Shown here: positions 1 through 64,000 of the stretch, piece by piece
Numbering within the stretch: the first letter of the stretch is position 1
Layout: every line of letters starts with the position of its first letter
Assembly: GCA_963969365.1 (NCBI GenBank)
Contig: OZ017756.1
Span: 992,001-1,056,000, forward strand
From: Asterochloris sp. CNOR1
Taxonomy: Eukaryota > Chlorophyta > Trebouxiophyceae > Trebouxiales > Trebouxiaceae
Length of the DNA stretch: 64,000 nt
Direction: 5' to 3'
Translations under genes and position numbers: made by a program
Notes under the pieces: model-generated
Told to the model about the DNA's origin: nothing
The model's database searches: none
Seen by the model: the letters and a program-made list of their open reading frames with translations, nothing else

Positions 1-1015
1 GGGCTGCAGCTGGAGGCACTGGTCACCGGCTGCTGTCCCCTGCCTGCTTTGCTCCTGGCTACCCTGCGCAACATAGCCACATGTCCTGCCCAGAACAGAC
101 ATGTACCTCACCACATCAACTGAGACTGCTGTCCACACTTGCTTCTTAGTTGCCCTCAGCTGCCTGAGGGTGGGCTCAATGAAGAGCTTGAAAGGTGCAT
201 CTAGCGTAATGTGTACCATGCCCAGGCCCAGCATGATATTGGCCATTGGCCTTGAGCCTCTCATTGCTCAATATGGTGGCTGTCGCTTGGGACTGCAAGT
301 GCTGCTTTGAGGAGAATTCTGTTGCGTAGGTCACTGGCACAGGGGCCAATGCTCTAGCTGCTACACGCAGACAATGGAAGCACTGGATGGATTGATGTTA
401 AGTGCAAACTCTTTCTCTTCAAAGCGGCAGCTGTGTATTCACTTCAGACCAGCCAAGGGCATGTGGGCATTGGCCGACCCACATGGTGCACTGCTTGGCC
501 TCCTGCACATTTGCCGGCGCCCAGATCTGGGTGCCCAAGGTTGCTTATCAGCAACTTGGAGTAAGCAGTATGCCTGGAAACATCAGATGGTTGTACATCC
601 AGTGATGGGGATGAACAGGCCGACTGTAGATGGCTGGCTAGCCCCCAAGCCACCCAGCAACAATGCCAGTGCTGCAATACCCCAGTTTGACCCCGAAGAC
701 ACGCTTTGAGACCTTTGGCTGAGGCAAAACCAGCTGCTTGCTTTGATGTCCGGTTCATTGTAGCCCGATCTGCCCGTCGCTGGCCAGGTCGCTGTGTGCT
801 TGTAAGTATGCAACTCATGTACTTCGTTCAAAGACTGAACTTGTGGCAGCGCTCTTGATCCCAGAATCTTGCTTGGCAGCTACAGCAGGCAACAGCATCC
901 CCTTGAACAGTAGGACCTAGTAGCCCCTTGAATCTCAAGGCAGCTGGCCCAGAGATGACCTACCTTAGTACATTGGAGGCTTTCTAAAGAATACCGCACA
1001 AGCACTCAAGGCAAC
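1..1015. other. Left-edge region without a confident gene
   Basis: No ORF here shows a domain I recognise. The most protein-like stretch is on the + strand at about 602-709, reading PVMGMNRPTVDG and ending QFDPEDTL before a TGA at 707-709. It could be the terminal exon of a gene that begins left of the window, but no clear acceptor or homologue supports it. The last 50 bases before 1016 are presumably the 5' UTR of the next gene. Confidence 0.35.
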
Positions 1016-4000
1016 ATGGTGGCAGGAACAGCCTTCGTGGCGCTGGCCCTTGTGGCCACCGCGATGGCTCAGGATCTCGCTCCGGCTGCTTCCCCTGAGG
1101 CGGTCACTCTCGAGATGCAGCAGCAGGCGCAGGTGGCCAAGTTCACGCTGGTCGGCCAGAACCTGACCAGCGATGGGGACACCCTGCCCAACCTGCCGGC
1201 CTGGCCCTGCGTCAACACAGGTGGGAATGTGACTTACCCCAGCCACTTGATCCCCTACAGCATGGGCCTCATGGGTTGCTAGGAGCACCCTGTGGGGCTT
1301 TGGGGTGCAATGTTTGGCTACTTTTGTGAGATGTAGCGCAAGGGGGTTGTTGCAAGTCAGAACCACTCTGCAACTGCTAGTAGCAGTGGCATGCAGCTGA
1401 TCTGGCTGGAGCCGCTGCATCACCTTTTAGTGGACTGGGCTGGCCGCTTATGTTGCCCTGGGCACACACTGGCCGCTCAGCGTGGCCCCTCAGCAGGGGG
1501 GCCGCCTCGCTCTCTCTCAGCAGCATGCCCATCCAGCATGCTCCTGGAGCATGCCAAGGGGCAGCAGAGGCTGCCAGACGTGGGCAGCAAGGCGGGGCAT
1601 CTCACAGAGCAGCAAGGGGCAGGAGGCTGACCTACACTAGATCTGCCAGCTTGGGGCCCCCTGGCATCCTCACCAGATGCAGGCTGGGCCAGCTGGACAG
1701 CCAGGCCAGTGCCGGCACCATGTACAGGCTCTGCTGCTGGCACCCCCAGAAGGTGGCTTCAGCCGGCTTCAGCCAGCAGGCTGGTGCCAGCAGGCCTCAG
1801 GAGGCTGGGTCGGGTCCTGGCAGGCAGGAGAAGCTGCAAGAGGTTTCTCTGTGCAATTGAGTGGAGCCAAGTGCTGGATCTGCACATGGCCCCTGGGGGG
1901 GATGAACGGAATCCTTAGAAGCGGTGATGCTGCTGCCTGGCAGCGCATCAGAGCTGCAGGGCTGCTGCCCTGAGGTCACCAGCAGTTTTCCACAGCACCA
2001 TACACAAGCGTCCATGGCCAGTCATCTGTACTACAACTCCTTAGTCACCTGGCCTCCAGGCTGCTTTTGCAAGCTAAGTGCCCTTGACGCCCTGTTGCTG
2101 CCTGTGCCTGTAGGGCTGGGGTTGCAGCGTGCCAGTCAGCACTCTGCCCACTGGCCCACTGAGCCTGCACGGCCATCCCCTTGTCCCAAATTAGTGTCTC
2201 TCCCACTTCTGCCTGCTGCCCTCTAACGCCCTGCTCCTGCCTCTACCTGCAGACTCGGGATACAGCGTGCCAGCCAACATGTCCACGGACCTGCTGACTC
2301 TGCTGGCCGACGATATGTTCTTCTGGGCCTTCAACACCACCAACCTGCAGAATGCCTCTGGGTGCAGCATTGCACAGTACCGTGGCGCAGCCTACAACGT
2401 GTCCAGCTTCTGCCAGCAGGTGAGCCAACCTGCCAAAAACACTTGGCTGTCCTGTTCTTGGGGGCGCTGAGGAGTGCAGCACCTCACTCAGCATAGAGCA
2501 TGTCGTCCTCAGGTCCATGCTCATGTCTGGCACACTGCATGTCAACTGCTACCAGCAGATGGCCGCCATTAGAACCACAAGTGGCCCCTCTTGTGATGGG
2601 TGGGGGTGGGAGAGAGGGGTTTTACAGCGCAGGCCTTATGTCAATGCAAGCATGTTTGGCGTGTCCAGCTCACCTGCCAGTAGACCTACTTGCTAGTACA
2701 TGTGTGGCCTTGAACTTGAGGGGTTGTTCTGTGTGTGGGAGCCCTGTGTACAGAGACCACCACCATTTCAGCCCTGGCCCTGTCACACAAACTTGTCATG
2801 TGTCTGGCCCCAATACACATCAAGGATTTGCTCAACAGGTGAGGCACGCAGATGAGCAGGGTTTTCTTGGTATCTGCAGCCAGCCTGCACGTCAGGGCAA
2901 CGGTAGCAAGGTCGCCCCAGCTGGCTGATGTCAAGTGCACATTGGCGTCAATGCAGCACAGGCTCAGAAGTGGCCATCTCAGGCTGCAGAGGCTGCTCAT
3001 GCTCTGTCACGCGTCTGTTGTGACGGGGCGTGCAGCAGCTGTGCTGCAGGCAGTGCTCAGGCTCTATGCGGAAGCACGAGGCGCCTGAGATCATGATGGG
3101 ATTTAAAGCATGCAAGTGCTCAGGGCCGTCCAGTCGATGCAGCACTGCCCAGACTCACAGTGGGCCCCTTCATGCCTGCAGCTTGAGGCCAATGGCGATG
3201 CCAACTTTGCCCTGGGAGTTGATGTGTACTTCACCTGCGCCCTGAGCGAAAGTGACCTGCTGACCCAGGTGAGGCAGCAGGGCTGGCATTTCCCTGCTCC
3301 TGATGTTTGTGAGGCTGCCTGAAGATGCAAGGTTGATACCGCGCAGAATTCAGGGCGCTGCTGCTTTGTGTTCTGCGGCCGAGCCTTGCCTTCACCGGTT
3401 GGGGCAGCCTGCCCGCCCTGGCTTTTGCTGGCATGAGGGGATGCCACCACGGCGGGGCCTCTCTTGCGTGCCTGCCGATCCTTGGGTGCGTGCCAATCGG
3501 AGTATCCTGCACCTGCTTTGCTACCCCGGTCCCTGATCAGCACACTGCCTGTCTTCCTGCAGACCCACTTCCCTGGGCAGGCACTGCTGAACTGGTCGGC
3601 CGCAGCCCAGAAGGCCAATGAGGCTCAGTTTGTGAGCAACGTGTGGGCCACACAGCCTCTGGAGCAGATCTCAACAAACCTGACCGCCTTTGAGCTGCAG
3701 CAGAACGCCAGCAACAATGGTGAGTCTTGCAGGCTGTGGTTGGTCCTGGGGGCCATCATGACAGCAGGGAGTGCACTCTCAGCTCGAGGTGGCTCAATGG
3801 CCTCCCAGGTACAACAGGATTCTCGGGGTGCAGCAGGGCCAGGTTTGCATACTGATCCTTCTGAGGGGCTACCATCAAGCGCAGCTGGCTGGCCCAGCCG
3901 CGCATGCCTGCACACAGCATGCCAATGCAAGCTCAGCAGCAGGCTTGGGTCAGCATTGTGCAGGGTCCAGGCCCTGTGCTGCCCTGTGGGCGCGCAGTGG

Positions 4001-5199
4001 CCGCTCAGCAGGCTGGCAAGAGCGTCTAGCTACTCTGTCACAAGACAGCAGCAGGCTCCTCCCCCCAGCTGAAGCGTGCCTCCCTCCACGTTCTGGGAGA
4101 GGCCTGTCCAGCTCTGCGCCGTCGCTGTCCACCTGCCGCTGACACTACAGCATGGCACCTTTTGAGCCCCTTTGGGTGGCATCTATAGCTGGTTGCTGGT
4201 TTTGAGCTGTTGGAGCTTTGGCCCAGGCGTTTCAGCAAGGGATGCTTTGCAGCATGGGACTGAGTCAGCACAGAGACTTCACTGGCCGAGAAGACTCCTG
4301 TGATATGCATGGCCGTTCCATATACCGTTGGTCATCTTGCCCTGCTGCCTCTGCATGGAGCAGGGCTATTGAAGTTGCTGTCTGCCAACATCTGTCTTCT
4401 TCCTCTGCCCTGCAGCCTTTGCCAAGCAGGTGGAGCAGATTGTGTCCAACCTGGCTTACGAGTCCAATGTGAACAGCTACAAGGTCCAAGCCATCCTCTT
4501 CAACAACACCCAGTGGCAGAATGACTCGCTGCCAGCCCCCAGGCCAGCAGCTCCCCTCTCCACTGATGCCCTCACGACTGTGGTGAGTTGGGCTGCTTTT
4601 CATTCCAAAGCACACACCCAGCTCTGCTGCATGTTGGTGTTGAGGGTGCATAAGCATTTCCCGGCCCTCCAGAAGCGCCCTCTGCAGTGACTTGACCTCT
4701 GTGCTTTGGGCCTAGCTAAGCCCTGAAGTGTGCATGTGCACCTGCCAGCCCACAGCCATCCTTTGTGAGCTGTTTCTCTGGGCCATGCAGTCACAGGTGC
4801 ACTGTTGTGGGCGGCGAAGGGCGTTGAGAGTGCTGGATCATACTCGGCAGCGCTCTATGCAGCTTGGAGAGCTTGACTTCTGCGTGCACCACCGTGCACA
4901 GTCAACAGCTCACATTGACTTCTAAAGCTGCCCACAGCCTCCTGTCACACCTCCTTTGCCCCTGGCTGCAGGTCTCCACCATTGTGAACAACATCATTTC
5001 CAGCCTCAACAATGGCGCTTCGTTTGGCAATGAGACCACAACGGCAACTGCCCCAGCCCCCGCAGCGGCAGATGATGAGGCTGGCAATGAGGCCCTTGGC
5101 TTTGGCAACAATGCTGCAAACTCCCCCCTGGCTGCTGCCCTTTCTGGCCAGACCAACCAGATCATCATCAGTGCACCAGGCCTCACCACCACATCCTGA
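1016..5199 (+). CDS. Secreted Asn-rich, N-glycosylated protein (family A copy 1)
   Basis: Six exons join in frame: 1016-1220, 2253-2419, 3182-3268, 3563-3719, 4416-4582 and 4972-5199, giving 336 aa. The first ATG opens a signal peptide (hydrophobic core TAFVALALVATA, likely cleavage after AMAQ). The mature chain has many N-x-S/T sequons (QNLT, NMST, NTTNLQNAS, NWSA, NLT, NNT), few cysteines, an Ala/Pro-rich patch and no membrane anchor. It belongs to no family I recognise. Exon 2 aligns residue for residue with exon 2 of the minus-strand gene at 17013-19073, in the pattern SGY-x(5)-S-x-DLL, and the intron phases start alike (1, 0, 0). The two are therefore paralogues about 12 kb apart. A secreted or cell-wall role is inferred from composition only. 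Splice sites are GTGGGA/GTGAGC/GTGAGG/GTGAGT donors with TGCAG acceptors. Confidence 0.8.
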
Positions 5200-5676
5200 T
5201 TGGGCTCTGCAATGAGGACAGACCCTGCTTACACCCTCAGGTCCTGGCCCTTCCTATAGACCTATAGGAAAGGTCTACCCTTACCCACACACATGCCCAG
5301 ACCAACAACATTGAGTCAAGGTGATGTCTGTCGCTGACTTAAGTTGATCCAGTACAATGGCATCTTCCCGCACAATGCTGAGTCCCTCTGGCCTTTCGCT
5401 GCACCCCGGTCCCCCTCAAGCGTCCGCGTCCACACCTCCACTTGTCCAGTGCTCTGCTAGATACAGTTTACATGATGTGATCACCAGTTGACTTGCATTG
5501 ATTCATGCTGTAGCTGTAACATACCAGTTTAGCATTGAGTCTTGACAATACAGCCTGCAGGCTTTATGCTGGCACCCGAGTTCAGCAGGCACAACAGGGG
5601 TGACGTCGGATACCTTAGCAGCATAATTAAATCATGAATTGCCATGAGTGAAGTGTTCAGAACTCAACATTGCAAT
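5200..5676. terminator. Convergent 3' ends with opposing TGTAA polyadenylation signals
   Basis: The gene on the left stops at 5199 and DPH1, on the minus strand, stops at 5677. A TGTAA motif, the usual chlorophyte poly(A) signal, lies at 5515-5519 on the + strand. A TGTAAA lies on the - strand at 5467-5472. If both are used, the two 3' UTRs overlap by several tens of bases. No coding sequence is seen in this gap. Confidence 0.5.
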
Positions 5677-8600
5677 TCAGCTGACTGGCTGCCGGACTGG
5701 CCGTACTGGCTTTCTGTGGTATGTGCTGCTCCAGACACCACCCTCACCTGAGTAGTAATCCATGGGGTAAGGGTCTGAGCCATCATGGGCAGCTGATTTT
5801 TGCTCCCACCAGGCCGGGACCTCACCTAGAGCAACCAGTGCCTGCAATGCAGCAGCCCGCTCGTTCAAGACAAGCCTGCGTTGCTGCTGGCCAGCATCAC
5901 GCCTGTCTCAGGCACACTGCATCAGCTGAAAATGCTGTGGCACATGGGCACCTTGCACCTGGGCATGCATCAACTTACATCCTGCCCCTGCCGGCAAGGT
6001 GCAGACAGGAAACACCCTCGATGTGCCAGCTCACAGCAGTGGCGGCTGGCCCCCCACTCCTTCTGGGCACCCAGCTAACCTCATAGGGTGTCAGGGTGGG
6101 CTTCTCAAAGCCCTCTCCCCAGTCGATGGACAGCCTTGGACATGCTACCTGGACCCAGGCATCGATGCCTCCCATCATCTTGAGCTTCCAGGGCATCACC
6201 TCTGAGAGCAGCACCTGCAGGGCAACGGGACACACTGGCATCATGCAGGGCATGCGTCCTGGGCAGGCTCCTCAAAGGCAGCCCAACCATGGCCAAGCGG
6301 GCACACCAGACCAGATGCAACCAGCCCCGTGCATGCAAGTCCCACACAAGGGACACGCCCCCTCCCCCACACCCCCACCCAGCAGGAGCCAGGCTCATGC
6401 GTGCAGGCCCCAGAGTGCTGGGCATCTCTCCTCCCTGTGCTCCCACAGCAGCAGTGCGGCCAGTGCAGTCACCCCGCACACAAGGGACCGGAGCTCACCA
6501 CTGTGTGCTGGATGCCCCTCTGTGCCAGCACGCTCTGGAGGTGCCCCAGAATGCGGGGGTTGCCCTGGCGACCCAGGGTTCCGAGGATGAGGCCCCAGCG
6601 AGGCGCCCGCTGAGCTCCCTCGATGGCCCTGCGCCGCACTTCCCTCATGCCATTGTGGTCGTACTGCTCCCGCGAGAGCACCCTGCCATATGGGTCGTAC
6701 CTGCAACCGGCAGCAGCAGTGTCTGTCAGGAGGCAGCTGGAACCCATGACAGCAGCACAGGCTGGGCAGTGGCTGCAGTGGCACCATGCTAGTGGGCTTG
6801 TGAGCACGACGCCAGGGGCAGGGTACACCGCCTGCAATCAGCACGTCAGCATGCATGTGAACCTCACAGCCGGAGGGCGCACATTCTTTTGGCAGGCCTC
6901 TTCTGCTGCTTGCATCTGCTGCCTGTTTAAAGCCCAACCCATGCCTTTGGTGTGCTGGCTTGCCAGCAGCGTCAGGCTTTGGCCAGATACCCACGGGGCC
7001 TCGCATGGCTGACCTGAATGCTGGGATGCAGGGGTTGGCAATCATGATGGCCTCCAGGTGGAAGCGCCCGTCTGCCACAAACACAATGGCATCTGCTGCA
7101 GAGGCGACCACTGGGGCGGTGCAGCCGAGCACCTCGCCTGCAGGCAGCAGACCACGGCTGACCGCAGAGTGCATGTTGCATGCGCTGATGGGGTCTCCTG
7201 TGTGGAAAGGCAGTGAGCCAGGCCACCAGACCTGCTGCAGGAGGAGCAGGCAGCACAGGTCTAGGCAGCGCTGTGAACTCAGACAGGCTTCTGAGCTGTG
7301 CCCCAAGGTCTGCACCAACCTGGCGACAGGGGCTTGCTCTGTGGAATTGTCAGATAGGGAAATTCAGCTGCCAGTCGCTGCTTGGCCAGCTGGATAGATG
7401 CGGCAAACTGAATGGTCCCGGCGAGGATGAGATGCTGACCAGGCTTGAAATTGAACCTGCACAGCAAGGGCATAGCAATGTGCTCAGACCACACGCAGTG
7501 TGCCTGGCTGCTGCTGCAGGTTGGCTTTGCCAACGCCCACGAATGACAATGACCATGGCGCTTCCTGCTCAGTTGCAGAGGTGTTTGCCTCCGAAATGGA
7601 AGCAGGCAGCAGCAATGCCAGGTTGCCAACACAATGGATGACACTGCCTTAGGTTCATCTGCAAAGCACAAGCCTGTGCAGCATACCGGCAGGCACAGCG
7701 CTTTGCTGACAGCAGCAGCAACCTCTGGGACAGGTATGCGCAGCATGCACGCTGCGACCTGTGGCTGCTGAAATGCCATGTCCCTAAGGGACAAGGCAGC
7801 CGCCAGCAGAGCAGCCAAGAGGTCCAGGCTTGGGCAGCTGTCATACTCTCAGTCCCAGTACCACACGGGTGCGCAGCGCATGAGGCAGAGCCCGAGCCTC
7901 CATGGGCGACCGCTGCCATCCTTGTGATGGCTGACCTGACGCTCCCCACCAGGTGGTCGATGTCTATCTTGATGTCCACAAAGATGTACATGCAGGGTAC
8001 GGCGGTGATGTCCACAGGCACCAGGCAGCTGTGGCCATAGTGCACCAGGAAGTCTGCTCCCAGGGCAGCCGCGCTGAAGTCGTCAATGCAGCAGGCACCA
8101 TAGGTCACATCGCCCAAGATAAAGACGTGCTCAGCGCCGGCAAAGCTACAGGCAGGAGGGGAGGGGCCTTAGTGGCTCTGCTGCAGGGGCAGAGCAGGGA
8201 AAGTAGGGTTGGAAGGCAGTGACAGGTGCAGCACCAGGCAGCTGCACAGGGAGTGAGCAGGGGCTGCTGCGCTGCTCAGCGTGTGCACCAGCTGTGCCAG
8301 GTGTTGCGCAGGGTGTTAGGAGGACAACGCAGGCAGCACAGGTGCAGCAATGCACCATGGCAGTGTACTTGGCTGGCTTGCCTTTCGAGGATGTCTGCAA
8401 TGATGCATGAATACATCAGCAGCCCCTCTGGGAACTGGATGGCCACCTTCTTGGCCTTCACCTGCCTGATGCGCCAGACAGTCTTGTGGATCTGCAGCAA
8501 TTGGTCAATGTCAGCTCAGCTGGCTGCAGCAGCCCACACACACATCAAGCACAGGGGGCTGCAGTCCAGAGTGCTGCAGTCCAACGGGGAGCACCTGGCT

Positions 8601-8977
8601 CGGTAGCACACCCAACCTGCCAATGTGCACATGACCAGCCCTTCCAAGGTGTTTCTCCACAGAATAGAGGCATGCTGCTGTTCACCTCAAAATTGTAGTT
8701 TGCAGGCAGCACTGACACGGCCTGATTGAGCGCCTCATCATGCAGCACGCTGTCTGGCACCTGCAGCACAACAGCGATGCTTGCGGTCAGCCTCCAAGAG
8801 AAGCTCCAAGTTGCAGAGCAGACATACCTGCTGCCTGATGAATTTTCTGGCTCCAGTCCTGCTGGGGGCTGCAGCATTTCGAGGTGTTGCTGCCAATGTC
8901 TTGGCTACATCAATCTGAGCGGAGCCCTGCGATCCGATGAATCTCTTGGGCTCCAAAGCCTTTTCAGCAGACTCCAT
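5677..8977 (-). CDS. DPH1: Diphthamide biosynthesis protein 1 (2-(3-amino-3-carboxypropyl)histidine synthase subunit)
   Basis: With Dph2, the family transfers a 3-amino-3-carboxypropyl group from S-adenosylmethionine to a histidine of elongation factor 2, using an Fe-S cluster, in the cytosol. Ten exons (minus): 8828-8977, 8686-8760, 8382-8491, 7950-8145, 7697-7722, 7320-7456, 7014-7137, 6499-6700, 6080-6214, 5677-5841; 439 aa, normal for the family. Visible hallmarks are [56 protein letters not shown] and [12 protein letters not shown]. The three cluster cysteines fall near residues 130/131, 237 and 365. The 26-nt exon 5 was placed by phase and is the least certain. Intron 3 begins with GC (AG|GCAAGC), and [17 protein letters not shown] continues only if it is used. 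An in-frame ATG 20 codons upstream (9037) is the alternative start. It is head-to-head with the CBM20 gene. Confidence 0.93.
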
Positions 8978-9152
8978 GTCGCTGCTGAGGAGTGCTGTAC
9001 CTTGAACTTGCAGACATTTGTATCCAAACCTAGACATGAGAATTAACCCTAGTCACATGGCCTCCAGCCTCACCAGATCCAGACCATGCCGTGCCATTTT
9101 GAAGACGCTTATGTGAGCTAGTGCCCCGAACCCCTCCTGCGTGTGAGTCGAG
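8978..9152. promoter_or_regulatory. Bidirectional promoter between DPH1 and the CBM20 gene
   Basis: Only 175 bp separate the two divergent start codons, or 115 bp if DPH1 starts at 9037, so both promoters and 5' UTRs must share this interval. I see no clear TATA box. Confidence 0.55.
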
Positions 9153-10226
9153 ATGAAGCTGCCTTCCGTTTGCCTGAGGGCACCTGTTGTGCATCAGAGA
9201 ATGATGCCTCTAGCACTCCAGCGTCCAGGACTCCATCGGCACGTGCACCGTCACCCTCGAATGCATTGCTCAGCAGCAAACTCAGGTGGCAAAGATGACC
9301 CTAATCAGCAACCGCGGCAGTCCTATACCAGCAGGCTGCAGAGCAATGCTGCATATCAGCAGCTGTTAGCCCTGCAGAACAAGCGGAAAGGTGATGCCTG
9401 GAATGTCTGCATGGGACCATGGCAGAGCAAACAGACTGTGCTGCACATGCTAGGCTGCTGCACAGCGTTATGCACTGCTCTATTCTGCTCAAACTCTGGC
9501 TAGCACGGTAGGAAATGATGAGCTTGCTGCATGTTGCAGCCAAGCAGCAGCCTGGGGAGCCCGCAAGTGAGAAAGGTGGCAGCGCTGATGATGCAGACCT
9601 GCAGGCGCCAAGTGCTGAGGCAGCCACCAGCGGCAAGCCATTGCCAGCAGAGGCGCAGCAACGTACGCAGCCAGGTCAGGCGGCGCTCTGTGAAATAGCC
9701 CTTGCCGGACAATCATCTTCTGCAGCATCTCTGTGCTGTGTGTCAGCCATGACGCCACACAGCTATGCCCAGCAGGCCTGTAGACAGACGGAGCGTCCAA
9801 AAATGTACCCAGTGCATGCTGCATAAAGGTGCTGACTGCCCATGCGCGCACTCCCTCACATTACAACAACCCAGCAGGGCAGCGCCGCCGCTTGAAGCCA
9901 GTGCATGGCGCTGTCAACTGAGCCAGCCAGGATGTAGACATCAAGTGGCTCTTCCCTGCAGGGCAGCAGCGCCGCCAGCTCAAGCGCAGCCCCTCAGCTG
10001 CGGCAGAGAGTGCCGCCCAGGAGCGCCACAGGCAGCCAGGGGCTGGGCAGCCAGGGGTTGGGCACCCTGCCACTGCTCGCCAGCGCCCTCACTGGACCCA
10101 GCCCAACTATATGCCCGCCCCCCCGCGGGTTGCGCAGCAGCAGCAGCAGCCTGGGCAGGGTGGGCCACAGGTGGGGCAGCCGCCGGCTGGCGGCCAGCCG
10201 CCCCCTGGCTCAGGCCAGCTTCAGCA

Positions 10227-10257
<31 letters not shown>

Positions 10258-13200
10258 GAGTATAGGCTCCAGCCTGGCGGTGGGGCTACTGCCCAGCAGG
10301 CCCCGCAGCAGCCGCCCCGCTTCATGGAGTTTGGAGGACCTCAATTCGGGGCCCCGCAGCAGCAGAAGGGGGGCTTGCAGCAGCAGCCCCCAGCACCCCC
10401 ACAGCAGCAGCAGCAGAGGGGCTTGCCACCGACGCCATCACGCCCGGCCCCTCAACCCGAGCCGCTGCTTGACGGCATGTGCCGCGTGCACTTCTGGCTG
10501 ACCTTTGAGGCGCAGTACGGGCAGCGCATCCGGGTGGTGGGTTCCCACAAGAACCTGGGTGAGCCTGGCTAGGCTGCTGTGTGTCGCCACCTTCATGCAT
10601 GTTCACCCCAAGCCTTGGTCGCTCTGCCGGCTCCCAACTGGTTCATGGTGTCCCTCCTGAAGCCAGCAAAAGTCAGCATGCCAGGACTGCATCTTGAGGG
10701 CCCTGGCTAAGCAGTAATGTCTGCAGCGAGTATGCTCATAGATGAGGCGGTGTTGCCTTGGCAACTGGGTGCAGTCCAAAGCGCCAGCGGAAGCTTGGTG
10801 CACAGGCTGAGATCATTCCCTGCAGGTGCCTGGACTCTGTCTGGCAGCCCAGAGCTGCAGTGGACGCCGGGGCACAGGTGGCACCTCGCCTTGCAGCTGC
10901 CCGCGGGTGCAGTGTTTGAGTACAAGTATGTCCTGCTGGATGGGAATGGCCACGCCATGTCTTGGCAGCGGGGCAACAACTCCGTGCTTGCCATCCGCGC
11001 GGTGAGCATGCAGGGTCTGCGTGGGCACCAAGCCAGCTGCACAGGCGCAGCAAGGCTGCTGCATGCCTGCTGGCACCTGCACTCCAGGATGCTAATCAGT
11101 AGCTGAGGTGCTGGATTTGCTGTGCGATCTGAGTGGCTGTTTGGGTGGCCTGCAGGCCTGTGCCAGCCACATGCATGCTCATGCATGTGGGCATGGCCGG
11201 TTGATGTGCAAAGTGCAAGTGGTGCTGCTCCTGCCCTTGCTAGCCTTGCACCTGTGCATGGCAGCTAAGGCAGGCCACCAGCAGCAGCTCAGCAACAGAA
11301 CTTGCTGTGCTTGCTGGCAGCAAGCAGAGCAGCAGAGTCGCTGCTATACTTGCTAAAAGCCAGGCGTGCACAAGCAGACGACTGAGTCATGCTGATGTGC
11401 CTGCAGTCGGCATCTACGTCAAAGTGTACAGCACAAACTTTGCTGAGCACGATCATTCTACGCTGCACGAATCACACTCCTGCCTGCCTGCTTGCCTGTA
11501 GGATGACAAGGAGCTGGAGGTGCTGGACAACTGGGAGGGGCAGCCAGGGGCAGCGGTGCTGGCGCAGGGCCAGTCCACCACGCGAGAGACCAAGTGAGCA
11601 CTGTCCAGGCAGCACCAGATGAGTGCGCCCTTTTTATGTTTTGTTCGGCCTGGTTGCTGTGCAGCAGTGCACCTGTCAGTGGCCACTCTCATCTGGCCGA
11701 GAATGAGCAGGGCAGCTCCAAGCTTGTCTGCACTCAGCTGCCGGAGCACATGCACTTCCAGGTCAACTCATGCACAGGAGACTGGATTATTTGACATTCT
11801 TTCCATGCAGGCTGCTCAACTGGGCTGCTGACATTGAGCAGCAGATCAGCGTGCAGCGCCAGGAGCTGAGGCAAGCAAAGATTGAGCTGGTGGCTGCTCA
11901 AGAGGTGAGTTCTTGCCCAGATTGCCATGCAGCAGCAATGCACAAGTTTGAACTGTCCACTGCTCAGGAAGTCAATGCGTGTTCAAAGTACCTTGATGGG
12001 ACATGTCCGGGTCTCGGGGCTTGGGTCGCAGAGGTCAAGCGCCAGCTGTGCCCCACAACCCTGTCAGACAACCCTGCCCATCTATTGCCTCTGCTTGATT
12101 AGCTCCAGTGTCCCTGCAGGAGGCGCGCAGCTCCAAGTCTCAGAGCAAGGCTGTTCGGGCTGAGATTGCAGAGCTGAGCAGGGAGTACAAGCAGGTCGGG
12201 CCTCACTATGCCTTGGGATCCTGCTCACCGTGTCCTTGTTCTCGACTACCCACCTAAAACATCTTGCAGCACTCCATGCAACCCAGGGCAGCATGCACTC
12301 CTGCCGCTACTTAGATGCCTGCCACACACTCTATGCTGGATTCTGGCACAGGCTCCTGCTTGAGCATCACCCAAACAACCCTCATAAAGCTCCTGCTTGA
12401 CCATCACGCAAGCATCGCGTATAAGGCTCCTGCTTGACCATCACTCAAGCAAACCTCATTGTCTCATGCTCAGGGAGAGTCAATGTGCATCTCTGTTGCG
12501 GCGCAGGCCCAGGTCAACATGCAGAAGCTGGAGACCCAGAACAAGATGCTCCGCAGGGAGCTGGAGGAGGTCTCAGCTTCCTTCCGGCAGGCCCTGAATG
12601 TCTCCCAGCGCCTGCTGCAGACAAGTGAGCGGCGACAGCTGCAATATTTTCCCTTAGGAGTTGACAGCTTTCAGTCTATGCTGAGAGAGGGGCTACCTGG
12701 ACTGCTGGCCCTCTGCCGCAGTTGCTTCAGAGCAGTACAAGACTGTGTGCAAGACCTTTCCTGGACATCTGGTGGAGGGGTGGTCTAGCCTAAGCATGCA
12801 CTGGTGGACAATGTCGGCTGGCATTGTGTGCAGGCTTCCTATGTACTGCCCGTGCATGTTCCTCCTTTGTTCCTTAACTGAGGGCTCAGCGCTGTTGTAC
12901 CTCATGCTGGCTTGCTCTGGGTTGTGCAGTTGAGGAGCAGCCTGGCTTCAGAGACGGCTCAGGCAAGGATGCTGGCCAGGCGTATGACGCTGACAAATTG
13001 GTGCGTTCCTTTTCTGCTGGTCGTGTTGCTACAGCGGTCACATTCGTCCTCATGCCCGCCAGCACTGTGCACCTTGCCTGTGTGCTGGCCGAACTTCTCT
13101 GCCTGCAAGGGGAGGGTGCCCTTGGCATGCTGTGCACCTTGTTCATGTCTCTCATGTCTAGCCCAAACTCTCTGCTTACAGGCAGAGGCTGCCCCTGCAC

Positions 13201-16200
13201 ACAGTGCTTCCTTCTGCACACTTGTGCAGCTCAGCCTCTCCACGTGCAGGGGGAGGCTGCAGACACAGCCAGCCAGGCTGTTGAGGCATTGGAGGCTGCA
13301 CAGGCAGCTTCTGAGGCCCTGCAGCAGAGCCCTGGGTCTGGGGACAGTGAAGAGGCCACACCCACCGGCTCAGATGGCCCAGAGGCGCTGCCACAGGGAC
13401 AGGAAGAGGCCCCTTCTACAGCGCAGTCAGCAGCCTGGCTGACCACTGATGAGCTCCAGGAACAGCTCACAGAGGACGGCCTTGGTCAGCAGCAGTCCAC
13501 TGGGACTGTGCGGCCCGTGGCCACAGCTGCCAGCCCTGCTGAGCTGCTGTTCCGGAATGATCTGTCCCAGGCAGGAGCCTCCTGGGAGGAAGATGCTGAC
13601 ACCTCAGGGTCTCAGGCCGGTGCCAATCTGATGCGGGATGACGAGTCCCAGGCGGAACCCTCCTGGGACGAGCAGGCGGGCCTGGCGGACCCCCTAGGGT
13701 CTGAGGCTGGTGGTGCTCTGGGGCAGGGCAGCCAGGAGGGCAGCAGTGATGCTGCCAGCCCTCCTGTTGCTGTGCCAGCTCCTGTGGAGGCAGTACAGGA
13801 TGCCACCATGCCCGGCCCAGAGCCAGATGCTGCTGAGGCTGAGGCAGCAACGCTGGAGCCAGCAGCTGCCCCAGCAGCGTCTGACATGCCCTCCTGGGAC
13901 GAGGATGAGCCAGCAGCAGACACGTGGCATGAGGACTTTCTTGAGCCCCAAGGCGGCGCCAATGGGTTGGCAGAGCTCAGTGCACCAGAGCCAGCCGGCC
14001 TGGAGGAGGCAACAGCAGAGCCTGCTGCTGCTGAGGAGGCAGCACCAATGGCCGCAGCAGTGCTCAAGACTGCTGCCACAGCTGCTGACCAGGCAGGCGC
14101 GGCAGAGCCAGCCGGGGCAACAATTGAGCTTGCAGCCACCGCAGTGACCAAGGCTGCTGCACAGTCTGCTGAGGCTACTGAAGAGCAGGATGCATTGGTG
14201 ACCGAGGCCGCTGCGCAGTCCCCTGAGGCTGCTGAAGAGCAGGCTGCAACCAGCGCTCAGCGCGAGGCTGCTGCCGGGTCGGGCCAGGCGCTTTGGGCTG
14301 CTGGGCAACAAGCACAGAGTGGTGCTGGCACACCCACGGGCGACATCCCTGACGGTGTTGGCTTCGCGGCTTTCAGCGAGAGCCCGGATGCCCCACCGGC
14401 GCAGGTGGTCGAGGCCTCTCTGCCAGCCTCGGACTCAGCAGCTGCTACCAGCCCTGACGGGCTGCAGCAGGCAGGGTCTGAGGCGGGCTTCCACCAGCAG
14501 CAGGCGCAAAGTGCGCAATCGGCGGTGGGCTTTGCGCATGACCAGCCAGCGGCGCACGACGCCCTGGCGGCTGAAGTTGAGCCTCTGCAGTCAGCAGCAG
14601 AGACAGATGCTGCAGCTGAGTCCACTCAGCCAGACCCTCGCCTGGGGATTCCGCTGGCCTCGGGGGAGATCCTATTCACCTTTGAGGAGGAGGTAAGCCA
14701 AGACAGCTGTGCTCAGGCACGACACAACACGGCTGAGGTCCTGGAGTAGCCCAGCATGCTGCCTTGGGGCCTGGTGCTGGACTCATGGCTTGTTGTGGGC
14801 CAGAATCTTGCTGTTGGTTTCTGCATACTGTTCACGTGTTTCTTGCAATGTGTGCCACTGTCTACCTGTCGTGGACATGTATTCCTGGGACTGCCACTGG
14901 CCTGGGGCCCATGCTTGCTGCCAGGCAGTGCCAGCTGTCTGGTCCAGGTGAGGCTGTGCATGCCTGCCCAGCTATTGACCATAAGTGTCTGTCATGCTGC
15001 ATGTCATCTTTGGCCTGATGCACTGGCATCAGGTTGCTGTCAACACCAGACAGCGCTGCCAGCATGTCATGTCAGCCTTTATCGAGCGGTGGCTTCACAG
15101 GCAGCCTTGACCGTTGCCATGAACAGAGGATGAGAGCTGGCATGTAGTGGCTCAAACAGCTGCCCGGGCTGTAAAGTTTGACCAGATCAACAACACACTG
15201 TGCATAGGCTGTCAGTCTGCTGCCTGTCACTCCATTCCATGGCATGGTTGCAAGAGGCACTCCATACTCAGGCTGCCTACCTGCCTACAGGACAGCGAGT
15301 CGGAGTTAGACCTGCGCTTCAAGGCCCTGTCCCGGGCAGAGCCAGCTGACCAGCCTCAGCAGCCACAAAGCCCCACGGGCAGCGCAGCTCCCCAGGTAGA
15401 GGCAGCTGCTGCTGGCCCCGAGTCTAGCGAAGGGATGCAGCCACTGAGCCCTGACTCAGAGGCCTCTGGCCTCGCCCTGCAGCGCACTGCCAATACACCC
15501 GCGGCAGCAGCCGAGCTGCCGAGGGTGCGCACCCTGTCAGACATCTTCTACACCTCTGAGGACCTGGATGCGGAGGAGATGCCTGCCAAGTACGCCAGCT
15601 CTGAGGGGGCTGCAGAGGGCGCAGAGGCCCTCAGGTCTGTGCCCTCTGCACAGGAGGCGCAGGCAGGCGTCTCCAGCCGTCTGGCTGTGCAGGTGAGAGT
15701 GTGGTGCATGCTCAGCATTTCACTGGCAGAGAAGCGCTGCAGCTGCTCCCTTTACAAAGCAAGTGCAGGCAGGCGTGTCCAGCCGCCTGGCTGCACAGGT
15801 GAGAGAAATGCATGGCATGCATTTGACAGGCAGGGAGGTTTTGCAGCTGCAAGTCTGCAGAAGAAGCGCAGGCAGGCACGTCCAGCGTGCCAGCTGCACA
15901 TGTGGGTTCCTCAGATCTGTAACCTGATGCTGCCAGGGAGGCTGCAACTGTACTTCTGTGTGGCCCATGGCAATGATCATGCGGCCTGGCCTGGCAGATG
16001 CCAGCCACTGGAGAAGCCACGTAGCTGGGCTCTGCAGGACGTGCTGGTGGCTCTGCTGCCACCTGGTCTTGCGCTGGTGCAAGCCATGGAGGCAAGTGCC
16101 CAATCATGTGCAACTGTGCAGGAGAATGGTGCCGGCCTGCTTGGTGGAGCAGGGCGCCCCAGTGCTGCCAATGGCGGCAACGAGCTGGCGGCCGCATCAG

Positions 16201-16670
16201 GGGTTAGCCCTGATGCTGTGCTTGGGCGGGAGGGTGGCAACCCCAAATACCAGGCAGCCCCGCCGGTGGGGCCTGGCCAGTCTGGGTCCAGTCCTCAGGT
16301 TGGTGAGACTTATGCGCATTGGTAGCAGTGACCAGCTCCCGACGTGTTGAGGCACTCCTGTTGACGGGCAGAGCATCGCGAGCTGGCCATACCAGGTCAA
16401 CATTCCACAAGGTGCCATGCGGCAACACACCTGTGCTAGCAGGCAATACCACTGTGGGACTGGATCACCAGGGGTCTGGCTGTCAGACTCACACAGTGTG
16501 GAGGGCAGCCGTCTTGTTTGTCTCCTGTAAACAAGATGTACATTCTGTGCATGCAGATGCCCAGCAAGGGGAGTCAGCACATGCCTAACTCAGCATCAGA
16601 GGCCATGCCCCTGGGCACACAGCTTCAGGAGGTCCTGGCTCCCAAACGTGAACCTCCAGGAATCAACTGA
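9153..16670 (+). CDS. Plastid CBM20 starch-binding protein with coiled coil and long acidic Ala-rich tail
   Basis: Exons: 9153-9390, 9962-10558, 10826-11001, 11502-11593, 11811-11904, 12120-12194, 12507-12624, 12930-13000, 13250-14692, 15291-15692, 16122-16298 and 16557-16670; about 1198 aa. An Arg/His-rich start looks like a plastid transit peptide. A Gln/Pro-rich linker (residues ~95-250) leads to a CBM20 starch-binding domain at ~252-337 (RVHFWLTFEAQYGQRIRVVG, HKNLGAWTLS, FEYKYVLLDGNG), whose aromatic residues fit the family. A heptad-rich coiled coil (~370-465) follows, then ~700 residues rich in Ala, Glu, Gln and Ser with Trp/acidic repeats. CBM20 plus coiled coil resembles algal starch-sheath/pyrenoid proteins such as SAGA1, so a plastid starch or pyrenoid-sheath role is inferred. 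The last exon may instead be read in another phase (donor at 16303), ending at 16588. No catalytic domain is present. Confidence 0.78.
10135..10430 (+). repeat. CAG-rich tract encoding poly-Gln runs
   Basis: Repeated CAG triplets inside exon 2 of the CBM20 gene encode several runs of 5-6 glutamines (for example QQQQQRQQQQQQEY) separated by Pro/Gly segments. This is a likely site of length variation. Confidence 0.85.
12348..12460 (+). repeat. Three ~37-bp intronic repeats
   Basis: The unit GCTCCTGCTTGACCATCAC followed by (G/T)CAAGC occurs three times in tandem with small changes (first copy GAGCATCACCCAAAC), inside intron 6 of the CBM20 gene. Confidence 0.75.
13565..13726 (+). repeat. Two ~81-bp coding repeats with Trp/acidic core
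   Basis: Two in-frame copies start at about 13565 and 13646 and encode SQAGASWEEDAD and SQAEPSWDEQAG, each followed by a Gly/Ala-rich spacer. A third, shorter relative (PSWDEDEP) lies near 13888. Confidence 0.75.
15640..15905 (+). repeat. Three ~105-bp repeats spanning the exon 10/intron boundary
   Basis: The exon end GCAGGCAGGCGTCTCCAGC...CAG|GTGAGAG recurs at 15763-15805 with an intact-looking CAG|GTGAGAG donor, and again, degraded, from 15866. The copies are offset by about 105 bp. Only the first is placed in the coding model. Confidence 0.8.
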
Positions 16671-17012
16671 GAGGCAGACACCTGGCTTGGCCAATGTGCC
16701 TTCGGCCGGGACAATGACCCCTTTTGCAGACAGATGTGACTGGGAGAGTTAGTGCTAGGGCTCAGTCCATTTTTCAGTGCCAGTCTAAACAGTACCAGTC
16801 TAAAACAACCAAGGTCCAGCATTCAGATGCACATGTCTAAGTGGGCAAACTACAAGCACGCAGTTGAGCTGAGTCAATACTTGGCATGGGCATACTTCAT
16901 GAAGAAGCTGTCCAGCTCCTGCTGGCATGAAAGCATTCAATGAAATAGGTGGCAGAAAGTGGCAGGCAACTGAAAGGCCCAGCACGCAAAGGGAACAGCT
17001 ATTGAGAGGAGA
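16671..17012. other. Convergent intergenic spacer
   Basis: The CBM20 gene ends at 16670 and the minus-strand secreted gene ends at 17013. The spacer is less GC-rich and has a small direct repeat (CAGTCTAAA at ~16781 and ~16796). I see no gene and no clear TGTAA on either strand. Confidence 0.6.
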
Positions 17013-19073
17013 TTAACGGCCTGAGTTCAAAGCAATGGGGCGAACTCCTGCACTGGAGCTGGGCACGCTGCCTGTCGGGTTGTTGCCAAGCGCCTGCTGA
17101 ACAGTGTTGGCAGCTGGGCTGTTGCTGGCTGCAGCTGGTGAGGCTGGTGAGGCAGGCGATGGCGAGTTGGTGCTGGCAGCAGCAGCTGGTGCAGGTGCGA
17201 CCCCAAGACCGTCTACGCCAAACACCTGTTCGATCAATTCCTCAACAGCCTGTTCCTCCGCTGCCTCTTCTTCTGCAATATACCTGCACATGCATAGATG
17301 GAGCATGTCAGTGACACAGACTGGAGCAGCCAGACTTGTAGCTCCACAATGCAGTGCGCAAGGCTGCTGCTGCTGCCATAACATCACTGGTGCTTGCCAA
17401 ACAAAAGCACCCCTAAGCCGTAGTGCCCTGCTCGTCCTGCACTGGACCATGCAGGGTCCCTCAGGGACCAGCTTGCGAGTGCACACAGGCGGCAGCTTGC
17501 ACAGGCAGGGCTCAAGGACGAAAAGAAGGAGAGGCTCACTTGGCAGTGGCATTGAGGTAGGCAGAAAGGCTCTCTGACTCGACCTCTACAGGTCCTGAAA
17601 CCCAGATGTCTGTGACGTTGGGATTCTGCAGGACAGCCAAACACTTGGTACATACAGAGTGCAGGGACACAGAACTGGCAAGGAATGTTTCACCAGACAA
17701 GGGACATCGACACAAAGAGATTGGCAGTGTTGCAGCAAGACGGCCGGCTGTCCATCTGTGCAGTGCATAGCGGCAGCTGCCCACAAACCTCAGCAACGAG
17801 ACAGCATGGGCCTTCTGTTGAGGCACTGCTTGACAGATGCACACCTGGCTGTCTGCAAAGCATGTTAGTCAGCTGCTTAGGTGTCTCACCTGAATCAAGT
17901 AGTTTGCCGCATTGTTATAGGACAGAATGGCCTCAACAGGGAGGTTGGCCACGGTCACTTCATTTGAGGCCTGGTCAGCGCAGAGGATGATGGCATTGTA
18001 GCCCAGAGCGATGTTGGTTGAGGTGTTCAGCGGCTACAGCCAGGGCAACATCTTGTCAGATGATCACACCTCATCTGCTGGCATGTGCAAGGTGCAGAAA
18101 AAGACGCTGACAGGCCAGGGGAGCTGCAGCTGCAGCAGCAGCCTGCTGAAAAGATGCTGCGATTATGAAGCAATGATCATGAGATGAACCTTGACAGAAC
18201 CCCTACGATGGGGAATCTCAGCAATGCTGGGGGTGTGCCCACCTCAATGCAGAAAGCTGACAGCTTGAACTCTGCCTCCTGGAGCTCCTCAGGGGTGCAC
18301 ATTGTCACATTCTCTGTGCTGTTGACGGCCAGCAGGAAACTGTAATTGATGGTTGCTTCCAGCAGATCTTCGCTGACAGCCTCTGGCTCCGCATAGCCTG
18401 CAGCCCAGTCACAAAGCTGAATGGAAGATTGCACTGATGCTCAGTGGTGGGGTCATGCTCGCTGCTCTGGCCAAAGAGAGCCTGCAAACACCAAGTGAGA
18501 AGGGTGACCCAGGGCGCGCTGATTGACTTGGCTGCCTCCACGCAGCCTGCAGCACTTCAGTTGCAGGGCTGAGCTGATTCAGATTATAGTGCTCCAGCCT
18601 CTTTGCTGACAAGCTGCTGGCCAGCAGCTGGATGCTGTCCTGCTGCCATCACCCTCACAATTCTGCCAGCTGCTGAGCGCTCTCCAAGAACAAGACCTTC
18701 TGGAAGCTGCAATACCCCACACTGCTGCACCAAAAATGGTGGCGATACGTGTGGCTTGACATGTCGTGATGACAAAATGCATGGACGAGAAGGAACTCTA
18801 CAAAAGGCTGTGCAGCCCCCAGATCTGTGGGATGAGCTGCATACAGGCAGAGTGCGAAAGCATGTATTGCCAAAGACACAGCAGCACCAACTGAAAGAGG
18901 GGGTGAGCTGGCACTGTTGATGTCCTAATCTCGCCTGAAGCAGCATGGTCGCAAGGGAACTCCGGCAGGTCCTGCGAGGGGTCCGTCAGGTTCTGCTTGC
19001 TGATGGTGAAGTTGGTCTGGCATACAGCAAAGCTGAGCCCAAATGCCAGCAATGCAACGATTTGCTTGTGCAT
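17013..19073 (-). CDS. Secreted N-glycosylated protein (family A copy 2)
   Basis: Five exons (minus): 18935-19073, 18243-18397, 17890-18033, 17540-17625 and 17013-17283, with consistent phases; 264 aa. The start is MHKQ, opening a signal peptide (IVALLAFGLSFAVCQ). Sequons include NFT, NLT, NST, NVT and NAT. The chain ends in an acidic helix (AEEEAAEEQAVEELIEQVF) and a Ser/Pro/Ala-rich tail. It is homologous to the gene at 1016-5199: QNLT-x-D...LPEFPC matches QNLT-SDGD-TLPNLPAWPC, and exon 2 (SGYAEPEAVSEDLL) matches SGYSVPANMSTDLL. Intron 1 starts with GC (CAG|GCGAGA), because only that donor joins HAAS to GYAEPE in the frame matched by the paralogue. Its first exon lies in copy 1 of a tandem duplication and is head-to-head with the GPDH gene. 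Function unknown. Confidence 0.8.
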
Positions 19074-19258
19074 CTTTGCTGCTCTGGATCCGCTGTGCTG
19101 TCGGCCCAAGAGTTGCTGAGTTGTGTCAGAAGTTACAAGAAGTCAAGTGCCTGGGGCGCCTCAAAAAATATATAATGACAATTATCAATCAAGTAGTAAG
19201 CCAAGCTGTGCCACAGTTGTGGCATCACCCTTCTTCCTCATCTGCCAGCAAACGCAGC

Positions 19259-19514
19259 ATGTCCAACTGGTTGCTGGTAGTCAGCTGCAGCTGCAGGGGC
19301 TGCAGGGTCTCTGTGTGAATTTGCTGAGTGCACCAGGGCCAGCACATGCAAAGGCCCTGGAGCCAGTGTTGAGGGTTGAGTACCTGGACAAGATTCCCAG
19401 CCGGGCTGACCAGCTTGCCAAACTCGCTCACGGCACTGAGAGTGACCCTTTTGATGTCCTGATCATTGGTGGGGGAGCCACAGGCACAGGCTGTGCAGTG
19501 GATGCAATCACAAG
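19259..19514 (+). pseudogene. Orphan copy of GPDH exon 1
   Basis: This matches GPDH exon 1 (20448-20713). From 19348 to 19514 I count only four mismatches in 167 bp, covering the FAD-binding motif [10 protein letters not shown] and the splice donor ACAAG|GTCAGC. The 5' part differs: the ATG at 19259 runs into a stop after about 19 codons, out of frame with the conserved part. No in-frame ATG precedes the conserved segment. It is called a pseudo-exon, although use as an alternative first exon cannot be excluded. Confidence 0.75.
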
Positions 19515-20054
19515 GTCAGCTGCAGCCACCCTTGTTGCAGAAACACTGCCGTATCTGCCATCACTGCAGACTGACCTGCTTCCCCTGTGGGAATTGACAG
19601 TAAGGCATGTTCGAATACACTGCCAATGCATGCTCCATGCCATGCTGAATGAAAGCTGTCCACATCTGCCGGACAAGTCTCAAAGTGGGCTGGTGACCCA
19701 AGGCGCAATGGCAACTTGGCAGCCTCCACGCAGCCTGCAGACTTCAGTGGCAGGCCTGAGCTGATTCAGATGATTGTACTGAAGACTCTGTTGCAGACCA
19801 GCTGCTGGCTTCACAGCCAGCAGTCGAATGCTGTCCTGCTACCATCACCCACATGAGTCTGTCAGCTGCTGAATGCTCTCCAAGAACAAGACCTTTCAGA
19901 GCTGCACATCACCACACTGCCGCACCACAAATGGTGGCGAGAAGATCCGTGGGATGAGTTAAATACAGGCAGAAAGCTAAAGCATGTGTTGCTGAGGACA
20001 CAGCGGCATCACAGAAAGTGGGATGAGCTGGCACTGTTGATGTCCTATGCTCGC

Positions 20055-20192
20055 CTGAAGCAGCACAGTGGCAAGGGAACTCCGGCAGGTCCTGCGAGGG
20101 GTCCATCAGGTTCTGCTTGCTATGAAGTTGTTGGTCTGGCATACAGCAAAGCTGAGACCAAAGGCCAGCAACGCCATGATGTGCTTGTGCAT
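20055..20192 (-). pseudogene. Orphan, frameshifted copy of exon 1 of the minus-strand secreted gene
   Basis: The copy keeps the start MHKHIMALLAFGLSFAVCQ, but an insertion/deletion just after QTN shifts the frame and brings a TGA a few codons later. The downstream LPEFPC segment survives in another frame. There is no exon 2 beyond it, because the sequence continues into copy 1. Confidence 0.8.
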
Positions 20193-20447
20193 CTCTGCTG
20201 CTCTGGATCCGCTGTGCTCGGGAGAGTCCCTGCGTTGCTGTTGACTAAGGACCTCAGCACCCAAAACCTGTCTGCAAGGGCTGATTGTTATGCAAATTTT
20301 TCGTAGAGTGCCATTGCTGACCGTGGGAGTCAGAAAATTTCTCCAAGAAGTTCAATTAGTGATCAAGTAGTAGTTTTCTTGGGCAAGATTTCTGTGTGCC
20401 ACAGCTGTGGCATCGCTCTTCTTCATTATCTGCCAGCAAACGGCAGC

Positions 20448-23400
20448 ATGCCTCGCACCAGCAGGTTGCTGTGGTCAGCTGCAGCTGCAGGGGCTGCAGG
20501 GTCTTCAGCCTGTGCATATTGGCTGAGTGCACCACGCCCTGCACATGCAAAGGCTCTGGAGCCAGTGTCGAGGGTTGAGTACCTAGACAAGATTCCCAGC
20601 AGGGCTGACCAGCTTGCCAAACTCGCTCACGGCACTGAGAGTGACCCTTTTGATGTCCTGATCATTGGTGGGGGAGCCACAGGCACAGGCTGTGCAGTGG
20701 ATGCAATCACAAGGTCAGCTGCAGCCACCCTTGTTGCGGAGGCACTGCTGTATCTGACATCACTGCAGACTGGCCTGCTTCCTCTGTGGGAGCTGTATGG
20801 CATGTATAAACACACTGCCTCTTGCGTGTTCCATGCCATGTTGCACAAGCTGTTCACATCTGCCGGACAACTCTCAAATTGGGCTGGCGCCCATGCCATG
20901 CCTGAAGGGACCTGAAGTGCGGGAGGACCCTGCGGCTATGCCAGACCATGCTTGCCCTCTTCCACCCGGCAGCCTGCCAGCCCAGGTGTCTGTGTCAAGC
21001 CTGCAGGGGCCTGCGCACTGCTCTGGTGGAGCGGGAGGACTTCGCTGCGGGGACGTCCTCGCGCAGCACCAAGCTGGTGCATGGAGGAGTGCGCTACCTG
21101 GAGAAGGCTGTCTGGAAGCTTGACTATGGGCAGCTCAAGCTGGTGTTTGAGGCATTGCAGGCAAGTGCTCCCAGGTGGCTGCATGACACTGCAGCTGATG
21201 TGGAATGCAGCTGCTGCCCGTGTTCTAGGAAGCATTTGACTGGACTGCGGCATGTGCACTCGGGTGAAGGCGTGCTGTGCATGGTCCTTGAGGGGCTGCC
21301 GCCAAGTGCAACTCGACCCATGCCCTGCACACAGCTCAGGTGTCTGCAGCACCAGGATGACGATAATGATAGCGAACGTGGAGCTGCTGCATGTGCATGA
21401 GGGTGTTGCATTTGCCTTTACAGACCTGCTGCCCTGTGCAGGAGCGGAAGCACATCCTGGACAATGCACCGCACCTCAGCTGCCCCCTGCCCATCATGAC
21501 AGTGAGTGCTTCCTGCACTTGCCAAGTGCTGTCAGCCTGCGCTGCCTCATGCGTTCGCAGGCCCTGGGCTCTGCTGTGCCTGCCTCATGCCACTGATCTC
21601 TGGCTCACATGGCGCCTGCTGCAAATTGGGCAGGCGTGACTGGCTGCCTGACCCACAGTGGCCTGCCCTGCTGCAGCCCTGCTACCAGTGGTGGGAGGTG
21701 CCATACTACTGGATGGGCATGAAGGTGTGCAGCCTGCCTGGTGCAGGTGGAGCGCTTGCGCCTGCATGAAGTGTGAAATGCGGTGCGCACCTGGTGCCCC
21801 CCAGCATGCTGTCCATGTGGGTGCACCGCCCTGCAGCACCTCCGCTGCGTGACGTGGTTCCAACATGCTTCAGAACCCTGCTCCAGAAGGTCTGCAAGCC
21901 TGCCAGCGCCCGCGGGCTGAGGCAGTAGCTGTTGCCTGCTGCCTGCAGGCATATGACCTGGTGGCTGGCACACATGGCCTCACACTGTCGCGGTACGTCA
22001 GCCCCAAGGAGTCCCATCGTCAGTTCCCCACTCTGTCAGAGACACACAGCGTGGATGAGACGACCCGCCACCTCAAGGGCACGGTGAGCGCTTTGCTCAG
22101 CCAGTCAGCCAGCCTGAGGTGATGTCCGGGGGGGGGGGGGGGGGGGCCTGTGTCCTGGTCATCATTGCTCCAGCAGAGATCTGGGTGGTGCACCCTGCCA
22201 GCAGCATGCATGCAGATCGGTGCAGCAACCCTTCATGCAGGGCATGTGTCCTTGAGGTGTGTGCCGCGTCAAAGCAACAGTGTGTACAGATCAGCTGTGT
22301 GTTCTTGCTGGCCAAGCAACTATGTTTTGCCTGCGCTCCTGGGCCAGTTATGATACCCTCCAGGCAGGCAGGCAGGGATGGCACCTTGGGGCATGCACAG
22401 GAGAACTGCTGTGCCGTATGAGGATGTTGAGCTTGCACTGGGGCATCAGTGTGCAGCATGTGTGCACTCGGCGGCTCTACACTGCAGATGTTGAGGAGTC
22501 AGCCAGATCAGGAGGCCCTAGCTGCTGCAGCCCACCTCATCTAGCACCAACCCTGGTGCCATGCCCTGCAGATTGTGTATTATGATGGCCAGATGGATGA
22601 TTCTCGATTATGTGTCACGCTGGCCTGCACAGCTGCCCTGGCAGGCGCTGCAGTTGCCAACCACACAGAGGCCACCAGGCTGATCAAGGTGGGCCAGGCA
22701 GCGCTGCCTGCATGAGGCACAGCATAGTATACTGGTCTGGCTGGCACTGTTGGCCGGTTCAATACAGGCAGTTTGGGCAGCGAGCTGACTTTGCAGCTGA
22801 CAGGCTAGGCTTCACCTGCGGCCTACTCACTAAGCCTCAGGATGGTCAGTGAAATTGTGCTGCACAGAGCAACATGTGCTGGTGTCTACTGCTGCCAGCT
22901 CACATCGCACTTCATGCGCACAAAACACTTTGGTCGCACTGTCGAGCACTGATCTTTGCAGAGGCTGGTCAGCGCAGCCAGTGCTGCAGTTGTGCCTTTT
23001 CACTTGGTGCTTGCTCTTTCTGCCTCAGCTTTCAGAGGCTGCACTGGTCCAGCACACTTAGACATCACCTGCCCCACGTTCTGAGCAGCAGTGTGGTGCC
23101 TGCTGCTTTGGTCTGAGGTCTGACGTCTGCAGGATGAGGATGGGAAGATTGTGGGCTGCCGTGTCAAGGATAACCTGACTGGCAAGCAGCATGATGTATA
23201 TGCCAAGCTGGTCATCAACGCCACCGGGCCCTTCTCAGATGACATCCGCCAGATGTCAGACTCCAGCAGGGTGAGCCGACTGGCCAATTTGCTTCTTGAT
23301 GGCAGCCGCCTGGCCTGACGTCACATGTCATCTGCCAGATGCCTGACTCCAGCAGGTAGAGTGACCCAGCTGAAGAGCCCTTCAGCAGCTCACCATAGGC

Positions 23401-26400
23401 AATGTGCAGCAGGGCACACCGCTGCAGGCATGATTGCCCATGAGTGAATCCCTGCCCCTCTGCTACTGCTCGAGTCTAGCTGGTGTAGCTGCTATGCTGA
23501 CCCCACTCTCCGCCTGGCAGCTGCATGAGCAACACGATCTGTGAGAGGCACAAGGCCACATCCTGGAGCACGTCCTGAACAGCAGCGGGAGCCGGCTGCT
23601 CACGCCTGCCACTGCTTGGTGCTCTCCTGCAGCTGCGCCCCTCCAGGCAGCGTGCTAGGCGTATACTTCTGCAGCAGCAACTGCCGTGCTCTTCTGCCGG
23701 CCCCTCCGTCCTGTGCCTCCCTGCACCAGCACCACTGAGAGCATGCCATCCCCCCCTGCAGGGGAAGATGATCATGCCAAGTGCTGGTGTGCACGTCACC
23801 CTGCCAGACTACTACAGCCCTGAGCACCTAGGCATGATTGTGCCCAAGACCAAGGATGGGCGGGTGGTCTTCATGCTGCCCTGGCTGTCCTCCACCATTG
23901 CTGGCACCACGGGTGCGTCAATGGTTGCAGACATGCTACAGCTCAGGCTCTGAGCATGGCTTTGCTTGCCAGTGACTTGCTGCCCTCGCAGCAGGGGCTA
24001 GCTAGGTGTCCCTGCAGCACAGCAGTGGTTCATACAGCCAACTCAACAAGCTGCTGCAGCACAAAGCAAGTGAATCTGACAACAGGTTTGCTCTGCAGCC
24101 TCCTGTCGAGCAGCACAGAAGCTGTCAACAGAGCTCAGTGGGAGGGCAGCAGTCTCACAGCGCACAGTTGGTGTTTGAAGTAGTGGTGGCACTGCTGTGT
24201 CGATGCTTTTGGCTCAGCTGATGCTCTGCCTGCATGTGTCTGCAGACAGCAACAGCGAGATCACCATGAAGCCCCAGCCAACTGAGGAGGAGATTCAGTT
24301 CATCCTGGATTCCATCTCAGAATTCCTTCGAGTCAAGGTGACGCCCATTGTGTCCTGAGATCAGTGGCCGCTTGCTTGTTGATGTGTTGCTTACCTCTGC
24401 AAGGAGTGGGCTGATCCGAGTGGGCAGCATATGATGTGCTGAATCTGCTGCCAAGAAAGGTCCTGCCTTTGGGTGCCCCTGCACCAATAACCTCTGACAC
24501 CCACAGCACATGATGGGCATCGCAGGAGGCTTTGTAGTGGCACCATCCGCAGGCAGAGCATCAGGTGCGATCACCTGGCTTCTGCATCTGTGCAAGTGTG
24601 GCGTTCAGACGTCAGGCGCTTGGAGCTGCAATCTGCCCCTATGGCTGCAGCGTGGCTGCGCTCTCAGGGCTCAAGGGAGACACCTCAGCACAGCCCCACT
24701 GTGTGCAGGTGCGGCGCTCAGACGTCAAGAGCGCCTGGAGTGGGATTCGCCCCCTGGCCAGTGACCCCAACGCCTCTGACACAGCCAGTGCATCGCGAGA
24801 TCATGTGGTGACCATGGACGAGGACGGCATGATCACTGTGACAGGTACCGGGCTGTGATGTGCCGCGGTGTACCAGGCTCCACAGGCTGGAAACACATCT
24901 GCACCTGCACCGCCCAGATGGCTGGTTGGCGCATGTGGTGCTGCCAGGAGGCATCTGCCTTGAGTCCTCATGCTCAAGTGTGAGTGCAGGAGAGCCTCCA
25001 GAGCCTTTCATCTGGCAGCCCACGATCTGACCAGCCCAACTTCCAGGCAGTGTGTATCCAACACAGGCATGCATTGGGGCACCGCCTTGAGCTGCCCACA
25101 CACTGGCCCACCTGCAGGCGGCAAATGGACGACCTACCGCCGCATGGCCCAGGACACGCTGGACATGGCCTGCATGTCTGGGCGTGTGCCCCCCTGCGCG
25201 CCCTGCCGCACAGCACAGCTTCCCCTCCTGGGGGCCCATGGGTACGACGAGGCTCTCTTCACAGAGGTGGCCCAGAACTACACGGTGCCCCACCGCCCTG
25301 GGGCCATCGACACCCGCGTGGCCAAGCACCTGGCAGGTGGGTCTTTGAGGTGTGCTTGATTGTGCAGCCATGCGTCGAGGGGCCTGGAGTCTACAGGCTT
25401 GAAGTTGTGGGCCTGCACTTGACTTGCCTTGCCTGTGCTGTACCAGCCAGCTCATCTGTCCACATCAGCAACAGAGCTGCTGATACGTGTGTCAAGCTGT
25501 GCCCTCCGGTGTGCTGTTGTGACTGATGCCTGCGTCAGCCAACATATGCACAAACCGCCATGCCAGGCTGATCCCTCCTTTGCCCTTGCAGCCTCATATG
25601 GCAACCGCGCCTTTGAGGTCACCAAGATTGCCGAGGAGAGGAGACTGGGGAAGCGTCTGGCACGGGGGTACCCCATGCTGGAGGCAGAGGTGACCAGTGG
25701 TGCCACAGTTGATTTCTGCTGCCACTTGGGTCCAGTGACAGTGCCCCGGCCCAGTGCTGCAGCTGTGCATCTGCAGTTTGGCTGCACCAGGTCAGCTGGG
25801 GTGAGCTGTCGAGTCAGAGCGCACTCGCAGTGCCTGCTGGAGGCAGCCATCACCACCTGCATGTGTATGGTGCTGTGACCTGACTTGTGCCTGACACTCT
25901 GGGCCGCGGCCTGTGAGACACTGCATGGTGTTGGTGCTGAAGAGTTGCCTCAAGTCGTGCACACATTGTGCCACCTGGGTGCTGTGCAGCGCTGTGGAGA
26001 TGGACACCAAGATCACAGCAGTGTTGCTGCCTGCTGCACATGCTGACATGGGAGGAGAGTGGCAGTGCTTGAGCGTGGCCTGCTATGTTGATCCCCATCC
26101 CACCGGCAGCAGAGCAGTGACACCTGCTGTGCAGGTGGTCTACTCCTGCCGACATGAGTACTGTGAGACTCCAGAAGACTTCATCAGCCGTCGCTGCAGG
26201 CTAGCGTTCCTGGACACGCAGGCCTGCAAGGAGGCCCTGCCGCGGGTGAGATGGTGTGCTGTGCTGTGCTGTGTGTTGGTTGGCCCAAACATGCAGGTCT
26301 GCTGGGCAGTTTTCCAGCCTGTGCAGGGTGACCCAGGCTGTGTGATGCTTGATGTCTCACTGGTGGCTGCGCCCACTCTCAGCTGGGGCTGCTATGAAAA

Positions 26401-26707
26401 GTTGTGCAGCAAGAAAGAGCTGACGGCTTATCATTTTTGGCAAGTGTCAGTCATCATTCTGGTCATTCCAGAGTGGCAGCAGAGCTTTCTCCAACCTTCC
26501 AAAGACAAGCTGAGCTTTGCCCTACAGATTGTGGAGTTGATGGCAGAGGAGAAGGGCTGGTGGCGCTGGAAAGCAGGCAGGGAGCAGCGGCGGGCAGAGG
26601 ACTTCCTGTCCACCTTTACCAGCAACCCAGGCGCTCCTGGCACAAAAGACAAGTCCCAGGAAAGGATGGACTTGATCAGCAGCCAGGAAAAGGGCGGGGG
26701 CGCATAG
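20448..26707 (+). CDS. FAD-dependent glycerol-3-phosphate dehydrogenase, mitochondrial (plant SDP6 type)
   Basis: Oxidises glycerol-3-phosphate to dihydroxyacetone phosphate and passes electrons to quinone at the inner mitochondrial membrane. Fourteen exons: 20448-20713, 21007-21160, 21442-21501, 21677-21724, 21949-22083, 22572-22688, 23133-23270, 23762-23912, 24246-24337, 24709-24844, 25118-25336, 25592-25689, 26135-26245 and 26528-26707; 634 aa, as in plants. A basic/hydrophobic presequence (residues 1-30) precedes the dinucleotide fold [13 protein letters not shown] (~69-81). Family signatures follow: [69 protein letters not shown] and the C-terminal [17 protein letters not shown]. Intron 2 uses a GC donor (CAG|GCAAGT), confirmed by FEALQ-ERKHIL continuity. 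Exon 1 lies in copy 2 of the tandem duplication. Confidence 0.96.
22128..22146 (+). repeat. Run of 19 guanines in GPDH intron 5
   Basis: Uninterrupted G19 follows GATGTCC and precedes CCTGTG, inside an intron. It can form quadruplex structures and is prone to length errors in sequencing. Confidence 0.9.
23271..23360 (+). repeat. Decayed copy of the GPDH exon 7 end inside intron 7
   Basis: Exon 7 ends GACTCCAGCAGG|GTGAGC at 23270. A copy reading CATCTGCCAGATGCCTGACTCC followed by AGCAGG|TAGAG ends at 23356, offset by 86 bp, with a lost donor. Confidence 0.75.
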
Positions 26708-27139
26708 ATTTTTGTTCATGTTTGTCTTTTTAAGTCAACAGGTATGCTCAGTACAACACCTCCAAGCTGGTTGCTGGTCCAGCACTACTGTACACTGTAC
26801 TGTCGCCCTGTACACAGAAGCAATGTGATGGCCCCTTTACAGCACTGTGAATTTGTGTGGCTTCAGCGCTACTGCTGAGCTGTTGACCTTGCCAACAATC
26901 ATCAGACAGAGCCTATCACAGTGCCTGGTGGGGCATCTTTTTTGCTATAAGGACAATTTAGACGGCAGGAACTGCATCAGACCTGCTTGAAATCATCATG
27001 GCCACCAATGCTGTCAAGTGGCGTGCCTATGCTCCAGTCTGCAGTGTAGCCTCAGTTCAAAAAAGTTTGACTACACGATTGCGATTCACATCCATCCTCA
27101 GAGCCACAAACAGCCCATAAAGCTTAACTCTCATCAAGC
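26708..27139. other. Intergenic: GPDH 3' flank and promoter of the small membrane gene
   Basis: AT content rises here. There is a CATAAAG box at about 27116-27122, roughly 20 bp before the next ATG, and A- and T-rich patches near 26936 and 27060. No ORF with coding character is seen. Confidence 0.5.
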
Positions 27140-28295
27140 ATGGCACAGAACGATGACCAGACATGGGTGAAGGTGAGGAGAAGGACCCGTCTCTTCTGGG
27201 GCCCGCCTAGAAGCTGCCCCTCAGACGGCCTGGCAGGGGCTTCACCTGCTGCCGTGGCCGGCAAAGGGTGCCACCTGGCGCTGCACGGCATCTCAAGCAA
27301 TGGCATCGAGGGCAGCCCACCCTGCTGGCTCACCTTGATGGCTGGGGCTCCATGTGCCAGAGATCACCGCCTGCTCCAGACTCTGAGTTTGTGGCCTGTG
27401 CCGCACAGCCAGGGCAAGCCTGTCATAGTGGTCAAGCTTGCTCGCTGATGTACTCCCTTGTTTGCTGCAGGTTGGCATTGGCGCAGCAGTTGTTGTTGGG
27501 CTGGTGCTCCTGTACAACTGGTGAGTCCCCATTTGAACGTGCGCTCAAGTGAGGTCTCTCAGGTGCACGAAGGCAGCTGATGCACACCTGAGCTATGGCC
27601 TGGTTGGAATGGAGGTGCAACTGAGCATTCACCAGATGCGATGCTGTTCAGTAATCCTGGTGTTTGCTGGGTGTTGGCATCTGCCTCTGTTCTGCACATG
27701 TGCATGAAGGCTGATGTGGATGTGTTTGGTATGTGCTTCTGTGCCAGTCGGCCCCCCGCCAGCATCTGCTGCACGGTGGGCATCATGTAGGCTGACATGA
27801 GCACTTGGTCTTGGGCTTTGCTCCAAATGGCTTGCACTGACATTTGCTTAACTGTCTGGTGCATCAGGGCATGCACCATGCATGCATCTGCTGCTCCTTG
27901 GGGTCCATGCAGACTGCTTTGCAGCACTGATTACACTGGCTGAGGCTCCTGATGCTTGTCTGGCTGCATGGCCTGGCTGACTGCATACCTGCAAGTCCTG
28001 ACTGCTTGAGGTGCTCTGCGTCCAGGTACTCTTCAGACCCAGATGCACAGCGCGCAGTCCAGGACATCAAGGGGTGAGTCTATGAGTGCCTGGCTGTTTG
28101 TGTGCGAATTGCATTGACGTGGCAGTTGCAGTTTTGTGACTGTCTGTTCAGCCAGGAAGATGCACTGGCTTGTTGATCAAGCTTACAGGCCTAACAGCTT
28201 GTTTGTGTGCCTGAAGTGAGGCTAAGGGAGCCTGGAACGACGCCAAGTCTCAGGCTTCAAGCAAGTATGACGAGGCAAAGGCCAAGGCCCGCTAA
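27140..28295 (+). CDS. Small single-pass membrane protein, 69 aa
   Basis: Four short exons, each below the size of an obvious ORF: 27140-27172, 27471-27520, 28026-28073 and 28217-28295. They join in frame with good GTGAG donors. The product has a short polar start (MAQNDDQTWVK), one helix (VGIGAAVVVGLVLLYNW, residues 12-28) and a charged amphipathic tail (AVQDIKGEAKGAWNDAKSQ) ending in KAKAR. The tail, with repeated Ala/Lys/Asp heptads, recalls LEA- or CsbD-like stress helices, but I recognise no family. Exon 2 is almost exactly the membrane helix. A TGTAA signal lies at about 28333-28337, some 40 bases after the stop, supporting an expressed 3' end. Organelle membrane location is possible but not shown. 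Confidence 0.68.
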
Positions 28296-28984
28296 ATGCT
28301 GTGAATCAGTGAACTGGCTGACACCAAACATGCTGTAACATCAAGGAATCTTTGCAGTGGATTGGTCAGAACAAAAGCGCCCATGCAAAGTCCATCTCCA
28401 GTTCAGCTGTCTGGCAGGCCAACCCCAAGCAGCTACTTAAAATCTGCAGCCGTGAGCCAGTATCCACCACCCTCAAGTGACTGGGCGGGCAGGTAAAGCC
28501 ATGGCGCGTTCTTGCCTGCTGCTACCGCACTGGCTCATCGATGGCAATGAGCCATGACACAAACCCAGCTGGGGCTGTGCTGCCCTGAGGGCTTGCAGGC
28601 AAGCACAGATGGGGCTGTGGGGACAGAGTGCGCCATTGCCCAGGTCAGACACCAGGCTGCTGCAATGCAGAGCTGTACCTGTGTCCACATCATTTCTGGC
28701 AGGCCTCGGCTGTCAAAGCTGCTCTCGTTGAATTGCAGACTACTGAGTAAGAGGAAGGAACCGCCAGAGGAATGCTCATGCTCCCTCAGGACTCCTGTGT
28801 CAAGGACTCCTGTGTCAAGGAAACTGTACTGCTGTCACTTCACAACTGATGTGCTATCGTACATGGCGTGAGCGCATGTCCCCACAGCTGAGCCCTCTTG
28901 CTGGTCACAGAGAAGTGGTGCCACCACTGGCCACATTGGCCGGTCTTGGTCGGCTTCTACGGGTGTTACCTGATACGAAGCATC
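28296..28984. other. Intergenic: 3' UTR of the small gene and upstream region of COX7a
   Basis: It contains the TGTAA signal near 28335 and a 15-bp perfect tandem repeat (AGGACTCCTGTGTCA x2) at 28788-28817. A CCCCACAG acceptor-like site at about 28883-28890 may mark a 5' UTR exon of the following gene. No coding exon is recognised. Confidence 0.45.
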
Positions 28985-29657
28985 ATGGCTGGCTACGAAA
29001 AGGTGAGACACGCTTGCCAGGCTTCAACGCTGGACTGCCTATGATGTTCGGCATATGAGCCCTCACTAACTCACAGTCTCCCCTGGCCCCTGTGCTTGCA
29101 TGCACTCTTGGACATTGGGCTCTTGCGCAACACCTGCTTATCATGACTTGCCTCATCTGCAGGTGCTGGAAAACCAGAAGTTCTTTCAAAATGCACATGC
29201 CCTCACACACCTCAAGCGTCCAGGGTGAGACAGGCTTGGCGTCTGCTGGGTTGTACTGTTTGGTGCTCTCAGAAGATGCTGCACCTCATCTTTGCAGGCA
29301 TACACTAATTTTTGCAGGCATAAAATGCATGCTGGGGCCACAGCGTCTTGTACCCACCAGCTCCTGCTCATTATGCCTCTGTGACCTGCAGGGCTGACCG
29401 CATCACCACCGTAATGATTCCGCTTGGTTTTGCGTCAGTGGGGGGCTTTCTGCTGGCGCGAGGCCTTTGGCACATGATGCACGGTGATCACCTGCAACGT
29501 GCGGCATCCATGGCGAAGTGCCATGGGTGTGCTTTTGCCTTATGTGAGGTGCTCTTACAAGCATGTGCTAATACCTCCGACGTCTTCAGAGGCGACCCAA
29601 CCTGCCCTCTCATGACGCCATGAGCTATCTGGTGCAGGCACCGGCAAGCTGGAGTGA
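28985..29657 (+). CDS. Cytochrome c oxidase subunit 7a-like protein
   Basis: A small nuclear-encoded subunit of respiratory complex IV in the inner mitochondrial membrane. Exons: 28985-29002, 29163-29224, 29392-29483 and 29638-29657; 63 aa. It starts MAGYEKVLENQKFFQ, then HLKRPGADRITT, one membrane helix (VMIPLGFASVGGFLLARGLW) and the tail HMMHGTGKLE. Plant COX7a proteins have the same plan: a basic EKxLExQKxFQ start, a TYLKGPxDKITS-like stretch, one helix, and a short NGxGKKE end. The last exon carries only 20 coding bases but restores exactly this tail, which supports the model. Length is within a few residues of the plant protein. A further upstream 5' UTR exon is possible. Confidence 0.82.
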
Positions 29658-29871
29658 TGTGGTGTGATGGCAGCCAGCTGCCTTTGACCAGGCCCAGATC
29701 TTGAGCTGCTACTTTAGCTGCCAGCATCAGTCCTGTGAAGGATTTAATGTCAGGCCATCTGTGATCTACTTTTAATCCTCTGCAATGCATGTGCCATGAA
29801 TTCTGTCACATGCTGCTTTACATTGCTGGTAGACGCAGAAACCCGATGCAACCAGCAGCCGTCTGAGGGAT
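29658..29871. terminator. Convergent 3' region of COX7a and RPL5
   Basis: A minus-strand TGTAAA at 29817-29822, about 50 bases after the RPL5 stop, is the likely RPL5 poly(A) signal. No clear + strand TGTAA is seen for COX7a. No gene lies here. Confidence 0.5.
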
Positions 29872-32800
29872 CTACTCGTCACCAGCTCCTTCCTGCAGGG
29901 CTTGCAAGCGCTCCTGCGGCACACAAGATCGAGGCTCAGTCCTGGGCAGCATGAACACATACAAAAGTCGGTGCACACTGCAACTAAGTCAGAAAGAGAC
30001 ATGCACAGCACATCGTCCGCTTTGAACTCATGCACACACAATCCACCCCATGCAAGGCGGCTGAGTTGCACAGGCCCACCTTGAGATGCTGCTTGCGCTG
30101 CTCATATGTCAGCTTGGTGGCCTTCCACTTCTTTGTCTCTGCTGGCTTCTTGCGCTCCTTCTTCTTGTGCACAGGGTCAGCACGGATCTTCTCATGCACC
30201 TGTGGGACATAGCAACAGCTGCCTCAGTGACAACTGGTACACAAGCAACGAGGTAAGGCATGGTAGCACTGCTGCCAGAGGTCGGGCAGCAGGAGTCATC
30301 AAGTCAACCTGGGAGGCCAATCAAGGCTGGGTCTTTCTGTTGGCAATGCATTTACCACAATTCTCCATTCATACAGGTTCTGCTGCATCATACCCCTGCT
30401 GGCCTCTGCCACAATCTCAGAAGCCAATCCCTTGACCTATGGGCCTTTGTACTGCACCTGTCCAGTCTTTTTCACCCTAGCCCGTGCTCACCGCAGTGCT
30501 TCTTTGTCTTTCAAACTTACTTGTACTTAGGCCACTGGATACTTGCCTGAGACCCATGGTGCCACGCAGCTCTGTGAGGATACCTGCATGTCACTCCGTC
30601 TGGCAAGGCTGTAGCATAAGCCTGGGTGTTGTGGAGCCCCAGTGCCCACCCTCAAGTCCCAGTGTGTCCACTTACCTCCGTGATTTCGCCCTGCAGCTCA
30701 ATTCCTCCTTGCGCAGATATGCCCAGGATCCACAAAAGCGACAGGCCATGTTGCTGCCACAGATGTACTGCACCCAGGAGGCGCAGCCCACTTGCCAGCT
30801 CATCTAGATTAAGGCACACGTTCAATGAGCCTTGTGAAAACTGTAGCAGCCTGTGAGTCCCCTACGCAAGTAACCGGAGTGCAAGACGACAGCCAGTATG
30901 TCGCCATGAGCCTACCTTTCTCACTGATTCCCTCAGCTTATGACCTTTGCTGCCGTTCTCAGCATACTGGTTCTTATGCTCCCTAGATCCTTGTGATCAC
31001 CAGCAAGCAAGGAGAATCACCAGACAGGTTCCAGCGGAGTGCAGCCCAGTTGCAGGACTTTGGAGACACTCATACACCCCCTCACGTGCAAGGCAACCCA
31101 CCTCCTTCAGGGTGTCCTCCAGCTCCTCGCCCTCAAGCCCGGCCTCAATGTACTTACTGAAGTGCTTGTTGTAATTCTCCTCGCTGTCCTCCTGCATCTC
31201 AGTCATGTACTCGCCCACCTGCAGGCGCGTGAGCACCTTGTCACTGCAGCACATCATCTCAGCGCCAGCAGCGGTCAGTGTCAGCATGCAAGGCCAATGC
31301 AGCTCAGCAGATTGGCTTGCCTCAATTCTCGCAGCTGAATCCCTGGCTGCCACATACAGTGCGCCTGAGTGGCAAAACAGGACCCTGCTGCTTGGTTCAC
31401 TGCCATATCAAACATGCAGCTGCTGCAGCCCATGTAAAGACTTGGCGCAGGAGCCCCTGCCAATCAGATGCCTGCCAGGCTGTACTTGTGCTGCGCATTC
31501 CGCACTCTGCTCGCTTTGCTTTTCAAAATAGCACAGCACAGCAGCCCCTGCCGGTTTGCCGCATGGAATCCACCTCTGCAGCAGGATCCTGCAGGCCAGA
31601 CCTGATTTGCAACTCGACAGTGCAAACCATTGCACAGCAGCCCCTGTCACTCATGTACCCCCCATCCAGGAGGCACACGTGCAGCTGCATCCTGCAGGCC
31701 AGACCCAACCTGCAGTCACGCAGTACAATGCTCTCAGAACAGCCACTGTCACTCACATGCCCGCCCAGAATGTACTTCTTCAGCGTCTCCTCGTCCAGGG
31801 ACTTGCCCTCAGAGCTGTAGCCCACGTACCGCTTTTCGCTGTGGGGGATGTCCAGCCCGCCGTCCAGAGCACCCTGCAGCATTACTGAGAAGGTGACAGC
31901 CAGGTGAATTGGTAAGGCTACAGGGAGGAGGCTGGGTCTTGTGGGACGACTGTGACTTTGTATCACATCCCGGGTGTCAGGTCTCCTGCTGTGTGCAGAG
32001 GCAAGCTGAGGTACACAGAGCCCTGCAGGGGGCAGGCCTTCTTGGTGACACACAGTGTGCATGATGGGGTTGTTTGTGACATGACAAACACTGCAGGCAG
32101 CAGGACCTTGAGCATAACCAGGTTAAGCGAAGCCGGTCTGTGCACAGCCTTGCCCCCTGTGCTCCCACACCCCAGCAAAATGACAGGGCCACCCCACCTT
32201 GAGGGCAGCAAAGACCTTGCTCCCAGTGCTAGTGCGCTTCAGGCCAGTATCGAGCAGGCATTGGAAGGGGCGGGGACCGTCCTCCTGCTCCTCCACAGTG
32301 AAGTCAGCGCCAGTGGCCTCTTCGCTTCCAACGTAAGCCTGCAGGCATGTGCTGAACATTCAGAACAGGCAGGGGCACAGAGGGAGCAGGCACAAGCCTG
32401 CGAGAGCAGCGCTAGTAGCCTTCTTGGTGCCCACGTGGGCCTGCAGGCATGAAGATAAGTTGACTGCCCATGGGTCAGGAAGGCAGTACCAATGAGTCAG
32501 ACCCAGTGGCCTGCTTGCTGCCCATGCACGGACTACAACCTCTCTGACGCTGGTCCAGGCATGCGCGCCTGAAAGACAGCCTGGCAGACCTGACAGACGC
32601 ATCCAGCAGCCAACCTGCTTCTAGCAGCAACTGCATGCACTTGCCTTGTCCAGCTCAAACTTGGTGAGCACGCGGCGCGCCAGCAGCAGGCCAGTGGCGT
32701 AGGCTGCTGCATAGTTAGTCAGCCCGGCATCCAGCCCAAATCCGGGGAGCTCATGGCTGTAGGCGGCGGCAATGATCACGTCGCCTGCCACGGTAGCATA

Positions 32801-33830
32801 GGCAATCTGGCAGGTGATGTCCCTACACAGAGGAAAGCTGGTCAGCACATGTGTGTGACATGACCCTGCTGTCCAAAGCCTGCAGAGCCAGGCATGTGAC
32901 CTCTATATTGACTGTTGAAGAGGTGAGCGCCAGGGGTAGCTAAGAACTGATGCAGCAACATGCCAGCAGCACCCTGACAAGGGGGGGCCTGCATAAGCAG
33001 ACACCCTACGACCACCTGGGCGGGCCGATGGGGAGCCTCACCTGCATGCCTTGAGTGCAGAGCTCAGACAGGCACTTCCTCATGGCTCACCTGTTGCTGA
33101 AGCGCACCACAAAGCGGTACTTGGGGGTGTTGTACTTGTTCTTGTTCTGGGCAGACAGCCTGAGGCGGGCGCGGTAGTCAGTCTTGCCTTGACGCCTCCG
33201 CTTGTACTTCACCTGCACAGGGAGTGCCCTTCATCTGAGATGCTGAACGAAGGACAGGCTGCATATCCCTGATACGCCTGGGGGCGGCCCCAAACAGCAG
33301 CAATGCAGCAAAAGACAGCTCACGTAACATAGTTCCCTTCCCCTCCGACTGCGGCCACCTTCAGCTGCTGCGTGTGGCATGCATTGACAGCACAGTGGCT
33401 GCCATGTGTGACTGAGGCACTTGTTGGGAGCACTGCAGAGGCGCATAGCTGCTACAAGAGCGTGTGCCTCTCACAGCAGGTGGGCATTGGTGTTGCCCTA
33501 GGCGGGCAGCCCAGCCAGAGCAGCTGGTTGCTGGATGAGTCTTCAGCCAGCTGCTATGGCTAGGTGGGTGCCGGATGAGGCTTCAGCCAGCAGCTTCGCA
33601 GGGCTGCCAGCTTGTGTGAGTGATTGACTGGGGCTGCTGCCCAGATATCAGGTTGCAGATCGCATGCTGGCGTGCTGCTCACGAGGCAGCATCCCAGCCT
33701 GTCATCCACACCAGTGCTGAACTGGCCAGAAACCTGATTTGCCCAACATTTTGGGCGCCTCTGGCTGCCAGGACCTCACCTGGAAGCGGCTGAAGTAGGG
33801 ACTGCTCTTCTCAACCTTGAGGAACACCAT
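29872..33830 (-). CDS. RPL5: 60S ribosomal protein L5 (uL18)
   Basis: Binds 5S rRNA with L11 and forms the central protuberance of the large cytosolic subunit. Eight exons (minus): 33780-33830, 33091-33212, 32645-32822, 32198-32338, 31757-31873, 31102-31218, 30080-30199 and 29872-29913; 295 aa, the usual length. Signatures: [19 protein letters not shown] at the start, [87 protein letters not shown] and a basic Lys-rich tail. Intron 3 begins with the textbook GC donor (AAG|GCAAGT), and FELDK continues directly into [13 protein letters not shown]. Intron 5 holds decayed copies of the exon 5 edge. Divergent from the four-helix gene on its right. Confidence 0.97.
31530..31770 (-). repeat. Tandem decayed copies of the RPL5 exon 5 donor region
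   Basis: On the minus strand the exon 5 end GGGCGGGCAT|GTGAGTGACAG (boundary at 31757) recurs about 102 bp further into the intron (boundary ~31655) as GGGGGGTAC|ATGAGTGACAG. A fainter third copy lies near 31540. The repeats also share TCCTGCAGGCCAGAC on the + strand. Confidence 0.7.
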
Positions 33831-34684
33831 CTTTGGTGCACCTTCGCCGCACCCCGCCTCAACAGGCAACCAGACCTCCCTGCATGCGGCCAGATGAGCA
33901 GCTTAACTTGAGGAGATTTTGATCAGTTGAAAGTTCACAGGCAGGCTAGACTGGACGGTGCTCCAGATGCAGATCTGCCAAGGTGTTCCCAGGCTGCTCA
34001 CTCCACGGAACTCACCTCCGATCGAATCTATTGGGCTCCTGGTCCGCTATATGCTGCGGCTGCTGGGTTGACCTAGTGGTGGTCCCGCAGTTGGAAACTA
34101 AAGCAGATTTGACTCTGGGCGATAACCAGTGCGCCGCGTACTACTTCACGACAGGCGGGGCAGAAACCGCTATCGAAGGATTGACAGAGGTGAGTTGACC
34201 GCTTTGCCAAGGGGCACCTTCCCGTTCCGGCATGCTGCTTCTCGACCCCCCTTGTCTGCTAGTGGGTCCTGCTCGCTGCTGGAATGCTTCCCCCGTATCG
34301 GTCTGAGCACTACGGCCTGCAGGCTGTGCAGGCATGGTGGAAGAGTCCATGTGACCATCCTGCTGGCCGATTGCGTGAGACTTTCTGCAACTCTTCCAAC
34401 CTGATAATCAGGAAGGCGTGTCTGCTGGCATAGCTATGGCACTTGGCCATGCAGTGCCTACCCTGCATGAGACATGGCTGGAAAGAGCCTGACCCTGTCG
34501 GCAGCTAACTCGTTGCTCTGCGTAGCTAGTGGGAGAGCTTGCAAGTCACATCTGCAGGCTGATGTGGGCACCCCATGACACAGGCTGGGTCAATGAAGCA
34601 GGCAAAGCAGGATAGCCATGAGTCACGTGCTCTGCTTGGCCCTCACTTCTCTTGTGGGTGGCTGCAGGTTGGCACCACTCCAAC
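33831..34684. promoter_or_regulatory. Divergent promoter region of RPL5 and the four-helix gene, with probable 5' UTR exon
   Basis: RPL5 starts at 33830 (minus). On the + side, a stretch ending ACAGAG|GTGAGT at 34191 looks like a spliced leader exon (about 34090-34191) joining to the acceptor GGCTGCAG at about 34661-34668, just before the ATG at 34685. Read through in phase, the joined leader hits a stop before the ATG, so I treat it as untranslated. Confidence 0.5.
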
Positions 34685-36352
34685 ATGGCAGTAGGCGCCC
34701 TGAACAAGATATTTGGCCTCATCTTTGTTGTGGCTTTCCTCCTGGCAGTCCTCTTCTGGATTGTGTTCTTGGCCGGACTTTCAGGCAAAAGATTTTGCAG
34801 CTGCTGTCTGCTAGTCATTGTGGGAATCTGCTGCATGCCAGCCAGGCTGCAAGGCTTCTGTTGCTGCTGGCTCCCGCCAACCTGTCCTTCACGTGTCAGA
34901 GCAAGTTCTCAGATTGCCTTGGACACTATGCAGGTGTGGAGGACAGATGCAACAGCAATGGGGGCTGCGGCGTCGTCAGGCTGGACTGGTGGATTGTGAG
35001 TACAGCCTCTGGTGTTATATGCAGTGGTGTGGACCTGCCTGGTCGCCTTCTTCATGCACTGGCACTGCGGGACCCTGCGCAGCTGTTGATTTGCTACCTT
35101 ATGCATGCGTGCAGGCTTGGCTGCAGTGCTGGGGGTCAACCATCACTGAACTCTCTGCAGTCTCATTGACCTGCTAGGCCGTGGTGCATGTCCACTGACT
35201 TGACCCCTGCACATACTGCACAGACTTGCACCTGCGCTGGGTAGTGCTTGCTGGCTGGGCAGCTGCAGACAGCTGCCTGCCTTAACTCCTGCGCTTTGTT
35301 GCCTGTAGCTGTGGTTCCAGCTAGCCCTCCTCATCCTGACGGTGCTGGTGGTCATTGGAGGGCGCGCTCTAAGCATCTTCAGGCCAGCTGTCTTGGCTCT
35401 GCTGGCTGTGGAGGTTGCTCTCTGCACACTGGGGACAGACCGGGCGCTGACTCTGCGCGACTCCGTCGCAGGCGACAGTGCGCTTAGCTCCAGGTGAGTT
35501 CTGCTGTCCAGCGCAAGGTGCAGGCAGGGTTTGCTAGTGGTGCCCGCATGCCTGAGACCTGGCCCCATGCTTTGGTGCGGCAGAACATTCTGGAACCTGT
35601 ATGGCAAGGCAGGCCCCAACTCTGCGGTCACAGCAAACAGGCTGAGGTTGAAGGAGCACTTCAGCAGATATGCCTGCATGCAGGGCTGTTACTGCGACAC
35701 AATGGTTTGTCTTGCACACTACCTCATCAAACCTGTCAGAAACACATGGTGTGGCTGAAATTGCCTGTGGCTCTCGCATGCAGGGCCAAGACGCTCGTTG
35801 CTGGCTACATCATCACCACAATTGTAGACATGATTCTCATTGTGTGTGTTGGCGCTTACCAAACTGGAGATGCAGCTCTAGACGGCGGAGCCCTCCCATT
35901 CATGCAGGGGTGAGCAGGCTAAAGATTGGCTGGCGTGAGCAGGTCTCATCGTTCTTCTCACTGCATTGGCAGCTTGGCCCAATGCAGCTTTGCTTTAAGT
36001 CCACCAGGTCCTGTCATTCATGCATCCTTGTTCATTGAGGTCCTAAGCCCCCGCAGGCGCAGTGCCAGAGGTGGAGCTGCAGCGCCAGCGAAGGGGCATA
36101 CAACCACTGGCAATGCGCCTTCAGCACCCAGCGTGCCTGCAGGTGTGCACTCTGAGCAAAGCTGTGCTGTTCACATCCTGGCATCAGAATTGAACGCAAT
36201 CTAGCCAGTTTGGTGCCAGGTGTGTCTACATTGTTCGCTGTGCTGCAGGGTCCTACCCAAACAACACCCCTGTAGGCACCTACAATGCTGGCACAGTTCC
36301 CCCTGTCAATACGCATCAGCCTCAGCAGGCAACCGGCACATCAGTGGTTTGA
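34685..36352 (+). CDS. Four-helix integral membrane protein (MARVEL-like topology), 241 aa
   Basis: Seven coding exons: 34685-34784, 34934-34995, 35309-35493, 35584-35646, 35784-35909, 36057-36142 and 36249-36352, with consistent phases. Four hydrophobic helices are visible: residues ~10-32 (GLIFVVAFLLAVLFWIVF), ~55-72 (LWFQLALLILTVLVVIGG), ~81-96 (PAVLALLAVEVALCTL) and ~145-162 (YIITTIVDMILIVCVGAY). Helices 1 and 2 are separated by a Cys-containing loop (DRCNSNGGCG), and the polar tail is rich in Pro, Gly, Thr and Asn (PVGTYNAGTVPPVNTHQP). I recognise no named family; the topology is like MARVEL or related vesicle proteins. Intron 1 appears to use a GC donor (TTTCAG|GCAAAA), because the phase-1 join to GVEDRCN needs it. 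A TGTAA at 36497-36501 is a likely poly(A) signal. Confidence 0.7.
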
Positions 36353-36714
36353 CTCTACTGAAGGACATGCTGTTTGGTATGATCTTCACCTGGCAGCAGG
36401 GGTTCATCTCAGCAGTGAAGTGGCCTGAAAAGCCAGATTGCGCCCCCTTGACAATTTTGATCTGGCCTCACTGAATTATGACGATGTTCATGCCCATGTA
36501 ATGTGGCAGAAGACACAACGAATTCATGGCTGGACAGCCCTGGGCCGAAAGGTGGCTTGCAAGCCAGTACATAAGGGAAGCAGCCTGCGGCATTTCTGGC
36601 CGCTTCAGAGCCATGTATCTGGCGCCACCCTGCTATGGCAAGGTAGTCTGCTGCAAATGCCTCTGCTGAGTGCCAACAGAGGTGTTTAAAGACAGGTGGG
36701 CTGCACACAAGTCC
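36353..36714. other. Convergent intergenic spacer
   Basis: It lies between the four-helix gene (stop 36352) and Asterix (minus-strand stop 36715). It contains the TGTAA at 36497-36501 and nothing else I can interpret. Confidence 0.55.
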
Positions 36715-37765
36715 TCAGCTGGCGCCAGCATCGCTGTAGCTTGAGCTTGCTGCAGCAACTGTCTCCAGTGGCACATTGGCAAATGGTTGACGCGGCTGCA
36801 CCCAATTCTGCAGACAGCATGACTGTGTCAGGCAGGGTCTTTTGAAACTGCTGACCAGCCAGCAGCAGGCTTTGCTGCTGCATGCCCTGAATGAGCCACA
36901 AGATCTGCAGGATGTGCGTCTCTTGGCGGTGGGAAAATGCATAATCTGCAAGACGAGACTCACCTGGAAGTGCAGGAAGGCAATGCCCATGATTGCCATA
37001 CTGCAGGGCACAAAGGCTTCTGTTCATAAAAGTGCAAAAGGCACGAGAAGCTTGGGCTGCAGCAGCAGCTTCAGCCCCAAGGCATGGTGTTGACAGGGCT
37101 ATCAGCATGAACACACGGCGGGCACACCAGGCACTCACAAAGGTGCAGCCCTCAAGAGGCAAGGCAGCCTGTGACTGAATGCTCACAACACACACAGGAG
37201 GCGCATGTGGACTTGGAGTGAGGCATCAGCGCTTTGAGTGCAGGGCAGCAGGCTGCTGAGTGCTCACAAGACTGTGCTGATGATGGTCTTCCATTCCAGC
37301 TCTGAGGTCTTGCTGTTGGCAAAGCCCATAAGGGAGCACAGCAATGCCAGCCAGCCCCCAACTCTGATCTGCAGCTCACAGCCAGGGTCATTGTAGAAGG
37401 TACGGGTAAGGAGTACACAGGACAGGCACTGGGCTGGGCTGCATGCCATGGGAGCCTTTTGGCTTTCAGCCACACTCTGCTGGCATGCACATTACCCCAG
37501 CAGAAGCACAGGAGGTGCTCACCTTGAAGAGCAGGCTTCCCATTGCCACTAGCATTGACATGGTGAACCACAAGTTCTGTGGGGTGCCCTCTTCCGCAGG
37601 CACTTTGTGCAGGTTCTTTGCCTTGCCATCTGAAGGCCTCTTTGGGTCTCCGCTCACCTGCAGCAGCAGGAGTATGCACTGAATGTGTATTGGGCATGCT
37701 TCGAAGCTGATGCGCTTGGTAGTTAGCTCCTGCGCTCAGCCTGTGCTCACCTTGAGCGGAGCCAT
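36715..37765 (-). CDS. PAT complex subunit Asterix (WDR83OS / UPF0139 family)
   Basis: In animals Asterix with CCDC47 forms the PAT complex, an ER chaperone that shields hydrophilic helices of nascent multipass membrane proteins. Five exons (minus): 37751-37765, 37523-37657, 37268-37368, 36964-37000 and 36715-36807; 126 aa. Matching features are the DPKRPSD start, an NLWFTMSMLVAMGSLLF first helix, GGWLALLCSLMGFANSK (the FANS motif) and a last helix FMAIMGIAFLHFQNWVQP. The C-terminal extension (FANVPLETVAAASSSYSD) is about 20 residues longer than the human protein. The first exon codes only MAPLK. The ATG lies 6 nt (or 41 nt, depending on the TAD3 ending) downstream of the TAD3 stop on the same strand, so an independent promoter would have to lie inside TAD3. 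Confidence 0.85.
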
Positions 37766-37771
37766 GTCGCT

Positions 37772-40528
37772 TCAGATCTGCCTCATGTCGTTGACCTGAA
37801 ATATGTTCATGACTGATGGACGGCAGGGGCCAGGCAGCACACTTGATAGTGGTGATTAAGACTCAGCTGGCCATGCAGCTTGAACGCCCCCCCCAGGGCA
37901 CCACATTCAGGGTTCAGTTGAGAGTAGATCACGCGTCTTAGGCGGGAGTGAGTTAAGGCCATGGCACACATGGCACATGGTTCTTGCACGACAATGCAGT
38001 CCCAGCCTGTGCAAAGGTATGGCCTGCAAGTCCAGCCAGCATGTCAACAATGCATGACATTGGAACCAATGAACGAGAACCTGGAAAGAACAACTCGCCT
38101 GTCAGATTCTAGCATGTTATCAACAGCCGGCTCAGCGGCTGCAGACAGAGGCTGATGTTCATGGCGCTGGCGTTTGACCTGGCCTGCAGGATGCATGGAG
38201 CCAGTTGTGCACGTCAGGCTGGGCAGCAGCAAGTAGCACTTCTGCAGATGATGTTCTGAGTCGAATGAGCGCAGGCCCACCTGGGAACTCTGCTGTTGCA
38301 TCAACTGCAAGCTTGCTTGAGCTGCTGTCAGCCGGAACACTGTGCTGCTCAGCAGCCCTGGCCTGTGCCTGCAGACCAGAGCCAAGGGCAGCAGCTGCTA
38401 TCGGCTGCACTGGCAGGGCGGCGGCCAGCGCTGCAGCTTGCTGGGCCTGCCCCTCTGCATGGGCAGGCAGTGCAGAGGTCCGCTGTCCAGGCCAGAGCTG
38501 GAGGTCACGGCGAGCTGCTGCGTCCACAGCTGCAATGACAGCATGCTGGAGGGGGTGGCGGTGGGTCTGATCAGTTGCCTCCACGATGAGCTCGCCTGCA
38601 GAGGGCAACGCCCTACCTGCTGTAAAGCAGTTGCCTGCCTGCAATCTAGAAAACCTGCATCTGCAAGCAGCCTCGGGCAAGATGCAGGTGGAACCTCAGC
38701 TATGGTGCAGAGCCTGCATGTGAGCAGCAGTCATTGCATCTGGGTCCAGGCCGTTGTGGGGTGTGTAAATAACATCACACCAGCCTGTGATAGCATTCAT
38801 GCTGGTGCAATATACATTACTATCCCGGAGTGTGGGTTCGTATGTGGAGCCAGAGCACTCCTGAATACAGTGGCCACAAAAGCAGCCATGCAGACGTGCT
38901 CAGCAGATCATGCAGGCCGATATGCTTCATGTTGCCATCGAGACAGACCTGACACAGGGTCAACAATCACTGCAGCGTTGCACACGTGCCCTGCTGCTGA
39001 ATTCTGCCAAGCCTGCTCCCACGCCCGGGTCATCCACCTCTGGGCCAGCCTCAGCTCAGACCCAGACGCCGCTGCTGCTGCAGCCGTGGCAGCCGCAGTG
39101 ACTGCCGTGGCCTCTGGGACACGCCATGTGATGGGCCACTGCTGGGACCACAGCTCCCACTGCGCCCGCGTGGCTGGGGCGTGGGCAGGCACCTGCAGGC
39201 ACGAGGCGGCTGCCAGCTGAGCAGTGACGCGCTGGCAGGGATTGCTGGCAGCCGCGCAGAAGGCATGCTGGGGCAGGGGCTCACAGCTGGCAGCACAGGT
39301 GATGTCAGTGCTTTAAGGTCGTCAGCAGCCAGAGTGACAGTGCCCTGGGCCAAGCTGACAGGGCCCATGGCCAGGGCAACAACACTGACCTGAGCTACGC
39401 TGATGGGCACACCAAGTGGCTCCACCACCCCCCGCAGCTGCGGGGGCAGGCACTGCAGCAGAGATGGGCCTGCCAACTGGTCCGTCTGTAGCTGCTGCGG
39501 CTTGCCGGTAGTGCTGTCACCATTCAGTACGCCTGCAACAGCCTGTGGCTGCCGGCAGCAGGCAGGTGCAGCTGCCTCTGCTGGACCACGTGTTTGATGT
39601 GCCAGGCCAGCGCTGGCCGGCGCTGAGTGGCCCTCACAGCCACCAGCGGTGCTAGCAGCAGTGGGTGGGCCAGCAGCAGGGGCAGCAGGGAGGGGGCACA
39701 GTATGATCTGGAGCTGTGGCTGGCCGCAAGGCTTTGTGACCTTCCTGCAGAGGCAGGGCTGAAATCAGTGGCTGGCATGTACCATTCATGGAAGTTGTAA
39801 GACATACTGCTTGCCTGATGCGTTTCAGGTGCTGCAAGGCCCTGCTGATGGGGGCCTTGACAGACAGCTCGCGTATCTGCGGCAGGACGCGTCTGCTCAT
39901 CAAGACAAACAGCAAAGCACATTGCAGCATGCATGGAAGAGAAGCACACCAAAGCATTGGCTTGCGTCTGGGGGATTGAAGCTATGAGAACCTCTTGCAG
40001 ACAGAGCACTGCAGAAAACATTGATCAAGTCTGAGCCTGCCAAGTACGACAGGGCAGTACTGATTTGCTGCAACACCTCTCGCCTGGAGCGTTCTGCCCA
40101 GCCACCACTTGCAATGCAGCGTAGCGCATGTAGGCTGCAAGTGACTTCAGATCACTGGTTTCAGGTAGGGGTTCGACCTAGGACCCTGCACTGGCTCTCA
40201 GCCGTTGGCACCCCTCGCTGTTGACCCACCAATGAAAATTGCACACCGCGAGGCCTGATCCTGCCGGTAGAGTGCGGTGGATCTTGACCGTCCTTTGGAA
40301 ACACACCATATCTGGAGCTGGTTGACAAAGTGGCCTGACTGGGAGCTCAGCAACACCCATGCAGTGGCAATGCACTGGCTGCAATTACATGAGGATGATT
40401 GGTGAGCAAAACGCATGCTGAATGTTGCAAGTGTCAGGTCGCATAGCCTCCAACTGTCCCCGGTGGAGGTGGGATGAGGAACTTACCAGTGCTTTGCGCT
40501 CCTGCAGGGATGCCATCTGAAAAGCCAT
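37772..40528 (-). CDS. TAD3: tRNA-specific adenosine deaminase subunit TAD3 (ADAT3)
   Basis: Non-catalytic partner of TAD2 in the enzyme converting A34 to inosine in tRNA anticodons. Seven exons (minus): 40487-40528, 39815-39981, 39390-39744, 38949-39192, 38184-38595, 37843-38023 and 37772-37795; 474 aa. Visible: QHLKRIRKV, QIILCPLP, LPPQLRGVVEPL, QVPAHAPATRAQWELW, QWPITWR, AAVIVDPVS, the zinc ligand in HPLQHAVIAAV (~287; Val replaces the catalytic Glu, the ADAT3 hallmark), and RPYLCTGWDCIVVQEPCAMC (Cys ~423, 426) then GALGGAFKLHG. A ~115-residue Ala/Gln-rich loop sits between the two zinc motifs and an Ala/Pro-rich loop follows CPLP. Introns 2 and 5 use GC donors. Exons 1 and 2 are tentative; without the last intron the protein would stop at 37807. 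Confidence 0.85.
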
Positions 40529-40593
40529 GCAGCCTGCAGCAGCTTTTTGCGCGACGGCGCCAGGTGGGCAGGCCTTGGATCACGCACCATCTG
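40529..40593. promoter_or_regulatory. Compact divergent promoter between TAD3 and KAS I
   Basis: The tentative first codons of the two divergent genes are 65 bp apart. If either start is wrong (both N-terminal exons are inferred), the gap would be larger; KAS I could begin at 40766. Confidence 0.4.
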
Positions 40594-43500
40594 ATGCCCG
40601 CCATGTTCAGGGCAACAGCACAGCATGTCAGCTTGGTCCCTGCAGGCCACGATGGCCCTGATCAGAGCACTGCTGGAGCCAAAAAGTGCAGATCAGTAGT
40701 CCTGCTGCCCCCAGGCCTGCTCATGTTGTCCGCAGGCAGCACAGCGGTGGCACACTCGGGGCCAGATGTGTGCCAGGGCCCATGCCATTGCTGGAGCACA
40801 CAGCAATGGGGACCCTTCCCGACGGGTGGTCGTGACAGGCATGGGCTTGACCACCTGCCTCGGGCACGAGGTGGACACCTTTTACAATAACCTGCTAGAG
40901 GTGGGTGCCAGGCCCTTGAGAGTGCATGTCTGTCAAGTGGTGCTAGAGCTGGGACACTGGCCCACATGCTTCATTGCTGTGGGGAAGCAGGCATGTGCTG
41001 CGCTTGCCCTGCTAGGGCTGAGGGTCAGTACTCCTCTGCAATCAGACTGGCTTGAGGCTGGACTTGTGAACTTTACCTGCTGGTGGTAGACTGTGCTGCA
41101 AGAGGTTGGACCTGGGGCCAGGCAGTGCGCAGCGCCCAGGCCGTGCAACAGAGGTGGCCGCCCTGCTGGAGGCTAGCACTTAAGACACGTGCTGCTGCCT
41201 TCACCAGAGGCCGAAAACCTACCGGGGCTGGCTCTGCACCAGGCATTTCTAGGACCCTTGTCGTGCAGAAAGCAAGGCACTTGTGCAGAGCCAGCACCAG
41301 GGCAGCTCTTTGTGGCTGAGATCAACTTGTGCTTGCAAAGCATGAGACAATGTCACGGCTGTGCGTGCATGTCAAGCGTCAAATTCTTGACCGGGACGAG
41401 GGGACTGTTCCCATTGACAGCTGCTAGGCGGGTCCCTGAGCAGTTGTGTGCAGGCCTGTCCCATCTGCTGCAGGGGCGGAGTGGGGTGTCTCCCATTGAG
41501 GGCTTTGCTGTGGACGGGTGGGCCACCAGGATAGCTGCAGAGATCAAGGACTTCCAGTGCCAAGGCTTTGTCAGCAAGAAGATGGAGCGGCGACTAGACA
41601 AGTGCATCAAGTACACCATGGTGTCAGGCAAAAAGGTGAGATGTGCATTGGATGTCTTGCATGCGGCTGTAGACTGCGTTGCTCAGCAGTGAGCAGTGGA
41701 AGACAACTGCCAACATGCTCTTAGCCAAGACGGTGCTGACGTGAGGCCTCTAGGTGTTGGAGGCTGAGGGTCATGTATGCAGACGAGTGCATCATGCTTG
41801 CCTCGTAAAAGCAAATCAGCCAAAGCGCCTTCAGGTGACAGGCAAGAAGCTGAGCGAGTTCGTGGAGGCCAGGCATGCCCTGTGGAGTACTGAGCAGCAG
41901 CCACGGTGCTGCAATGGTGCCTTTGGGGACCTGTGCTTGCCGGGGGCTCGATGCTTGAAGCTGACAACCGACGCTGCCTCAAGCAGCAAGTGAGGTGCCA
42001 GGCAAACAAACAAGCTAGGTGGTTGATGCCCCCTCTGTTGAGACACCCTGTGAGCGAACTATGGTCAGTAAAGCTGGAGGCGACCGTGAGGCCTGCTGCA
42101 GGAGCTGCATGCCCGCTCATTAGACAAAAGCACTGGCAGCCCTGACAAGGCCCACACACGTCTTTGCCTGACATGCCATGCTGTACTATGTGGTGGGTGC
42201 TGTCGGCAGCTGCAGTGTCCAGCCACCCCCTTCTGCTGCAGGCACTGCAGGATGCCGGGCTGCCAGCAGACGGCCCAGAGCTGAAAGACATCAACAAGGC
42301 GCGCTGCGGCATCCTCATCGGGTCAGCAATGGGCGGGCTGCAGACCTTTGCCCAGGCAGTAGAGGACCTGGACTTCAAGGTAAGCTGCCAGGGTGGCAGG
42401 CCTTCAGCCGGGCAATTGCCGAGCCTAAAAGGGCAGCAAGGCTCCCATCTTGTACAGTGCCTCATGAGGGGGCAGCCATCAGTGGGTCAGCTGCAAACTT
42501 CCAGCCAGGCTGTGCAGGAACCCTGGACTTCATGGTGAGCAGCAGCAAGAGCCGCACTGTACTCTTTCAGTATGCTTGGTGCCGCTTTGTTCAGCCATCA
42601 ATTGGCAGTCCGCAGGCCCCTATCCAGGCAGTGGAGACTGTGGAGCCCAATCGTGGGTAATGGCTGGCAGCATTGTTTTTGCCAGTGCTGCGCAATCTTT
42701 GTGGTGCTGTCAGGGGGCTGGCAGCGTTTGCCTTGTCATGTGCCATTCATGCATCTGGTTGAGGACATGGCACGCATTGCAGTCCCTGCGTGCACGGTGT
42801 CGCAAGGGCCATTGGCCTGGGCCTGGGTCCTTTCATGGTGTTTGATTGCTGTTCACATGACTTGCAGCGTGCATACTTGCAGCTTCATGTTTGCTGTTCT
42901 GTTTGAACAGCTGCTGCCTGCAGCAGCAAGTCTAATGCCGTGCCAATGCAGTCCTGGGTGTGGCCAGCTTTCCTGCATCAAGTACCAGATTTCAGCAGCT
43001 TCCTGCCTGTTGCTGATTTCAAGAAGAAGCCGCTGCAACAGGGTCTGTCCAAAGGAAGCCCTCTGTGTATTAGCGCCCCAACAGGCCACTCTGCATGCTC
43101 ATCCTTGATCCAGAATTTTGCTGCAGGGTCTGCGCAAGATGAACCCCTTCTGTATCCCCTTTGCCATCACAAACATGAGCAGCGCGCTACTGGCAATGGA
43201 CCTTGGCTTCATGGGGCCAAACTACTCCATCTCGACTGCCTGCGCCACTGGCAACTTCTGCATACAGACGTGAGCCCCCTGCGTTGCAATCTTGCTCCCA
43301 ATGCATGACGTGCTCACCTGCAGCATGTCTGGAGTATTTCTGAGGCTTCGTGGCATGCTGCGCAAGTCCCTGATGGCTCATGGGTGGCCTGCTTCTGGCT
43401 GCTCATGTAGAACGTTGGCAGTGGAAGGTGAGCAGCCATGCTACCTCTGATCACATCTGAGGCAGCCGTGCAGGCGGTGCTTGCTCTAGCACGCACTGGC

Positions 43501-46332
43501 AGCACCGTCTCAAGCTGTGTCGAGCAATGCTGCAGATGCTCTGCCTGTGCTCAGTAGTGCCGCAGCATGGGTGCTCTCTTTGCAGCAACACTCACGCTGC
43601 TGGGCACTGCTGCACCTTGAGACCCACGCCAGTGCTGCAGCAAAGATGCAACACCGCTCTATCCTCTGCTCTGCTCTGGAGTGCTGGGTGGCAGTGCACT
43701 GCAGAAATGGCTCGGTGTTGCAATGTCATTTCGACTTGCACCTGCAGCAACGCTGCCCGCCATGTTTCACAGTGCTGCAGGGCGCATCAAGCATAGAAAG
43801 CCAGGTTGTTGCGCAAAGCCACCTACTGGGCTCTCCAAGCTGCTCTGCAGCGCTGCAGCTGAAGTGCCTGCCTGCCACACCACTTCACCCTCTGCTCTGG
43901 TATAGAGTGCTGTATTTGAGATCCTGTGTGCAACACAGCGTCTCTGCTTTCTGTGCAGCGCTGCGGAGCACATCTGGCGAGGGGATGCCGACCTGATGCT
44001 GGCAGGGGGGACAGATGCTGCCATCATCCCCTCTGGAGTGGCCGGTTTCATCTCCTGCAAGGCGCTGTCCAAGCGCAACGAGGACCCCACCCGGGCATCG
44101 CGCCCCTGGGACCGGCAGAGGGACGGCTTCATCATCGGGGAGGGTGCAGGTTCGTACTTCACGATCTCTACTGTTGTGCAGATGGCATGCTCCTCCGCTC
44201 CGCCACAAGTGTTTCTGCCGGCCAGCCTGGTGGTCATTGGTCAAAGAGCAGCAGATCTGAGGAACTGGCCGCCCCTATCACCTGGCTCCTCTGCTTGAGC
44301 ATTGTTTTCTTTTGCACCCCTCGGGCTGGCAGAGAGACGGCTTTGAGACTGGGATGGGCGCCGCTGCCATGCTGACACTGCTCTCTTTTATACCAATAAT
44401 GGCGATGTGTGTGTGAACAGCGGCTGCAATCTAGCAGGTCTACCTGTTGTCCCTGTGCCACATCCATGCATTGCTGTGCAGGTGCCCTTTGTCTGGAGAG
44501 TTTAGAGCATGCGCAGGCACGGGGGGCGCCCATTCTAGCAGAGTACATTGGCGGCTACTTCACTTGTGATGCCCATCACATTTCAGAGCCCCTGCCGTCC
44601 GGCAAGGGAGTCAGCATGTGCATCGAGAGGTGGGCTCCGCACCTGCTGTGCACGCTCTAAGAGCCAAGCCAGCATGTGCATATGTAGATGTGTGCATCTG
44701 GGCTTCTGCCTGCTGGATAGCACTTGTCAAGTGCCGCTGCCCATGGGCAAGGGACTCAGCATGTGCACCGAGCATGACTGCCTCCTGTGCCCACCCTTCA
44801 GCTGGGGGCCTCATGTGTGTTCAGCATATTGTGCAATTGGGCACCTGCCTGATGCCCAAGGAGTGGCAGCATGGTAGTCAGCACATGCACTGAGGGGTGG
44901 GGCTGCCCTGAGTGGTAGGCAGCACAAGCACTGAGGGGCTTTGCACTGTGCCTGCCTGGTGTGCTCACCTGCATCCGTCAGGTCAGCATGTCACCGAAAG
45001 GTGTGCACCTCAGTGTTCACTCCTGCTCATGATCTCGGGTTGATGTGCCTTGGTGAATGTCTGCCTGACTGGCCTGCATGCAGCCTGCTTGTTGCGGCAG
45101 CCTTGACGAGCATCAAAGGGCAGATCTGCACTGGGACCTCACTTCCTTGCTGCCCTCCTGCTCACAGCCCCTCCTGGAGGCCCTCTGTGCCAACTCTGAC
45201 TCTGCGTGTGGCTCATCTTGTCCTCAGGCTCTTGCTCTTCTCGTCACAGGTTTGTATGTCGCAGCGCTCTCTCTGCCCTATCCGCCCAGTTCGTCGAGGC
45301 AGCAGAGGGCTGCAAGCTGAGTGGGCTGCGCACCTGCCGCAAGCACTCACAGTGCTGTTCGGTGATATGGGTGATATGCTGCAGGGCGCTGCAGCATGCA
45401 GGAGTCATGCCTGACGAGGTCAACTACATCAATGCACATGGCACCTCAACCCCAGCAGGTCTGCAGCAGAAGTGGCCTACGTCTTGTGATGCCCGAAGTC
45501 AAGTTTCTTGTGCCTATCAGCTTGTCTTCCTGAGGTCCGCGTCGACAGCAGCTTTGCCCAGTCTGCTCTCTGCCAGCATCTTCATGCACATCCGGGTTAT
45601 GGTCTGCCTGCCCCCGCTGGTTTGACGCATGCAGCTGACTTCTGCAACTTCTTCGGCGCTCCAGGGCGCTGACCTGTCTGCAGCAAGACCGGCCCAGCCC
45701 CTTTCGACATGCACCCAGCCAGCCATCCACCCTGACAACTTCAAGTTGTATGACTCCCACCAGCCTGCCTGTGAGTGCCTGCAGGTGACATGGCAGAGTA
45801 CCATGCCATCACAAACGCCCTGCCTGGAAAGAATCTGAGAATCAACAGCACAAAGAGCATGATTGGGCACTTGCTGGGGGCAGCAGGCGCTGTGGAGGCC
45901 ATCGCAACCGTGCAAGCCATCCGCACAGGTCTGCACCTTGTCCCTGACCCTGCTCAACCAGCCTGTGCAGATGTTTGAGGGAGGCATCTGGGATGGCTGC
46001 CTGCTGGGCGCAGCTGTGGCAGCCATCTGTTGTGGAAGCTGCTTGTTGGGAAGCATCTGCTTGTGCTTCATGCTGAGGGGCCAGCAGCCAGGAGTCAACC
46101 CACTAGCTGCCACAACGAGGCTCCTAAACGTGTAACAAAGCAACTGCAATGTCCTGGCTGCCATGCAGGCTGGGTGCACCCTAATTTGAACCTTGAGGAC
46201 CCTGAGGACGGAGTTGATACAAACATCCTGGTGGGACCTGAGAAACAACAGCTTGACATTGACGTCGCCCTGTCAAATTCATTTGGCTTTGGTGGCCACA
46301 ATTCTTCGATTCTCTTTCGTGCGTTCAAGTGA
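40594..46332 (+). CDS. KASI: 3-oxoacyl-[acyl-carrier-protein] synthase I, plastid
   Basis: Condenses malonyl-ACP with acyl-ACP during plastid fatty-acid elongation. Ten exons: 40594-40626, 40736-40900, 41474-41635, 42242-42379, 43127-43269, 43959-44149, 44482-44629, 45385-45458, 45785-45928 and 46169-46332; 453 aa. After a basic transit peptide come [46 protein letters not shown], the active-site Cys in [10 protein letters not shown] (~205), [34 protein letters not shown] (His ~345), [15 protein letters not shown] (Lys) and [10 protein letters not shown] (His ~443). The Cys-His-His triad is intact. ACATGN plus GDAHHIS-like residues fit the plant KAS I group better than mitochondrial KAS or KAS II. 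The first exon is inferred. Introns 4 and 7 carry decayed copies of the exon edges. Confidence 0.94.
42360..42660 (+). repeat. Decayed tandem copies of the KAS I exon 4 end in intron 4
   Basis: Exon 4 ends CCTGGACTTCAAG|GTAAGC at 42379. A copy with CCTGGACTTCATG|GTGAGC ends at 42534, and a third, fainter copy (CAGGCAGTGGAGACTGTGG...GGTAATGG) ends near 42660. Offsets are about 155 and 122 bp. The second copy keeps a usable-looking donor. Confidence 0.8.
44600..45015 (+). repeat. Decayed tandem copies of the KAS I exon 7 end in intron 7
   Basis: The exon end GTCAGCATGTGCATCGAGAG (44629) recurs as CTCAGCATGTGCACCGAGCA (~44755), GTCAGCACATGCACTGAGGG (~44877) and weaker forms near 44920 and 44985. 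Spacing drifts between about 40 and 145 bp. Confidence 0.75.
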
Positions 46333-46489
46333 GTGCAAGACTGATGCCAGTCTGAGTGTGAGTGAGACAAATTCAACATGTAGTGAGGAGACCAGCCAGT
46401 GCATTCATACTTGCAAAATCACAAAAGGCAGAGGGGATGACTGAAGTCTTCATTTTAGGCCAGCACCTGGACATAATCCAGTCGACGGC
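46333..46489. other. Short convergent spacer between KAS I and GH47 stops
   Basis: Only 157 bp separate the two stop codons, so both 3' UTRs must be short or overlap. No TGTAA is visible on either strand. Confidence 0.6.
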
Positions 46490-49400
46490 CTACTGTTCTC
46501 TTTTGTGTGTCCTGAGCCACTCTGCAAGGGAGTCCCTGTCGCGGAAGTTCCCCAGCTCATGTGTCATCTTCACACTGCTTAGATAGTGCTGCTGCGCCCG
46601 CACCTCTGGCGCACTGCCCACAATGGGCAACGGGTGTGCCTCGGTGTTGAACACCCACTCCTTGAGAGAGAACTGGGGCTCGTCGGCAGTGTCCACCAGC
46701 ATCAGATACAGATATTTCAGAGCCTCGCCAGTCCAGAAGGACTCCATCTTGTCTCGCTGCGGGGGTGGGATCTGCGGGCAGGCACCAAGTGGAGGTATGG
46801 CATGTGCAGACAGGAGTGCAGCTATGTGCATGCCGCCAGAATGCACACAGCGGTTGTCGGCAATGGGTTGCTATAAGGGACAGCACAGACAGACCTATGC
46901 AGAGCAAGGGTCTGGCACACCTTCAGCACCGTGCCAAAAAATGTGCCTGCCAAAGACATCTCATGATGTGCATGCCAATGCAGCCAGCAGGTGGCAGCAG
47001 AGGAGCTGGTGCAGCAGGGCACCAGACCTGCAGAACCGAGTCCAGGTTGGTGTAGCCGCCTGTGCTGACTCGTGAGAACATCTCCCAGGCGCGGAAGATG
47101 TGCCAGCCCCACTCCTGATACTTGACATCGCCGGTGACCTGGCCGATCACAAAGAGGGACTCCACTGTCTCAGGCCGCAGCAGATTGTGAGAATCCTGTA
47201 ACAACAGCATGACATGCCCTATGAGCAGCTTGGCGAGGCACCATGGACCCTACTGTTGCAAAGCAGAGTGTGGGCTTAGATATCCTGCAGAAGCCACTCT
47301 GAAGCAGCTTAGCTCAGCAAATGGCTCATGAAGTGAACCACACACTCAGAGTTTGGGGGATTGATCAAGCAGGTCTTGAGGGTAAATATGGCTGTTTGGA
47401 CACATGACGCCCAGGCCCAGTCCCTGAGCAGCAGGACAGGCACAGGCTTGCAAAAGGCGGCCCAAGTGCAGCTGTCATTCAGGCATACTTTCCGGCAGCA
47501 GGTGTGCTGGGCACTGACACTGAGGCGTCTCTGGAAGGGGTAGTGGCACTTCGGTGCAGCAACAGAGAAGAGACCTGTGCAGGCTTGCAACAGGAGCCAA
47601 CCAGCAGCAGGACAGTGCAGACCTGTGCTCACCTGCGGCTTGACCATGAAGTCAGGCCCCCCAATGCTGTCCTTCTCCTGCTGCCCCGTGCCATGGGGCG
47701 TGAAGTGCACGATCTCAGGCGCCAGTCCCGTGGGCATGCGACTGCAGCTCCAAACAGGTTTCAAGCCGTCACACTTTTTCATACCCCACATACAGATAAG
47801 GCTATGCCAGCACAGGTGGTGCCCTGTGCAAGTGAGAACTCCTTGTGGTCATGCTGCTGCACAGAAGGGCGTGCTGACATGCTGGGGTACATGCTCCACA
47901 AGCCAAAGACCTGTCCCAGTACAGGTCACATATACATATGTTGATTTGCTGCATAAGACTTGATTGGAGTTCAGCTTGCCTGTACATCTCATAGCAGGTC
48001 TGCATGAGATCCTCCGCCAAGTCCAGGTCTGAGGGCTGCGCCGTGGGATCTGACGCGGTGTTTACGCCATGCAGGTGCCCCAGTGCCAGCAGCCCTGCAG
48101 CACGTCATGGGGCTGAAGGCTCTCCTGCAAGCTCAACAATGGACACAGCCATGCAGGCGTGCTTGCGCCTGTGGCCCTCCAACACAGACAGAAGCTGTTG
48201 ACTCTGCAGGAGGTCCAGTGACAAGGAAGCTCCTGGAGCCATGACACAGCAATCTGGACGGTGCGGGCCAGCTGGCAGGCGTGCAGGACGAGTGCCTGTT
48301 ATGTGCAATACAGGTGTCCAACAATGCGGCTTCTGCCTGCAAGTGGGGCAGCTGCCTTCACAAGATGTGAGCTAGCCCTCACGCAAAGCACAAGGCTTCA
48401 CCAAGGATGGAGCGGACCGTGTGGCCTGCTGGGCGCACTGCACGCATCTGCGGCACCTGCTGTCAATCTGCATGCATACATCAAGCGCAAGGCTGGTTGG
48501 GAGAGAAGCAGAGGTCAGTTGACAGCTGCACAAGAGTGCCTTGCAACCTGCTCTGCAACCTATGCTGACAGCCGATGTGCTTCCCTGCACAAAAATTGTC
48601 ATTTTGTGTCATTTGACTCTGTGCAGGAGCGCACCAGGAAGAAAGCAGACAAGGTGGTCCATCTTGTGGTGCACATGACGCCCTTTAAGCTCCCCCACGT
48701 ACAGCAGCCCCTCAGAGCCTGGCCCTGATCGCTGGAGCAGGAGGTCCCTCACCCCCTGCATGGCCCCAACATACTGCCTGCAGCAACAGGCAGCCAGGTA
48801 TCAGCTTTGCGGGCTGATCTCAATGGCCCTACAAATGCCCAAAAGTCCTGTATGTGTCTCCGGAAGCCTAGAGCCGGCTTGATCTCACTTGCGTGTCTGT
48901 TCCACTTCAGCACAAAGTGCCCTGGCTTGTGCCTACCTTAATATGGCTTCATCTGTCTTGCCTGTCAAGATCCAGTACTTGAGAAGGTACTCATAGTAGC
49001 TGTCTCCGCGCGCGCCCAGGGTCTTGTCAAACCCATGAAACAGGCCGCTGTGGGGGTTCACCCATACGGGGCACAGCCCCTGCTGGCACCCCTCTGCAGG
49101 AGGTCGTGAGACTCGACTGGGGCGAATCGTAGTGGCATACCTCTACAGGGATGGTTGCATGTGGTGACTATGCACACAGCGTGGGCAGCAGCAGTCCAGG
49201 GTTGGGTTCGGATGCGGAGCACTTCAAATGCACATCACAAAGCAGTGGCAGCTGCCTGCAGAAATGTGCTCACCTGTGTGTGCCACCACTGCCACCACAT
49301 CGCGAGTGAGCAGCCCCAGCTCCTGGACGCCTGCACAGCACAGCCACCCAGCAGCTGGTCAGATTCCAGGGACCTTCTTGGGATTGAGGTCGCTGAGTGG

Positions 49401-52400
49401 CAAACCAGCCCTGGCCCGCAGCCAGGGGATCTCAGCATCCGTGGCATGCAGGCTCTGCGAGTTGTGCCTGGCAAGAGTCACTTGACCAATGCGCGGCAGG
49501 TAGACATAGCTATGGCCTCACCAGCTGCGTTGCCCAGGGTTGTGTACTCCAGGGAGAGGCTAGTGACCTCTGAGAGGCTGGACTCTGCGCCCCAATCCGG
49601 GCTCTTGACCTCGAGGCTCTTCAAATTCACATCTGAGAATGGGATGCCTGCAGGTCACCAACACCCTGCACTTGTAGCATGAGCTGTCAGCAGGCTCTTT
49701 GGCAGGAGTGCACATGCGTCTGCAGCACAAGCATCCCTTCCTCAGCTGTTTAGGTGTCAACCATCCCGATCAGCAAATAGGGCCAACGCCCTGGCCGACT
49801 TGGCCCCTGCCATCGCCCAAGGGGGGAACCACAGTCTCCAGGCCCTGTGGTCCACAGTGCAGCCGTGAGGCTTCCATCACACCTGACGGAGACCATGTCA
49901 GCACCAGGACCATGCACAGGGCTGTCCCAGGTCAACCAGATGCAAGGTGCAGGACAGCACCGTTCTTGCAGCACAGGCGGACCCAAGTCTGCACAAAGGG
50001 CTGGCTACAGTGCCTTGTCCAGCCCGCGTCCACTCACAGCCCCTCAGGGCAGAGCTGGACACACCTGAGGGGGACTGTGTCAGCGCTGGTGTCATGCGCA
50101 GGCCCAGCTCCAGTGCTCGGTCCAGCCACAGGGGGGAGTGGTCGTCCATGTGGAAGGCTGCCAGCAGGCCCCCAAGGATGCGGATGGTCGTCTCAAACAA
50201 GTTGACTGTTGTGTCCTGCAGTGCCGAGACAATGACCTAGCACAGCAAGTCGCCTGCTGGGATGCCGCGTCCAGCGGCTGCACGGGCCAGGGGAATTTGG
50301 TGCTGCCCCTGCTGCATGTGAGGTGCAGCATAGGCTGCAGATGGCAGCTGCTGGGGCCAGCTGCGCTGCCGATGCTCAGCTGAAAGCTAACAGCTCGAGT
50401 GGCTCAAGACACTAGCTTGAGGAGCTCAGCTGCAACGCAGCACACAGATGCACGGCCTCAATGTGGACCTGCAGCCTCCCGTGCATGCAGTGAGCAGGTC
50501 CTTCGAGGAGCAGCCAGGTGGGTGGTGAGGCAGTCGCTCGATGGCAAGGTCGCAAAGCCAGTGCCAGACACTTCAGGGGCACCAGGCCAACCTCTGCTTG
50601 GCCGCTTGCTGCAGCAACTTCCAGGCCCTGTGCCATATGTCCAGCAGTCATCTGGTCCCATTCTCACAGCAGGGATTGCCCGCAATTGACGTGTTACATC
50701 ATGCAGCAGGGCCCACCTGATCAAGCTGCAGGGACTTGGCCACCCACTGCTTGGCCTCCTGGAATTCATCTTTCAGGCCCATCATCCACAGCGTGTCCAG
50801 AGAGTCCACCAGCGTCAGCCCCAGGCCAAACCACTTGTGGCTGGACCTTGAGAGGGGCTGCAACTCATCCTCACCCCAGGCGTATGCCCTGCACACGACA
50901 GCAGCTGCCATGGACACTCAGGACAGACATGAAAAGCAATCAGACTGACCCAACACAGCATGCATGCAGCTTCAAACTGTGATCTGCCTGTGAAATCCTG
51001 CAAAGTGCTGCTTGAGATGTGTCAGAGTGGTGTTGCTTTCAGCTGAAGAGTTGACCTAGTCCAGAGAACACAGGAGTGGTTGGTGCAGCTTGCTGGTTGC
51101 ATTCCTTCATGTGTGCTGTCTCACTTGTACCCCTTCCAGGACCACTGCATGGCCTCCACCACCTTTACGCGCCGCTGGGCTGGGTCAGTGATGCAGCCCA
51201 AGCTGCCAGCTGCAGGCAGACCAGGGTGCCAGTAAAGGGAGTGGGCAGCAGCTGTGCCATGTTATCCTGCCCAAACAGACAAGCTCGAGTGCCTGCCGTG
51301 CACAGCATGCTCTGATCCCCCACCAGAACAGCAAGCCATGGCAGCCTGCATGGCCGACTCCGGCAAGCCTGCAGCTTGAAAAGCAGGTCTAAACAGCCTG
51401 CACCAAGCGCAGCCAGAAAGCAAGGGACCCTTCTCTGACCCTGCCTGCAGGCAGTGATGCCTACCCAGCCGCCACATCGCATTCCAGAGATACCTGCCAA
51501 GTGACAGGCAGGTCGAAAGGGATTGCCTCCCATGCAGACTAGATGCCAGGCAGTCCACACTCACCCTGGCATCATGCAGTGACGCCCTTGTAGAGGCAGT
51601 CCGATGACAGACATCTACAAGTTGCTACCAGGCACCAGAAGCATGCATGACAGTGCCCCCTCACAGTCTGCACCCAGCTGCCACCACATGCCCACAAATT
51701 GCTATCAAGAAATAGGCACGTCAAAAGGGATGTGACCCCCGTGCAGCCTGATCATGACGCAAAACCCTCTCACCCTGTGCACAGGCATTGCCTCCCTCGC
51801 AGATGCCACTTCTCTGGCAGCGCAGGCTGTCGTCCTGCAGCGTTCGGAGGCCCACTGGCTGACGGCCAGCTGTGACTCCTCTTGACATGTTGGCAGCTGC
51901 CTGAGCAAGGTTCCCCTGCAGCGCGCCGGCGAGGGCCAGGGGGTCTGCCAGCTGCTGGCTCCCCTATGATGCAGAAGTGCTGGTTATCTGTGTGATGCCC
52001 AAGTCTTTATGTAAGACGCCCTGCAGCGACTCCTCTGCATTCATGATTTTCAGTGCCAAGTGCATCCCCACAAGTGCAAGTATTAGGCACAGTGATTCTG
52101 CTTCAAGGAAGTCTTATTGCGCAAGCGGCCACCAGGCCTGCCAGCTGTTGGCAGTGCACCATTGCTTTCTGAAGCAGGTGTAACAAGCTTGTCAGTCCAT
52201 CAGCCGGCATCATGCTTGGCTCCCTCAGTCATTGGGCCCAGAATGTCTGTGAGACCTGAGGTGCAGAACGTCCAGGACTCCAGAGCTTCATGAGGCCTGT
52301 ATTGTGCAAGCACTTATGACAACCCAGCCAAGAGAGATCACATGAGTGCGACCTGTTGGGTGCCCAGCTGGGCTCATTGAACAAACAGGCAGGTGGTCGC

Positions 52401-55053
52401 CCCTGGTGCCCCCAGCTGAACCACGCACCTGCTTTGTGTCTGGAGCGTTCACCTGAGGCACAGGCTGCCGCGGCCTTTGGCTCTCTCCCAGCCTTCGGGC
52501 TGCCACCCCGGCCTGCTCCTGGTTGCGCACCTTGTCTGGAGTCTGCCGGTCCGCAGCGTCGGCGCCTGGCAGCTGCTCATCATGAGCCTGCAGGTCATTG
52601 GTGGCCGAGTGAGGGTGCAAGCTGCTGCAGCATGCTTGGAGGTCTGCCAGGGAACTCAAGCACTGCAAACCCATGCTTGATCACATGTACAGCGCCTGAG
52701 GCTGCTGCGGCGTGGCATGCTACCCCTGCTGCCCTGCTGAAGCAGACCCTCAGCGTTTATTGAGGTGCTGGCCACGCAGGTCCGAGTTTCCACCGCAATA
52801 CCAGCACTACAAGTGCGCTTTGCTTGCCCAACCTGCAAAGTTGCATGTGCCAACAGCTGGGTCTATCCCAGCAGCATTCGACAGTCAGCCACTGCTGGCC
52901 ATGAGGGGCCACCTGCACGGCAGCTTGCAACTCCTGCTATCTCACCAAGCACAACTGCAGGGTACAGGCAGTGTTCACCTGCGTCTGCAGCTCCTCATTC
53001 TGCTCACGCTCCTCCTGCTTGACCGTGTCAGGTGTCATCAGCTTGGCAGCCTCCCCCAACTGCTCGCCATGTGTTTGCGTCTGCAGTGCCTCATTCTCAG
53101 TGGCCTGCAGGCTGGCATACAGCGCACTTTAGGTGGCCTCCCCTGTGGAAGGGGCAGCATAGCTACCAAAGGCATGGGGTTGCACACGCCCTTGCTCCTG
53201 GGCTGCATGACCGCAAACAACACTACAGCACCTTGGTATGTATGCGCATTCAGAAGCCTACCATGGCAGGGGCAGTGTGGCACCTTGGCAACCATTGTTC
53301 ACAGATGTGATGCATGTTGTGATTGTGCATGATGCGCCGAACTTGCTGGAGCTTGGGTGCTGGCCTTGCACCTGCCATGGGGCTCCTTCACAAGCAGAAG
53401 CTGCCACTGGCTGCCCACAGCGCAGTCAGGGGCACACGATGGCAGTGGTACAGACCTTGACAATGCTGGTGTGATGCAGGCCCGTGACCCTCAGGCTCTG
53501 CTGGTGCTGCTTGCCTGCCCTGCGGCCGCCCACCTTGTACAGCGCATGCCGGCTGCGGGGACGGGCTGGCTGGGGCTGTCCATGCTTGCCCTGCAGTGCG
53601 CAGCACAGCCCTGGTGCATGCGGCAATCAGCCTTGGGGGCTGGGTGACCTCAGTGCAGAGGCAGCAGCCCGGCTGGCGCAGCCACCTTTCCCCGGCTGCA
53701 AGATGAGAGGATGAGCAGGGACGCACAGCACTTGTTCAACACGCTCAGGGGATCTCAGGCAGCTGCTGCAGCACACATCCCTCAGGCTGCATGCTCAAAG
53801 GGTAGGCTGTTGGGGAAAGTAAAGGAGACAAAATGGGGTCCAACAGAAAACGCGCTGAGCCTCGTCCCACCTGCTGGGCAGCAGCGTTGCCCTCCCCGCG
53901 CAGTGAAGCCACATCTGCATTGACCTGCTCCTGCTGGCTCCGCAGGGTGTGCAGGCGCTCTGTGAGGTCATCTAGCTTTATCTGGGCAGCATGCAGGCTG
54001 TCCTCTGCCTGCACAAACTTGGGCAATGTCAGGACCGCAGAGGCACCTCGGTCTCTCTGCCTGTCACATGAGCCTGCACAAATACTAGTCCCCCATTGTG
54101 TTGAGGACAGACTCTGCCCTGCTAAGATAGCCACAGGCAGTGCATGCTGACTCACATCTTTCACTGCCGCTCTGGCGGCTGCCCCGCTCATGGGCTGCAT
54201 GTTCCCACTGACTTGCAGGGCATCCAGGGCAAACTGCTTGTCCCGCATTGTCTGGTGACACTTGGAGAGGTCTGCCTGCATGGTGCAGAATTTTGCAGTG
54301 CTGCAAGGTATACAACAATTTGTAGGCTGTTCACACACGAGATGCAAAATCGCTGCTCTGAGCTCACGCCATGGCATGCACTTGGCTGTGCACCTGCAAG
54401 GCCTGCTGGCTGACTTGTGCATGACTGCAGTGCACTGCACTAGACAGGGACCTACTCTGGCTCGCGCCACGGCGTGCTGCACATCTGGCAGCTCATCCTG
54501 CAGCTGCAGGCGCTGCTGTAGCTTCTGCTCCAGCACCACATCCATCCCGCGGGCCTTTGGCGGTGAACCGCCATGGGGGGTGCGGTTGCTGGTGAACAGG
54601 ACTAGCAGCGCACTGCAGAGACGCACTGGGTGTGGACTCTCTACAGCTTTTCGCTATAGTAACGGTGGCTTTGGTTTGCATCGCACAGACCAGGTGTGGG
54701 TCCCTCTGCGATCGCTCAGGGCACTGCTGGTAGGCATTGCAGTTGCTCCGCTTGAGCACATGCAAAGAGTTTGGTAGGGAACATACACACACCAGAGACA
54801 CCATGTTGGCCCCCAGCTAGGAGCAAGACATGCTGCAACTTACAAGCAGAATGTAATCGCCACACAGCTCCAGACGAGCAGCCTGCCAGTGCTGGTGCCA
54901 CGAAATATCTGCCGCAGCATCCTTGCCGGCACCTGCAGCCACACATGCTGGGCGTCAGCGAAGAGCCTTGGTGCAGTGGTGAAATCAAGTTGAGAATGCC
55001 TTGCAGGCTCTCACCAATGGAGTTTTCCGCTCTTTTGCATATGAGCTGCCCAT
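46490..55053 (-). CDS. Class I alpha-1,2-mannosidase (GH47), type II membrane protein with coiled-coil stem
   Basis: Trims alpha-1,2 mannose from N-glycans in the ER/Golgi lumen, Ca2+-dependent. Exons (minus): 55015-55053, 54844-54932, 54456-54612, 54156-54275, 53871-54008, 53456-53590, 52979-53080, 52429-52587, 51774-51963, 51125-51209, 50717-50888, 50065-50215, 49522-49647, 49274-49330, 48937-49093, 48635-48777, 47980-48094, 47633-47741, 47028-47195 and 46490-46771; 897 aa. A signal anchor (~30-49) is followed by a ~330-residue stem with coiled-coil segments, then the GH47 domain (~385-890): [31 protein letters not shown] (acid Glu ~539), [18 protein letters not shown] and TCYEMY (disulfide Cys pair absent from EDEMs), LRPETVES (~757) and FNTEAHPLP (Ca2+ Thr ~847). 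Intron 17 has a GC donor (CAG|GCAAGC). Exons 6-9 of the stem are less certain. Confidence 0.9.
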
Positions 55054-55437
55054 GGTGTTGATTGGGCGGCCATAGCTGTTGGGGGCCTGAGCGGCAGCTG
55101 CAGGCACATTTGCAGGCAGCACTTTGATTGCTTAACTGCATAAACATATGTGAGCATGAATACTTGTGAGCCTGGAAACAATGCTTTTATACATGTCAGT
55201 TTCTCAGCACACCTGCACTGCGCTGCATAGCTCTAGACCTGATAGCCCTTTGAGGTCCTGTGGCTCCCTGAACCCATTGCCGTCGAGTTAGACTTGAACC
55301 CTCGTGCACAGCAGATCTGTGGTGGTAGCTTCCTGTAATACAAGGGGCGGTGCAGCTCAGTGCGCACTTGTGCCTTCAAGGCACCTTTCTTTCTTGCTGG
55401 GCCACACTTCTACAGCCCTCTCTGTCAAATTGGTAGA
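55054..55437. promoter_or_regulatory. Divergent promoter of the GH47 and Doa10/MARCH6 genes
   Basis: A 384-bp gap separates the start codons of two ERAD-related genes. No ORF with coding character is seen. The segment at 55285-55305 resembles a tRNA B box on the minus strand but no cloverleaf forms. Confidence 0.5.
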
Positions 55438-58400
55438 ATGGAGGAGCCTGCTTCTCGGGTCCCGAGAAGTCAGGGACAAGAGCAAGAGGATGAGGTGAGC
55501 AGCACTGAGGTGTTTTCGGCCTGCCTGAGCAAGCATGGGGATGTTCAAGCATCAGCAGGGAAGCAGAAGCAGACACAAGCTTTTCAAGGCTTGCTGCAGA
55601 CCTATGCTGTGTTTGCACGTCATGGCAATAAATGACTGAAGGCCAAGCGTAACAAAGATGAGCTGCTGACCTGCAGGCAGCTTGCCGGATTTGCCGAATG
55701 GGCGGGGAGTCAGAGCCACTGTTCTACCCCTGCAAATGCTCAGGCACATCCTTTACTTTATGGCAGCAAGGCGCATGCAAGATTCTGCATCTGGCGAACC
55801 AGCACAACATAGTGCACTGTTGGCTGCAGGAAGCATGCGCTATGTCCACCAAGTATGCCTCAACCAGTGGCTGCAGCACTCGGGCCACAAGCAATGCGAG
55901 GCAAGCGAGGATCATGCCCAGCTGCCTGTGATCCTGCAGACCTGATGCAGGACTTGATGCGGCCATAGAGGTCTGTGTCACCAGAAACCTGTGCTCATGG
56001 CATGCAGGTCTGTGGACATCTGTTCGAGTTCAAGAACTTGTACCGAGCTGATGCCCCAGCCATCCTGCCATGCTGGGAGCTGGCATGGGGACTGCTGCAG
56101 AAGTCAGCCAAGAGCCTCAGGATAGTGGCCAGGGTGAGAGCACTCAGGCACACCAAGGCCAGCCATATGGTCTTCAGATCTTTGGTGCCTGTGACCTCAC
56201 TTTCAGCTCCAAAGTGTGTGCCTGCAGATCGCCCTAGTGCTGCTGATGTGGCTCTGGGTGGTGCCCATCACAACCTGCTGGCTCTGGCGCCTCGCCTTTG
56301 CAAAAAGTATTCAGCAGGTCAGTGTGCACACACCGCCGTGGAGGCAGGAATCCCTCTTGCTGTGCGGTGCCATGCAATTGCCTTGGACTTCTTGTGAGTC
56401 TTGCTCATTCAAGCAGCATAATTTGGCTGTCTCATTGTTAGTTAGCCCACGCTTTGCAGGCCTTTCACACCACTCGTGTCCGCATGCACCCTGTGCTGGT
56501 GTTCGCCGACTGTGTCCAGGTGAGTGCTTTGCCCTTGCCGCCCTTGCTGAAGCTGCAACCTTCACCTGCTTTTCTTGCCCTTCATGGCTTGCTGATGCCC
56601 TGTCCATGCACATTAGGTGCTGGCAGCTTTGCTGTGCCCATTTTGTCTGGCGCCTGCAAGTCTGTGCTTTCTGCCTCGTTGCATGCCCTGCCCTTCATGG
56701 CACACGCTGCGCCCCTGCAGGGTTCGCTCATCACATCTGTGCTGTTCTTTTTGGTGATATTTGTGACATACCTTTGGGACCAGGCCAAGGCTCACTGGGA
56801 GATTCTGCAGCAACCAGTTGGGTTTGGCGGGCAGGAGATGGACCAGGTGGGCTTTCTTGTATGCCTGTGCTTGAGAGATGGAGCCCGCTGAGGGCTGCGC
56901 TGGGTATTGCTCTCTGCTCGATCCCTGCGCTTTAGGGACTGTAGCGTGCTGGGGCTGCTTTGAGCGCTCATGGGCTTCTCTTTGATGATAGTGTAGAGGC
57001 AGGCGCACCGAGCCCTGCTGTTGACATGCACTCTCAGCCTCAAGCAGACTCTTGGTAAATGCGTACCTGCTAGCCAAATGCAATGCTTTCTGCTTTTGTG
57101 CAAGGGGCACACTCCCACAGATGTGGGAGGCATGCTTGTCAGGGCTGCTTCTGTGCCTGCAGGTGCATGTGGCCAACTTCAGGCAGCTGCCAGCCTTTGA
57201 GGCACAGGCAGGTCGCGGGGCTGGAGCAGCCCAGCAGGAGCAGCCAGCTGCTTCTGAGGGCCTGACCTGGCAGCAAGCAGCTGCCAGGATCCGCCAGGTT
57301 GCCGATGCGCAGGAGGCCACTGCTGTGCGGCTGCGCAGCCTGAGAGCCACCCTCTGCCAGCACCAGGCTCAGGGCGGCAACCCACCTGGGTTCAGCAGGA
57401 GCTTCCTGGCGTCACAGGCCAGGCCACAGGGACCTCAGCAGGCAGTACAGGGGGCTTCTGTGTGTTACTCAGGTCCTGTGACTGGCCAGCCAGGAGAGTT
57501 GGGCGTGCCCAGGTGGAATGAAAATGACGGGGCGGCAGGCAGCGGTGGGCATGCTGGCCAGGCGCAGCAGAGCAGTGGACAGCAGAGCCACCAGCCCGCC
57601 TGGATGCTGCGGCACAACCTGTTGGACAGCAGCAGCAGCCTAGACGCGCCTCTGCAGCGCTCAGGTCAGCCACAGGGCGCAGCGCTGTTGCGTGCAAAGC
57701 ATGGCTGGCATCGATGCTGTTAAGGTGTTTGCCTGGCATTGTCGCTGTTGAACTGTATGCTCAGGTCAGCTACAAGGTGCAGTGCTGCTGCGTGCAAAGC
57801 ATGGTTGGCATCATCACTGTTGAACTGTACGCCTGGCATCGCTGCCGCCTGAGGCCTCATGCTCGAAGCATGCTGCTGGTCTTCCTACGCAACCCACTGT
57901 CAGCCTGTGTCAATAGCAGCTTGTGACAGGACCTCTGGGCACTGTGCAGGCAGCGAGTCCTCAGAGCCTGGCTGGCAGGATGCCACCGATGGAGAGCTGT
58001 CTGACAGCGAGCACCTGACGGCTGCATCAGCTGCCACCGCCCTGCTGGCTGGCACAGCGAAGCATTGCCCTCGCACGGCTGCCGCCAGGGGCAGGGGCAG
58101 CAGCCTGGCCTCAGACCTGGACGCTTCAGATGCTGAGGCAGACGCCCACATGCAGCTGCAAGACGCAGGGCAGGCCAGTCCCTTGGCCTTGGAGGCTGAG
58201 ACAGGCAGGCATAGCCCCTCAAGCAGTGGCACATTGCAGGGCAGCACAACAGCAGAGCCACCAAGTGTCTCTGTGCAGCCGCCACCACCTGCGTTTGGCA
58301 GTGCAGAGCAGTGCCAGGACCTGGCCCACCTGCTGCGGCTGAGGGGCACCTGGCTGCTGTCGCAGCTCGACTGGCTGCAGCAGGTGCACACCTGGGCACA

Positions 58401-61400
58401 CATGTGGGCAGTGGAGTCCCTGGAGGCCGGGGATGGCCCGGGCGGCGTCACCTGCGCCCACAGTCGCGCCCAGAATGCGGCGGTGGCCAAGCTGTACGCC
58501 GTCCTGCTGCACAGTCTGAAGCAGGCCACAGAGGCTGCTGCGGAGTTGTGCCAGCAGCAGACAGCTCAGCCGCAGGGGCCCTGCACAGGGAGCTCGCAGA
58601 TGCTCAACACGTCCTGCGATGGGGTATCTCCCTTGGAGGGCTGGCTGGAGGAGGTGCACCAGCGCGCCAGGTTCATGCAGGTGAGGGCGTTCCACCTGTC
58701 GCAGGTCAATGCAAGCTCCGCATCTCACACTATGGTGCTTCAGGGATAGCTGTCGGACTGAGCCATGCCCCTAAGTGTCTTGTGGTGTGCACAGCCTGGG
58801 CGGCGGCACACTCAAATGATTTATCCTACTGTGATCCTCAACTGTGCTCTCATGACTCTTAAGCTGTATGTACTATGGCAGGTTGCACAGGCAGGGCACT
58901 GTCAGAAGTTGCTTCTGTAGCAGGGCATTGCTATGTTCTGCAGGTTCTGCTGCAGGCCAAGGCATCCCCGTCAGAGTTCATGCATGTCACAGCTGCAATC
59001 CGCCTGATGCTGCAATCTGTCATTGTGCTCTGCAGGTGCTGCTGCAGGCCAATGCATCCCTGCCAGAGGACAGGGAAGCCACAGCTGCCACCCTGCTGGC
59101 CGCAGTGGAGGCTTGCGCGGCGGCCAACAGCGCCAGGGCACACCAGCGCCGGGGGCGCCCTGTTTTGCTGCTGGATGCTGGGGCCCAGGGCAGCAGCAGC
59201 CTGGATGCAGGGCAGCTGACGGACGCCAGGCTGTGCACGCTGGCGCTGGCTGCCAAACTAGAGGCAGCCATGGACCGGCAGCTTGCAAACTCTGGGCACG
59301 CTCCAGCTGCTGGCATGGGCAGGGGCGGGGCAGACCAGCCAGCTGTGCGCCCACAGCCCAGGGTTGCTGATGCCGGCAACACTGGCAGGGGGGGATCAGG
59401 CGAGTCGGCTGCGGCCTCACAACTCCTGGCAGCTGCGGCTGGCAGCCAGAGCGACCTGAGCTTGGTCAGCTCCAGCACACGAGAGCTGATGGGGGGGACC
59501 ATGCAGCGGGCCTGGCAGGCTGCCCTTCCTGAGGGACTGCGCCGCCTCTACCCACTCACTCTGGGAGAGGCCCACCCTCAATTTTGGTCCTGCCTGCGCT
59601 GGTACAGCCCAGAGCAGTGCAGCAGCTGGGCCCCGCCTGATCCTGCAGCAGAGCTGCTGGGGTCCGGGCCAGCCACCAGGGCCCTCGACCTCAGGTGAGC
59701 AACCTGGATGAGGCCTGCTGCCATGCATGCGCCTTCTGCTGGGCCAGCCTGGCCGGTCATCATGTTGCACCTACACAGCACACAGCTGGCAGCCTTTGCC
59801 AGTCACCAGGGCTGATCAGCAGCAGGCTCGCTGTTTGCAACCTGCTGGAGTCACACCCACACCGTGCCTGTCCTGCAGGTATCACCTGGACCTGTGCTGG
59901 CAGTGGCGCTCTGAGGAGCCAGACAGGGCTGCGCTGGACAGGAAGCTGGGCATGGAGGGCCTCACCAGCGCAGCCGCCTTTGCAGGTGATGACTCTGCGG
60001 GAGGATGTTGAAATCATCTGGACATGCAGCTCTGATGAAAACTCCAGCAAGGCTTTGTGGTGCTGAACAACAGTGCAGACCTTGTGACAGCTTCAAGCAA
60101 ACTGCTTCGTCGGCGGCCAGACTTTGGACGTTGCTGTTCATTGTGTTGAGTGCCTCTCCTTTGACCCTTTTGTCCACGCTGCTCACAGGTCTGACTCGCC
60201 TGGCTCTGCGAGCTGAGACGGAGGCCTTGCTGGACAGGGCTGCAGGAGCTGGGGCTGCGCAGCATGGCCCTGTAGCCCGGGTGCCCACAGCGCTGGAGGC
60301 TGCCCCTCCTGCAGTCCCTGTGGCGGAGGAGGTGCTGCCTCTGGAGGAGGTTGTGGGCCTGCAGGGCTCCCTGCAGAACCTTCTGGCCAATGTGAGCTTG
60401 CTGGGTGGTGTGGCGCAATGCATATCAAGCTGCACACGCGCCAGCTGCAAAGTTTGCAGGGTTCCCAGGATGACACATTTTGGCCAATGCCAGCCTGCAG
60501 AGAGATTCTGTCCCCCTGCTTGACCTTTGTGCAGCTCACTTCGGTGCTTCTTCCACCCCAAAGGGCGGCTGGATTGATTGCAGCCGCCAGGTGCAGACTC
60601 GTGACCCCCTGAAAACTGGCTGGTTGGTGTGGAGTCCAGGTCCAGGCCACCTGAGGTTGCTGACCTTCACTTCCCTGCCGTGCAGGTGGGCAGCATTCTG
60701 GTGTGCACAGGACTATTCATGCTGGGCGCTGTGCTGGTGCCTGTCGTTCTGGGCAGGTGAAGTGTGTGATGCATGGCGCCTGCCCTGCTCGCAAGGAGTT
60801 GCACTCTTTGCCAGAAGTCTCGCTGCTCTTCTCGCTGTGAAGTGGACGCCGCTGCATGCAGGGTCGTGCTTACCGTCATGGTGAACTCCTTTGCCTGGCT
60901 GCCCTCTGAGACAGCGCTGGGACAGGCCGTCAAGCCTTTGCTGACCCAAGTATACATGCAGGTGGTTTTGGTCCACCCAATTTGTCCTGGCAGTTTGTCT
61001 CACCTTCCACTGCCCGCATGCTGCCTTGCTTGTCAGTTCGCGAAGTGGTTGCCCATCATCCACAGCCAGCTTGCCACTGGCTGCATCTCAGGCCCGCTGC
61101 TTGCCTGCAGACTCAGTACAATGCCACCAGCGCCACAGATAGCATTGCTGCAGTAGGCACTGCAGGCAGCAACACCACTGCTGCTGCGGAGGGGCAGGTG
61201 CTGACATTGAGGCGACTTGCCAGTGAATTCGAACATCATCTGGCAGGTGAGCTGGTCACGCTGAATGCAGACGCTGTCTGGTCTTGCTCATGGCTGTTGG
61301 AGGCAGTTGCAGGGGTGCTGGTGCCGTCCATTCGTTGACTGTGAATGGCTGTCTTACACACACATTCAGCAGCTGCTCTTTCTTGTGGCAGGGCCAAGTA

Positions 61401-64000
61401 GTCAGCAGATGCCACGTGGGCTCAGCTGGCTGCAAGATGTGACCCTGCTTTTTCTGCTTGGGCTTTGACTACATCTTAATGCTGCTTGGATGTCTGGCAG
61501 CTGGGATGTGGCTGGCTGTCCTTGCTGTACTCTCACTCCATATTCTGCAACCTCTGCCTGCAGGGCCAGATTTTGCTGACTGGGTGTGCCTGGGCATTGG
61601 CTATGTCTCAATGCTGGGCGCCCTGGCAGTTGCAGTGTGGATGGGCCTGTCCTGGGCGATGCTGAGGGGGGGCCGCCACCGTGCACGCCTGGGCGCAGCC
61701 CGTGGCCTCCTGACTGCCAGCATGGAGCTGGGGAAGGAGCTGCATGGGAAGCTGATGCGCTCAGCAGGTGGGGTGCCCCTGAAGCTGCTCAGCTCGCTTG
61801 CCTGAAGTCTGAGTGACAGTGGAGGGGTGGCATAGGAGCTGTATCGAAAGCTCTTGCATTCACAAATTAGCTGCCAGAGTCGGCCTATGTGAGGGCTGCA
61901 ACTAAAACACTGCAATTTCAGCAAGCACAGGGCTGGTTGGTCTTCTCTCAGGCCAATGTCCACTGGCACCCCTCTCTCCCATGACACCCAAGGCCAAGCT
62001 GAGACTCACACCAGCTGCAGGTGTCCCATCCAGCTGCTCCCGCGAGCCTCATGCAGTCAATGCAAAAGCTCCTCCTGCTGCCCCTGAAGCTTCAATCCTA
62101 CTGCACTGCCCCCAATACATTGTTCTGGTGCCCTGCAGGCCATGTGGCCATCATGCTTAAGGTGATGATCATCCTGGCTCTGGAGCTGGCAGTGCTGCCC
62201 GTGGTCTACGGCTTCTTCTTGGACGTGTGTGCTGTCCCGCTGATGGGGGGCACTGCCGGGGACCGCATGGCGTGGCTGCGCATGGCCCCACTGTCCTGGA
62301 GCCTGCTGCACTGGTTGCTCGGCATGGGCTACCTGCTGTGCGCAGCCAGCTTCCTGTCCATGACGCGGCGGCTGCTGCGGCCAGGTTGGTCAGCATTCAA
62401 CTGTGCCTGAAGTTGTGTGAGCTCCTGCTCTGGCTGCTGGGCATGGGGGGCTGCTTTGACGCAGCAGTGGTTACCATGTTGGCTGCCTTGCCTCAGCTGC
62501 TCAGAAGTCTTCACCAGCAGCCCTCACGGCTGTGTCCCTCTTGTTATAGAGAAATCAGAGCTGTCGTTGTCCTGGCGACAATGTGTGCCCTGCGCTGTGC
62601 CTGAAGGGTTTAGCTGCTGCCCTGCAGCGGCCCTGCCCTGGCTACGGGACCCATTTGCCCCTGACGACCCTCTGCGTGAGCTGATGGCTGGGCGCCTCAT
62701 GGCCCAGCTGGAGCGTGAGGCAGCTGCCCTGGCAGTCATGGCAAGCCTGGCTGTGGTGGTGGTGCACCTGCCAGTCAAGCTGGCGGCCCCACAGCTGTAC
62801 CCACTCCGCTTCCCAGCAGGTGAGGACTGCTGCCTTTGCATTTGTGGCCTGCTTCTGACCCAAGCTTCCATGCCGCGCTATGCACAGGTAGCGTCCTCAG
62901 CAGATCCAGCCTTTGCCCGCAGCACAGCCACTTGAACAATGATCATGATACTCAGATGTGCTTCTTGTCTGTGCAGTGGAGGGTATCTCTGAGGTGCCAA
63001 CAGATATGCTGCTGAGCCATGTCTGGCTGCCATTTGCACTTCGCCGCCTGAAGCTGAGGTGGGGCACCCAGAGCACACTCCACAGCGCTTTGGCTGCTCA
63101 TCGCCTTTGCGTTCTGTCATGATGCAAGCTGCCTGGGTGATGTGCATGCCTTGCTATGTGGCTTCCACCACCTTGCCAACATTGCTAGCCTTTTCTACCA
63201 CTTTAGAGGTGCACGCAATGCCTAGCTACTGCATTAGAGACAAACAAAATCATCGTCAGGCCCTGAACAGTCAGCCTCTCCATGCTGTGCCCTGCAGGCA
63301 GCGCTTCACTGCAGTCTGCCGCTGGTGGCTGGAGCATGCCAGCCACCTGGTAGGTCTGGAGCACTACATGATGACAGCTCAGCCCCCACAGGCCCAGCGG
63401 CCGCCCCAGCAGGCTCCTGCTCTTCCTGTGCCCGAGGCTGCTCCCACAGCTGAGGTGGCAGCAGCAGAGCCAGCTGTTGAGGCCATGGCTGCCATGGCAG
63501 GTGGTCAAGCCCCTGCAGCTGAGCCGGCGCCGGCTGCAGACACGTGTGCTGATGCAACTGGTGCTGGGCTGATTGACGCGGCTGTGACCAGTGGGGCGGC
63601 GGTCAGGCAGCAGCCAGGGGCAGGCAGGCCCACTTTGCCTGCAGGCGCTGATGCTGGTGCTGCCAGTGTTGGGCTGGGAGAAGCTGCCGGCCCAAGTGAG
63701 GCTGCACTGGGGCAGGAGCCCATGGTGGCAACAGAGGCCTCACAGGGCGCCAGCAGCGTCCAGCCGACCGACAGCAAGGGCCGAGGCAGTGCAGCAGCTG
63801 CTGCTGAGGCAGCCGCCCAGGAAGACGAGGTGCTGGAGCCTGGTGAAGCGGCACGATCGGCACCATCCGACTCACAGCTTCGCTCTGACGTGTCTGCAGG
63901 GGAGCAGCCTAAGCGTCACCGGTGGGTCCGGTGCACATGATGCCGTGCTGCTGGGTGCTGATGGAATTGGTGTTTGCGCACTTCTGGCAAGTTGGCAGGT
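55438..64000 (+). CDS. RING-CH E3 ubiquitin ligase, Doa10/MARCH6/SUD1 type (3' end off window)
   Basis: ER and inner-nuclear-membrane ERAD ligase; the plant orthologue tunes sterol and wax synthesis. Twenty exons, 1484 aa so far: 55438-55494, 55677-55743, 55830-55900, 56008-56133, 56228-56317, 56460-56519, 56721-56846, 57163-57664, 57950-58680, 59036-59694, 59879-59985, 60189-60391, 60686-60756, 60862-60961, 61111-61246, 61564-61767, 62139-62384, 62628-62819, 62977-63058 and 63298-63921. The RING-CH domain (~20-70) has ACRICRMGG, YPCKCSGS, YVHQVCLNQWL and CEVCGHLFEF. Membrane helices include LVLLMWLWVVPITT, LITSVLFFLVIFVTYLW, GLFMLGAVLVPVVLG, GIGYVSMLGALAVAVW, LALELAVLPVVYGFFLDVC, LLHWLLGMGYLL and MASLAVVVVHLPVKLA, in the plant order. 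Introns 2 and 3, inside the RING-CH, both need GC donors (CAG|GCACAT, GAG|GCAAGC). Residues ~200-930 are low complexity. The 61247-61563 stretch is taken as intron. Confidence 0.9.
57640..57850 (+). repeat. Copy of the Doa10 exon 8 end in intron 8
   Basis: GCTCAG|GTCAGCCACAGGGCGCAG at the exon end (57664) recurs 100 bp downstream as GCTCAG|GTCAGCTACAAGGTGCAG (57764). Both are followed by GCGTGCAAAGCATGG. The donor is intact in both. Confidence 0.85.
58935..59080 (+). repeat. Copy of the Doa10 exon 10 start in intron 9
   Basis: The exon start CTGCAG|GTGCTGCTGCAGGCC at 59036 is preceded by a copy CTGCAG|GTTCTGCTGCAGGCC starting at 58944, 92 bp upstream. This is an acceptor-side example, and both acceptors look usable. 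Confidence 0.85.

Follow-up and report, generated by a model that had tools for sequence, protein, structure and literature searches.

Intron length is usually considered with reference to transposons and small indels. Small tandem duplications that result from end joining are reportedly the subject of Vaughn and Bennetzen 2014 and of Schiml 2016. Two further sources describe small tandem duplications that arise when staggered breaks undergo end joining (PMC8355091, PMC5730883); for human, the first of them (PMC8355091) speaks of insertions that are short (<100 bp), and the overhangs in its tests measure about 43–50 bp. In the RdRp gene of potato, a direct duplication crosses an intron–exon boundary and copies the splice signals, with the gain of a new intron, and an 83-bp tandem duplication is also present within intron 1 (PMC4974935). 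Tandem exon duplications and unannotated exon copies have been studied by searching the introns of each gene for homologues of its own exons (PMC9013439). Among the matches listed in the open-access literature, no description was found of junction-spanning tandem duplications that lengthen introns genome-wide.

The DNA described here comprises the window, i.e., the whole 64-kb stretch under analysis, and five blocks outside it, which together form a sample of 314 kb of one compact eukaryotic genome, probably that of a green alga, with 542 modelled introns. Gene structures are predictions of a custom gene finder and not RNA-based. A Pfam check of six of the 12 gene models in the window supported the identities of the GPDH, RPL5, and KAS genes, and a CBM20 domain, detected via a fragment, supports the name of the CBM20 gene; Doa10 is the name used in the first-pass annotation. 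A search for relatives with RPL5 in viral and genome contig collections found none.

The first-pass annotation had listed seven introns of the window that repeat the edge of the neighboring exon together with its splice site, and each of them indeed carries a decayed direct copy of the adjoining exon edge. When the edges were re-aligned to their own introns and to 1000 shuffles of each intron, six of the seven gave 0/1000 and the seventh 1/1000. In intron 10 of the CBM20 gene (15642–15904, plus strand), the edge 15642–15692 and the start of the intron are copied from position 15748 onward, at an offset of 106 (0/1000), and a third, weaker copy lies on the same strand at 15854–15886 (offset 209). 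The second copy retains a donor, CAG/GTGAGA (the slash marks the splice position), equal in strength to the real one, and the region has a single place in the genome. In intron 7 of GPDH (23235–23356, plus strand), the final 36 exon nucleotides, ending at 23270, are copied at 23321–23356 (offset 86; 0/1000). The acceptor side of intron 5 of RPL5 (32305–32451, minus strand) has its real exon start at 32338 and the copy at 32407–32451 (offset 102; 0/1000). Two introns of KAS I, both on the plus strand, are of this kind. In intron 4 (donor 42379; 42324–42543), the exon edge and donor are copied at offset 153 (0/1000), with a weaker second match at offset 272 (score 27); in intron 7 (donor 44629; 44585–44901), a region with a single place in the genome, edge copies are found at offsets 145 (44730–44772) and 267 (44869–44901) (0/1000), the latter offset being equal to 145 + 122. 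In intron 8 of the Doa10 gene (donor 57664; 57659–57839, plus strand), the donor and the first ~75 intron nucleotides are duplicated at offset 100; the unit is nearly all intron (about 5 exon bases), the edge match of 16 nt gave 1/1000, and the whole duplication extends over 81 bp at 81.5%, again with a single place in the genome. At the acceptor of intron 9 (58934–59088, plus strand), CTGCAG/G and the exon start at 59036 are copied upstream at offset 92 (0/1000).

Five additional edges were tested, and two of them were positive: an acceptor-side junction duplication outside the range covered by the first-pass annotation (2079–2303, plus strand; exon start 2253, offset about 138–139; 0/1000), and the KAS I donor 44149 (44100–44343, plus strand; offset 214; 0/1000), a copy absent from that annotation. 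The three others were not, and no copy stood out against intron shuffles at RPL5 donor 32198 (28/1000) and GPDH acceptor 24651 (627/1000). In RPL5, an intron-internal tandem duplication (31577–31755, minus strand; offset 103) adjoins the exon edge at 31757, with the exon itself lacking a clear copy; the edge test of this donor gave 3/1000, at another offset, and does not stand out. Another intron-internal array (12352–12459, plus strand) has a 37-bp unit in 2.9 copies with 80% matches. Self-BLAST of the window on the plus strand returned 24 self-matches at offsets of 50–199 bp and 32 below 400 bp; for the latter range, five dinucleotide shuffles gave 1, 1, 1, 1, and 3. Since no BLAST match had an offset under 50 bp despite the 37-bp array, the size spectrum was obtained with our own ungapped scan.

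Across all six blocks, 106 raw direct matches at offsets of 50–399 were merged to 80 non-redundant tandem pairs (offsets 50–400, at least 34 bits, one pair kept per overlapping cluster), which occur at junctions as well as within introns, exons, and intergenic DNA. Unit length ranges from 64 to 275 bp (median near 113 bp), and the copies are direct, adjacent, and 67–96% identical. Inverted repeats or hairpins were rejected as a source, with only one inverted pair within 400 bp at the same cut-off in 314 kb. The ungapped offset spectrum is far above that of shuffles, with a broad maximum at 80–109 bp (2.3–2.6 per offset) and a drop beyond 150 bp; values up to 2.4 per offset are also seen at 15–19 bp. 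Pair density is 6.8–13.2 per 10 kb, compared with 0.6 in a single 50-kb stretch of E. coli. Introners are present in diverse eukaryotes (PMC9860276), and such dispersed mobile elements, or else assembly artefacts, could imitate tandem copies; we regard this as extremely improbable, since each of the three regions searched maps to one place in the genome (the search skips very common words), without the dispersed family of similar introns that characterizes introners, and copies 67–96% alike are too diverged for an assembly duplication.

The similarity is largely confined to the proper partners. With exons below 40 nt counted as intron and introns below 45 or above 2500 nt left out, 46 of 1084 exon edges matched their own intron in the 314 kb, whereas exons of other introns, a control that the first-pass annotation had proposed, matched in 2 of 5420 comparisons; for strong exons only, the counts were 31/473 and 0/4730. 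Chance similarity is thus ruled out by the shuffles and other-exon controls. Altogether, 44 of the 542 modelled introns contain an exon-edge copy, and each of the five blocks beyond the window has junction pairs, far beyond the few introns initially named. The proposal that copies degrade progressively away from the real exon did not hold as a general rule: among the 14 edges with at least two matches scoring at least 26, the nearest copy was the best in five, with one more ambiguous.

Junction duplications extend introns more than exons, an outcome sorted by selection. With introns below 80 nt left out and exons below 40 nt again counted as intron, 47 of 1004 edges had a duplication lengthening the intron and 7 of 913 one lengthening the exon. 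Exon edges were copied into their own intron at 32/502 donors and 15/502 acceptors, compared with intron edges copied into their own exon in 5/457 cases on the donor side and 2/456 on the acceptor side (Fisher test, p 1.3e-5 and 0.0026, respectively); as 148 kb of intron but 74 kb of exon sequence was searched, the bias amounts to 3–4 fold per kb and not to the 6–7 fold of the odds ratios. The reading frame is kept only within exons, where the unit length is a multiple of three in five of six internal pairs, compared with 17 of the 65 others (p 0.0095). Outside exons there is no overall frame bias (p 0.24), the multiples of three being distributed as 11/25 in junction-intron, 3/18 in exon-intron, and 3/22 in intron-intron pairs. 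Donors are copied more often than acceptors (p 0.016; for strong exons only, 19/235 and 12/238, p 0.20), an excess that a blind process without selection on splicing would not predict.

The copies could alternatively be remnants of the events that created the introns, as in intron birth by tandem duplication of the Rogers or Gao–Lynch type. The donor CAG/GTGAGC and acceptor CTGCAG/G both contain CAG/G, so that duplicated junctions could supply both sites, and the potato duplication does cross an intron–exon boundary (PMC4974935). However, in a register test of 502 of the 542 introns (those below 80 nt and with short exon edges left out), in-register similarity of at least 18/29 was found on either side in none, with 0.15 and 0.1 expected by chance; at 16/29, exon end matched intron end once and intron start matched exon start once, compared with 1.45 and 1.9 by chance. 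There is thus no sign of intron creation, and gain of the AGGT type is rejected for recent events, which are all that the register test detects; as the origin of the copies we consider intron birth highly improbable.

The copies could also be functional spares, kept as cassette mini-exons or alternative splice sites. GT is retained in 15 of the 18 donor copies whose alignment spans the site, close to the 13 of 18 predicted from identity, but in 14 of the 32 donor copies the alignment does not reach the site. By matrix score, six donor copies equal the real donor and two exceed it. For 8 of 43 intronic copies, compared with 2.4 expected (p 0.002), the gene finder predicted a mini-exon; the one at 15769–15798 in CBM20 intron 10 would insert 10 residues that are in frame and repeat the end of the exon. 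Although 11 of the 25 junction-intron offsets are divisible by three, the absence of frame bias over the 65 non-exon pairs means that frame compatibility, as for mutually exclusive exons, was not found. As to copies of whole exons, a few pairs span two junctions (4 of 80), the edge searches having covered 50–60 nt only. Retention for function therefore appears very unlikely, only marginally less so than intron birth. For annotation, the mini-exon calls drawn by sites within copies are a warning.

The duplications are old: identity reaches 90% or more in only 6 of 80 pairs, compared with 44% simulated under a constant rate. Age also bears on whether splice junctions are themselves duplication hot spots (through R-loops, shared motifs, or co-transcriptional breaks), the recurrent process that the first-pass annotation had favored. 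The 80 pairs include 25 junction-intron, 18 exon-intron, 22 intron-intron, 6 exon-internal, 4 double-junction, and 4 intergenic ones (exons below 40 nt counted as intron). Random placement expects 14.0 junction-intron and 8.9 intergenic pairs, with 7% of trials equally low for the latter. Simulations combined junction-blind placement with a conserved exon copy and left out units with at least two junctions, exon-internal units, and mostly intergenic units, so that shares refer to the 65 pairs classed as junction-intron, exon-intron, or intron-intron. Among these, 43 (0.66) touch a junction, whereas simulations with uniform ages gave 0.44–0.53 (p about 0.02 or less). With an age floor, picked after this misfit, simulated shares were 0.36/0.24/0.40 at a floor of 0.10 (p 0.20) and 0.33/0.38/0.29 at 0.15 (p 0.83), compared with the observed 0.38/0.28/0.34. 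Two of the four age-floor runs overshoot (0.87 at a floor of 0.20; 0.95 at 0.15 with a high indel rate), and pairs below 75% identity number 22/569 in the fitting run at 0.15 and 18/80 in the data. In simulation, then, exon constraint together with junction-blind duplication can yield the observed shares at suitable ages. The uniform-age misfit, the surplus of junction-intron pairs, the intergenic deficit, and the multi-copy edges (15/66, with about 4 expected under independence) speak against the blind model and, in turn, for hot spots; the fits at both floors, the intron-internal and exon-internal pairs, and the lack of clustering of merged pairs in 2-kb bins (variance/mean 0.9, merging itself stripping overlapping clusters) speak against hot spots, which we consider unlikely, although less so than the other alternatives. 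Of the earlier proposal, tandem duplication across the junction with one copy left intronic is upheld by the direct, adjacent copies and the growth of introns, but its junction-specific recurrence is not, since pairs also occur elsewhere.

Blind tandem duplication, with junction cases enlarging introns and selection sorting the outcomes, is probably the best explanation. Direct tandem duplications, for the most part about 60–275 bp long, would have arisen in large number at more or less random sites, presumably when staggered breaks were repaired in an error-prone way. With short exons and introns, slightly less than half of the units outside exon interiors (about 45% in simulation) would straddle one junction. 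The exon-proximal site would remain in use, and the extra exon tail with its splice site would end up in an intron longer by one unit. Selection would then preserve the coding copy and leave the intronic one to decay, the spare sites probably standing idle. Decayed duplications of about 100 letters that straddle exon edges are thus mostly preserved with the spare copy on the intron side, which makes introns longer and gives some of them look-alike sites. We can speculate, with some doubt, that ~100-bp tandem duplication, either in a long-past episode or as a standing process that soon loses its young products, lengthened the introns of this lineage, with selection sorting the junction duplications so that most survivors enlarged the intron, and left a genome-wide store of decaying, partly intact spare sites, more of them donor-side, as a possible source of isoforms.

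Comparison with the described systems shows both common features and differences. As in potato RdRp, units here span the exon–intron junction and copy the splice signal (GT in 15 of 18 spanned copies, 14 of 32 being uncovered), but here an existing intron was apparently lengthened, the copies are decayed, and 44/542 introns are affected. Small intragenic tandem duplication and donor–acceptor motif similarity are shared with the AGGT gain of Rogers, Gao–Lynch, and Hellsten (PMC3443670, PMC4974935), whereas an intron built from an exonic duplicate is seen in 0/502 tested. Like the search of PMC9013439, ours sought exon homologues within introns of the same gene; unlike the tandem exon duplications reported there, many copies here include the exon edge only, and their lengths show no frame bias. 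Exonic nucleotides with a non-exonic homologue of at least 80% identity make up about 1.1% here, compared with 0.08% in fly, 0.06% in worm, and about 2% in human (PMC9013439), percentages only roughly comparable since that work used another tool. The direct tandem units (106 direct matches and 1 inverted), at a single locus for all three regions searched, resemble the end-joining duplications of staggered breaks, although many units here are longer and their breakpoints too decayed for microhomology to be read. The kind of event is thus already known, and what is new is its scale, its sorting, and the missing young copies, in a compact genome where recognizable junction-spanning tandem duplications add to intron growth and where counts of intron versus exon growth provide a natural experiment on splice-site choice.

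All seven introns named by the first-pass annotation (CBM20 intron 10, GPDH intron 7, RPL5 intron 5, KAS I introns 4 and 7, and Doa10 introns 8 and 9) repeat the edge of their own exon, six of them at 0 of 1000 shuffles and Doa10 intron 8 at 1 of 1000. In the last case the exon part of the match is very short, yet it is backed by an 81-bp duplication. Comparison of the window with itself yields 32 direct self-matches at offsets below 400 bp, against 1–3 in five shuffles. Five additional edges were tested against shuffles, with copies found at the acceptor at 2253 and the KAS I donor at 44149, and the other three unremarkable. The second copies claimed for the KAS introns have support at the intron 7 donor, 44629 (offset 267), and weak support at the intron 4 donor, 42379 (offset 272, score 27). 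Inside the long Ala/Glu-rich exon of CBM20, positions 13547–14248 hold 1.9 copies of a 54-bp unit as well as repeats offset by 81 bp and by 198 bp, each length being a multiple of three. A 1.19-kb tandem duplication at 18503–20887, 81–87% identical, repeats a stretch that holds the initial coding exon of GPDH, and the start of the FAD-binding region is predicted twice, at 19306–19514 and 20465–20713; one of the two copies may represent an alternative first exon or a decayed one.

The analysis was extended to 314 kb, comprising the window (bases 992001–1056000 of contig 11) and 250 kb out of contigs 1, 2, 3, 4, and 11 of the 56.4-Mb genome, which is in 21 contigs. Gene structures are predictions of our own two-strand HMM gene finder, trained on the same 314 kb, which gave 54 genes and 674 introns; called exons shorter than 40 nt were counted as intron, short exon calls being unreliable. 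The splice consensus learned is CAG/GTGAGC for the donor and CTGCAG/G for the acceptor. The modelled 3′ splice site is strongly conserved (T 0.88, G 0.91, and C 0.95 at −5 to −3), the donor matrix gives GC a share of ~7%, and 32 of 542 modelled introns start other than with GT. A Pfam scan of six window proteins placed five in clear families: a diphthamide synthesis protein, GPDH (FAD-dependent oxidoreductase and alpha-glycerophosphate oxidase C-terminal domain), RPL5, a ketoacyl synthase (KAS), and a CBM20 starch-binding protein. The sixth, from the Doa10 gene, was without a Pfam family, so that name is the first-pass annotation's own. Solved proteins align to RPL5, KAS, and GPDH across the exons concerned. 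The density of introns, together with the CBM20 starch-binding protein and the ketoacyl synthase, points to a probable green alga.

In the genome-wide test of introns against their flanking exons that had been proposed, in which every exon edge, taken to a length of at most 60 nt, was compared with its own intron (score of at least 30), 32/542 upstream and 14/542 downstream edges matched, whereas the proposed control with exons of other introns gave 0/2710 and 2/2710, and reverse-complemented edges 1/1084. Among strongly coding exons only, copies accompany 19/235 donor and 12/238 acceptor edges (control, 0/4730). The 44 of 542 introns with a recognisable copy are longer (median 494 versus 262), although a long intron can also accommodate a copy more easily. 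About 1.1% of exonic nucleotides have a non-exonic homologue in the same gene region at 80% identity or more (31 matches, of which 5 lie over 600 bp away), a share only roughly comparable with the 0.08% in fly, 0.06% in worm, and ~2% in human given in PMC9013439, since those were obtained with a different tool.

Copies extend introns more often than exons. At score 28, exon edges recur in their own intron for 32/502 donors and 15/502 acceptors, and intron edges in their own exon for 5/457 and 2/456 (Fisher p 1.3e-5 and 0.0026, respectively); because the search covered 148 kb of intron but half that amount, 74 kb, of exon, the bias toward intron growth is 3–4 fold per kb. Unit length is divisible by three in 5/6 exon-internal pairs and in 17/65 others (junction-intron 11/25, exon-intron 3/18, intron-intron 3/22). 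The alignment spans the splice site in 18 of 32 donor copies, with GT retained in 15 of these 18, about as identity predicts; by matrix score, six donor copies equal the real donor and two exceed it. Donor-side copies outnumber acceptor-side copies when all edges are counted (p 0.016), though not clearly so for strong exons (p 0.20); if real, this surplus may arise because a downstream copy of a donor would be more easily ignored than an upstream copy of an acceptor. Against birth of introns by duplication stands the lack, in 502 introns, of in-register likeness between exon end and intron end or between intron start and exon start.

Tandem duplication extends beyond splice junctions. Direct pairs at offsets of 50–400 and at least 34 bits, with overlaps merged, number 80 in 314 kb: 25 junction-intron (14.0 by random placement), 18 exon-intron (13.2), 22 intron-intron (25.6), 6 exon-exon (6.6), 4 double-junction (5.2), 4 intergenic (8.9), and 1 mixed (6.5). 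Of 300 random-placement trials, one was as high in junction-intron pairs, a significant excess, and 7% were as low in intergenic pairs, a marginal deficit. The median unit measures 113 bp, within a range of 64–275 bp, and an ungapped spectrum, in which shorter units are also visible, is broad, peaks at 80–109 bp, and drops past 150 bp. At an equal score cut-off, one inverted pair lies within 400 bp, compared with 106 raw direct matches; segments number 6.8–13.2 per 10 kb here versus 0.6 in one E. coli stretch, and three regions, compared with the complete genome, each have a single place in it. In the block from contig 11 (block coordinates), a 387-bp tandem duplication at 6184–6987, 81–82% identical, contains an entire donor region, and another at 26807–27016, with 93% identity over 108 bp (36 codons) the least decayed of the long duplications, falls within a predicted exon.

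The junction excess could reflect targeting or survival, as a pair stays detectable longer when a conserved exon holds one of its copies. We simulated junction-blind duplication, with the functional exon copy constrained and all other sequence decaying neutrally. When ages were uniform, 44–53% of detected pairs touched a junction versus 43/65 observed (p ~0.02 or less), and many near-identical pairs were predicted that are missing in the data. With the age floor set at 0.10 substitutions per site in each copy, the junction-intron, exon-intron, and intron-intron shares were 0.36/0.24/0.40 (p 0.20), and at 0.15 they were 0.33/0.38/0.29 (p 0.83), against 0.38/0.28/0.34 observed. The junction excess is gone at both floors, and the run at 0.15 also equals the observed median (0.48) for the part of a unit that aligns; two runs overshot, one at floor 0.20 (0.87 junction-touching) and one that combined floor 0.15 and a high indel rate (0.95). 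As the floor was added only after the uniform-age model had failed, the simulation shows that the junction share needs no targeting to explain it, but is no proof that targeting does not occur.

Two or more copies occur at 15 of the 66 edges that carry one at score 26, against ~4 expected under independence; repeats already present may seed further duplications. Progressive decay away from the exon, described in the first-pass annotation, is no rule, because just 5 of 14 listed multi-copy edges have their best match in the nearest copy. At least 90% identity is reached by 6/80 pairs, by 1/48 with at least 50 aligned bases, and by 4/65 junction and intron pairs, versus 867/1982 (44%) in the uniform-age simulation at constant rate and neutral decay. 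A tandem-repeat finder agrees, with at least 90% matches in 2 of 20 array rows (unit of at least 30 bp, 314 kb), one of the two lying within a predicted exon. Either the duplications stem from an old episode, or direct repeats disappear while still young, before diverging. This scarcity of young copies, absent from the earlier finding, is the least explained aspect of the results.

Tandem duplication of this kind, including that crossing boundaries, is already known. Such duplication across an intron–exon boundary, with intron gain, has been described in potato (PMC4974935), and a review names tandem duplication as the sole route of intron gain demonstrated in vivo (PMC3443670). In mammalian cells, small tandem duplications are produced by end joining of staggered breaks, in papers that also cite work in Arabidopsis and rice (PMC8355091, PMC5730883). 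What is new here is the missing young copies, the sorting of outcomes, and the genome-wide, decayed, intron-lengthening form.
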